From Sapria himalayana (taxonomy: Eukaryota; Streptophyta; Magnoliopsida; Malpighiales; Rafflesiaceae): 64,000 nt of DNA. The notes below the pieces were generated by a model, which saw only the letters and a list, made by a program, of their open reading frames with translations, did no database searches and had not been told where the DNA came from. How positions within the stretch are numbered: position 1 is the stretch's first letter; each line of letters starts with the position of its first letter. Of the stretch, positions 1 through 64,000 are shown one piece after another. The stretch is taken from positions 2,825,039-2,889,038 of the forward strand of contig JAREIK010002450.1 of the NCBI GenBank assembly GCA_029783825.1, given 5' to 3'. The position numbers were made by a program, and so were the translations under genes.

Positions 1-153
1 CCCTTCACTCATATGTAGAAAATCAAATCAATTTTTTTCTTAGAAAATGAAAATCAAATTTATTCAATGTCCAAGTAAATTACCTAAAAAAACATTAAGA
101 GGCAATTAATACTCCTACATAGTTACAGAAAGCTAATTGTCACCTCAGCAATA
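1..153 (-). promoter_or_regulatory. 3' flank of the Alfin-like gene with candidate poly(A) signal
   Basis: Downstream of the stop codon the minus strand is AT-rich, and an AATAAA hexamer lies at 64-59, about 90 bp past the stop. This is a plausible polyadenylation signal by position. No other feature was recognised here. Confidence 0.5.
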
Positions 154-447
154 TCAAGGCCGAACTCTCTTGTTGCTACAAGATGGGCATTTGTACTGCT
201 TAATATGCTCCGCCCTGGCAGGAGTAACCTTTACGCATTTTCCATGGAACCATTTTTCACAAATATCACAGCAAATCCAAAACTCATCTGCAGCATACTT
301 CTCGCCACATGCTCCACATAGTGTCTCTCCGCATTTTTCATCATCATCATCTTCTTTTTCATTATCAAATTCATCATTTAGCTCGTCATATTCACCCTTT
401 GATTGTAGTTGCGGAGCTTTCCAATGCTTACCCTGAGATTCCTTCTG
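154..447 (-). CDS. Alfin-like gene exon 5 with PHD finger and stop
   Basis: Encodes (Q)[11 protein letters not shown], an acidic run ([10 protein letters not shown]), then the PHD finger: [25 protein letters not shown] and [16 protein letters not shown], with the Cys4-His-Cys3 zinc ligands all present and the aromatic residues expected of an H3K4me reader (F-W before the second CxxC, W after it). Stop codon at 156-154. The acceptor is a tandem AAG-CAG, so the exon may start at 447 or 444, giving proteins differing by one glutamine. Confidence 0.95.
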
Positions 448-3400
448 CTTTGGAGTTTCACCCAAAGAAAGACAAAAAATCAGTAGGAACTCGTTTGGTA
501 CACACTACTCATTCTTTACTCAATTATACTTTATGATTTTTTTTATTTAATGAACATACTTCCTACATAGGATGTTTGCTTTGGCATGCATTTTGACATC
601 TGCAAAAGTTAAAATTGTGCATGCTCATAAAAAGAAAGAATTGCAATTTTGACTAGTGAAAAGAAAATGTTAGTTCCAGCCCATGAAATTCCACTTGCAG
701 GCAAGCGACCCTCCTAATTGATAGTCACAATCCAAACTCACAGTGAAAACCACCTTCCCAAAAAATGCATCTTTTCCAAAATGAACCATTCCACAAGAAT
801 GAATAAATGATCTTTCTGCGATTTAACCACATGCCCATCATTTTTTGCTAGTTCCAAAATTAAAAAGATATGAACATTTTCTAATGAATGCAAACACACA
901 CATGCACACACACACACACTTATATATTAAAATTGAAATATGTTGTGATTTTTTTCATAACAAATGCTTAGATTATCACTTCCTAAATTGGAAAAAAAAA
1001 CAGCACAAATTAACGTGTTTTCCAATTTGGAAAAATTTGGTTGACATCTTGCATGTAGGAAATAAAATATTCAAACAAATAACTTTCAATCAAACTCAAA
1101 TAAAATGCTAATCACAAATAATTCTCCATCACATAAATAAAACAGTTCAAAATAACACATTTCATCCTTCTCCAACCTTCTAGCATTAAATTTTATTTTT
1201 TTTTCACCCTCCTCCCAATTCTCCCTTACCAACCATAGGACAGATGCAAATGATAACCTTCTATACTAGTCTATCATTTCAGTAGTGATCGCAACCAAAC
1301 ACATTTAACTATTGAGTTCTTATGAGATCCGATACATTAGTAATGATTTAAACGTATCTATCATAATTAGAATTATTATAAAACCTTAAAAAATTTTGGA
1401 TAATTAATTAGGACTTAGATCATACATTTAAATTTTTTACGAGAGCCTAATCACAAATCAAACACACTCCCTTGTATTTTAATCTAGTGACTCATAACAA
1501 ATTTCTTAATACTAAGTCTTCTTTCTAACTTCATATATCCATAATTTGTACATAATTTATCTTCTCACTTTATATATTCAACTTGTACATCCTTATCGCA
1601 ATGCACTCTACAATATAGTAGTACCAAATATCAATATAATTGTTTTGGCCATAATACATTAGATTTATTGTTAAGACAATTACTGACTTGCTGTTAACAC
1701 TAACCTTGATTAGCTCTTTTTATATAAAATTTATCTCTTTTGATAGATTTTTCTATCAAAGTACATGACAAACACGAGATTATAGGAATACATTCTACTT
1801 CACAAGTAAATAATGTGACTAATGATTATTTTTTTAACATCCAAGTAAAAATAGCATCTCCCATGAAAAAGTTATCATATATCATTTTTCTTGATAGATT
1901 TGATTTATTTATCCATTACTTCTCTCAACTTTCTCTTTTGCAACTTCTTAATTGCTCACTAGTTATAATTAACAAATATACAAAATAATTATAAGAACAT
2001 TTTGTCATTCAATTCTTCATAGAGATCTCGAAATGTTTTGTACTTTGTACAACTCTCTCTTTGACTCCTACTTAAAGATGAGAAAGGTGACTATCTATAT
2101 GAATAATTGAAGTTAAAGACAATTAAATTTATTACTTTATTAGTGTCAATTCATCCTTAAATAGAATAGAAATTTTTGAATTATTCATACGAGATCAAAA
2201 TTTCATATTTTTTTCTTTATCAAATATCATATCTTGGCTAATTACTTGTAACTTTTTGAATTTGTATCATACCTAATAAAGATGAACCCCACTTTTATCA
2301 TGAATTTTTATTTTTTTCATCTAGTACATAAAAATAGGTAGAAAAAATTCTCAGGTTAAAAGAAACTAGACCTTCTTCAACTTCATGTTTTTTGTGGTAT
2401 GTTTCCACATATTTATTGTTATAGATCGATTAGACAAGTAGATTGTATATGCCATTATTTTGGGCTTTCGGCTTAAGACTATTTGGATAGTTTCTTTCTT
2501 TTGGGCATTCCCCAAGCTATATTGAGGATAATCAAATTCTTTATTTCTAATACACTATTTTACCAGAAGATTTTAGAATTATCATTGATCAACAAATTTT
2601 ATTTACTAAACATAATTCTTAAAATTCATTTAAAATAAATTAAGAGAATGTATTAATTAGGTGGTTAATTTGAAAATAAATAAGAATAAGATACTAAGAA
2701 TTGATATTATATCAGTCAGTACACAAAAAAAATTATTATGATTGAGAAATTAAAGTGATGAATACTACCTTAATGCTGTTGGTACTACAAAAAATTCACT
2801 CTTTAGATAGTACCTAAAGTACATTAAGGTAAAATATATAGTAAATTAAGACAGTATCCATCACTTTAGTTCTTTAATCATGATAATTTTTTTTTTTAAG
2901 TGTGCTGACTAAAATAATATTAATTCTTAGTTATTATTAGAGTCATCATTATTGCAAGTCATCATTATTGCAAGTCCAACATCATCAACAACCACAATAT
3001 TGAAATACTCAAAACAAAGATATCAATCATAATGCATCTCTATAGCGAGTTCTTAGATATTTTATAACATTATTTTACAAGTTAATCATGAACATTCTAT
3101 TCTTTGATATTGGTGCATTATCAATTAAGTTATTATTATCATTTTTATAGAAAGATCATGAATTTTTATGAAAATATCTATAAAATAAATAAGAATATTA
3201 TCTATTTCAATCAGTTATATGGTAAAATCATCTTTGAATGAAACATTTATACTTGCTAATTTTTCTAGCTCCACAAATATATCTCTTCTTTCATAAATGA
3301 TTATTTGTATCACTATCAACATATTAGGAATTTGCTTGAACACCACTAGTTTTATTTTACTTGAGCAGAAAAGTTTTTTAACGTTTCTCACATTGTTAGT

Positions 3401-6400
3401 CTTATCTTCAATTATATTTTAAGGAGTTGAATATTTTAAAACACAATACTCAAATTTCTAATAATTATAACATCATACTTGAGATTTGTCATACCTCGAG
3501 TTCATATTATTTATTCCACAACCTCGTGTTGAGCTATCTCATTTTTCGTAATCAATATTAGATTTATCGTTATTGTAATTACAACAACATCCACCTTATC
3601 AACGGCCTCTACCTCTACCTCCGGCACATTGGTTTCTATTAATACCTTAGTTTTCATGCATATCCTTGAATTTCAACTTGAGGAGCTGCCAAGTTATCTT
3701 TTGTTTCTGCTTATGTTTCTCTTCGTATGCTTGTAATGATCCTTGGAGTTGAAATATAATGATTTTCACCCTCGTCCAATTCTTCATTACCAACCACAAA
3801 GTAGATGCATACGACAAACTTTCATACTGATCAATCATCTCAATAGTAATCGCGACAAACTTTGTAGTTTTTATGAGATTAAATGCATTAATGATGATTT
3901 AAACATATCTGTAATAATCCTTGGAGTTACTTGATAGTCATTTCTACCAAGCCTTTAATTTTTTCAATCATCACAATAATGTGCTCAAATTTATGATCTA
4001 ATAAACAGAATATGTTGTCTATTATTCTGACATCTTCAAACTTTTCATCATTTTTTTTCAGTTGATTGGAAATAATTAGTACTCTTACGAAATAATCTAA
4101 AATAAGCTCAAATATTTTCGTAGAAGAATTCATATTCACCTCTTTCATTTGCTCAAATAAGCTCAAATTTTTTTTCAGTTGATTGGAGACGAACTCTCTT
4201 TCATTTGCTCGGATCCTTTATTAGAGATTTACTACTTTTCTGATGCTCCATTGGTAGAGTTTGCAGTTGAGATCTTCTCAAAATCATCATCATCTAAAAC
4301 TTGATTAATGAGGCAGCGAGGCCCCTGATCTCTCTTTCTCATATCTCCCAAAATATTCATATGAGCAATAGTTAGCACAATTTCTTTATCTTGCTAGTTA
4401 AATTTTTTTTTATGATACCCAAATATCATAGTTAGCATAGCATTTAACTTGTTGCTTTAGTTATAATTATTTTTGTCAAGTATAAAGATTTGAAAGGATA
4501 TAATATTGTTCATATCACTCAATAAAGCAAAAACTTATGCAGTTTATCTGCACGTATGAATTCAAAACACTAAAAGCTTTGGAGAAACCCTGGAAAGAAA
4601 AATCAGAGTTATTTTTTTTTTACAAATGATTAATATCACTCTCTAGCAACAGCTTACAGCAACGAGCGGAGGCACATATCAACTCCAATGGGGATTATTC
4701 TGGAGGTGTTGGATTCCTCTCGCAAGGCCTTGGATTTGATATATTATGCTATATCTTTCCAACTAAGCTCCATCTGATACTAAACAAATAATTTTTATTC
4801 AAGATATAAATAAAATACTACTTTTTTGGAGCGTTACCCAAAAGAGGGAGCACCGATACTAAATACAAACAATTCTTCATCACATGAATAAAGTAAACCA
4901 AAATTACAATAATCACACACATCATCATTCTCCATCCTTCTACCATTAAAGTGTCAATTAAACCCTAAAAGGTTCTAGATACTATTAGAGTTGATATATC
5001 AATCACAGCACAAGTATAATATGTGTCAAATGAGCCAAAACAGTACCTTATGAATTGTCCCCGAAGCCCAAATAAATATACTAATAAGAGAGAGAACACA
5101 TTTCTTACTGGTTTGGAATTTGACTTCGATCTATTTGAGCTGAAGTTAGTGATGCAAGATCTCTCCCATTCCTCATCCCTGGGTGGCATGTTTGGAACAA
5201 CACCAGTGACAATTTCAAATACTGTAGGAAGCTCATTTATCATATTAAAGAGTTTCTTCCTGCACCAAAGATTAAGCAAAACATGTCGCAGCCATCAAAC
5301 TATAAACAAAGGTTAAACTAATGCTTCGGGTTATAATTTTACTCATCATAACTTGACAAGAGAGAATGGGAGGTGAACGCGAATTCAATTATATGAAGAA
5401 AATACCTGTCAGATTTATCAAACCCAAATCGGGCAGCAAAATAAAAGGCAACAGCAAGCAGCCATGAATCTCCATGAACAGCAACTAATGATAACCAGTC
5501 CTTTTCTTGCATGCCATCTCTTGCAAAGTTAATGCCTAGTGCAGGTTCTGGGATCTCTGGGGGGACTTCTTCAGCAGGCAAATTGACCTCCCACTGTCCC
5601 GAAGGCAGGCCATATAAACACAGATTCTCTTTCTCTGAAAGTTGGACAAATTAAATTGGCAAACACTTGTCAATGAAGCAGGACTCCAAAGATTATAATT
5701 TCAGAATCCCAGCAAAATATTTTTTAAAAAATAAAAAAAAATAAACAAACAGAAATGCGCCAAGGAAAAACTCTTATAGATATTGTCATACAACGGAACT
5801 CTAGTTGGCTTGCTGCAGCTAAGCAAGCCCTCGGCTCTCAGTGCAAACTACTGAATAACACAAATCATTCCCTTACGTTTATGAGATAAAAAAAATTTTG
5901 TTCCCATCTTCCTACAGAAAAGAAAAAACTTGTACGATTATGTGTGCCATACATCTGAAAACAATGGCATCAAAGATAAATTACCAGAAACGTCGCCCCA
6001 CAAGAGACAGCAAACAAACTCAATGAAATATATAAAAAAAAGAACCTCACATCAGCATCTGCTAACTAGTGTGGATGCTACAAATTGTTAATTCCTATGC
6101 AATTGATAACAATGCTTCACTACTGGTTGCTGCTATAATTGTACAATTGAGTGAACACTCATATAGCACAATTGATTGCTAAGAAACTTTGACACACATA
6201 ATGTTGAAATTGAAATTAATACAAATTTTTTTTTTAAAATAAGCATATATTTTCTTGCTTGTAGTCAAGGTCATCAACATCATACAAATAAATATATAAA
6301 AACCAAAACTGAAAGGGACACACATAATACTTCACACTCATAATTGAATCAGAAAATAGCACAACTTCAACACCTTAAACCAGCACACAAATATCTCATA

Positions 6401-9400
6401 CTTCACACTCACAAAAGAAAAGGATGAGCTAAAGGTCTATCATGAGTCAAGACATTAATGAATTTGCCCATTAGGTGATTCATCATAGAGAAATACACCA
6501 AAGAAATTGAGTTGTCCTAAGTTTCCTATTTCATGAAATGGCAATTGACACCTACATACTCCATCAGCTTGTAGAGAGAAATCAAACTAAAAATAATGTC
6601 TCACAGCATAATGACTATATTAAAGAATAATCAGACATAAACCTGAAATATTAATCTCCTCCGATACATGTCTAATACAAAAAAACTCACAAGCAACGAT
6701 TATAACTATATATAAAAATTATTGTTGCCTATAATTTTTAAAGATCAAAATTATCTTGAAAAATACAAAAAAAAAAATTACAAATCTTATGTCTATAACA
6801 ATAAAAGCTCAACTCAATTCAAAAAAAAAAAAAAAAAAGCTTGTTGAGAATAAGTATGATTGTTAAAAAAATTATGGTATTTATGATTGTTAAAAAAAAT
6901 TATTTTAAGTTTTATGAGTGCATGGAGAATTACAACTATGTGAACCTACATAAAAGAATTATTATGGTATTTATGATTTTTATATTATTTTATTATCATC
7001 TACAGAGGATACCAATCATTTTGGCTATTATTGTTTGTTACGAATTATTGAGAAAAATAATATACACCAATAATATAGAATTAAAAAAAAATTCATACAA
7101 AGTTACAAACACATTCTTATAAAACAAACAAAATTATTAAGGTAGCACACAAGTTGGATACTCTCATCAAAAATATAAAATAAATAATAAATAAATAAAA
7201 TATAATACCACCCATCAAGTTGGTACATATAAGTCCATAATATTGGGTTTGCTAAAAAAATATACAAACTAGTATCTCTTCAAGAATTTCACGAAGATGT
7301 TGGTTGCTTTGTTCTCTGAATATATATTATTATAATGATCTCATCTTAGATCTTTTGACAGGAAAAAAAAAAGTTTATATATATATGTTTCTTCCACTCA
7401 TAAAAAATTAATCTAAGACTATATTTCAATATCTAACTAATATAATAAAAAATAATCAAAAAAGAAAATATTAATTCAATTTCTTTTAATAGACGACACA
7501 TCTAAAGTATCTCACAAGTAAGTATTGCTAGTGCTCTAAACACTACATTTACACTTGATTTCAAAACAACTATGTCTTACTTTCCCAGTAGCCAAGATTA
7601 TCTTCGAGAAAAATATAAAACTCAATTGTATACTTCCTTTTATCATATGTTGATGTCTAACTAGAGATATCAAATGAGCCGTAGCGGGCCGGCACAGCAC
7701 GACTCAAAAAGGGCTCGAGTTTGCTGAATTCGAGCAGACTTATGCCGTACCTTGGGAATTTCAGGCCAGGATTTACCATTTCAGCTCATTCGGAATCATA
7801 AGTCATAAGTCACAGCTCACAAATACAAAATTATAATACAAGTACAAAAATAACAAAAAATAACAAAAAAATAGAATTATAATCATAAGTCACAGCTCAC
7901 AAAAATAACATAACATAAATATTATAAATTTTAATAATTTCATTTTCTTAACATAATACAAGTACAAAAAATAACAAAGTAAGCTTAAAAGATAAAAATC
8001 AATACATCAAAAATCAATTCCGTAAACATCTGAATTAATACAAAAATAAAATAATAATACAAGTTCAAAAGACAAAAATTAATAGACAATACATTAATGA
8101 TAAATCACATAAATATTTGATGATATCATTAGCAATAAGCTTAATCTCATATATCATCAAAGTCTCATGAATCATTATCTATCACTAACTCTTCCGCTCT
8201 TGCTGCAGCATGATCCTAGATACTCATATTTGAATCATCTCAATCATTCATGCATGCTAATACCACAATAATATCTAACTACAATCTCGATTTCCTATCT
8301 GAAATTATATGATAATAGTCTATTTCTAATGATCCTAATAAATATATTAATAGTTACTCAATTATTTGATACATTTATCGAATATGATACTATCTATTTT
8401 ATTTTGAATATTATAATCATAAAAGATTATTATTATATACTCATAAATGATTAAGTCATCATGAGGATAGAGAATATCTAAAAATCCTAATATTTTTTAT
8501 TTAATTTTCATTTAAAATCTACATGGTAGATAATTAGGCATGCATAAGATGCATCGTCGCATCTAATTTAGATATTGGACATCAGAGATACCAGGCCATT
8601 ATATTCCTTAAATTCATCAATAATTATTATTTTTAATTTAAAGTATTTTAGCATATCATTTCTAGATATAAACCTTAAAATCCTACAATATGAAGGCTAA
8701 AAATAAATCTGCATGATATTACCTACCATTGTATCTTCTAAAAATCTAATTAGAAAACTCATTATAATGATCAATTTGATCATATCTTCCCTCCTTAACT
8801 TATTGTGATATATGAAAAGAATTTGTCTAAGATCTAATGCACCACTGAATTAGGTTTGCCTTAGATCTAATGTATAATATTTTTTGGTGCATTATTCAAC
8901 ATGCCTCTTAAAATGCTCAGTCTCACATAGAGATGTCAAACAGGGCAGGCAGCCCATACCCAACCCAAAACCCAGCACAGTTCATGCATCCTTGGCTCGG
9001 CCCGACACATTACTATAGCGTGCTCGGCCTGTGTCAGGCGAACCCTCGGCACAATTCATGTTGTGTCATGCCGAGGGTCTTTGGCCCGCGTGTCGTGCCA
9101 GGCATGACCGAGGTGCCTAGCACGTGGGCACGACACGCACAACAATGCGTCAAATAATTCACTACGACCAACACAACGATGCCCAACAGAGGATGACACG
9201 ACAAAATCCGATGGGTGATGGCTCGACCTGCCTGACAGGCATCGACGATGCAACCCTAATTTTATCTTAATCTGGAACTGCCCGACCAAACCTGAACTAG
9301 CCCGAAGCCAGGCTAATTTTGGGCCATGGGCCATACCGAGGCAACCCTCCAGTGAACTATGATGTGCCAGGCACGAAATGCAAGCATGGTTGTGCCTGAA

Positions 9401-12400
9401 AAAAAGGCCGAGCTAGGCCAAGTTGGTCCGTTTGACACAGTCTCACATACATTCATACAGATTAATATTTTTTTATAATATTTTTATTGTGCCTATTCTT
9501 CATCAGCACTCCAAAAATTTTTATTTTCTATAATATTAAAGTGAGTCCAAACTATTGATTTTCTTTTATTCTTTTGTTTTTAGATATTTGAGTCGAAACC
9601 ACAGAAGAAAACAAAATTTCGACGGCCTTGAACCATTCTGTAGGATTATTGTTAGCATTTTTAAAATTATTTATGTTTACATTAATATTAATTTTGTTAT
9701 CATCATTAAAAACTATTTATCATTTTTAATTTTTATAATGTTATTAATTATATTCTAAATTATATTTTTAAAATTAGATATATTTTTAAATTAAATTATT
9801 AATTAAAATAAAAAAAACAAACAAAATTTTAAAAATAATATCTTTAAGTATAAAACCTTGTTTGCTTGACGATGTGCCTCCAATATCCGAATATGATGTA
9901 CACACTGTAGTTCACACCGGGTGTCCCAAAGAGAGAGAGAAAGAGAATATCGATAAAATTAAGATATAGATTAGAAAATGAGATGAATATATTTATTGAT
10001 ATAAAAAAAATTTAAAAAAACATAATCATATTTTAAATTTTTTATGATTTCTTATATTTTTTTTTGGCAAAAAATCGACAACCATCAGATTCATGCTCCT
10101 AGCCAATGGGATGAATCCAACAACTGAAAAACGTGACTTTTTAATTTTTTTTTTTTGACCGTTGGGTTGATTCTACTCGACGATTCCTAAGTTTTGAACT
10201 TTTTTACATACCTTAATAAGCTAAAAACTACATCAAACTTTACAAAAAGAATTTAATAAATTAATACATATATTGATTGTGTATGTTATATCTAATATAT
10301 TCATAATCAAATAGTTTACCTTTCATATAATTCTCATATAAATAATAGAGTTGAGTAAAAAGATCGCATGAGTTAAAATTAATACATAATTTAATAAGAA
10401 AATCTATTTGAACACAATTCAAAAGACCAATCTCTACAAGTATATCAAATACATATATCTTCTATAACATAATAATACCTCTCATAGAAAAAATAACATT
10501 TATACCAAGAAAGTATATGAATCTCCCAAGGATCATCATCTAAAACTGTGTATGAACTCTTTGAGTTAGTTGATCCCATACTCATCATATTCCATAATCA
10601 AAATATTATTCACATAAAGTCTAGAGAATCAACAAAATTATTATATCATTAGTGCCCCATTTAAAAAAAAAATCATTAATACACTTGTACAACCTAAACA
10701 AGATGTACTGCTCCAAATTCAAGGGACACCTCCATATATATCTCCCTCAAGATCACCCCGTTATAAAATATATCCTTTACGTCTATCTTATATATCTTCC
10801 ATCTGCGAGATATTGTAAGAGATATAAAAATCCATATTAAAATCATTTTGACAACTAGAAAAAAAATATCCTAATAGATCATACCAAATGACTTAATAAA
10901 TCTACTCGCTATAAGTATCGCCTTAAGGCTGTCTACCTTGTCATCAAAAATTATCTTCATAATGAACATCTACCTATAACCACTAAACTTTTTTCTAAAG
11001 ATCAAAAATAATGGTTCCTAAGTCTCATTAAAATAAATTATATTTATCTCTTTTATTATGATATGATATCATTCTGGATGAGATAATACCTTTAGACATT
11101 AGTATCCTATTTATCAAGAAAAATAAAAAAATAAATAAAAAAATAAATAAAACAAGAATACAACAAAACTAATAGAATTGGATATTAAGTACAACTCCTT
11201 TGTTCTTTCCAAAAAATGATTGGATAGTCAAGGTCAAAGGTATTAGTTGCAATATCATCTGGCTCCTCTATAAACTCATCTCTAATTTGAGCAGCTTGCT
11301 ATATATCTCTTATGGTATAGACTCTTGAGTCATGAATAATTAAGTCTTCTAATTACTGACTCAATATTAGTATGTATTAGCAAAAAGTATTAGACTAATA
11401 CATCATCTAGGCATAAAGAAAATCACTCAACCCGAGAAACTTTACTTTTTTTAAATTTAATATGATCTAAATTTATTCATAGATATGATAACTTTATGAA
11501 AGTAATATAATACTGAGTACTAAAAACTAACATACTTAGATATATCCAAAGGATGATTGTTTGTACTAACTAGTAATCCAAGCAAGATTATAAAATATGA
11601 AGAAAGAGTAATAGATCCAAGTGTATTAATTGGACTCACACTTTTCCTAAGATTAATAAAAAATAAGTCATACAAAAAAAAATAACATCCAAACTCATAA
11701 AAAGCATACAATTTCTGATAAAAATATTATTCTAATTGAATACTAGAGTATTCAAAGAAAACAACTAGAATTTAACTTTTCTCATGCTGAAAAGTGATCG
11801 AGAGCAAAACGAGTATATTCAAAAATTTTAAGAGACATACTAAATAGCCTCTCTCTATAATATAGGAACTGAAATGATATATGTTAATAAAAAAGAGCAT
11901 TCATTTAATAAAATAAATTGTGATAAAAATCATATTTTCCTAAAAATGTTTTAAAATACTATTCCAAATAAAAAAAATCTAAGTTATTCCAAAAACTTTG
12001 ATATGTATTGATGTAGAAAATTTATCATATAATTTTATAATACATATAGTAAGTGTTAAATCACTCTAAGATGTTTTCTAATATAATATTATTTAATAAT
12101 TTTTTAATATATTTAATAAGTTAATTTTTTATAATTTTATAAAAAATCTAAATAATGAATATAATATATAATATATCTTGAATAGTCATCAACAAAAATA
12201 ATCATATACTTAAATCTATGTATGGTAACATCTTTATAGGTCCACATATATCTATGTGTATTAGAATTAGAGATGTCAAACAAGTCGGGACGGACCGGCT
12301 CGACCAATTTTTTTAGGCCCAACCAGGATGTTATGTCATGCCAGGCACGGCACGCTACAATACCATGTCATGCCTGGCACGGTACGCAGGCCAAAAACCT

Positions 12401-13366
12401 TAGGCCCGACATGGCATGACTCATGCAGAGGTTGCACCTGGCATGGGCCCGAGCACGGCACTGTAGCATGCCGTGCCAGGCCATGCACAACTGAACTGTG
12501 CTGAGCTTCAGGATGGACTGGGCAGACCATGCATGTTTGACACCTATAATTAGAATGAATAAATTTCTGCTCATGCCAGACAAGCATATAGTATAAGAAG
12601 CTTTTATTAGTTTTCCTAATTGACATACCTTACACTCTAGGGTCAAAATATTCTTAAAATTTATATAATATTTTAAACTTTGACAATGCTAAGTGACTAA
12701 AGTGAAAATACACAAATAAAAAGTTCAACATACTTAAATATCTAATAAGAGATGCTATTATATAAAAAAAAAAAAAAAATTCCTCAAAATTCCATAATCT
12801 TGCAAATAAATATCAATTAAAATAAAATCAAAAATAAAAAAGAGATTTATGTTTTTGCACATCATACACAAAATATTTGTGATTTGGTATACTAAATTCT
12901 AAAATATTTAAAATTTGATGCACTAATATTTATCAACCTAATTTTTCCCTCTGAAATTTAGAAAAAAAATAAAATTTAATTTAATTAATTTAGAAACTAC
13001 TTTTGCAAAGTGAGAAATCACATTTCCAAATCCATAAATCATAATTCATCGAAAAGTAGATTCATAATCTTCATTAATGTTGCATAAGTGGCAAGGTAAG
13101 ATAAAAATTCATGCCCTACACATTGCAAAAACAGCAGTCAGCACCATACCACTCAGTTACAAAGTTAACGTCAATTTAAAAATAACTCAAAATAATTATA
13201 TATAGATACGAATATAAATGAAAACAAATATATAAGTATACATAAATATATATAGATATATAAATATATATGTAGATATATAAACTTGTATATAAATCAA
13301 CAAACATATATATGTATATACACACCTATATAAACATATATGTGTATATACATACATAAAAACATG

Positions 13367-13406
<40 letters not shown>

Positions 13407-16400
13407 TACATAACTATATAAATAAATACATATATGTGTGTGTGTGTACATACAAACACACATATAAATAAACAAAAAAACACACACACATACGTGTGTG
13501 TGTGTGTGTGTATTTATTTATATGTTTGTGTATGTATATATATGTGTGTGCGCATGTGTGCGTGACTAAGTTTATATGTATATATATATATACATATAGA
13601 CATATAGACATATAAACATATAAATATATATATATACATATAAACATAGAAACACACACACATACACACATACACACACACACATATATAGATACACACA
13701 TACACAAACATACAATACAAACATATGTGTGTGTGTGTGTGTGTGTGCACAAGTACCCAACTGACACACAACATATGCACAATAAGCATTAAAATAAGTA
13801 AGTTTTGGTATACTAAAATTTATCAACCTGAATTTGCCCTCCAAAATTTAGAAAAAATAAAATTTAATTTAATTAATTTAGAAAAAAAAATTTTAATTGA
13901 GAAATCACAATTCCAAATCCAGAAATCATAATTCCTCGAAAAATAGTTTCAAAATCTTCATTAATGTTGTATAAGTGGCAAGGTAAGATTCAAATTCATG
14001 CCCTACACATTGTAAAAACAGCATCATACCACTCAGTTACAAAGTTAACGTCAATTTAAAAATAACTCAAAATAAGTATATATACATACAAATATAAATG
14101 AAAACAAATATATAAGTATACATAAATAAATATAAATATATAAACATATATATAAAACAACATATATATGTATATACATACATAAAAACACATATATTAA
14201 TATATATATATATATAATTATGCATAACTATATAAATATATGTGCGTGTGTGTGTACAAACACACACACACATATATATAAACAAAACATATACACACAC
14301 ATGTATATATATGCATATATATACATGTATATATTTGCATGTTTGTGTGTGTGTATATATGTATATGTGCATGTGTGTGTGTCTAAGTTTATATGTATAT
14401 ATACACATATAGACATATAAACATATATATATATATATATAAACATAGAAACTCACACAGACCCACACACATATATACACAAACATACAATATAAACATA
14501 TATATGTGTGTGTGTGTGTGTGTGCGCGCGCACAAGTACTCAACTGACACACAACATTTGCACAAGAACCCAACTAGCACACATGTGCACAACAAGCACC
14601 CAACTGGCACACAACATGTGCACAAGTAACCATTTGGCACACATGTCAACCACTATTGACGGCAATACAAGAAGTAATGATATGATATCGATATGCAGAA
14701 ACAAACAATTCTTACAGCAATGCATATATTATAGAATGAAAAGACATATCATAACTAAGGCTAGCTCATCTTAGATAGGAGACAACATGTGCACATATGC
14801 ACAAACACCCAACTTGCACACATCATGTGTACAATAAGCATGCAAGAAAAAAAAGAGTTTGGATTTTGGCATAATTAGGTGGTGTGCAATACAATGTGTA
14901 ACATGTCAACCACTATTGACACCAATTCAAGAAATAGCAATATGGCACTAATATGCAAAAACAAAAAAAAAATTATTACAGCTTATATATAATAGGAATA
15001 AAAGACATATCAAAGAAATATTGACAACTATTTTTAAAAAGAAAATCAAAAACATTACAAATTATTAAGAGAGATAAACTATCTATCAAAATTATTCATA
15101 GATTCTCATAAACATCATTCATTATATATTGTTTACTAAAAAACACACAAAACTCATCTCTAAAATACTATCTAATACTTTTCATCCTTTAGATTTTATA
15201 GCTCTATGACTAATTTTTCAACTTCGTGCTTTTGGATTTTGACTAAGGAGTCAATAATTACATCACAGATAATTATTTCTTATTTATTATTATTTTTTAA
15301 TTCTCGGAATATTATGATAGCTAATATATAATTATCAAAAACTCTTAGTTATGAAAATATTCAACATGATATTTTATTTATTTCACATATTCTCTTTATT
15401 TTTAATTAACTCTTTAGGTTTATTTTCATGACTTGTATTTTATAATATCTCAATTTTGTTTTTTTTTGTTACACTAATATCATCTTGCGAGATCAAAAGA
15501 CTTTCAAAAAAATTTTCCTTGCAATTTATTATGATACATTATATGCTCTTACTTTTATTATTAGGTTTCTCACTAGATACTTCAATATTATTTATTTATT
15601 AATTATTCATTCATGATTTTCACTAGAAATGTCAAATGGGTCATACCGTACCGACACAGCTCTAAAAATAGGCATCCTGATACAATCCATTGGCACACAT
15701 ATTGGCCGAGTCATACTAAGTCATGTTGGGTCATGCCAAGCTAGGTCAGGCCTGGCTAGACTAGCCTGGGTCAGATCTAAGCTAGCATGGAATGTGCTGC
15801 GGGTAAGTTGGACCTAAACCAGCTCGAACGGACCATTGTGCTATGTCATGCCTCCCATGTCAAAATGTTTGGCCTGGCACGACCCAAATCTTGCCACGTG
15901 TCATGCCCGAGCTACCTAACTTAGTTGACACCTCTAATTTTCACTCATTTCTAGCAAAACAAAAAATATAAAATCCTATTATTAAAGATATTTTTATCCA
16001 AGAGTATAAGATTTAATAATTAGGAAAGCATATCAAAAATTATAATCCTACTTGCTAGACTCACGTTAGTAAGAATTCATTCAATTTCATATACTTAAAT
16101 ATTTAAAAACCAAATAAAGATAAAATTCAATATAAATTTAAATATTATATTATATTTATTAATGAATGTACATATTTGCTTAGTTGTTTATTTCCATTTC
16201 ATATCACAATTATTTTTCTATATTTTCAATTATTTTATATAAGAATAATAAAATAATTTAATAAAAATAAAAAAATTATTAAGAATAAAAATACATTTGA
16301 ATATATGTTTAATAACTTTGGGACTTGATGAAATGATCATGAAATTATATATTTCATGATTTTCTATATTAGCATATCATATCGAATGATTTTAAAAGAA

Positions 16401-19400
16401 AGAAAAATATATATTTGATTAAGATAACACTTGTACTCCTCTTTGGTAGAAGCATTCTAGATTATTTTTGAGTAGATACAATTTTAACTGTAAACTACCT
16501 TTTCAACCAGATATTCTATCCGGTTGTTTCTCACTATTTGTCCTTTCAGATCTTATACCCTAGAGAAAAATTATATAGTTTATTTTGCAAAATCTCTTGG
16601 AGTACTTATTTTATTCAGTATCTCTCCATATAATATAAAAAAATGGCACTTAAGGCAAAAAATTATATCTTTCTTGATGACTAACACCAAAAAAAGATAT
16701 ATAAATATTATTCATATGGAATTGATAAAATATTACTAAGTATTATTGTTACTTTTTTTAAATAGGACTTGCCTCATTCTTTAAAGAGCCTAGGAAGAGT
16801 AATGGTCCAGGCCCAAAAAATACACCTGAATCTATTAATTTTTCTTATCTCTCTTAGTCCTTGAGACTTCAGCTATTTAAATTAATTTATATTATAATGA
16901 CTCTTTTATGGAATAAACATATATACCAATATATTAATAAGAAATTAATTCTAGAGAGTGTGAAGTTTTTCTAGAAAGGGAATCTCCATCAAGTTTAGTC
17001 GATGTACTAAATTCCAAGTCTATTTCGGTCCCAACTTAAGATGAGCTAAAAACGAATAAACTTGACCATCCACAACTTAGAATTTATTCTAGGCATAAGG
17101 GACATGTGTAGCCTATTCAAAATAGAGATGCATATATCAATAAGTCAAATAATCCTACAAACAATTTTTCTAATATTAATAATCTAATCAATCTTTAGAA
17201 AAAACAAAAGAGATATACTCAAAACTCATTTCACATATATGTCATTATTGATGGTAATATAATATTAAAATCTTCCTCTAATATATTATCTCATTCAAGA
17301 TAAAATCAAGTCATATTGAAAGAGATGTATGTCATTCACTCTGAAATAATTTAAGAACTAATATTTAAACCTTCAGAAAAATCAATCGTCTTAAGGCAAG
17401 ATTTGTTAGAGGGAATTCATTTTAATATTTAAACCAAATTATCATAATATTTTTTCTCTATTAGTCATGAAATCAATATGAATTCTTATATCTTTGATTA
17501 TTTCTAACAGATTAAGAATATACTAGTTAGATATAAAATATATATATTTTCACGATAATCTTGAGGAGAAAATACATATGTAGCAGTCACCAAGATTTAA
17601 AGCAATATATATGATTAGACATAGTTTGTATAAACTCACCACTGATTAGAGTTTGCACACAAAAGAGAGAAAAAAACAAAATTTTATTAATGTTGAAATT
17701 TATAACAAATAAAATAAAACAATTGAAACCTCATAAAATAACATATACAAAGGTCACTTATATAGAGAAATTAATTAAGGCACCCCAAAAATTGAGTACT
17801 TCCATGATCCATCAAAGCATACAAAAATAAAAAATATATAAATATAAAAAGCCAAAAATCTCAATACTCTCATTAAATTGATAAATTAAAGTTCACAACA
17901 TCCAACTTAGAAAAAAAAAGACAAGTAAATATCTTTTTAAGACTTTTATGAAAATATCTACTAGTTACTTTGTTGTTTTAATATATGTTATAGTCAAAAT
18001 CTTATCTTGAATCTTCTCCATAAAAAAATAATCTACCTCAAAGTGTTTTGTTCTTTCGTGAAACACTTGATTGGAGGCTTAATGCACCACTTCTTGACTA
18101 GCATAATAAAGGGATGGGCTAGGGGATGGGTTTGGTGGAAGGAGGGTTGGGATATTTAAAAAATAATTATCTTAATATTTAGATATCAATTATTACAAAT
18201 TATTTCATACTATCTAATGATGATAATAAAAATTTACATATATATTACATTAGTAGAAATCATATGAATCTACATATCTAATATTAACTAAAATAACATA
18301 TGATCTATTATTCACTCTGGTGTCGAGCATAATATCAACATTTAATTTTTTATGATTATAAATATTATTTTAGATAGAATCTAGATAACAACCAAATATC
18401 ATAGAAACATTTTCATATTTATAAAACTTGAAGGATTTAAGGATAAATATTCAGAATAAAATAAAATAGTTGTTAATAGAAGATGACTCATTTGGCATTG
18501 AGATTATCACTGTTGCTAGCTTCAAACTCAAGCATGAAAATCCTAATTATCCTACAGAAACAAATTGATCGTGGATATGAGAGAACTAACATATAATTCA
18601 TGTTTCTTTTGAATTTTGTTAATGTACTAATATCCTTGTTTATCTTTGAAATTTTTTAATTTATTATTATTTTTCATATGATACTATGATGTACGAGTGC
18701 GAGCAGAAAATGAAATATGTATTTTTATATTGATTTATTATTTTTATTCATTTTAATTTACAATGTAACGTAGTCTAATTTTGATATTTATAATTTTAAA
18801 AATTAAAATTTTACTTAAAATGTAAACTTAAAAATAAAAAATGGTGCCATAATGACACCGAGAGTTAGAATAGTACCACACTTCATAGTGATGATCTAGT
18901 GCTCATGCCCCACTACAACTATGTAATTGTGGCAATCAGACAATGTGGCTTGGCAACGAAAGTGGCAGTGCCATTGTAGGCTACCTACCACTAGCGATTG
19001 CACTGCCAATGAAGTAATGCCACTACCAATGCCCACTGAGGTGGTAGGTGGTCATGGCATGTCTAGCATTGGCAGTGCTAGGCACTTCTGATCAGATCCG
19101 ACATAACCAGGTATGACTTGGCATGACCCAACTCTCCAATTCAAAAAGGCATATAATTGGGTCATGCCAAAATAACCTTCCATGTGGTCGTGCTATATTC
19201 GACACATCATAATGGCCTGACTAGGCCACAAAAAAATGAGTATTGCCAACCAAACACAACTCATTTGACATCACAATGGATCTAAGTACAATATCTAAAT
19301 TTACATTTTTCTTAAGTTCATTAAGGAATGAATCAATATAAAAAAAATAATATTTATATTCATTAAAATCTTATCAATTTTTAGTGGAAAATATTTATAC

Positions 19401-22400
19401 TCTCTTTAGATAATAGAATATCAAAAACAAAACATGACTTAAAAACTTACACATTAATTTGCCCATTAATTTTTCCAATTAAAGAGATAATAGAATATCT
19501 CTTTACATATGTGTAATATAATAGAAAATATATTACACATATGTAATATATCATTAATAAGATATATCAAAATATATCTAGAGCAATAGCCAATAAATAT
19601 AATCAGATATCTAAATCCTTCCATGGTTGTATTTCTAATAAGTCCCCAAATATTTGAGTGTATTAGGTTGAATAGATCACTACTCAAATTAGACTGATGC
19701 GTAGGATAAAAGGTAATGATAAATTTTCTTAGTTAATATGCATCATACTTTATGATCAATACCCATGAGATTAGGATAAAGTTTTCTCAAGTTTACTAAT
19801 GATGGGTGCTCAATCTGAAAATACACAAGTAATGAATAAATAACTCATATATCTAGAAAATCTTATTGTTAAAAAGAAAATATACAATCTAATCTGTTCA
19901 ATCATGAAAAAACAACTCATGCATTATCTATTGATGCTATAAAAAAAATATCAATGAAAATAAAGACAACTTATAAATATGACACAAAGAAGTCAATTAA
20001 TAAGACAACTTACAAAATATAAATTAATAAGATGACCATGAATAAAATATATATATATATGACACAGAAATAATAAAGATTCAAATTGAATAATATCATA
20101 TCCAATATATTTCAAGCATTTTCAATTAGCGAAAATAATATTCTTAAAGCACAAAAAAAATATAAAAAATAAAATATAATTACTAATAATATGAATATTT
20201 ACTATTGTATTGATTATTCAAGATTCTGAATTGAGAATACAAATCAAACAACCAGTAATATATTAAAGAAAAAAATAATATATTGCTATCTTTGAGATAA
20301 ATTTTAAGGGGAATTATGTTTTGGAATACTCTCCTAGAAATATTTAAAAAAAAGAAACTGATCATTTAATATGTGAAAAAAAAAAGATATCAAACTATAA
20401 ATAAATTAAAAATTAGGACACTCGAATTCATAAGTCATAAACCACCCGCGCCCCCCTCCCCTGCCCCTCGCCCTCATCCTCGCCCTTGCCTGTCTCCCCC
20501 TTCCCTCTCCACGAGCTCCATCATGGAGCTCACTGGAGCTCCATCGAGCTCAACGATGGAGCCCATGGAGAGGAAAGAGGGGCGAGGGGCGAGGGGTGAG
20601 GGGCAAGGGCGAGGAAAAGAGTGAAGAGCGAGGGGGAAGGGCGAGGAAGAGAGGGAAGGGTAGGGATTAGGGGTGAGGGTAGTTTAGGAATTATGAAATC
20701 AAGTATCCTGATTTTTTATTTATTTATAATTTGGTGATTTTTCAAATATTAAAAGATCGGTTACATATTTTAAAATATTTCTGGGAGAGTATCCCAAAAC
20801 ATAATTTCTCCTAAATTTTATTTATTTTTTTCTAGTAAATATCAGGGTGAATAGAATCTGTGAGAACCCTAATAGTTAGTCTATATCTTTCACTACTATG
20901 TAACACTCTCGATCTCCTCTCCAAAAATTAATATCTAACAATTATGCCTGATGTGGCTTATTCTTCTATAATAACTACATTGAATTGAGACATTCATTTA
21001 TTTATCTTTGTTATGAAAATAATGTATCACAAAAATGTGATTCCTCAAAAAAGTAACTACACCCAAAACACATTTTTTACAAATCTCAAAATCTGAGTTA
21101 GGGTTCTATGCAAAAACCACCAACTAGAATCTTCTACAGTCGTGCAATATCATGAATGGTCATGCACCACCATCCACTTCCATTCTCCATTGTTTGCCAT
21201 TGTTTGCCAACATTTTCCATAGTTCCCTGCCAGCTAGGGTTTGCTAAAAATAATCATGCACGATGCACATGTTGGACGCCATGTGCAGACACTACTTGCC
21301 CCCTCTTGCATCTACTGTTGCAACAATGCACGCCTACTATCCAAAATATGTGTGCACCTGCTGCCCAAAATGCATGTCGTTCACTGTGTGCATGCCACTG
21401 CCTTCATTGCGTGTGCCTGCATTGTGCACATGCCTACATAGCCCACGAGTATGCTCTGATAGCATGTTGAAATTAAAAACAAATAAAATAAAATAAATGA
21501 ATCCTCATGAAATAACATACCCAAAAGTCTCTTATATAAAGGATAAAATAATTAGAGCAACCCACAAATTAGGTACTCCCATCAAAACATTTAAAAAATA
21601 TAAATATTAAGAAAAGAAAATCTCAACTAAAAATGAAAAATTAAGCTTAAGATACAACATGATTCATTTACATGAATTGGGGCAGCCAACAAATTGAGTA
21701 TTCATGCACCCAAACAATGAAAAAGCAAATAAAATAATAAAAATAAATTAGAATTCAATATCACCCATTCAAGCTGAGGTGTACATGACACAAATCTTCA
21801 ACTTGCAAGAGATGAATGTAACTTGTGATCCCCTAAAGGTATCAAGTTGGCCTGAAAGCATGGGCACAACCCAAGGCATGACTCGAATTAGTCATGCTTA
21901 GCTTGACATAGCACAATCTAAAATCGTGCCTAGACTGAAATCATACAAACTCGAGGCACAGTTCGTGTCATTTTTGACCATGGGTAATTGTGTCTAGCTT
22001 GCTAGGCATGATCCAAAGGCACATGACCAGGGATAGCCTACAAGTCACGGGTCACATGTCACAATCTAATGGGTCCCAGGCCAAAATTAAAAAAAAAATA
22101 ATCATGCCCATTATGTTTTCAAATAATGGGCCCACACAAAAAGTAACATGTATGGCCTGTAGCTTTCGATGGCAACTAAAAAATAATTTTTTTTAAACAT
22201 TTGTAGCCATCAAATTTGTTTCCAATGGATACAGGTAAAAATCTAATGATTATCAGATTTCTACCTTTTTAAAATAAAAAAAATAAAAAAAAAATTAAAA
22301 AGTTAAAAATATATATATGTTTTTTATATACAAAATTTCCATAAATAAAGAATATAAATTTATTAACGTTTATTCTCACATCTCTTATTTTCTACCTCTC

Positions 22401-25400
22401 ATATTTCCGCTATCCAATTCTAATTTTTAAAATTATGAAAATTAATAAAAAATCATGATAGAAAGTCAAATTCAATTATAGAGCATAGACTTCTAAGTTC
22501 TACTCGAATAAATTAACAAGATTACGGTACAAGTACACAATTTTTTTGAAAATTTTTTACATTTTGTTATTAAATAATATTATATTAGAAATATAAATAA
22601 AAAATAATAATAAATAATAAATTTAATAATATTAAATAATATAATATTCGAATATAATTGCAGAGCATAGACTTTTAAGTTCTACTCAAATAAATTAACA
22701 AAATTGTGGTACAAGCACACAATTTTTTTTAAATTTTTTACATTTTGTTATAAAATAATATAATATTCGAAATATAAATAGAAATAATAATAAATAATAA
22801 ATTTAATAATAATGAATTTTATGTATATTTAGATAATAACGGCACCCCAACTAAAAGGTCCAACAAAAAAAATAAAATTTTTTTCAATTATCTTGACTCA
22901 AACTCATTTGTCTAAAAACTTAAAATTATATAAATTTCAATAGTATAGACTCACTTTAAGATAATAAAAACTAAATTCTATGTGTATCAAAAAAATCAAA
23001 ATAATAAATATATATATATATACACACACACACATATAAAAGTGCATGTGATACTAGTAACCTTAAAAGACATGTCAATCAATACATCAAAAAATATGAT
23101 ACATTTGATCACAAGTAAATACAACTGAGAAGCAGAATCTTTGAAATTAGATCAAGTTTAATTTTATTGACCCACTTCATATATCACAATGAATTTGGCA
23201 AGAAAATCATCGTCAAACTAATTATGACTATGAGTCTTTCAATTAAGTTTTCAAAAAATTCTAAGATAATCATTATTATATAGATATACTTTTAGCTTGT
23301 ATATCATAGAATTTCTAAGTCAACTATTAGGAATGACATAATAAAATATTATAGGTTATAAAAATAATTAATAATTAATAAATTTAAGAAATATAATTGA
23401 ATGTGTCAATAAATATTCAATATTTAGATTAGTCACAGCGATACATCAATTGTATGTCTCATTGCCTACTATTTAGATTCATAATATAAATTAAAAAAAA
23501 TTAGGATTTCTTGATATATTATATTCTCATAATGATCATGTCATATTATTTAAGTGTATAATGGAGATTTTTAAGAAATATGATATTTGAAATAAAATCT
23601 TTAATATAAATTTTGATAATACTTCTAATAATGTAGTCATTAGCTTGTTATTAAAATAATTAAAGATGAATAGTAAGATATAATTTTTCACGTTAGGTAT
23701 ATATATCACGTAATGAATATAATAGTATAAATAAAAATAAATATTATTTCAAACAAAAAAACATCAAGAATTTAGCAGTCCAAAATACCTTAGGATGTCT
23801 AACAAACATTTATGTTTAATAGACTCAATTTATCAACGGAACTTGTGATAAAAAAATTCTAAAAGAATATGAGATACTGTGATAATTATATTTATAATAT
23901 ATTAAAGTCAAGTGTTGGCTAACAACACGTGATATCTAACTATGTTAATAATAAGAATGACAAATTTATTTTTGATGAATCATACTGTGATATAAAATTT
24001 TTTTTATGAAATTCTTAAAAATTTTTTATAATATAATAAACATATGATCATCTATGTATACTCTCACCACTTATATTATACCTATTTCATATACAACATT
24101 AGTGTCATAACAGTTGAGATGAAAATTAAGTATTTTAAAATACTAAGTCTTCATTCCAACTTTGTATTGCTTAGTTGTCTATATGGATCATAAGATAAAA
24201 ATAGCAGAAATGAAAAACATGTTAAGATATATATATATATATATCTACTTGTATGAACCAATCAAACAAACCTGATAATTTTATTCACAAGAAATTAAGT
24301 GATATGTTTACTTGTTATAATATTAAATATGATAGTTGTAGCGAAACTCTGAGTACATACTTGAACATCATATTTGAAGACTTGTTTTTTTATTCAGTTA
24401 ACTAATGACAAATAACAAAATAATCCATCAAATAGTAGAGGTGTCAAAAGGGTCATACTGTGCAAGCATGGCTCATTTATTTCTCGACACGATCATGCCA
24501 CCGTGTTGTGTTGTGCCAGGCACAGCACGGTGTGCAATCCACCAGCCTAGCATGACCATATTTTTTTACAATCAATTACAATCAGCCATACCATCAGCAC
24601 CACGTAAAAAAAATAGTCATGTGACCAACCAATTACAATCAGCCACGTGACTGTATTTTTTTTATAAAATGGATCACCCTGTGACATGGCAATCAAATTT
24701 AAAAAAAATAAAATAAAATGGCTCAGGCGACCGCCTGACAAGAATCCAGTCAGGCGGTCACCTAAGTCAATTTACCGTGCCATCAAGTCAAGCACACGGG
24801 TCACGCCTGGCCCAACACAAGACACGATTCATACCGACCCAGCACGGCATGAACCATGCCAAGGAGTAGCCCAGCTCAGCCTGAGGCACGGTTCTATTTC
24901 ATGTCGGGTCGTGCTTGGGCCGCCCGGCCAGTTTGACACCTCTATCAAATAGGAATAAGTTATATCAATACTTAGATAGTGATTACATCTTAATCCTTTC
25001 ATATGATGATAATACAAATTTGAATATTTTTAATTGGTAGAAATTATATGATTCAACCTATATCATACTATCTAAGATAACACGTGATCTACTGACCCTT
25101 ATGGTATCTAACATAGTATCAAAGTTTACTTTTTTTACAAAATCTAATATTATTTCAGATAGGAGATATAAACAATGACCAGATATCATAGAAATATTTA
25201 CATGCATAAAAGACTGAGAATATTCATTATTACCATTTAGGATATAACAAAAAATTACAAACATATGAAAACTCATATGGCATCAATATCGAGATTATTG
25301 AAATTTTCACTATTGATACTTTCAGTCACATACATGATAATGATAATTTATATCTACATTCATACTATTATACTACAAACCCAAATTGATGATGTTAACT

Positions 25401-28400
25401 CGAGACTCATGCTATTTTAAATTATTTTTTTCATATGATACAATATTTTATTTGTTTTTAAATTTTTGCTGATTATACTTCATGTTATGTTATTAATCAT
25501 ATTGATATTATATTTATGAATTATTTTTTTATTTGGATAATTTTTATTTTTATTTTGCATAAATATGAAATTAAAATGTCAAAACATTTTAATTGTGCAC
25601 ATTCAATTTAGGCTTCCTACTGTCCTGCCAAAAACCAACATGGCCCAACACAACCCAAAATGAATCTACCCGACTATGAGCCAAATGGGCGGTGTCAAGC
25701 CTAGTAAAATAGATATCGTGTTGTGCCAACATGGCATTATATCCATATTGTGTTGTACCTAGCATGGCATGATCACACGGTCGGGTCACACAAAAATAAA
25801 TTACACCGACATGATACTGTCTATTTGACACCTCTATGATCCCCTGAGAGATTTCATTAAGATTTTTGCCATCTAATTATTTGTAGATACGTTGTAGTAG
25901 CAATTGAAATATCCTAAATCTTCTCCCAAATAAAATGCAAATCAATCTTAATATATTCTATCCGCACATGAAATATTGGATTGACCGCAAATTGTCAAGT
26001 TATTTAACTACCATATTAAAGTGTGATCATTTCATACATTATTTGGTAAAACTCTTCTAAGAAGGGACTAGTCCACTAGAGCACACAAGTAAATATAAAA
26101 ATATATTATGTCTTTGCATATAATCTCGAAATAATTATCTATATCTTACTCTTCTAAAAATGATGTTACCTACAAAAAACTATTGTGAATCTCCTCTCTC
26201 TAATAGCAAGAGACCAAATAAAATTTGAAAACGTCTCTATCTAACCATGCTCATTATTTCTACACATGATTTCATATCTAGAAGCTTTCTTAACATACAT
26301 AAGAATCCTAAATATTATATACATATAAATTTATCTAGAATAGTCTACAAACAAATAAGTATACTAACAAAGTAGGTAGTATTTAGTCTGATTAGAGCTA
26401 TATAGTTTAATTTTTATATGATCATCTTATATCTAGTAGAATTATTTGATAAACCAATATCTGCAAATAATTATACACTTGAATCAAGTAATGAGTCAGT
26501 ATGTGAACATCCTGATATACTAAAGTCAAATATATCTTACTAACTATTTGTATAAAACTTATACCTCCTGAATATCGGACATCAATATCAAGAAAATACA
26601 AAAAGTGTTACAAACTATTTATATAAAACTCAATCTATCAAAATAATTTTAACAGGGATACAATTAATTATCTTTTGTAATCAAAATATTATCAACGTAT
26701 ATAATTATCACATACTCACCTTTTAATACTCATCAGAAGAAAAAAAAATAATTTGACACAATTTCTAAGACTAAATGTAATATGAGCTAAAAAAATTATT
26801 AAATTATACCTTATAAGACTACTTGATGTCATAAAGTATCTTTCATAATTTACACACCATACCTTTACTCCAAGGAATAATGAATCTCAATGGTTATTGC
26901 ATGAACACTTTTTTCTCTAGATTACTATGAACAAATTTCTTATATTTTGCTGAAACACAATCAATCTAAGTGATATTATACTAAAAAATAATGACCTAAT
27001 AATAATATTTTTAACCACAAGAGAGAATATGCTTTAATAATCAATGCTATAAGTATGTGTAAAACATCTAGCTACCAACTCAACCTTGAGTTTATTGACT
27101 CTTGAATGTCATCTCCATCGTATACACGCATGCATCTCACTATTAGCTTATCAATTGATTTTGAGACTAGGTATCATGTATGATTATATATAATTACACT
27201 CAATTCTTCAAACTAAACTTATCATCATCTTAAATGATTTAATCACCTCAAAATGAGTGTCCAAAAATAAGAATAATAAAATCTTCAAAATAAATAATGC
27301 TGAATAGAACAGATTATTAATTCCTTCAGTCAAAAAATTAAGTCGCAATCTCAAGCTAAAAAAAATTAAGTCGCAATCTCAAGCTAAAAAAAATTAAGTC
27401 GCAATCTCAAGCTAAAAAAAATTAATATGACAGAAGACTCATTTTGAACATATTATGAACAAATACATCTAGCTTATACTTTTAAATTGGGATAATCAAG
27501 TATCTCAACATTAGAGATGTCTACTGGGTCAGGCAGCCCAGGCATGGCATGAGGCACAACACCACTTGATCCATGTGAGACCAACATTCTTGGCACAGGA
27601 GGCGCAACAAAGCACAACCCAAGATGACAACCCATTCGATCCAATGTCAGCCTGATTGGCCAAGCAAGCTATCATGATCATAACCCAGGTAGAGATGTCA
27701 AATAGGTCATATCGTGTCGGCATGACCCAAATTTATATGGCCTCTTCAAGCCATCATGTCATGCCTAATACGGCACGAGATGAATTCTCATGTTGTGACG
27801 TGCCAACACAAAATCATTATGACTCAGCTTAGCATGGTTGATTCCAAGTAGAGATATCAACTAAGTCGGGCAGCCCAAACACGACTCACAACACAGCACA
27901 ATTCAGTCATGCCTGGCTCGGCACAGCATGGTCCAAAATCATGCCTGGACCTAGACTTTGCCAACCTATGGCATGGTTCATGCCGTGGTCAGCTGTGTCT
28001 TATGTTGGGCCAGGCATGCGGGTCATGCCTGGCACAATGACATGGTCCATCATCCCGAGGAACCAAAACCAACTACAGTCAATTCATAAGTCATGGGTCA
28101 AGTCCCATCAATTAACTACCCAAAGAGATGAGATTTTTTTAAACTACCACTTAAGTCAAATATTGCTTGTGTGATCATTCGTAATCGGATGGTCACGCCT
28201 TCCTTGTCGCCCATTATGTTTTCACACGATGGATTCCAACATGGACAACGATAGGTTAAGCCTGTCACTATCCCTATCAGCCGATTTATTTTAAAAAAAT
28301 ATAATTTTATGAAAATTTATAATAGCCATTGGATTGCTTCCAATAGCTACAATAGCCATAATCTAACGATTGTTGTAATTATAGCCATTATTTAATTAAA

Positions 28401-31400
28401 AAATCACAAAAAATTAAAAAAAAATTAATATTTTTGAATTTCCTTTTTCTCTATAAATAGAGAAAAAGAAATTTAGAAATTTATTCTTAATTTCTTCTTC
28501 TCTCTTTGACAACTCTCTCAGTCTCTCATTTTTGACTCTATATCTAGTTTCTCCCATATAATATAAATATTATATATATTATTTTTTTTATTTTGATTTA
28601 TGATTTATGCATGCACATACAGATATGCCAATGTTGTGGATGTTCCTGTGCAACACTACAAATTGACTAAAGGTTGTAATTAACAATAAAATGGCATGTG
28701 GTATGATACTAGTTTTTTGTAAATTATTTTTTGTGAGCTTTTTTCTTTAAATTTCATAATTAATTTTAAAAATATAAATGAGTTATAAAAAATATAACAT
28801 AATAAATTTAATGATAATGAATATCATATTGACGTAGATATAAATAACAATGATAACTATAACGAAAGGTTCAAGACCATAATAATATTTTCTCCAACGA
28901 TCTCAACCTAAACACATATCACCTAAAAAAACAAAAAATTAAATGAATATTAGTAGTATGAACAAACTTTAAAATAATAAAAATTAAAAATCATAGAGTT
29001 TACAATAAAAAATTAGCATAATTTATAAATTATAAAAAAATATATATGTGTAAGAATATGTATTGAATTGAGCACCTAAAAAGATATGTCAATCAATACA
29101 TAAAAAAATATGTTAAATTAGATTTGAGGTAATCCCAACTTAGTAGTGTGATCTTTCAAACTGAATCTAGTTCAACTTCATTGACTCACTTTAGATGCCA
29201 CAATAATTTTAAAAGAAAAGTTATGGCCAAATTACTTAAGATCATGAATCTCTAGATTAGATTTTCAAAAGATTCTACGATAATCATCATTATGTAGACC
29301 TACTTCTAACATGTTAGTCGTAGGATTCTAATGTCCACATGTAAAAATAACATAATAAAATATTATAAATTATAATTATAATTATAATTAATAATTAATA
29401 AATTTAAAAATTTTGGTTAAGTTGCAGCCATAACATCAAATATATAAATTAGTTGCAATGATACATCATTTGCATGTCTTACCGCCTACTACTTAGACTT
29501 GATAAAAATTTAATAAAAAAATTTTGAAATTTTTTAAGATTTTTTATATCGTGATGTTCATACCATATATGAGGATATGAAATACATTTTTTTAAAATAT
29601 AAAATTCAAAATATAATATTTAATATTATTTTCAATAATACTTCTAATATTGAAGTAGCAATTAAAATTTTGATTAAATACTATTAGAAATGAGTCATTT
29701 GGTGAAATATTTTATGTTAGATATATGTATCACATGATAATATAGACGAGAATAAAAATTATTTCTTCCGCATTATAAAAAAATAAAAACATTCATAAAA
29801 ATACATTAGAAAGCCTAACAGGCAATAAAAGTTTAGCAACCTATATTCATTTGCGGGCTAAAAAAAATTCCAAAATGATATGAGACATCATTGGAATTAT
29901 ACCTATCTTATATTTGGAATCTTGTATTGGTAACTATCACATGATATTCAACTAAGTTAATAATAAAAATGACAAATTTATTATCAACGATTAAAACTAT
30001 AGTATAATAATTTTATATATGAAATTCCTAAAGATTTTCTATGATACGAAAATATAGTTTCATTCGTATGCACTTTCACCACTTGTATTGTACTTAGATT
30101 CATATGCAATATTAGTAATATATTTAACAAGTATAGAGATCACCATATATTTAATATCATGACTATTGAGATAGAAATCAAATACTTAAAATATTGATCT
30201 TCTAATCTAACTATGTATTGTTTGCAACTTGTATGAGGACACTAGCAATATCTTCAAACACATTCATGATGATGAAGATCTAAATCTCTATCCACAGACA
30301 CCAATTAATCATTGATGATTCTTGATTCATATAACACATGATCTTCGATTACATTAATAATAAAAATAAAGAGTTTATTATTGACGATTCAAACTATGGT
30401 ATAATAATTTTATATATGAAATTCTTAAATTTTTTCTATGATACGATGAATTTATGTTCATTTGTATACCTTCTCACTACTTGCACTATACTTAGATTCA
30501 TATGTAATATTAGTAGTATGTTTAAAAATTACAAAGATCATCGTGTATTTAATATAATGGCTATTGAGATAAAATTCAAATACTTAAAATACTGATCTTT
30601 TAATCTAACTATATATTGTTTGCTACTTATATGAAAGAACTAACAATATCTTCAGATACATTCATGATGATAATGATCTAAATCTCTATCCACCGACACC
30701 ATTAAATCATTGATGATTCTTGATTAATGTAATACATGATATTCGACAACGTTTATAATAAAAATGATGAGTTTATTATCGATGATTCAAACTATGATAC
30801 AATAATTTCATATATAAAATTCCTAAAAATTTTTTATAATACGACAAATATAGATTCATTTGTATACCCTCTCACCACTTGTATTGTATTTAGATTAATA
30901 TGCAATATTAGTAATATATTTATAAAGTATAGAGATCACCATGTATATAATATAATAACTATTGAGATACAAATCAAATACTTAAAATACGGATCTTCTA
31001 ATCTAACTATGTATTATTTGTTGCTTATATGAGAACACTAACAATATCTTCAGATACATTCATGATGATGAAGATCTAAATCTTTATCCACAAACACCAA
31101 TTAATCATTGATGATTCCTAATTCATGTAATATTGATACTATACTACAATAATAGTACTCATTTATTTTTGTTTGTTTTTTTTTATTTTGATTTAGACAA
31201 TATTATCTATTGATGTATTAAATATTGGATTGGATTATACTTTGTAGTTTTTATAATTTTAAGTTTTGATATATATTTTTTTAATTTGATTCACGTATTA
31301 TTTAAATTGTGCATTCAACATATACTTGAGCCGAATGAAATATCAAAATATAATCGGAATTCTAAAATCACGATCATGTCATAGTTATCATGATTTAGAA

Positions 31401-34400
31401 TTTAAATTTATATTAAAATTTAAAACTTAAAAGTAAAGCTCAATAGCCCAAGCCCAAGTCTCACAATAATGAATACTAAGTAGGCCATAGTGTATAAAAT
31501 GGCTCAAAGCTAACATGACCCGCTTCAGGCCCAACATAACCCTGCACTATGCTGGCCAACTGTGTATAACTGAGTTGGCCAATTGGTTCCCATGTCCTAG
31601 CGAGTACGACACGGAAAACATATGGTGTCAAGCCCAGCATGGCATGGTGACACAATAATGCCACATTGTAACAGCATGTCTGCTTGACATCTTTAATTTT
31701 GAGTCATGCTAGGACGCCAATTATGGGCTACCTAAATGCCTAATTAAAATTTTTAAAATTTTAATTTTATATTTATTAGTAATATTAAATATTAAAATAA
31801 TATAATTAAAAAATACAATACATTATAAATTTAAATGAATCAAATTAATAATTAAAAAAATATTTTACATTAAGCTCAACTTAAAATATCATATGAAAAA
31901 AAATATATAATCCAAAATGTTGAATGACACTTAAAAAAAAGATCAAAAATATTAATACTAATAAATAATTCATAAGCATACAATCATAAATATGATACAT
32001 AATATAAGTTAAAGTAGAATATGCATCATCATCACATGAGTCAACAATTCATATCTATAGTATGATAGTATGGATGTGAATCATTATCGTAAGATATAAT
32101 TCTGAATCTAAGCTAGTAGTGACATTAATATCCTTAATGTCTCAAAGATCATCATCTATCAACAACTCTTTCATTTTATTCAAAATATCCAACTTTGAAT
32201 CTTTTAGTCCTTCGAACACATAAATACTTCTATGATATCTAATTACAATCTTAAGCTCCTATCTAAAATAACAATAAGAACCACAAAAAAATAAACTTCA
32301 ATATTACACAAAAAATCAGAGAGGTAAGTAAATCACGTATCACCCTACATTTCACGAGATAAATGAATTCATATGATTTATACTAACTCAAAATATTTAA
32401 ATTCTTATTATCATTATATGATAAAATTAAATAATAATTGAAAACTAAATACCAAAATAGTATGCTCTTATTCAATAGATTACACCATCATTTTCTCCTA
32501 ACTAACTAAATAAAATGAATCAACATAATATCACAACCAAGCATATGGATTTTAATATATGAAATAACATAAAATACAACTACTATACATAATAGACTAC
32601 ACCATCATTATCAAGTAATATGAAATATGGAGCCTCACTACAACTACTATACATAATATCATAAAATATAAACATGTTAATTTTTCGTGAATCAACATTC
32701 AAGTAAATTTGTTTAATTCATGCAAGTAAATTTGTATTTTAATATATTTTCTACTTCATATATTTTAACCTTATAATTCATACAGACAACCAAGCAATAA
32801 AGATTATGAATGAATAACCAATATTATTAATACTTGATTTATATTTTAACAATCATGCCATTAAATATAAGATGTCTTTTATTTTTATTAAACATATTAC
32901 TAATATTACATATACACTCAAATGCAATGCTAGTTGTTAAAATATACACATATGAACATATATTTATCATATCATAATAAATCTTGAAGAATTTTATTAA
33001 ATAAATTTTTATATCATTGTCTAAATTATCAATAATAAATTGGTCACTAATTATTATTCATATAATCAGATATCATGTGCTAATAACCAATATATAACTC
33101 TAACATAAAGTAAATATATTTTTAACGATGTCTCATATTCATTAAGATTTTTTTTAAGCCGGCTGAAAAATATAGACTGTTAAACTCTTGGTAATTATTG
33201 GGTATCCTAAGATATCTTAATAAATTTCTTATTTTTTTTAATATGAGAAGATTTAAATAGACATTTCAAAGTATGAGAAGATATCTTACTAATATTTTTT
33301 TAAGCCAGCTGAAAGATCCTCGTCATACTAAAAATTTCTTATTTTTTGTTGGGTGTCCATTATTCAAAGTATTATTATATATTTATATGTAATACTAAAA
33401 TATTATTCTGAATATCATATTTCATAAAGATTCTCGTAATATATTAATGTATGATATGGTCATTATGAGAAAAAATTTCAAAAAATCCTAATATTTTTTT
33501 ATTAAGTTTTTACCTGAAATTTAAATAGACAGTAAGGTATACAAATAATACATCATCGCGACTAGTCAATATATAGAACATCACAAATATAACTCTACTA
33601 TATTTTCAAATTTTGTTAATTATTAAAAATATTTTTTTAATGTAAATTTCTTACATTACTCAAACATAAAGTAAGTATATTTTTAATGATGCCTCATATC
33701 CATTGAATATTTTTTTAAACCAACTGATAAACATAGATTGTTAAATTTATGGTATTTGTTGGGTATCTAAAGTTATTTTAGTACATTTTTTATTATTTTA
33801 ATGTGAGAGAAATAACTTTCATTATCAGTTATACTATTAGGTTAATTACATAACACACAGCTATTTTAAAAAATATTACCTAACGACTCATCTCTAATAG
33901 TTCTGAGAAACATATTAATGATGTACCATTATTCAAAGTATTATCATATGTAATACTAAAAATATTATTTTGAATATCATATTCCTTAAAAATCCTCATC
34001 ATATATTCACATATGACATGGTCATTAAGATAATGAAAAATCTCAAAAAATCATAATATTTTTTTATTAAGTTTTTACTTGAAATTTAAATAGTAGGCAG
34101 TGAGATATACAAATGATACAGCATTACAACTAGTCCATATATCAGACATCACAAATACAACTCTACTATATTTTTAAAATTTTTTAATTATTAATTATTT
34201 TTTAACATATAATTAGGGATGAGAACTTTTTGATTTAAACCAAAAGATCGAATTGAACCAAACATAAATTAATGGTTCTGTTTGGTTTTTGGATCGGTCG
34301 TAACAAAATTTCAATCGATTTCAACCAAAGACCAAAATCAAATTGTTATAAAAAAAATTACAAACCATGCGTCATGGTCATGTGTCCCTGCCCTACCTGG

Positions 34401-37400
34401 CTATTTTTTAGTTTTTTTTACTGTGCCATTGCCAATGCCCCCGATTCCATTGCATTGTTCATCCCTGCCTCTGCCTGCCTAGCTGCCTCAGGCAATAGCC
34501 TCAACCGCACGATCTCTTCATCGAAAGGTAATAACCATCTGCTTGCACCCTGCTATAGTGCTGCCCCGGGCCCCAACCTCTCGTTCTCCTTCTTTCTTTG
34601 CAATTTGCATAGTGATTTGTTTTAAGTATGTTGCAGTATGTTTGAACTCTGATATTTTTAATCAAAATAAGAAAATTGTTTTATTTCTTTGCAATTTTCA
34701 ATCAAAATTAAAAAATAATTTTAAAAAGTTGTAGCATATTGCAGTATGTTGTTTTTATTTCTTTGCATAGTTCAGAATTTAAATAATACAATTATTTGAA
34801 GTTTTTATTTTTTTAATATGTTGTATGATTTAAATAGGTTGATTGTTGATAATGTTAGTCCCAAGGCCCAAGCGGAATCTCGATCTCCCTCTTTTTTCTC
34901 TTTGTAATATGTTTGAAGTTTTTATTTTTTAAATATGTTGTAGTTATCATCATAAATTCATTTTTATCATTTTATTTCTCTGCAGATGTAATTCTCATCA
35001 CAATTCGGACCTCAAATAACTAATATTGAAAATGTTAGTTCAACTAATCCATCAATTTTAAATGTTACTTCAGAGAACACAATAGATGGTTGTAGGATAT
35101 CGAAGAGGAAAGCAATGAAACCATGATCAATTATGTGGGATCATTTTACCAAATTTATTGATCAAAATGATGATACCAAAGCTAGATGCAGATATTATGA
35201 CAAGATATTTGTTGCTCATCCTATGAAAAATGACACAGCCACACTTAGGAGTTATATTGCTATATGCAAAAAACACCCCCATAGCGTTGGAACTTCACAA
35301 ACACAGTTAAACTTAACTTTTCATTCATGTGTTCAAGGAGGAAACATTCTTAGCACATGAAAATTTAATCAAATTGCTTGTAGAAATGCTTTAACTTACA
35401 TGATAATTGTAGATGAACTTCCATTCAAATTTATAGAGTTTGGGATTTGAAAAGTTTATATATATAATACAACCTAAATTTAAAATAACTTCTCAAGATT
35501 TCATCTAAATTTACTATTTCAAGAGATTGATATAAACTTTTGTTAGCTAAGAGGATGAAAATAAAGCAAATCTTTAAAATAACTTTTCAAATAAATTGTC
35601 TTACTACAAACACATGGACATCTACTCAAAGAACCAATTACATGTGTTTAATAGCTCAGTTTATTGATGATTGGAACGTAGATAAAAAGATCTCAAATTT
35701 TTATCCAATTAATTATCATAAGATGACAGTGTTTGAATGATATTGGAAAATTTTTACTCAAATTCTTACTATTCCATTTTACTCAAATTTTTAGCCTAAT
35801 TAGGCATTGTTATTGAACAGTGTTTGTTTAATTGGAAATTTTAAAAAAAAAAATTACTATGATAGATGACAGTGCAAGTTTGAATGATGTGGCAATTAAA
35901 CACTTAAAAGATATTATTAATAATTAGGGTCATAATGTCTTAGATGGTGAATTGCTTCATATGAGGTGTATGTACACATTTTGAATCTTATTGTTGACAT
36001 TTGTTGATAGGTTAAAGCATGTTAATCCTTCGAGTGGTCATAAGATATGTGAGGTAATCTCCTGCAAGGTTGAAAAAATTTATGAAATGTATTGATATTA
36101 AAAAAATTAAATCTAAAAGTTTGTTAATCCTTGATGTTGCAAATAGTTGGAACTCAACCTATTTGATATTAAAGGCAGCTAAAAAATTTGAAAAAACTTT
36201 TAATAGATATAAAGAAAGTGATCCTTTATATAAAAGTGAACTTAATGTAAATCAAGATGATAGAGAACTTTGATTGCCTAATGTTGATGATTGGAGGGTT
36301 TCAAGAAAAATGATTAGCATGTAGAAAATTTTGTATGACCTTACTTTGTTTGTTTCATGAATATCTTATATTACCTCTAATTCTTATTTTGAAAAGATTT
36401 ATTCAATTAAATATATTTTGAAACAATGAAAATAGAGTACAAATTCCAATAAAAAATTTAATGACTAAATAAATGAAAGAAAAGTTTGATAGTATTAGGG
36501 AGATAATAAAAAATGAACAAATTAATATATTTAGTCACAATACTTGATCCTAGGCATAAAATTGTATTTATTCGATTTTTATTCATTCGATTGTATGGTA
36601 TCTTTGACGGTGAATTGATGAAAAACATTGTGAGGAAATTTATATATGCAATATATGATTTATATTGCAAATTAGCAAAACCTTAAGATACATTTGGTCA
36701 AAATAGTAGGAGTGGGAGTGAGAGAATGAAAGTGTCAAATTCAAAATGATGAAAGAATTTGGGAGGGAGTAAAGAGTGAGAGACTTGAGGCGAAGTAGCT
36801 CTTTAAAAAATTTAGAATTAATATTAGAAGTAGAGAAAATAAATCGTAGTTGAATAGATATTTCAATGAAGATGTTAAAAATGATGATAATTTTAATATT
36901 TTGGTATGATGAATAAAAAAATTCTTCTTGATTTTCTATATTGTATCAAATGGCTTGTGATGTGTTGGCAGTTTCAATATTTATCATTGCTTCAGAATCT
37001 GTATTTAATACTAGAGGAAGATATCTTTTAATCTAAACATAGTATAATTTCTAATATATGCTCAAGATTGACTTCAAAATTTATTGACATCAATTAATAT
37101 TAAAGAAGATTTGTAAGATAGTGAAAAAATTGAAACATATAATTTTATTTACTCTATCTTTTTTCAAATAATGAAAATGTTAAAGTATTAATTTTTTTTA
37201 TCTCAAATTTTTCAAATTTATCAACATTTTCTTCATAACAATTAATGATGATAGATATATGATGAATTGATGGTGTTTTACACTTTTGATTTTGGATGAC
37301 AAGACTTGGATGATAGATTTATCAACGCTTCCAAGTCTTGTCATTTTATTTTATTCATGTATTAATTTTTCAAACTTGAATATTTTGATATATTATTTGA

Positions 37401-40400
37401 GTTAATGTAATATATTTTTTTTAATAGGAAATGACAAAGATTGGAAGTTGAAAGTTAAAAGTTAAAAGTTAATGTAATAATATTTGTATTTTAATTATGA
37501 ATGTTAAATAAATTAATTTTGTTATTTTAATTATGATAAATGAATTGTATTTTAATTATGCTAAATGGATTATAATTTAATTTTATATCTTTTTCAAGAG
37601 TCCATTTCATTTCAACACTTTAAACTTATGATGAAGCTCAGTGTTTTACTTCAGTCTTCGGCACTATATTTTATTTCTTCATATTAGTGCATTACATTTA
37701 TGATTTACCTAATTATCTTCATATTACTTGGGCCATCCATTAAGATATCAATTGTATTATGATATTGATATGGGCTAATGGCCAATATCAATTGATTCAT
37801 ATATTTTAGATGAGTGGATTGGATTGTAATTGGACATATATCATTTTTTTATTTAAATTAATTTTGGGATGTGAATGTGGCTTACAAAAATTAGCATATT
37901 GAACTAGTCGACAAGATTTTGGTTTGACCCATATCCATATATTCAATAAAAAATGATTTCTACCAAAAAAACAAAAATCAAACCATTAAATTTTGGTTTT
38001 TTAACCAAAAAAATTTTGGTCGGGTTCGGTTGCATTTAGCACCTATTCAATTGAACTAAAATCCAAACAAAAAAATCAAAACTGACTCATTCAACCGAAT
38101 GCTCACTGCTACATATAATATTTTATTATATCATTCTTATTAATTAACTTATAATTAATTATAAGTTTATTATGATATATGAACAAGATCAATAAAGTTG
38201 AAGTTTATCCAACTTCAAAACTCTACCGCTCAATTAGGTTTGTATGATATCTAATGCACCAAATTTTTTGGTGCATTAATCGGCATGCATATTTAGGTGT
38301 CAGTGTCACCAATACTCTTACCGGTATATATTTTTGTACAATATATATACTATGTAGATTTTTGTTCGACCACGCTACAAATTTTATTTTTTATTATGCT
38401 AAAATGAGTTCAGACTACTAAAATTTATTTAATTTTAAGTTTTTTAGGTAAATAGATCAATGTTATTAAAGATAAATTAATTTTGAGCTCGGACATTTTG
38501 GTCAGGTTATCATTATTATTTATATATATATATTTATATTTTTTTATGTCAAAATTATTATCATTAAAATCATTATTCACTATTTTTTATTTTATTTATA
38601 ATTCTAAATTAAAATAAAAATTATACTTTTTAATTTTTATAAGTTATTAATTATAACATTAATTAATAAAAAAAAATTAAATATGCACCGCCGTAACAAC
38701 ATAACTTTATTTGAGCAACAGTTGTAGCTCATCTCTTTTTCTAAATGAGCAAGTTCAAAGCCCATAACAGACAACAAAGTAGAACAAAAAATAATAGATA
38801 AAGAAAATAAAAATTAGAAAACACAAAATAAAAGAAATGAGAGAAGAGAAAAAGAGATGAAATAAATTTTATAAATATAAAAAAAAGCATTTTAAATTTA
38901 AAGAAAATTTTTATATTAGATTAAATAAATAATATATTTTTTAATTTTTTTATATTTAAAATAGGTAAAAATCTGACATTCATTAGATTTCAGCCAAGTA
39001 GTCATTGGGATCAAATCTGATGACTACAAGAAATAAGAACAAAACATTTTTTTTATTTTTTTTACAAACATATAAAGCAACAAGAACAACTTGCCTCCAT
39101 GTTTGGGACCCATTACATAAATGTATTGGGCAGCTACCATGGCCTATGTCCCATGCCCCATCACTATGTTTGTGGACCATGCCAACGAGGCCAAACATGC
39201 ATGCATGTCATGCCTGGCCTAACATGAGACATAGTTGATATCGACTCAACATAACATGAGTCCTACCAAAAGTCAACATAATTGAGGTCCAGACACAATT
39301 TTGAATCATACCGTTCTAAGCCTAGCAAGGCTACTTTTGGCAATGTTGTGTATTGAGCCCGAGCCACCATACCCACTTAATGCCTCTAGACCCAAGCAAG
39401 CTTGAAAAAAACTAGACTAGCCGAAATGAACCAAGCTACCTTGGACTGAACCCAAGCTAGCATAGAATGAAATCATGACTATCAAATCCATTTTTTAATA
39501 AAACACATGAAGTGACACCCTTTTTGATTGTAATGCACAAGTTAAATCCCAACACAACTTAAACAAAAGGCATGCCAATGAGTCATATTGGGCTACTCAT
39601 TTTTTAAGTCATGCCAAAACAACATGGTCCGTGCTAAAAATTATATCATGCAGAGCATGATGGCCCAAATGGGCATAAAAAAAAGGGTCATATCAGCACG
39701 GCATAACCCATTTGACACCTCTACTCAACACTCATCTCCCTCTCTTAGAGAGATTCATGTCCTGTGGGACACTTACACTTTATTCTTCTCCTAGGCACAC
39801 TTCCCTAAGAGATGTGTCACTACTCTCCACAAACTAAATCATACTATACTAGTCATATCAAGTATATGTAAATAAGCATGATCAATCATTAATCCTCCAT
39901 AGAGAATAACTAGACAAAAAAGCACTCATAATAACTATATTAGTTTTTGATGAACAATATGTATATCCTTTCTAAGCACCATTATATATAATGAAAGCAT
40001 ATGTGATGGCAGATGATATCATTTTCTCCTTGCCTAGAAAGAAGTCCTGAACAAAAAATAATTACATCTAAAATCTTTGAGTATAAGGTGAACAAAGGTG
40101 TCAACTATGTCAGGCAGCCCAAACTCGACACGATGCACACCACAATTCTTCCATGCCAAGCATGACATGGCCCAATTCAAAGTCATGCTTAGGATAGCTC
40201 CATTCCAGTCTATGGCATGGCACGAGCCATGTCAAGCCAGAGTTTATGACAAGGGAGGTGTGGCACAACATGACCCAACACAACAGCTCATGTGGGCTAG
40301 TTTTAGCTTGACTAAAAAATAGGCCAGCCTAAATTGAACCATGCTAGCCTAGCCAATCCTGACCCAGCTTGGTATAAGTCAATACGACCCAATATGACCC

Positions 40401-43400
40401 AAGTAAATAGCGTGCCAAAGGGACAAGCCAGGCTATCAATTTTTAGATTCATACTAGCATGGCACAACCCATACTAAACTCAGCGCTACCGAGCATGACT
40501 CGGTGACCTAGATAGGCCTAAAAAATAAGTCATGTCAGCATGACACAACCCATTTAACACCTCTAAAAATGAAAGTTTATCCCCAATATACAAAGTATAA
40601 GATATGACAAGAAAAAATAGAAAATGATTTTCGATTGATTGAGAAATTAACAATTAACACTGCTTCTCACCAAAAATATTTAGGCACACTCTTATGAAAT
40701 ATTAGTGTCCTAATCATTACTATTATATGTCAATTCTTCCTCTTAGTTATCATATTATGTGTATAAGTACTAGCACATGATATTTGATGAACCAGCATGT
40801 CTCCTTAAAAAAACAAAAAAACAAACTAATAAGAAACATATTTTAATATGTTACCACTTGTTAATATCATAATGTCACATATAAACTAAATTTTTATCAT
40901 TTCATAAAATTTTACAAAAATAAAAAAAAGTAAAGATTTTTTCTTAAACACTGATAAACATATATATCAAATATAATCATAAATAAAAGTAACAAAATAT
41001 CACAAATCATCATATATAATAATGTGATCATCTTATAGAATCCCAAAATATATGAGTGGATCACATAAAATGAGTTTCTCCTTGTACCTTTTTGATGTGT
41101 CAGATATGAAACTCTAGTATATTTTCTTAACTGATAAATCTCACAATCAATAGATGACACTCTCTCAAATACTCGATTCTAAAATCTACAATGAAAGATA
41201 TCTCAGTCAAGAATGAATCACTAATGGATTAATAATACACATCCATTCATATGAGCTCTAGTGAATTAAGAAAGAACATGTAAAATGCAACTTGCTCAAA
41301 TTTTAAAAATTCATCTATTTGATCAAACAATCCTTCATAAAAAAAAATAAAAAAGAAGAAAATAATATTATAACCTTATTATTTTATAAAACAACTAACA
41401 AAAAAATTAATGACAAAATTATAGTATATATAAAATATAAGTTCAAAAAAAATGATCAACATTAACATAATTATGTCTCCTAGCCCATACCTGAGGATAA
41501 TTGGTCACGACAATATCAATCTTTAGGCTCTACAAAAAAAATAAAAATAATATAGTTATGAGTAGCAAATATTAGCTCTTGAATCCATTACCCAACAACT
41601 TATAATAATATGATGAGTAAAAAGTATAATAGATGTAGACATATCTAACCTAGTGGCACCCAAAAAACAAAGTCTAAAGCTATGTTGCACGGATACACCT
41701 AGGAACTGCCGTGTCGCCGTATCCGACCCGTGTCGCCATGTCCACGTGTCCGATGCGCCACATGGCATATCGGATACGCGTTAGAGACATATCTGACGCG
41801 TTGTTCGGAAACAGTCGTCGTTAATAACAGACGCGTCGTTTACCTACAGACGCATCGTTTATCAACTGACACGTTTTTACGATTCTAACGCGTCGAAAAT
41901 ACACTATATATTAACTATTACTCCTACATCTCCAACAAATTGAGGAGCACACTGCCGACAGTGATTTGCCGACAAGCCGATTACGAGAAATAGTTGTCAA
42001 TTATCATTGCGTCAAACGGTGAAGGGAGGAGCACACCGCCGAGGCACCAACAATACCTAAGGTAACCTAAATCTATAAAGGAAAATGGGGGGTTTTGGAA
42101 TATGTATCGGGAGGGAGGAGAGTTCGAAAATCAAAACTGTAAAGGGATGGTGGTAGGGGGGGGGGGTGTTAGAGGGTTTAAATTTTTTTTACATTATTTT
42201 AAAATACAGAATTTTAAATTATTTTAAAATACCTAATATTTATAATTAATAATTTTTATTTTTATTTTTATTTTTTTTATCATGACGTATCCTAGTCGTA
42301 TCTGTATCCTAGTTTTTTAGAATTTGTCGTGTCCCCGTATCATGTCGTGTCGTATCTCCGTGTCCGTATCCGTGTCCATACAACATAGGTCTAAAGTACT
42401 CCTGGGAAAGCATCAAAATAACATTTCCAATGGATGCGATCATAAAATCAACATGAGTAAGTCTAGTAATATGTTGTATAATCTTTGAACCTTGGAAAAT
42501 CCATCCTGACTTAGGATACAATATCCAGAACTTCTCTCAAGTATGTTCTGAATGCCACATAAACATGTCATAATTGTATTCCTACTTCTCAATGTACCTC
42601 GGCTAGGTCTCTCATGTCACATAAATATTATGATGAAGATATCATAATATTATAATTAATCTTACTAACACTACTTAAATCTAGATGCAACTATAGTCAC
42701 TCTCTACTAATTCAATGTTTTACAAGTATATGAAATGCACACAGATGAATTACTTATTTATCAAAGAAAAAATTCAAATTATGATCATTGCTTCAACTTA
42801 TTTTCCTATAACACATCTATCAGCCAACATGCTTATCAAGATTTTAAAGAAGTCTCGGCTCCGTTCTTTTTTCTTCAAATTTAATGATATGGATATTTAC
42901 ACATAATTTGAGGTAGATATTATAATTATTGTTTTGTGTTGTATAATTGACTTAGGGATAGGAGCACCTAACATGTGAGATGCCCCTATAAAATTTTCTT
43001 TTATATATATATATATATATAAAAGTTAGTTTTCATTTATAGTTTAGTGAATTTGTTTGACATTTTATATATTATCGGTTTATTATTCACAAACATCAAT
43101 CTAAAGAAATTATTTTTAGGAAGAATCCTCAGAGAACAATTTATGCTTAAAGAAAATTACATTAGCTTTGATAATAATTATCTATCTTTGTAGAATAATA
43201 TCTTATATTCTTTTGAGGCATTACAAAAACAACGTAATATATATTTGATGGTGTATATTATCATATTTTCTTTTTCAAGAGTAAGAGCCTAAACAACGCA
43301 TGTATACCCAAAAATAAAAAAGATTTTCAATTGATTAAATGGTTTGCAATTATGATTATTTCACCCCAAAGATATTTACATACACTTCAATATAAGAGAA

Positions 43401-46400
43401 ATATCCTAATCATTTTAATTAGATGTTTACTTTTTCTTTTAGCTACTATATTCTATGTGGCTATAATAATACAAAATATTTGGTATATCATACAAGACTC
43501 CTTAAAAAAATAAAAAAACTCATGTGCAATGTATTTTAAAATATCATTACTTCATAAGATTTTAATATCATAACTATATTAAGTTTTAGTAATTTTTTGA
43601 AAACAAATAAAAATATTTAAAACTTATATTCTATTGCAGTTTTAGTTTTTTTTTATTTTTAATGGGAGCACTCAATCTATGGAATGATTAATCATATTTT
43701 TATATTATATAAGAACATGAATTATAAATTATTATTTATTGAATGTTATTATTTTTTTTATTTTATAATTATTATGTTTAAAATAGTGTCAAAGTTAGGG
43801 TTGTAAACCAGAAAATATGGATTCTCCCCTAATTTATTTTTCCTATCTACAATAGGTGTGCACAAACAGTGAAGTGCACCATAATTGTATTGTAGGAGAC
43901 TAGGAGTCACACACCCATTGTGAGCAACTACAACGTGCACAAGCATACAGCAAACACATGGAGATGCAGGCAATGGCACATAGCAGTGCGTACGATGGTG
44001 CACAAGCATACATTAGTCACAAAAAGATTCATGTGATGGTTCACACAGAGGTGCATGGTAGTGCATGCGATGGTGTGTGCGTGTGGTGGCGCGCATGATG
44101 ATGCAAGTGGTGGTGTGTGATAGAAATCCTAATTGAGATTCATTTGCTAATTTTTTATAGATTGAATTACAAAAAATTAGAAGAAAGATCGTGTTTTTTT
44201 TAATGAATAATAATTTTTGATACAATATAAATTATCATAGCATTGATAGATAGAAATCTTCACAGATTACCAAAGCCATCCAAAAATCTTCACAGATTTC
44301 ATTCACCAAGATATCTACTAAAGAGGGGCAAACAAATCCTCCCTCTAAGACAAAAACAAATATTTTTCTTCTTTTACTTATTATTAGTTATTATACTTAT
44401 ACTCTCACTTCAGACTCCTAGAATATCGATACACCAATAAACATTCATATAAATGATAATAATTTATTATTCTCTATATTTTTTTCTATTTTTTAAAATA
44501 TTATTATCACAATTAACAAATACTCGATATTCATTTAATATTATTTAATTTGAATCTTTGTTATTTTCCCACATCATACTCATTCTTAATTATCTTGTTA
44601 ATTTTATATTTATAAGTTGTCTATCAAGGAAATTCATTAGATAGACTTTGATGAATATATCATTTGAAATTGAACAAATTAATTTTTATGTTCTCTCTTC
44701 AATAATAAAATCTTCTTCTAGATATATAAGTATTTTGGACTATTACTTATGTATTCTCAATTTGGTCACCCATTACTGATTAAATTGAAAATATTTTACC
44801 CTAATTATTAATAGTATTTCAAACCTATTGTGTAAATATCTTAGCTAAGAAAGATTACTAAAGCTTTATATTCTACACATCAATCTGTTTTAAGTAGAAA
44901 TTTATTCGATCTGATATACTCTGATATATAAAAGCCTAGTAGAGATGTAGCCAGAGAAAAATTTAAAAAACTAATCATTTTTATTAATGATTACTCAATA
45001 TATACATAGATAAAACTCTTTCATTATAGATCACAATAATTTTTATTTTTCAAACTATTCACAAAATGATAAAAAATACAATTCAATAAAAATTTTAAAA
45101 AATTAAAAAATAATAATATATTAAAATATACTTCAAATCAATTTAACATATATTACATGAATCATGAGATTATACCCTATATTTTCAATACTAACACACC
45201 ATAACAAAATAAAATTATTGAAAGGAATAATAGAAATCTAATTAAGAAATAAAACTCTTAAATGAAAAGAGTATATAACTTGTCTCTCTGAATTTAACTT
45301 GTCTACATCCTATAAAGAGATCTAATTAATGAATAATTGAAAGGAATAATAGAATCAATTAAAACTACAATTTATTTCATCAATCGAATATCATCTTTTA
45401 TCCTTTCTCAACACATATCATTTTATATTCTACATCCTATAAAGAGGCTATTTAATTTGTCTCTCTGAATTTTTGAATATACTTATTTTATTTATTATCA
45501 CTCTCCATAATAAAACAAGTTGACATCAATGGCTTTGAGATATGATTTTCTTGAATACTCTAATACTCTAAAATAGTATAAGTATTTCTCACCATAGACT
45601 AATACGATTTTAATAAGTATGAATATTATTATTTTTAATCATTACTCATTTTTTAACAAGTCTAAGAAATAAATATAAATCCAGATATGATACATTGATC
45701 TATTACCCTTTCTTTTTTATAAGTAACCATGTCTAGATCACCAATTAATAGAGAGAGTCACTCATTAACTATACTTGAACATGTTAGTACTCAAAATTAT
45801 AGTATTCCTATAGAGTCATCATGCATACCAACAAATTCAGATCATGTTAAATTTGAAGAGGGAGAAATTTCTCACATGGGAAAATTCCATTCCGACCTAA
45901 ATCATATAGTTGTCCATGAGTCTTCACTAATTTAGACTAATATTGAGTCAATAATTAAAATATTTGGTCATCCTAAAACTTAAAGTCTATACTAGAAGAG
46001 AAAGACATGATCAACCTTCTAAGATTAGAGACAAACTTACCAAAGAGCCAGACAATTATGCAACAAGTCCCGCTAATCTTGACATTTTAATTACTTTTTG
46101 AAAAAAATAAAGAAATTATACTCAATATCTAATTTCACAAGTTTTATGACTTTTAATATTTGTATCATATTGTTTCTTTTATTTTTTTTATTATTTCTCT
46201 TTAAATTACTAGAATACTCATGTCTTTTTCTAATATATTATAACTCATGATGGTGTAAACTCATAATAAAAAAAATAAAGACTCTTCACTCTAATAAAAC
46301 CTTAAAATTAATATCACAACTCAAAAAGATTTATTATTGATTGTAAATAAATATTCACTATGAAATTAAGTCCAGATTGAAAAATAGATTATTTTAAAAC

Positions 46401-49400
46401 GAGACTTATAAAAAGAAGATGCACTAAAATATCAAGTGTAAACTACAACTACCATAATATTTATTCTCGAGTTAAAAAAATTACATCAAAATATATTCTC
46501 ATTTCTCTTGTAATATCTCACAATTAAAAAATATACTAACTAAGCATAAAAAATACATTTCTTCACAGTGACTTTAGGAGGAGATATATATAGAGTATCT
46601 AATTAAGTTTCATATAGTACAATCAAGTACAATTTACAAATTATAAAAAAATATCGTATGGCCTAAAACAATTAGCAAGAATTTGATTTATAATATTTTC
46701 ATAAATAATCATCTTAATAATATGATGATTTTTTTAATTATCTACATTAAAAATATTCTAATTATAAAATATAATGAATTAGAAATTAATCAACTCAATG
46801 AATATATCCTAACATAATTTCAAACAAAAAATATTCGAAGACTGATATTTTTTTTAACAAAAAAATAACTTATTTTATAAGAAATAATATTTTGTCACAA
46901 AAAAGATATATAATTGATACTTTTATAAGAGTTAATCTTTTGAATTGTACTCTTGTATATACTTCTCAATAATCCCTCCAATTACTAATTTTACTTTTGA
47001 TGTAATCCCCTAATTAACTATACTAATAAAATATCATTAAAAAAAATTATGATCAGACCAAATATAACATACACAGTCACTTTTATAAGATCTCTTTCAT
47101 GAATACTTGCATATACTTCTCAACATCTCGACAATCCCTCTAGTTAATTATTTTCTAAATTATTCTCGACAAATTCACCTTTGACACGTCTTGAGATCTT
47201 TAATGAATCATGAATACTTATAATTAGCCAGATATTTAGATTTAAGTAAAACACCAACATGGACTAAATATATATATATATATTCAAATTTTGTATTTCT
47301 CTATAAAACAATTTTATCTCCTACAAAAATAAAAAATATGTAATAATTTTAAGATTTTAGTACAAATTCAAACCAATAACAATGATCAATTACAAAAATA
47401 CTTTGATAGTCAAGCAGCAAAGCATATAATATTCAATCTAATTATTCGCTAGCAATAAAGTATATAAAGATGAATTTATTCTTCCTTTACAAGAAAATTT
47501 AAAATAAAAGTATTACTACAACATATATTTAAATAACAAGGTAGCTAGCAAATATCTTCATGAGAACCTTGAATAGACTTCAACTTATCTTTCTTTTTTC
47601 TAAATTGGGTATTATTATTTTTTTGTATGTGCCAACTTGATGATGATATTTTGATTTTATTTATTTAGCTTTTTACTTTTTTATACTTTTGATAGGAACA
47701 TCGAATTTGTAGGCTATATTAATCATATTTGATCATTATATAAAAGGTAGATTTTACATTATTATTCATTAAGAATTATTTTTATTTTTATTTTATAATT
47801 ACTAAGTTTAACATATTTTTTCTTCGAAATGGATGTCCAATACAACACAAGTAATTATTAATAAAAATTTTAAAAAAATAATAACTATCAAAACTAATGA
47901 TTCTATAGAATCCCAAAATGCATGTGTACTAGATATAATGAATCTCATTTAACATTTTCTTATCAAACCAAATAAAAAACTAACATATTTTAATAGTCAA
48001 CAAGTCTCATAAACAATTAAGAATATTTCTTCTTGTTTGACACCATATATTTGAACTTGACCAAAAAAAATAACAAAGTTGAGAATATATCACATAGAAA
48101 TTAATGATACCTAAGTATCTAGGTCTTTTAAGAGTGAAATAAAATGAGTACAATTAGTCATACTCAAACCTCATGAAAACATATATGAAGATTTTTGATC
48201 TTATATATAAATTTCAAAAATCAAAATAACCATGATACAATTCAATTGCTTTGAAATATAATTTATTGATAATGAATTATGAAAAAAGTTGAGATGCGTC
48301 AAATGAGCCGGGGCCGGCCCAATTTTTTCAGGCCTAACTGGGCTGTGTGCCGTATCTGGCATTGCACACTTCCTTAGAAGGCATGCCCGGCACGAGCCCA
48401 TGGCCTGAAATCCACCCCGGTTTGGGCTGGTTCGGTCCAATTCAGGTCGGCTAGTTCAGCCCAGTTCAGGTCGGCCAGTTCGGGTAAGGTGGGTCAATTT
48501 TTAAATTCAAAGCCACGCCGCCGTTGCCCGTCGGGCGTCGGTGCATCATCCCCCTGTCAGGCATCACTCAGTGCATGGGCAGGCATGTCATGCCCACGTG
48601 TCAGGCACCCATGGCGTGCCTGGAACGACATATGGGCTGAAAACCTTTGGCCCGGCATGGCACAACTCGTGATGAGGGTGCGCCCGGCGTGGGCCCAGAC
48701 ATGGCAGTGTAGCGTACTATGCCAGGCCATGCACTGGTGAACAGTGCCAAGCTTCAGGTTGGGCCCGGGCTGCCCGGACCATTTGATACCTATGAGCTCA
48801 TAGGTGTACAAAACACACACCAACATAAGTGGACCAGCATTAGTCTTACCATATCCACTAGCGACTAGCCCAAGTAACAATTTCATTGATTATGGTAGTG
48901 CCATAGGCTCTAATCTCAAAAAAAGTAGTCAGAATTGGTTGGTTACCTACAACGTGGATATTTACTCTTGAAACACTTCCCTATCCCTAATGACTAACAC
49001 ATTAGATTTCCTAGCTCAACATAGAGCATAAAGTTTTCTATTTCAATTAATAGTGAAGCACCTGATAAAAATTATTTTCAAACAATGTACTTTCTCTAAT
49101 TTCAAGGGCTTAACAGCCAGGTGACGCTTGGGTCAAATTTCTTAATTTAAAATTCTAATTAAAGTTTTCATTCTGAAACCCAGAAAAGAAACTGTTTGAG
49201 ATTTTAACGACGTTGAAAAGTTTCCGTGAAAATGAAATGTAGTGAGTGGAGTTTACAATTAAAAGATGATAAGTGACATCACAAGTTATGTTACGTAGAG
49301 AAAGCATTACGCAAGCATGCAATAGAATAAATTCAAAACAGGCATGCCTCACCGGGATCACATTGCCGAAAAAACTCTAGTACATCTGCAAAACACACAA

Positions 49401-49613
49401 GACATTCAGCAAGTGTTTTCTTAAATACATTTGAACTTCCACAAAGTTCAGAATTAAAAGCATTTAAAACAGAGATAACCAAAAGAAAATAAGCTGATGG
49501 CACAACCTACCGGTAGTAAGAGCTCTAATGAGGCCGGTTCGACGGCCCTTAAAATCAACCAGCACATCACCCACTGTGCGTGGAGAGAAGTGCATCGCAG
49601 CATCTCCCTCCAT
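154..49613 (-). CDS. Alfin1-like PHD-finger protein, complete five-exon gene with a 43.7 kb intron
   Basis: Joined exons are 49511-49613, 49353-49385, 5406-5634, 5109-5259 and 154-447 (minus strand). All junctions are GT-AG, phases match, and there is no internal stop; the product is 269 aa (268 with the alternative exon-5 acceptor), close to the roughly 250 aa usual for the family. Residues 1-~140 are the Alfin N-terminal domain ([60 protein letters not shown]). A lysine/serine and then acidic linker follows. The C-terminus is a Cys4-His-Cys3 PHD finger ending in [11 protein letters not shown]. Members of this plant family are known to read H3K4me2/3 in the nucleus and to associate with Polycomb-type partners. 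The function here is by homology. Odd points are the giant intron 2 and an exon 1 that departs from the usual family pattern at several positions. Confidence 0.9.
1195..1395 (-). mobile_element. Second copy of the SINE-like repeat
   Basis: Aligns throughout with 3751-3910: shared blocks include CACCCTC, CCAATTCT, TTACCAACCA and GATTTAAACRTATCT. A T-rich run at about 1185-1202 is the complement of the A-rich tail. No clean target duplication was seen. It lies close to the copia-0 3' LTR remnant. Confidence 0.65.
3751..3910 (-). mobile_element. SINE-like insert of 160 bp with 18-bp target duplication
   Basis: The insert interrupts the copia gag. GTAATGATCCTTGGAGTT (3733-3750) is repeated as GTAATAATCCTTGGAGTT (3911-3928), 17 of 18 identical. 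On the minus strand the insert ends in GGGTGAAAATCATTA, a decayed A-rich tail. The related copies at about 1195-1390 and 58805-58975 end in GGGTGAAAAAAAATAAAA-type tails. Long duplications plus an A-rich 3' end suggest a retroposon. I could not find a convincing pol III A or B box, so a tRNA-derived origin is unproven. Confidence 0.7.
4768..4783 (-). other. Candidate primer-binding site of copia-0
   Basis: The minus strand reads GTATCAGATGGAGC, close to the TGGTATCAGAGC initiator-Met tRNA binding site seen in many plant copia elements. It lies just inside the presumed 5' LTR (about 4790-4965). Confidence 0.5.
5109..5259 (-). CDS. Alfin-like gene exon 4
   Basis: The acceptor GGTGCAG ends at 5260; the donor GTAAGAAA starts at 5108. 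The exon completes the split arginine and encodes [19 protein letters not shown] followed by a variable linker rich in Ser, Asn, Arg and Lys ([11 protein letters not shown]). It ends on a codon boundary. The linker joins the Alfin domain to the PHD finger and may carry a basic nuclear-localisation patch (inference). Confidence 0.94.
5260..5405 (-). other. Intron 3 of the Alfin-like gene (146 bp)
   Basis: The donor GTATT starts at 5405 and the acceptor GGTGCAG ends at 5260. No insertion is visible. Confidence 0.9.
5406..5634 (-). CDS. Alfin-like gene exon 3
   Basis: The acceptor is a CCAACTTTCAG context just above 5634; the donor GTATT starts at 5405. It encodes [48 protein letters not shown] and [20 protein letters not shown], the best conserved part of the Alfin domain. 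It begins and ends inside codons, and both split codons resolve correctly with exons 2 and 4 (E and R). Confidence 0.96.
5635..7100. other. Unrecognised AT-rich intronic sequence
   Basis: No gene was recognised. There are A-runs at about 6765-6780 and 6821-6838, and a direct repeat of GATTGTTAAAAAAAATTAT-type sequence at about 6857-6905 with ATTATGGTATTTATGATT recurring near 6961. The last few hundred bases may belong to an LTR of the copia remnant that follows. Confidence 0.4.
7662..10200 (-). mobile_element. Long GC-ended hAT-like family member, copy D (truncated)
   Basis: Starts with TAGAGATATCAAATGAGCC and a GC-rich arm, then AT-rich interior. Blocks at 8160-8330, 8440-8600 and 8750-8925 align in the same orientation with copy C (32130-32290, 33330-33600 and 38150-38290). 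This shows it is a member of the long family in reverse orientation to copies A and B. It is interrupted at 8928-9439 by a short family member and resumes with the block that matches 38300-38530. The right GC-rich arm was not found, so the end near 10200 is taken from where copia RT resumes. Confidence 0.65.
8928..9439. mobile_element. Short GC-rich hAT-like element, TSD GTCTCACA
   Basis: Begins TAGAGATGTCAAACAGGGC and ends GGTCCGTTTGACACA. The 8 bases GTCTCACA occur on both sides (8920-8927 and 9440-9447). The right terminus lacks the expected CTCTA ending (TTTGACACA instead of TTTGACACCTCTA). The interior is rich in CGGCAC/GTGCCG motifs. It sits inside long copy D, so it is younger than D. 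Confidence 0.85.
12268..12548. mobile_element. Short GC-rich hAT-like element, TSD ATTAGAAT
   Basis: Termini are TAGAGATGTCAAACAAG and CATGTTTGACACCTATA. The duplication ATTAGAAT is at 12260-12267 and 12549-12556. At 281 bp it is the shortest copy. It splits the integrase region of copia-1: the reading frame fragments on its two sides are adjacent parts of the same domain. Confidence 0.9.
12880..14560. repeat. Tandem duplication (about 0.8-0.9 kb units) rich in microsatellites
   Basis: 12890-13795 and 13803-14560 share the same order: a TTTATCAACCT block, a block containing CCAAATCC and CATAAATCATAATTC-like sequence, GTGGCAAGGTAAGAT, a block with ATGCCCTACACATTG, CCACTCAGTTACAAAGTTAA, then long (TA)n, (TG)n and (CA)n tracts. 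Pure (TA)n is at 13372-13402; (TG)n runs are at 13437-13447, 13494-13511, 13727-13746 and 14506-14524. Every open frame through here is low-complexity and not credible as protein. Confidence 0.85.
14540..15020. repeat. Short tandem phrases and a duplicated 120-bp block
   Basis: A roughly 25-35 bp phrase built on CAACTGGCACACA…GTGCACAA repeats at 14545-14645 with a degenerate copy at 14785-14840. Then ATGTCAACCACTATTGAC starts two related blocks at about 14646-14765 and 14903-15020 (each continuing with a CAAGAARTARYRATATG block and ending AAAAGACATATCA). No coding function is apparent. Confidence 0.7.
15020..15623. other. AT-rich sequence, no gene recognised
   Basis: Nothing beyond low-complexity AT-rich sequence was recognised. 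Confidence 0.4.
15624..15936. mobile_element. Short hAT-like element of the GC-ended family, TSD ATTTTCAC
   Basis: Termini are TAGAAATGTCAAATGGG and TAGTTGACACCTCTA. ATTTTCAC is duplicated at 15616-15623 and 15937-15944. The interior retains the family vocabulary (GTCATGCC, GGCCTGGC) but is largely CATG rather than CGTG, suggesting an older, CpG-depleted copy. Confidence 0.88.
15945..17690. other. AT-rich sequence, origin not recognised
   Basis: There are no persuasive coding matches on either strand. A 71-codon frame at 16524-16739 has no recognisable family. The position between copia remnants suggests it is retroelement-derived, but I cannot show this. Confidence 0.35.
17692..17900 (-). 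repeat. 3' LTR of copia-2
   Basis: Aligns with 21466-21662 over its length. It shares the start TGTTGAAATT, the block CATAAAATAACATA / CATGAAATAACATA and the terminal ACAACA. The polyprotein end lies immediately beside it at higher coordinates, as expected for a minus-strand element. Confidence 0.75.
18120..19275 (+). mobile_element. Long GC-ended hAT-like family member, copy E (5' truncated)
   Basis: Sequence 18180-18700 aligns with 24965-25460 of copy A (shared blocks around CATACTATCTAA, AAATATCATAGAAA and ATTTGGCAT). A GC-rich arm at about 18880-19270 ends in CATTTGACATC, a decayed form of the family right terminus. No left terminus or target duplication was found. It lies inside copia-2 next to the RNase H fragment. 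Confidence 0.6.
20307..20811. mobile_element. Mutator-like element with long inverted repeats and a GC-rich core, TSD TAAATTTTA
   Basis: The 9-bp TAAATTTTA is duplicated at 20298-20306 and 20812-20820. The terminal arms of about 140 bp are inverted repeats: left AGGGGAATTATGTTTTGG…ATACTCTCC, and the right arm read in reverse GGAGAAATTATGTTTTGG…ATACTCTCC. The centre (about 20445-20685) is a C-rich strand that turns G-rich around palindromic GAGCTCCAT/ATGGAGCTC words. No transposase is present, so it is non-autonomous. Long TIRs plus a 9-bp duplication are typical of MULEs. Confidence 0.85.
21466..21662 (-). repeat. 5' LTR of copia-2
   Basis: This is the partner of the 17692-17900 repeat. The primer-binding-like TGCTATCAGAGCA abuts its inner end. 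Inside it (about 21100-21450) lies a comparatively GC-rich untranslated leader with many GCATG/GTGCA words, similar in character to 43840-44120 of copia-5. Confidence 0.75.
21663..21833 (-). mobile_element. 3' end and LTR fragment of copia-3
   Basis: The sequence ACCCATTCAAGCTGAGG and the stretch before it resemble an LTR start and copia tail. Read on the minus strand it continues the RNase H end that breaks off at 25845, the gap being exactly filled by element A with its target duplication. Confidence 0.55.
21834..25836 (+). mobile_element. Long GC-ended hAT-like element, copy A (4.0 kb), TSD TGATCCCC
   Basis: The left end TAAAGGTATCAAGTTGGCC is preceded by TGATCCCC (21826-21833). The right end CTATTTGACACCTCTA is followed by TGATCCCC (25837-25844). 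GC-rich arms flank an AT-rich interior with no convincing transposase. A short family member (24436-24944) is nested in it, so the original length was about 3.49 kb. The flanking copia-3 reading ([17 protein letters not shown]… then tail) is continuous when the element is removed. The interior aligns with copy B (for example 22834-23250 with 28836-29240). Confidence 0.85.
24436..24944. mobile_element. Short GC-rich hAT-like element, TSD TCAAATAG
   Basis: Termini are TAGAGGTGTCAAAAGGG and CCAGTTTGACACCTCTA. TCAAATAG is duplicated exactly at 24428-24435 and 24945-24952. It is nested inside the interior of long copy A. The interior includes repeated CAATCAGCCA…GTGAC phrases and GCACGG-type words. 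Confidence 0.92.
25845..27511 (-). mobile_element. Copia-3 RT/RNase H remnant
   Basis: The minus strand from about 26090 to 25845 reads like the copia polyprotein end ([19 protein letters not shown]). About 26890-26560 has RT-like blocks in shifting frames (KILYDIK for [20 protein letters not shown] for YVDDIVI). Stops are common. It is the coding part of the element into which copy A and the B/C nest were inserted. Confidence 0.65.
27335..27425. repeat. 28-bp tandem repeat, three copies
   Basis: AAGTCGCAATCTCAAGCT begins at 27340, 27368 and 27396 with AT-rich spacers of equal length, so the period is 28. The units are identical, implying a recent duplication inside an otherwise decayed copia remnant. 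Confidence 0.95.
27512..27847 (-). mobile_element. Stacked left ends of the GC-ended hAT-like family
   Basis: Two left termini occur in succession: TAGAGATGTCTACTGGG at 27512 (preceded by CTCAACAT) and TAGAGATGTCAAATAGG at 27691, each followed by GC-rich arm sequence. A third begins at 27848 (copy B). The outermost one probably pairs with the right end at 39723, which is followed by CTCAACAC (7 of 8 the same). The partner of the middle one is unresolved. Confidence 0.6.
27848..31694 (+). mobile_element. Long GC-ended hAT-like element, copy B
   Basis: Begins TAGAGATATCAACTAAG and ends CTGCTTGACATCTTTA, with GC-rich arms and an AT-rich interior that aligns with copy A. It differs from A by carrying three tandem copies of a roughly 397-bp unit. 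Flanks ATTCCAAG (left) and ATTTTGAG (right) match at only 5 of 8 positions, so the pairing of these two ends is probable rather than shown. Short open frames such as 30338-30595 and 30736-31032 are repeats of each other and have no family match. Confidence 0.65.
29938..31125 (+). repeat. Three tandem units of about 397 bp inside copy B
   Basis: Units start near 29938 (ACATGATATTCAACTAAGTT), 30337 (ACATGATCTTCGATTACATT) and 30733 (ACATGATATTCGACAACGTT). Each contains TTTATTATCRAYGATT, a ATACGA…TTCATT…CACCACTTGTATT segment and ends ACCAATTAATCATTGATGATT. Copy A has one unit (about 23920-24360). Confidence 0.9.
33096..34200. repeat. Direct duplication of about 560 bp in copy C
   Basis: Both halves contain ACATAAAGTAARTATATTTTTAAY, GATGYCTCATAT, TAGAYTGTTAAA, the GTTGGGTATC-type phrase, AATATCATATT, and the block ending AACTCTACTATATTTT. 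They have diverged by scattered substitutions and small indels. The second half ends at the hAT insertion. Confidence 0.8.
34214..38111 (+). mobile_element. hAT transposon, 3.9 kb, complete ends, TSD CATATAAT
   Basis: Exact 8-bp duplication CATATAAT at 34206-34213 and 38112-38119. The left end TAGGGATGAGAACTTTTTG and the right end read in reverse TAGCAGTGAGCATTCGGTTG are imperfect inverted repeats. Subterminal regions are rich in AACCRAA / TTYGGTT words, typical of plant hAT elements. It encodes a broken transposase. It is inserted in long copy C, so it is younger than C. Confidence 0.93.
35133..37080 (+). pseudogene. hAT transposase pseudogene (BED zinc finger type)
   Basis: Fragments in order match a plant RICESLEEPER-like hAT transposase. 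35133-35330: BED finger ([25 protein letters not shown]; the second Cys of the first zinc pair is replaced by Tyr). 35580-35735: catalytic-domain part ([32 protein letters not shown]). 36115-36240: [28 protein letters not shown]. 36955-37030: C-terminal dimerisation region ([19 protein letters not shown]). Stops and frameshifts separate these, so no functional protein is expected. Confidence 0.85.
39724..40092 (-). other. Copia-3 spacer between nested insertions
   Basis: Short host segment between the right end of the B/C nest (39723) and the next short element (40093). No domain is recognisable. By position it should lie between RT and integrase of copia-3. Confidence 0.4.
40093..40565. mobile_element. 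Short hAT-like element of the GC-ended family, decayed TSD
   Basis: Begins CAAAGGTGTCAACTATG and ends CCATTTAACACCTCTA. Flanks are AAGGTGAA (40085-40092) and AAAATGAA (40566-40573), 6 of 8 alike with two transitions. The interior is full of CATG/TGGCAC words, with few CG dinucleotides. It interrupts copia-3. Confidence 0.75.
40574..41170 (-). mobile_element. Copia-3 integrase remnant
   Basis: Minus strand 41160-41050 reads [15 protein letters not shown], the end of the GAG-pre-integrase zinc region, followed by integrase-like [10 protein letters not shown] residues. Around 40690-40620 a decayed KYFW-EAVL-like block (end of integrase) is visible. The same region aligns with 43320-43620, another copia fragment. 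Confidence 0.65.
41680..42388. mobile_element. hAT-like non-autonomous element, CTATGTTG ends, TSD GTCTAAAG
   Basis: Exact duplication GTCTAAAG at 41672-41679 and 42389-42396. The ends CTATGTTGCACGGATAC and GTATCCGTGTCCATACAACATAG are inverted repeats, the outermost 8 bases perfect. Subterminal arms are rich in CGTGTCC / CGTATCC words. Repeated ACAGACGCGTCGTTTA-type phrases lie at about 41790-41880 and a G-run at 42156-42166. There is no coding region. The 8-bp duplication fits hAT, but the family is different from the TAGAGGTGTCAA one. Confidence 0.88.
42397..42690. other. Unassigned sequence between transposons
   Basis: No domain was recognised on either strand. It probably continues the copia-3 remnant that flanks the 41680-42388 element on its other side. 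Confidence 0.35.
42690..42990 (+). mobile_element. Copia RNase H 3'-end fragment, plus strand
   Basis: The plus strand reads a decayed polyprotein end ([28 protein letters not shown], shown here only as [17 protein letters not shown] and KFNDMDIYT) followed by GATAGGAGCACCTAACATG, which resembles LTR starts at 43660 and 47690. A short (TA)n run follows at 43002-43020. Confidence 0.55.
43040..43630 (-). mobile_element. Copia integrase fragment, minus strand
   Basis: Minus strand 43385-43330 reads [17 protein letters not shown], the conserved end of copia integrase (KYLWGEAVLTATYLIN type). The segment aligns with 40620-40900 of copia-3 in the same orientation. It is bounded by plus-strand copia pieces on both sides, so the local arrangement is a patchwork. 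Confidence 0.6.
43650..47815 (+). mobile_element. Degenerate Ty1/copia retrotransposon (copia-5), plus strand
   Basis: LTR-like repeats at about 43650-43785 and 47690-47815 share GGAACATCRAATYTRT-like starts, a TTAATCATATTT block and an ATTATTATTTATT-type stretch. The interior carries a leader rich in GTGCA/GCATG words (43840-44120), integrase from about 44760 ([19 protein letters not shown] zinc region, then [17 protein letters not shown], and a [14 protein letters not shown] block near 45200) and an RNase H end near 47400-47560 ([18 protein letters not shown]). RT is too decayed to place. Stops throughout. Confidence 0.65.
47820..48285 (-). mobile_element. Copia integrase fragment, minus strand
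   Basis: TATAGAATCCCAAAATGCATG and the sequence after it resemble 41030-41060 of copia-3 (TATAGAATCCCAAAATATATG), an integrase-domain region. No more can be assigned. Confidence 0.45.
48289..48793. mobile_element. Short GC-rich hAT-like element, no TSD seen
   Basis: The left end TTGAGATGCGTCAAATGAGC and right end GACCATTTGATACCTATGA are decayed family termini. The GC-rich interior contains GGGGCCGGCC and GGCCCGGC words and a short direct repeat of TTCAGGTCGGC(C/T)AGTTC at about 48441-48482. It lies 560 bp from exon 2, in intron 2. Confidence 0.75.
48794..49352. other. Intron 2 sequence adjoining exon 2
   Basis: Moderately AT-rich and less decayed in appearance than the transposon remnants. 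No domain was recognised. It is likely the original intron sequence near the donor site. Confidence 0.4.
49353..49385 (-). CDS. Alfin-like gene exon 2 (33-nt micro-exon)
   Basis: The exon is preceded by TGTTTTGCAG and followed by GTGAGGC. It encodes D(split)[10 protein letters not shown] and leaves one G that pairs with the first two bases of exon 3 to make glutamate (E of PEKEN). The peptide matches the conserved TDVEEFYQQCDP block of the family. It is too short to appear as an open reading frame of any useful size. It sits 125 bp from exon 1 and 43.7 kb from exon 3. Confidence 0.9.
49386..49510 (-). other. Intron 1 of the Alfin-like gene (125 bp)
   Basis: The donor is GTAGGTTG at 49510 and the acceptor TTTTGCAG ends at 49386. 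It is short and contains no recognisable insertion. Confidence 0.85.
49511..49613 (-). CDS. Alfin-like gene exon 1 (start codon)
   Basis: The ATG at 49613-49611 opens 34 codons plus one base, followed by a GTAGGTTG donor. The peptide contains [20 protein letters not shown] and IRALTT, matching the Alfin N-terminus. From memory the family usually has EE-F-R where this copy has GD-L-V after PRTV, so this exon looks more diverged than exons 3 and 5. The last base G joins the AT of exon 2 to make the aspartate of ALTTD. No in-frame alternative start with family similarity lies upstream. Confidence 0.9.
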
Positions 49614-49823
49614 GATAATTTTCACTTAACGGCTTTCTCCCGCAAACTAACAGTTGTCGAACTTATGGCAGCGTTAAAAATGAATTTAATATATGCATTT
49701 TATTGCATATTATATTTACATTTGATTTAGATTTTTTCTTTTTTTTTTTGGTAAAATTATATTTTATTGCTTCTAAACGAAAATATTTATAAAAAGTACC
49801 AATTTTAAATAATTTTAACATTA
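49614..49823 (-). promoter_or_regulatory. Immediate upstream region of the Alfin-like gene
   Basis: About 75 bases next to the ATG (to about 49690) have the base composition of the exon and are probably 5' UTR. Beyond that the sequence becomes AT-rich with a T/A run, and at about 49822 the LTR of copia-4 begins. No clear TATA box can be defended. Confidence 0.4.
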
Positions 49824-50088
49824 TTATGAACAATATTATAGATGTATATAATCTCTCCATTAGTATCTTGACTATTGATATTCTTGTAACTCTTATTATT
49901 CATAGATTAATTTGTATTAATTTGTATAGATTAATATGTATTCATTGATACATTTAATATATATTCATATATTAAACCCTATAAATAGTAAGCCTTTGTA
50001 TAAATCAAAATACACTTGAAGAAATAGGAAATCTCTCTCATGTTTCTCATATATATCTTATTCTCTTGTATTTCTATTATATAATAAG
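49822..50088 (+). repeat. 5' LTR of copia-4
   Basis: Starts TATTATGAACAATATTATAG and matches 53599-53846 through CTATTGATATTCTTGTRACT, TTATTCATAGATTAAT and CTTTGTAT to ATAATAA. It is followed by GTTATCTGCACGAAGC, a possible primer-binding region. It ends about 210 bp from the Alfin-like start codon, on the opposite strand. Confidence 0.85.
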
Positions 50089-50432
50089 TTATCTGCACGA
50101 AGCTTAATTGGATTTTCAATAGATATATTGAAGAATATGAAAACTCATTTGGTAAGATCCTCAATCGGTAACAATGATATATGTCTCACAAATAATGTAT
50201 CAATGCTATTATACTTAAGAATAAAAGATTCATTTCCTTTTTAAAAATACAAGGATCAGATGTTAATACAATATCAGGTAGTACAAAATTGATTGAGATC
50301 TCCGGAAAAGCTAATATATTGTTATTCGGAGGAATAAAAACTCATATTGATGATATATTATATTATGCAAAGTCTCAAAGAAATTTATTAAGTTTTAAAG
50401 ATATTTGACGAAATGGATATAATGTTGAGACT

Positions 50433-53400
50433 ATGAATAAAGATAACACTGAGTATTTATATATTACCAACGTTGTATCAGGTAAGAAAAATATATTAGA
50501 AAAATTACCCATTTTTTTCTCTAGTCTATACTACACAAACAAAAGCACAATTGAGGCACATGCCATATTAAACCAAAAGTTTACTGATAAAAATAATTTA
50601 ATTATTTGGCATGACTGATTGAGATATCCTGGGTATATAATGATGCGGAGAATTATTAAAAATTCAAGTGGGCATTCACTGAAAAAACAGAAGATTTTTC
50701 TGTCAAATGAATTTTCATATGCTGCTTGTTCTCAAAGAAATTTTATATTAAGGCCATCACCAACAAAAATAAGGACAGAGTCCCTTGCATTTTTGCAATG
50801 TATACAAGGTGATATATGTGGGTCTATTCATCCACCATGTGGACCATTTCAATATTTTATAATTTTGATTAATGCATCAATGAGATTGTCACATATATAT
50901 TTGTTATCAACAAGTAACCAAGCATTTGCTAGATTGCTTGCTCAGATATTTTGGTTACGGGCTCATTTTCCAGATTATCTGATTAAGTCAATTCGTCTTG
51001 ACAATGCTGGAGAATTTACTTCCCAAGCTTTTAATGATTATTGTATGTCTATTAAAATAACTGTTGAACATCTTGTATCATATGTTCATATACAAAATGG
51101 TCTTGTAGAATCATTTATTAAACATCTTTAATTAATTGCAAGGCTATTACTAATGAGGACGAAGCTATCAACTTCTGCTTGGGGCCATGCTATTTTGCAT
51201 GCAGCAGTACTGATTCGTATTAAACCAACAAATTATCATGAGTTCTTTCCTTTACAATTAGTTTTTGGTTGAGAACCAAATATTTCTCATCTGATGATTT
51301 GGGGTGTGCGGGATATGTTCCGATTACTCTATCAAAACGCACTAAGATGGGTCCCCAAAAAAGATTAGAAATACATGTTGGATATAAATCTCCATCGATA
51401 ATCAAATATTTAGAGCCATCAACTGGAGATTTATTTACGGCTCATTTTGCTGATTGTCATTTTGATGAATTGGATTTTCCAACTTTAAAGAATTGATGTT
51501 CGAAGAGAGTAACTACATCTTACATACCAAATGCTAATGCTCTAGTCAGAATTGATGTCCCTGTAGGACAATCTATTGCTAATGAACCTAAAGCATCAGT
51601 GAAACGTGGTCGATCAGTTAGTTTGGAATATAAAAATCCTCGGAAAAGAAAAGGATCAAAAAATTAAGCTGATGAATTGATGACTCTAGAATAGTCACTA
51701 GTTGTAATTCCAAAAGAAATTTAGGTACCTGAAACTTATGACAAACAAGGGATCTCAATAAACTATGTCATGACTAGCCAAAGATGGAATCAGAATAAAA
51801 TCAATATTGATAAAATATTTATCTATAATGTAGCACTCAATATTATTATTGACAATAAAGAGCTTGAGCTAAAGTCTGTCGAGGAATGTAGACAGAGAGA
51901 TGATTGGCCAAAATGGAAAGATACAATTGATGTAGAATTGAATTCTCTTTCAAAACATGAAATTTTTGGTCCTATACATACACCTGATGGTGTCAAACCT
52001 GTAGGATACAAATGGGTATTTGTGCGAAAATGAGACATGACAAATAAAGTTGTTAAATATAAAGCATAATTAGTTACACAAGGATTCTCTCAAAGATATG
52101 ACATTGATAATGAAGAGACGTATTCCATGATGTTGATACAATTACTTTTCGATATTTAATTAGCCTGATAATGTATGAAAAACTTGGTATGTGTTTAATG
52201 GATGTTGTTACTACTTATTTATATGGACCACTTGACAGTGACATTTATATGAAATTCCTAGAAGGATTAAAATTGTCTACAACACATAATTCTGATCATC
52301 GAGAACATTACTTGATAAAATTATGCAAATTTCTATATGGGATGAAACAATCTGAATGCATATGGTATAATCGTCTTAGCAAATATTTATTGCGAAAAGG
52401 ATATAAGAATGATCCCCTTTGCCTATGTATATTTATTAAGAGATCTAGATCCGAGTTCATTATAATAAGAGTTTATATTGATGACCTAGATATTATTGAA
52501 ACTATGAATGAGATTTTAAGAGCAGTAGGCAACTTAATGAAAGAATTTAAGATGAAAAACTTGAAAAAACAAAACTTTGCATATGTTTGCAGATTGAACA
52601 CTTAGAGAATGGAATTTTTGTTCAATAATCAGCTTATATATCAAATGTGTTGAAATAATTCTATATGGATAATGCTCATCCATTGAGCACTATAATGGTT
52701 GTAAGGTCATTATATGTGAATAAAGATCCTTCCCGACCTCAGATGGATGATAAAGAGTTTCTTGGTCTTGAGGTATCATATATTAGTGCTATTTGAGCAC
52801 TAATGTATATTACAAGTCATACACGACCTGATATATCATTTTCTATAAATTTGTTAGTAAGATATAGTTGTTATCCAACAAGAAGACATTGGAATGGAGT
52901 TAAACACATAGTGAGGTATTTTCAAGGTACGATAGATGTGAGCCTATATTATTCAAATGTACCCAAAGTGGAATTAATTGGTTATGCAAATACGGGATAT
53001 ATGTCTGACCCTCATAATGCTCGATTACAAATAGGCTATTTGTTCACATGTTGTGATGCATCCATTTCATGGCATTCTATGAACAATTAATCACCGCCAC
53101 ATCTTCTAATCATATAGAGATCTTAATAATTCATGAAGCAAGTCAGGAATATTTTTGGTTAAGATATATAATACATCATATTCGAGGGTCATGTAGTTTT
53201 TCTTTTAGCAATGAGGTCCCAAAGACCTTGTATGAAGATAATGCTGCATGCACTGTTCAATTAAAAAATAGGTATATAAAAGGGGATAGAACAAAACATA
53301 TATCACCAAAATTCTTTTTCACTCATGATCTACCAAAGAATGGTGATATTAATGTTTAATCAATTCTTTCAACTAATAATCTAGCAGATTTATTCACCAA

Positions 53401-53480
53401 GACTCTACCTACTGCAACATTTGAAAGGCTAGTTCATAGCATTGAAATGTGTAGGCTCAGAATTTAAAGTGATATTGAGA
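50433..53480 (+). pseudogene. Copia-4 gag-pol pseudogene (protease linker, integrase, RT, RNase H)
   Basis: Open pieces at 50433-50618, 50619-51131, 51269-51496, 51770-52033, 52171-52605, 52803-53090 and 53069-53359 follow the copia order and are separated by single stops or frameshifts. The integrase HHCC region has lost its second His (WHD…LRYPG where the family has LGHPG). The last piece ends ATFERLVHSIEMCRLRI before the 3' LTR. Known role: reverse transcription and integration of the element; not expected to be active here. Confidence 0.85.
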
Positions 53481-53598
53481 AAAGAAATAGTAAATTTTTT
53501 TTTATAATGTACTCTTTTTCCCTTTACCATGGTTTTGTCCCACTGGGTTTTCCTGGTAAGGTTTTTAATGAGACAGTATCTGGAAATCCAAGGGAGAG

Positions 53599-53846
53599 TA
53601 TTATGAACAATATTATGGATGTTCATAAACTCTTTATTAATCTTTTGACTATTGATATTCTTGTGACTCTTATTATTCATAGATTAATATGTATTAATTA
53701 GCATTAATTAATATATATTCATTGGTATATTTAATATGTATTAATTGGGAGCCTTTGTATGAGTTGCAATATACTTGAAGGAATAACAATTTTTCCCATG
53801 TTTCTACTATATCTCTCGTTCTCTTGTCCAGCTATTTCATAATAAA
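53599..53846 (+). repeat. 3' LTR of copia-4
   Basis: Preceded by the polypurine-like AAGGGAGAG at 53590-53598. Aligns with the 5' LTR with scattered differences, so the insertion is not recent. Neither LTR shows the canonical TG start, and a clean 5-bp duplication was not found. Confidence 0.85.
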
Positions 53847-53873
53847 CATAAATTAGTACAGAAGGTAACAAAA

Positions 53874-53876
<3 letters not shown>

Positions 53877-53922
<46 letters not shown>

Positions 53923-54165
53923 CATAACATTTTTAATATGATAAAAACTATAGTTACAAATTATATTTAATATTTTTATAATTAAAAACTATATGTATAC
54001 ATACATACATATCATTATGCATGTATGTAATTTAAAATGATATATGTACATATCTTTAACTATATAGTGATATTTATAAACAATATATATAATGATATAT
54101 AAAACAATTATAACTATAAATACAATTAAAGAATAATATGTATATATATACAACATATGTAATGA

Positions 54166-54205
<40 letters not shown>

Positions 54206-54240
54206 ATAAATATTATTATATAGTTAAAGATATATATAGA
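53877..54240. repeat. AT microsatellites
   Basis: (TA)n at 53878-53916 and 54167-54200 with ATACATACATAC at 53997-54010 and intervening TATATA-rich sequence. No coding content. Confidence 0.9.
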
Positions 54241-57200
54241 TATCATTATATAACATATATAACGACATATATAATATTTTAAATACAGTAAAAACCATAC
54301 TTAAAAACTATATTTAACATTTTTATAGTTAAAAATTGTGTGTGTGTGTAGTTAAAAATGATATTGTAAAAGTAAAAGGTATGTGAAATATCACCTAGCA
54401 TGCATCAAAAATCCCTTTGGGATTTCTGATTTTTCTTTTATAAAAGTAGGTTTTTCCTTATTTGAAAAGTATCTCTCAATCCCAATTCCTTTTTAGCTTA
54501 TATTTCTTTTATTATATTGTTTATTTTATTGACTTAAATATTGATTTTTTTTTACCAAATTATTGTTGCATTTTCTATTTTTAAAATAATAGCAATGAAT
54601 GTGGGGTTTAGGAAAGTTTTGTCAAAAGGGTAACAAGAGCCTCGAGGTTTATGGTTTTTAAGATGGTAATGCACCCCTCCATTTATCTGAATCTTTTTTG
54701 GTATATTGACACAAATAGTTGTTATTATTAATCTTGGTTATTATTTATTATAAAAGTGAAACAAATGATAGCAATATTTGAAGTTGACAAATTCAACGAG
54801 ATTAATTTTTCATTAAACTTGATTTTTGCCTACTCCAAATTTGAAGTAGAAAAATTTGGAGTAATGTACTTTTAGTTTAGAAAACTTGATTTACAATGAT
54901 GACATCATAATTTTTTCAATATCTTTAACGCATGATCCATACCAAATCAAAATCAATGCCTTACAAAGACATGCTTGATTGTCATTTATGGCTTAGATTA
55001 ATTATGGTCCGAATTACTATTCAAAATAGGGTTGATCTTAACTATAATCTAAAAGAGTTCCATTTCTCCATGAAAAGGGAGGTTATGACATACATAGTAT
55101 GAGGAACAATAATTTTCTTTATGATATTCCTTAATTAAACATATTTAGTCATCTAAAATGTTGATTACCAACAGACATTGATTATAACTCAGTGAAAACT
55201 TTGAACCATAAATATTTTGCTTAAAGTTATGAAGTCATTTTTTTGTGTCAATATTTCTCCAATGAAGTTATGAAGTTAATGATGATTTATTATCAAGCAA
55301 AAACAAAGCAAATTTTTTAATGACTTTACTATATAATTGTTAGAATAAGTAATTGATATAGGGATGATTAATTATTTATACTGACTTGTTTTTTTTATCT
55401 CACATATTAGTTTCTTTTTCATTGGCTCCTAAATTCAATAAGAAATCTATTTTAATAGTAATAAAAAATGTTAATTGTTTCTCTAACAAACTAAATTAGT
55501 TGGAAGGATTAATAAATTATTGACCCAATGTATAATTACTCATTTTATACATTCTTCATATGTTTTTTTTCTTTATCTCTCAATTGTCGCATTCCTTCAC
55601 TTCTCATCCTTCTATTGCTTCATTGAATAACTACAACATTTAGTTTTTAATTTAGAATAACTAGTCTATAAATTTGAATTTAAATAGTGTTTCAACAATT
55701 TAAATTATGCAATTAATTTAAAACTATTGTCTTGAATTATTGCTTGCATGTTTAGAATGGAATAGATGTTCAAAATACATTGAACTTATATTCTATGTGT
55801 GTATATATTTTTTTATAAATAAAGAAACAATTCATACATAATTGTTTTAAAAAAATTGTATACATAAAATAAACATATTATTTATATGCCCCACCCGGAC
55901 ACAAATATAAATATATTTAATATTGTTTATAAATTTTATAATTATATATACAAAATAAACTTTGTATATAGGATAAATTAGAAAAAAAATTGGATACATT
56001 CTTAAAATATATGATGTATATGTAACTAACACACACACACACACACACACATGGTTGGTATTATATATTATATAATTTATAATTTATTTTCTACATAATT
56101 TATAATTTGTATAACATGAAAATTTTAGAATTTTATTATTTAAACTTTTATATTTTCATAATTTTATAAATTAACAATTTTACAATATTTAAAATTTTAT
56201 AATCTTGTATTTGTTATGATTGTTATAATTTTTTTAAAATTATAAAAAATATAAACAAATTTATAATTTTAATAATATTTCTACTATATATATAATCTAT
56301 AATTTAGTTCACACATATTTTAAAATCCCAATAATTAAAAATATTAAAATTCTGATTATTTTAATGTTGTAATGTTATAATTTTATGATATTATAATTTT
56401 ATAATTTTGATAAATTTATAAAATAGTGCATACAATGATATATATATTTCTATGGCCGATTTAATGTCCAAATAATCAAGAAGTATTTTTCTTAAGTACA
56501 TGCTAAATAACTATAAAAAACTCATCACTTCCTACTTTCCAATTACAAAATTTTAATAAAATTTTTAATGGAAAATATTAGAGTTGATGTTAAGCACGTG
56601 ACCTTCATCCATAAGAACATTTCACAACATTCCCTCATTTGTATATCTTAGTTCAAAAGGTTCAAAGTGAAAAGCTAGAATATTCCACAAGCAAGGTGTT
56701 CACAAAATTAACTTATTGGTAATTTATAACTTGTAACTATTAATACTTTTTACAGAAGCTAGTACTTTGTAGTTCGAAATAATAATTGTATTTTTATTCT
56801 TAATTTTTCATCACTTGTAATTTGTAACTATTAATACTTTTTATAAGAAAAGAGAAAATAATATAGTGACTTATGTGAGTCAACAAAATAAAAGTTAAAT
56901 AATTACTATTTTGTTAGGAGACAAGACTAGAGTGGATGCAAAAATTATAAAATTATCCAAAGTGTATGTCTTACAACCCAACATAGATTATTAGTTCTCA
57001 ATTTTCTATTGAAAAAGTAAAGTTAAAATATCTCAAGAAATCTAAGATTAAGTTAAATTAAAAATTATGTGATAAACATCAAGCTGAGTTGCATAAAAAA
57101 AATTTAATTTATAGGATATAGGATGACTATATAGTCACACTACAAAAAAAGAATCTTACACTAAGGATAAATTTGCAATACATAAATTTTGAACATATTA

Positions 57201-58560
57201 CTAATCAAATAATAAGCGAAACAAACAAGGAACTAGTAGAGACAAAGGGAGTAAGATGTAAATAGTGAGGTAGAATTAAGTATTGTAAAATGAAGGTTAA
57301 TGGAAATAGTTCTTTATGATAAAAACTATTTACCAAATTGAGAAGGAAATATTAGCACATAATTATTAAACCAATAATACATTATAGTTCAAAAAAGATA
57401 GACTACGACAAGATATGATACATGTCGCATAGGCATAACTATATTTGTAAAATTAGATGTACTGGAAAAGTTACAAAATAAATTTTAAAATGATTAGAAT
57501 AAGTTATACATAAAATTAAATTAAATTTGAGAGAGAATATTTTTGGGTTCTGCCGAAATTAGGCAAACCAAAAGAATAAAATTGGCTCCAAAAAATAATT
57601 AAAGCTGGTTTAATTTTTTTGTGTTTAAATTTAATAATTTGTATGTGATGTATAGTTTATTATGTGTAAGTTTTATTTAATTAATAATGTCACATTTTAA
57701 GTATTTTTTTAATATGTATTATTGGAGTGCTCACATCAAAAATAAAGTGCTTATAACATTATTAAATAAAATAAAAAAGAAATAAGAATGTTATAAGTTT
57801 TTTTTTTGTGATAAAAAAAATAAGTGGAATTATATTAAAATAAGAGTGACCCATTTCTCGATGGGTTTGTGCATGTAATAAAAGGGGAGAGTGTGCACAA
57901 TTTTTGGGTTGGTACATAAGAAAAAAAATGGGATAACCCATTATATGGAAAAGGAAAGGAGTTGTAGGCGTGAGGCTTAGGAAAAATTGGTGATTTTTTA
58001 AATTTCACAAAGCTATGTGGGTACTTTTTTAGTTTTTCGGAATAAAGGCTTTTTTAAAAACTCCTCTTTTATAGAGTTTTTTTTTTAGAAACTCATTTTT
58101 GTGGTGGGGGAGGGAACAACAATACTTATGTAACATTTCTTCTCTATATATTTATTTCTTCTCCTGCACATGATCATTCTTGTGACATTGTTTGGTATGC
58201 TAAATACCAAATAATACAGATCATTAGGTTTTATTTTCATGATGTATTTTTTCTGAAAGAGTGATTTATTTGTAATGATTTTAGAAAAAAAATAGTTTGA
58301 AATAAAGAGTTTTTAGTGTGAAAGTGCGACTTGGTGGAGTTGGTGGCTAGAAGGAGAGCAAAAAGTCACACAAGTCTTAGTAATTGATATTCTACGACTT
58401 GATTATACCATTGAGTACTTATAAAATGATTTCAATATTCATTCTTGGCCAAAATATTACATATATTATCATGATAATTTTCATATGTCATGACTCTACC
58501 ACTTTGTTGACACAATTCTTTCATCTTGCAACACATTCTCTTGATTGTGAAGATTTCTTA
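54241..58560. other. AT-rich sequence with no recognised gene
   Basis: No coding match on either strand. Contains a (CA)n run at 56029-56051, a (GT)n run at about 54338-54348, and the palindromic AAAAATCCCTTTGGGATTTC at about 54408-54427. Sequence around 57840-58090 (GTGACCCATTTCTCGATGGG, then G-rich) could be an LTR but has no partner in view. Confidence 0.35.
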
Positions 58561-58804
58561 GAGTCGTAATTGAGCTGGCATGAAATAATTTCATAATTAT
58601 GACATTAATTTCATGGTGCAACAACCAAGTACCTTATTAGTGTTAAAACCTATAGTAGCCTCTAGATGCTAGAACTGTTCCATTACCAAATCACATAATA
58701 CTCACTAGCATCATAACTTTATGTTACAAAATCTAAATGCCAAAGCCATGATTTTGATTTAGTGCCATGACTTTCAATTTAAGAAATTCATGATCTCTCC
58801 GATA

Positions 58805-58975
58805 TATTTAAACCATCACTAATGCACTAGATCTCATAAGAACTCTAAAGTTAAATGTGCTTGGTCATGATCATTACTAAGACGATTGACCAGTGTGGAA
58901 GTTTATTGTATGTATCTACCATGTGATTGGTAAGGGAAGATTGGGGTGAGGGTGAAAAAAATAAAAAAAAACCTA
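58805..58975 (+). mobile_element. Third copy of the SINE-like repeat
   Basis: Reverse-oriented relative to the copies at 1195 and 3751. It contains TTTAAACCATCACTAATG, ATCTCATAAGAACT, ATGTGATTGGTAAGGGA and ends GGGTGAAAAAAATAAAAAAA, the clearest poly(A)-like tail of the three. No duplication is certain. Confidence 0.7.
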
Positions 58976-59039
58976 AAAACCTATTAAACGCAAATTCAAT
59001 TGAAGACATCATATAAAATGTCACAACTTCATTCATGTC

Positions 59040-59450
59040 ACGATCCTAGAGAAAATGTCATGACTTGAATCTTCAAGTTATCAGTCACCACAACACATGT
59101 TGTAGCAAAAATGATTTTATAACTTAAGTTGAGTCACAACTTTATAATGCAACTAACAACTCCAAAGCTATAATCTCCTATCACAACCTTCCTTAATAGG
59201 TTAGCATTTCATTTCGATCATGACTCCAAGATTGAGGTCGTGACTTAGAACTTCATTCAATGTTCTAGCTTTAGTCATCTTGGCTCCACAAAACAAGGCG
59301 TGACTCCTCAGCACGACTCCTCAATAAATCTTCTAGATTTAGTCTAGTCATGACTCAATAGAATAGAACATGACTCCTCGGTAGATCTTTTTGATTTGAC
59401 TCTACAATATACATAGCATCTTTAGAAAAAATATGAGCCAATCCTAATAA
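59040..59450. repeat. Degenerate GTCATGACT-rich sequence
   Basis: GTCATGACTTGAATC, GTCGTGACTTAGAAC, GGCGTGACTCC, AGCACGACTCC, GTCATGACTC and ACATGACTCC recur with irregular spacing of roughly 20-60 bp. Similar words (ATGACTTGAA, GTGACTTGAA, GAAGTCATGA) appear at 61150-61480. They probably belong to the untranslated or LTR parts of the same copia family. Confidence 0.55.
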
Positions 59451-61130
59451 AATATTATCATCAATAATCTCATGAAACTACCTATTCTTTGTCCATCATT
59501 ATACATATCATAATGTTATGGTTATTTTAATTTTTTATGTTTTATCAAAACAAACAAACAATTCAACAAGCATAAGGTCTTCTAATTTAAGCCTTATAAC
59601 TTGTACCCTCTTACTATTATGAATTTATACCTATTATTAATCTTTTATATTCTCATTTAAAATTTATCTTGTATTCAGTATTTTTATTTTATAATCAGTT
59701 TGAATTCATCATTGAATTCATCATTAAATTCATCACTTATCTTTCTTAAATTTTATATTTAATTTTGAATCTATTTTATATATACTTCTCCATAGTCAAC
59801 TAAAGGATTCGTTTCTGAAATTTTCTTGATGATGGAGTCCACAAGGTGAAATGCAAAAGGATGATTGTTGGAGCTTTGTATCATGTTTTTATATGTCACA
59901 ACTCCATGTACACTATGTTCATCATCACCAGTTTATTATCAAGTGAGCATGAAGAAATATATTCTTTAAATTGAGTTTATTAATTTCTAAGTCCAAGTTG
60001 ATATTTAAACTATCAGAGAAAAAATCTCATTAAATAATTTTTTTTAACTAATCTATTTGATTACTAAGTGAGCCTTTTCTCTCGACTGAGAATTATCATC
60101 ATTGGGTTTCAATATAAAGAGCCATTTATTTTGTAGATCTTGCTCCCCTTTAATTAAGGGTACAAGATCTTAAGTCTTGTTGATATGTAGAGGTTTCATC
60201 TCTTCCTGCATAGATTGAAGTCATTCCTATTTATTATAAAAAAAAATATTTTTCTAAAAGGTATAAAGTTCACATTCATCCATGAGTAATATATAATCAT
60301 GGAATCTAGAGGATACCTAATGAGGCTTAGATGATTTCTCAATTCAGATTGAGATATATCATCATGTACAATTAGGTAGAGGTGTCAATCGTGCCGGGCC
60401 GGCCCGGCACGGCACGGTTCAGTCGTGCTTGGGCCGGCCCGGCACGGAACAAATCTGTGCCCGGGCCCGTGCCGTGCCCGGCTTTGGCACGAACCGTGCC
60501 GTGCCGTGCCTGGCCAGGCACGGTTCGGCCCCTGGCACGGCAAACCGGCACGGCAAACCACATGCCTCCCCTCCCGCAAAAAAAGACCGCGGGTCGGGTC
60601 AAATTCGACCCGACCCGCGGTCCCCGTTTCCCGAACCTCTCGGACAGGTTTACCCGAGCGGGCCAGGCGAGGCACGGCACGGCCCGTCGTGCCTGCGGGC
60701 CGTGCCGAGCCCGGTTTTTTTAAACCGTGTCGTGCCCGGCACGGCACGGTAGCACGGTCGTGCTCGTGAAAAACGGGCCGTGCCTTGCCGGGCCGGCCCG
60801 TTTGACACCTCTACAATTAGGTATTGCTTACTTCTAACTAAAATATGGTCGCTCACCCCCCCTTGATAGGTATATCCTAGTACTTAGAAGTAACAGGTGA
60901 ATCATTTGCCTCAGAATCATTAGATGACTACTCAATTTCTTCTCCTTGATAAAACTAATCTATAGAAAGAACCAGTGCTAGATCTATATAAATAGTAATC
61001 TCTAAGAAATTATTATTCTTCTTTTTAGATGATTGTCTTTCATTAATTGGTCATCTAGAAAAATTACATTGATACTCTAAACAAGATTCTTAAAAATTAG
61101 ATTCCATTGTATTAAGATTGGCTCATACTT
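59450..61130 (-). mobile_element. Degenerate Ty1/copia remnant (copia-6), minus strand
   Basis: Minus strand 60230-60050 reads the start of copia RT (SMQEEMKPLHINKT, DLVPLIKGEQDLQNKWLF, EKAHLVIK; compare the family W..AM.EE...L..N.TWELV..P). A short hAT-like element is inserted at 60377-60813. Sequence 60830-61130 is probably the linker between integrase and RT. The rest is too decayed to assign. Confidence 0.65.
60377..60813. mobile_element. Short GC-rich hAT-like element, CpG-rich and apparently young, TSD CAATTAGG
   Basis: Termini are TAGAGGTGTCAATCGTGCC and GGCCCGTTTGACACCTCTA, with a perfect CAATTAGG duplication (60369-60376 and 60814-60821). The interior is extremely GC-rich with repeated GGCACGG/CCGTGCC words and GGGCCGGCCCGG near both ends, forming strong subterminal inverted repeats. 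CG dinucleotides are abundant, unlike in most other copies. All open frames across it (six overlapping) are products of this composition, not genes. Confidence 0.95.
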
Positions 61131-61139
61131 ATGAAGATA

Positions 61140-61765
61140 AAAAATATGCTTGGTGTTATGACTTGAATTGTGGAGTCACGACATAAAAGTAGTGTGAATC
61201 TAATCTATATTTTTGCGACTTAAACTCTTAAGAATTGAATTCGTGAACCTATTTTTTGGTGTTGTGACTTGAATAAAATCAAAACTATTTGTTCGATGTT
61301 GCAATCTGAATTATGAAGTCAATACCCAAACAAAGTCACAATCTCTATTATGAAGTTGCAACTTGAACGAAGTTAAGATTTGAATGAAGTTATAACATAT
61401 CATGTGTTATTGTGATTACTAGATTTAAGGATTGAAGTCATGATACTATTCTTTGATGTCACAATATAAATAAAGTCATGATATGGAAACCTTATATTAT
61501 AACGTAGGTCTTATGTTTGAAGAGGTTTTATGTTTTACTATTTAATAATCTATAATGTAATAATGAAATATGATATATCTCTAAGTGATTAAAAATTTAG
61601 TGAAAGTTTTCCTATTACAAAATTGTGGATGCTCTTTTCTTCTCTCTCCTTCTCTCCTTGTGCATTATGTACTTTATCTATAAGAGTTAATTTCCCATTC
61701 TGGAGACCCTAAAATACCATCTCTCAAATTGTTTAGAATGCTTACCCTTACATTCAATTTTAGGT
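61140..61765 (+). repeat. Presumed 5' LTR/leader of copia-7
   Basis: It directly precedes the primer-binding-like TTTGGTATCAGAGGG at 61774-61788. It contains recurrent GTGACTTGAAT-type words and a pyrimidine-rich stretch near 61630-61660. The partner LTR would lie beyond the window, so the boundaries are not defined. Confidence 0.45.
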
Positions 61766-62860
61766 CCTTATCATTTGGTATCAGAGGGTATTCGATATCA
61801 AAGGGACCTAACGTGTGGTGTTAGATCTAACATTTGGTATCATAGAGATGTTCATTCCATAATATTTGGTATCAAAGAGAATGCTTGTTTAATATTTAGA
61901 ATTCTAATATTTGGTATTGAGCTTAAGGTTATAGAGCCTAGTTTTGATGATGAATATGAGAATAGAAAATGAGGTGACATCAAGGGTTAAGTTGATAGAG
62001 ATTACTAGTCCACCATAAAAATTCTGAAGTTAACATCGAGTAATTAGAAATTTAAAGGTGACCTTTTCTAAGGTTCTCAAATAGGTCAAGTTGGATGGGA
62101 AAGCAAAATTCTTGATATTATTATATTTGGTAGATGAAGTCTTAGTGAATATTTTTGGTGATAGAATAGTAAATAATTTGTGGAAGAAACTTGAAGTGCT
62201 CTATCAAAGCAAGTTATTGGTCAACAAGTTATCTCTAAGGAAGAAACTATGTAAATTGCACATAGATAAGGTCAACACATTTTATTAATGCTTATATGTG
62301 TATCATGGACTAATCAGCTTGTTGTCATCTATTGGCTGTGAGATTGTTGATGACGACATAGTAATAACCCTCTATTTTCACTATTAGATTCATGGGATAA
62401 CTTGATTATTATCATTGATTGTGGTATAACATGGTTATCCTATGATACAATAGTTTAATCTCTTTTATCTGAGGATATGAGCAGCATTATAGAGAAATAC
62501 TCAAAGGATGCTTTTTTGTGAAGTGGGAGGATTGAGGAAAGGAGTGAGCAATTAGAAACCTCAAAGCTAGTAGGAAGGAAGAAGATTGATGGGCTAGAAA
62601 TAAAGTACTAAAACAATGGTAAAGCTTGGTACTTTAAGAAAGATTGATGGAACAAGACAGTTCATAAAAAAGCTAGCTTTGAATAGAAGGATCTATCCAT
62701 GTGAGGTGTATAGATTATGTTGATGCTGATACATGGTACATTGACACAAATGTTCCATATCTTATGACTCCTTATTGAAATTATTTTCCTAATATGAGTA
62801 ATATGATGAAGAGATGTGACTATGGTAATTGGCTCAATGGTGAAGAAGGTGTAAAGGAAG
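61766..62860 (+). mobile_element. Copia-7 gag and protease remnant, plus strand
   Basis: After the TTTGGTATCAGAGGG site, 62091-62285 reads copia gag (LYLVDEVLVNIFGDRIVNNL, WKKLEVLYQSK, LSLRKKLCKLHIDK). About 62715-62760 reads DADTWYIDTNVPYLMTPY, the protease-site block (family: TWYLDSG…HMTP, so the catalytic DSG is altered to DTN). ATCAGAG-type words are repeated four to five times in 61770-61925 (TTTGGTATCA, TTGGTATCAT, TTGGTATCAA, TTGGTATTGA), a local duplication of the primer-binding region. Coding then dissolves into purine-rich sequence. Confidence 0.75.
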
Positions 62861-64000
62861 AAAATAGGATGAAAAAAAAAGAATAAGAAGAATAAGGAAA
62901 AAAAAGAAGAAGAAGAATAGGTGAAAAAAAAGTAGACGAGGTTGAAGAATTTTCCTCCTCAACCTTTTCTAAAGTAGAAAATAAAGAATAAGAAGAAGAA
63001 GAATATGATGATGATGATAAAGAGGACGAAGAAAAGGAATAAGACGAAGAAGAAGTGAACGAAAGAGGAGGAGGATAAAAAAATAAGAAAAGAAGAAGAA
63101 GAACAAGAAAAAGAACAAGAAAAAAATTAAGTTGAAAAAGAATAAGAGGAATGAGAAGTGAAAAAAAAATAAGGAGGAAAAGGATAATAAAAATAAGAAA
63201 AGAAGAATAAGAAGAAGAAAAATAACAATAACAATAAGAAAATTAAGTAGAAAATACATAAGTGGAAGAAGAATAAGAACAAGAACAATATAAAAAATAA
63301 GAAAAAAAGAAGAAGATGATGATGATAAAAAAGACGAATAAAAAAGAAGAGGAAGAAGAAACAAAATAAGAAGAAGAATAAAAAAAAGATAAATATGATA
63401 ATGATGATCAAGAAGAAGTAGAAAAAGAAATAATAATAAGAACAAGATGATGATGACTAGGAAAAAGAAGAAGTAGATAATGATGAAGAAAAAGTAGTAG
63501 ATAATGAAGAAGAAGAAGTAGTAGTAGTAGAAAATGAGAAAAAGAAAAAAAATAAGTAGAATAAATAGAGAAGAAGGAAAAAAATGATGAAGAAAAAAAC
63601 GAAAAATAAGAAAAAGATAATGATGATGATGGAGGAGTAAGAGAAATGAGGAGAGAAATAGGTGCAGGAAGAAGAAGGAGAAGAGTTAGAGAAATAAAAA
63701 TAAAAAAAAGAAGATGAGAAAGAAAAAAGAAGATAAAAATGTGTAGGAAAGAAGTAGAAAGAAGAAGAAGAATAAGATGAAGAAATGGAACAAGAAAAAA
63801 AAATAATAGAATGAGAGGAATAGGAGGAAGAAGAAGAGGAGGAAGAAGAAGAGGAGGAATAAGAGGAATAAGAAGTAGACTAAAAAGAATGAGAAGAAAA
63901 TGATGATGATAAGGAGGAGGAGGAAGAAAAAGATGCTGAAAAAGATGATGGTGAAAAAGAATAAGAGGATGAATAGAAGATGATAAGAATGAAAAAAACA
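62860..64000. repeat. Long polypurine (GA/GAA-rich) tract running off the window
   Basis: Over more than 1.1 kb the plus strand is almost entirely A and G, with scattered T mostly in GATGAT, TAAG and TAG words. It is built of irregular GAAGAAGAA, AAAAAG and GATGATGAT phrases with no fixed period. The long minus-strand frames across it (for example 62969-63445) are simply the complement read as Leu/Phe/Ser and are not genes. Confidence 0.92.

Follow-up and report, generated by a model that had tools for sequence, protein, structure and literature searches.

The window examined here (the whole 64-kb stretch of Sapria himalayana DNA, which contains no N) very probably holds one intact PHD-finger gene of the Alfin-like (AL) family, in which the conserved second intron has been enlarged to 43.7 kb, most likely through transposable elements that accumulated gradually and have since decayed. 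The gene occupies positions 49613 to 154 on the minus strand, and its five exons join in phase, without internal stop, to encode 268 amino acids. It spans 49.5 kb because one intron is filled with old repeats. Its parts are as follows.

49613-49511, minus strand: AL exon 1, 103 nt, from the ATG to a phase-1 donor
49510-49386, minus strand: AL intron 1, 125 bp, GT-AG
49385-49353, minus strand: AL exon 2, 33 nt, identical in length in both paralogues
49352-5635, minus strand: AL intron 2, 43,718 bp, GT-AG, no N
5634-5406, minus strand: AL exon 3, 229 nt
5405-5260, minus strand: AL intron 3, 146 bp, GT-AG
5259-5109, minus strand: AL exon 4, 151 nt
5108-445, minus strand: AL intron 4, 4,664 bp, GT-AG (4,661 bp if exon 5 starts at 447)
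444-154, minus strand: AL exon 5, 291 nt including the stop, PHD finger

The acceptor of exon 5 could also lie at 447 or at another AG close by, as several of these leave the frame open. The joined protein matches the Pfam Alfin family (PF12165, DUF3594) over profile positions 1-126 of 127 (2.5e-64, 215.2 bits against a cut-off of 21) and the PHD family (PF00628) over its full length, 1-47 of 47 (4.1e-09, 36.8 bits against a cut-off of 24). Taken by themselves, exons 1-2 match Alfin positions 1-33 (2.6e-08) and exons 3-5 match positions 34-126, which makes the two pieces exactly contiguous in the profile. A preliminary description had proposed that exons 1-2 at 49.4-49.6 kb and exons 3-5 at 0.15-5.6 kb make up one AL gene with a continuous family domain across the join, and this proposal stands: both the Alfin and the PHD domains are complete, the domain continues from Alfin position 33 to 34, every junction is GT-AG and in phase without a stop, and the key junction coordinates it gave are right to the base. 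On its letters, the gene appears intact. Solved structures of ALFIN-LIKE 7 (1.2e-70) and ALFIN-LIKE 2 match the N-terminal domain, and that of ALFIN-LIKE 3 matches the PHD finger (1.5e-30). A protein search returned 2,497 relatives; among the best 120, every protein has the Pfam Alfin domain, and those with names come from plants. Since the named relatives among these best 120 of 2,497 look like eudicots, as far as we recognise them, the gene appears to be an AL gene of the angiosperm type. The AL PHD finger belongs by family to the histone H3K4me3 readers. Transcription would run right to left, with the normal spliceosome expected to join 49353 to 5634 at the GT-AG sites, and the predicted product, 268 aa long with the Alfin domain at its N-terminal end and the PHD finger at its C-terminal end, may act as an H3K4me3 reader, as family knowledge suggests.

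Both strands of the window were scanned for exons 1 and 2 with a profile built from 111 relatives, splice signals being required. Exon 1 scored 58.3 bits versus -48.7 for the next of 5,558 window sites, and exon 2 scored 29.0 bits versus -18.6 for the next of 257 sites, while the best scores in ten shuffled windows were -37.7 (exon 1) and -7.5 (exon 2); a chance origin of the two exons is excluded. The same scan of a 260-kb sample of this genome, made up of 26 stretches, each 10 kb long, from the surroundings of the AL genes, gave positive scores only at exons 1 and 2 of two paralogues. Within the window, the splice-aware profile scan revealed no additional candidate for exon 1 or exon 2 of an Alfin-like gene, and no other copy of exon 3 was found there either. 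In the assembly (2.06 Gb, 18,497 contigs, with N gaps), a search with the Alfin family gave matches at three places. A protein search of the entire assembly gave 12 matches, ten of them exons of the three AL genes and the remaining two PHD-type matches elsewhere (C801, 8.1e-4; C2187, 0.425), so there is no other partner for either half within the reach of this search. The search does not extend to exons that are very short or diverged (every exon 2, as well as exons 1 and 4 of the C10032 paralogue), and a stray exon 2 elsewhere would thus escape. The preliminary description had also considered that a closer, better-conserved exon 1-2 pair might serve exons 3-5; none turned up in the window or, within the reach of the search, in the assembly.

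The three AL genes lie on contigs of 1.8-3.8 Mb. The C2378 paralogue is complete, its five exons being separated by introns of 220, 15,383, 505 and 89 bp. In the C10032 paralogue, introns of 119 and 13,166 bp separate exons 1-3, a 12,682-bp intron precedes exon 4, and the PHD exon lies less than 3.7 kb beyond exon 4. Exon 2 measures 33 nt in all three genes, and the positions and phases of the exon 1/2 and exon 2/3 boundaries are common to all. A comparison of exon boundaries had been suggested with AL genes of related species; run here on the C2378 and C10032 paralogues of the same assembly, it ends in agreement at both boundaries. These same genes qualify the earlier picture of a single grown intron: intron 2 of the window gene is indeed 43,718 bp long, but it is not singular, as its own intron 4 reaches 4.7 kb and the second introns of the paralogues 13-15 kb.

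Given that the two parts of the gene are 43.7 kb apart, and that the divergence of exon 1 is somewhat above expectation (see below), it could be argued that exons 1-2 derive from one AL gene and exons 3-5 from another that was truncated at its 5' end, the two sharing an orientation by chance. However, neither part has a stop, a frameshift or a damaged splice dinucleotide, the parts are exactly complementary in the Alfin profile (1-33 and 34-126), the paralogues are split at the same place and in the same phase by introns of 13-15 kb, no further copy was found in the assembly, and the window has neither a competing exon 1 or 2 nor a second exon 3. Completeness, phase, the paralogues and the whole-assembly search thus rule against two broken copies, which we consider extremely improbable. 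A wrong contig join between exons 2 and 3, which would make the true intron shorter, appears very improbable as well. The assembly is scaffolded, and two stretches of N (2,500 and 3,000) follow just past the right end of the window; against this, the window itself has no N (although contig joins made without N would not show as such), and a large intron 2 is also present at two other loci, with no N in the stretches fetched around it in either paralogue.

With one gene and a real intron as the preferred reading, the size of this intron can be compared across the family. In each of the three AL genes, intron 2 exceeds the other introns in length (43.7, 15.4 and 13.2 kb), intron 1 measuring only 119-220 bp, and in C10032 intron 2 leads intron 3 (12.7 kb) by little. 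The same one of four slots would be the largest in three genes in about 1 of 16 cases by chance. We consider it rather unlikely, though worth stating, that intron 2 is a tolerated or favoured site of growth, e.g., owing to regulatory content or to open chromatin that attracts insertions. With the same intron large in three genes, the reasons why certain introns grow could be tested by comparison on a small scale.

The paralogues also allow the exons to be compared at the nucleotide level. Exons 1-2 show pN 0.21 and pS 0.67 versus C2378, and pN 0.35 and pS 0.70 versus C10032; from exon 3 onward the values versus C2378 are 0.10 and 0.93, and for exon 3 versus C10032 they are 0.17 and 0.72. Such paralogue values include old divergence and say nothing of the present constraint on exons 1-2 of the window. 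In an exon-by-exon comparison with the 111 of the best 120 relatives that are 245-275 aa long, the divergence of the window protein from its relatives is about 1.8 to 4.4 times that among the relatives themselves, and is greatest in exon 1. This exon carries about 7.8 of the 23.7 protein changes, more than would be its portion, which is borderline in a rough, post hoc test (one-sided P 0.052), and the excess of changes in exons 1 and 2 together is not significant in a test of the same kind (P 0.19). In a midpoint-rooted tree with 45 protein rows, comprising the three AL genes and 42 of the best 120 relatives, the window gene falls among its relatives, apart from C2378 and C10032 (98/89), a grouping that is partly expected because these relatives are the window gene's own best matches. 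The tree placed it in the lamiids (with Ipomoea, Cuscuta, Olea, Sesamum, Striga and Paulownia; 93/89, unstarred), not in Malpighiales, and this placement is unsure. Its branch is 0.84 long versus a median of 0.11, which points to a fast-evolving lineage.

The repeat content of the intron was assessed by BLASTN of the window against the 260-kb sample from the same genome. Matches cover 39.9% of intron 2 (a lower bound). The share is 13.8% in intron 4 and 44.2% in the upstream flank, and no BLASTN match to the same sample was left when the window was shuffled. Intron 2 holds 79 of the 117 matches, spread over 13 of the 26 stretches. Identity does not exceed 70% in 66 of the 79 (median 66%), and the majority of these repeats accordingly look old. 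The intron would most likely have grown by a gradual pile-up of transposable elements, which then decayed. Simple-sequence arrays occur within it at 13.2-14.6 kb. At 29939-31132 there are three tandem copies, about 84% alike, of a 398-bp unit that also matches, more weakly, near 23.9-24.1 kb and, in inverted orientation, at 32.8-33.0 kb. Of 252 intron open reading frames of at least 45 aa, 177 passed a complexity filter, and seven chosen from these were run against Pfam. No transposon domain was recognised in these seven, and two have sub-cut-off matches to irrelevant families; the repeat origin thus rests on repetitiveness, not on domains. Two of the seven (19469-19732 and 40915-41178, minus strand) resemble copia polyproteins by eye, a likeness that was not borne out by Pfam. 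We also dismissed genes nested in the intron: the stop-to-stop frames of at least 100 aa look low-complexity or repeat-like by eye, and the seven chosen frames have no Pfam domain above cut-off. A scan for tRNAs (using the bacterial code) found none.

An intron of 43.7 kb offers much room for an alternative promoter and first exon that would also yield a shorter transcript from exons 3-5. The window has no further Alfin-like exon 1 or 2 to serve such a transcript, though, and a non-coding first exon would lead to a protein without the start of the Alfin domain. We regard an intronic promoter of this kind as improbable, and the full five-exon gene remains our reading of the locus.

Upstream of the gene lies its head-to-head neighbour, a retroelement on the opposite strand.

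49822-53845, plus strand: decayed Ty1/copia element with terminal repeats and RVT_2

Its terminal repeats are 76% identical over 266 alignment columns, and in Pfam its reverse transcriptase domain (RVT_2) scores above cut-off and an integrase-like piece below it. Pieces of this element recur in stretch L018, beyond the 3' end of the gene, at 82-88% identity (one at 74%). A tblastn comparison of the upstream copia pieces with intron 2 gave nothing at E 1e-3. The alignable terminal repeat starts 208 bp upstream of the AL ATG; with only this distance between the two, the promoter would be compressed, inside the element or beyond it. Farther upstream, a 5S rRNA-like match at 58800-58918 (plus strand; 45.7 bits, gathering score 38) sits in a unit of about 165 bp. 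It is the only Rfam match in the window and lies outside the exons and introns of the gene. The unit is repeated in inverted orientation at 1191-1363 (1191-1358, minus strand), inside intron 4, and also in L006 near 8965-9138. The terminal repeats of Cassandra TRIM elements contain 5S sequence, and we presume that these 5S-like repeats of about 165 bp may be Cassandra-like. The region 60324-60810 is GC-rich, with overlapping open frames in five frames and motifs such as GPARHG, and has the look of a GC-rich repeat; part of it recurs in L026 at 86.5% identity.

As a yardstick for large gaps elsewhere in the genome we used the MCM helicase genes, a single gene family unrelated to AL, with 28 matches on nine contigs; the gaps between their domain pieces are upper bounds for single introns. 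Gaps above 20 kb occur on three of the nine contigs, one of them probably a duplicate, and range from 23 to 37 kb. They measure about 25 and 23.5 kb on C13634, about 25 kb on C9872 (probably the duplicate contig, since its first piece scores the same as that of C13634) and about 37 kb on C1156, where the matches are weak and one has a stop. Gaps on C486 and C3088 are 2.4-4.5 kb, C88, C8194 and C3204 are compact, and C343 has one open block. This block, at 4281391-4282059 of C343 (G000:C343:4281391-4282059), holds the MCM domain in a single 818-aa open frame amid MCM genes that bear introns, and could be a retrocopy or foreign DNA.

The AL gene is a worked example of an ordinary gene hidden in a swollen plant genome, with 136 nt of its coding start placed 43.7 kb from the remainder. 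We predict that exons 1-2 would probably be missed by a gene finder that caps intron length. Such hidden exons matter for gene counts and for claims of gene loss in swollen genomes.

How far this gene departs from its family can be judged from published AL genes. Nearly all of them consist of five exons separated by four introns, cotton and poplar providing exceptions (PMC11243875), and tomato ALs have three to four introns (PMC10421131); intron number is conserved and, in cotton, intron lengths vary (PMC11243875, PMC10421131). The window gene shares the Alfin and PHD domains and the structure of five exons and four introns (PMC11243875), and differs in its intron 2 of 43.7 kb, the accessible portions of these two accounts giving no such size (PMC11243875, PMC10421131). 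A literature search combining alfin-like with long intron gave, in the records seen, SPL flowering genes in Catalpa and no AL report.

For the genome as a whole, long introns are a documented habit. Sapria himalayana has 27.47% GC, introns of at least 1 kb in 53.1% of its genes and introns above 100 kb in 23 genes, and of the 1,000 genes with the highest expression in the flower, 640 contain long introns, according to an assembly of 1.92 Gb in 18,718 scaffolds (FragScaff, scaffold N50 245.75 kb) (PMC10246380). The surroundings of the window gene are likewise AT-rich, repeat-rich and marked by long introns; the GC content of the 260-kb sample is 30.1% if its 5,500 N are counted, or about 30.7% if they are left out. 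Gymnosperms have introns above 20 kb that are tied to the accumulation of repeats, including Ty1/copia (PMC9364684), and the AL intron resembles these in exceeding 20 kb and in its link to repeats, while differing in that the gene is of angiosperm type. The giant AL intron is thus largely ordinary, an instance of the repeat-driven habit that earlier work has described in Sapria himalayana and in gymnosperms; what is mildly novel is that in each of the three AL genes no other intron is as large as intron 2.
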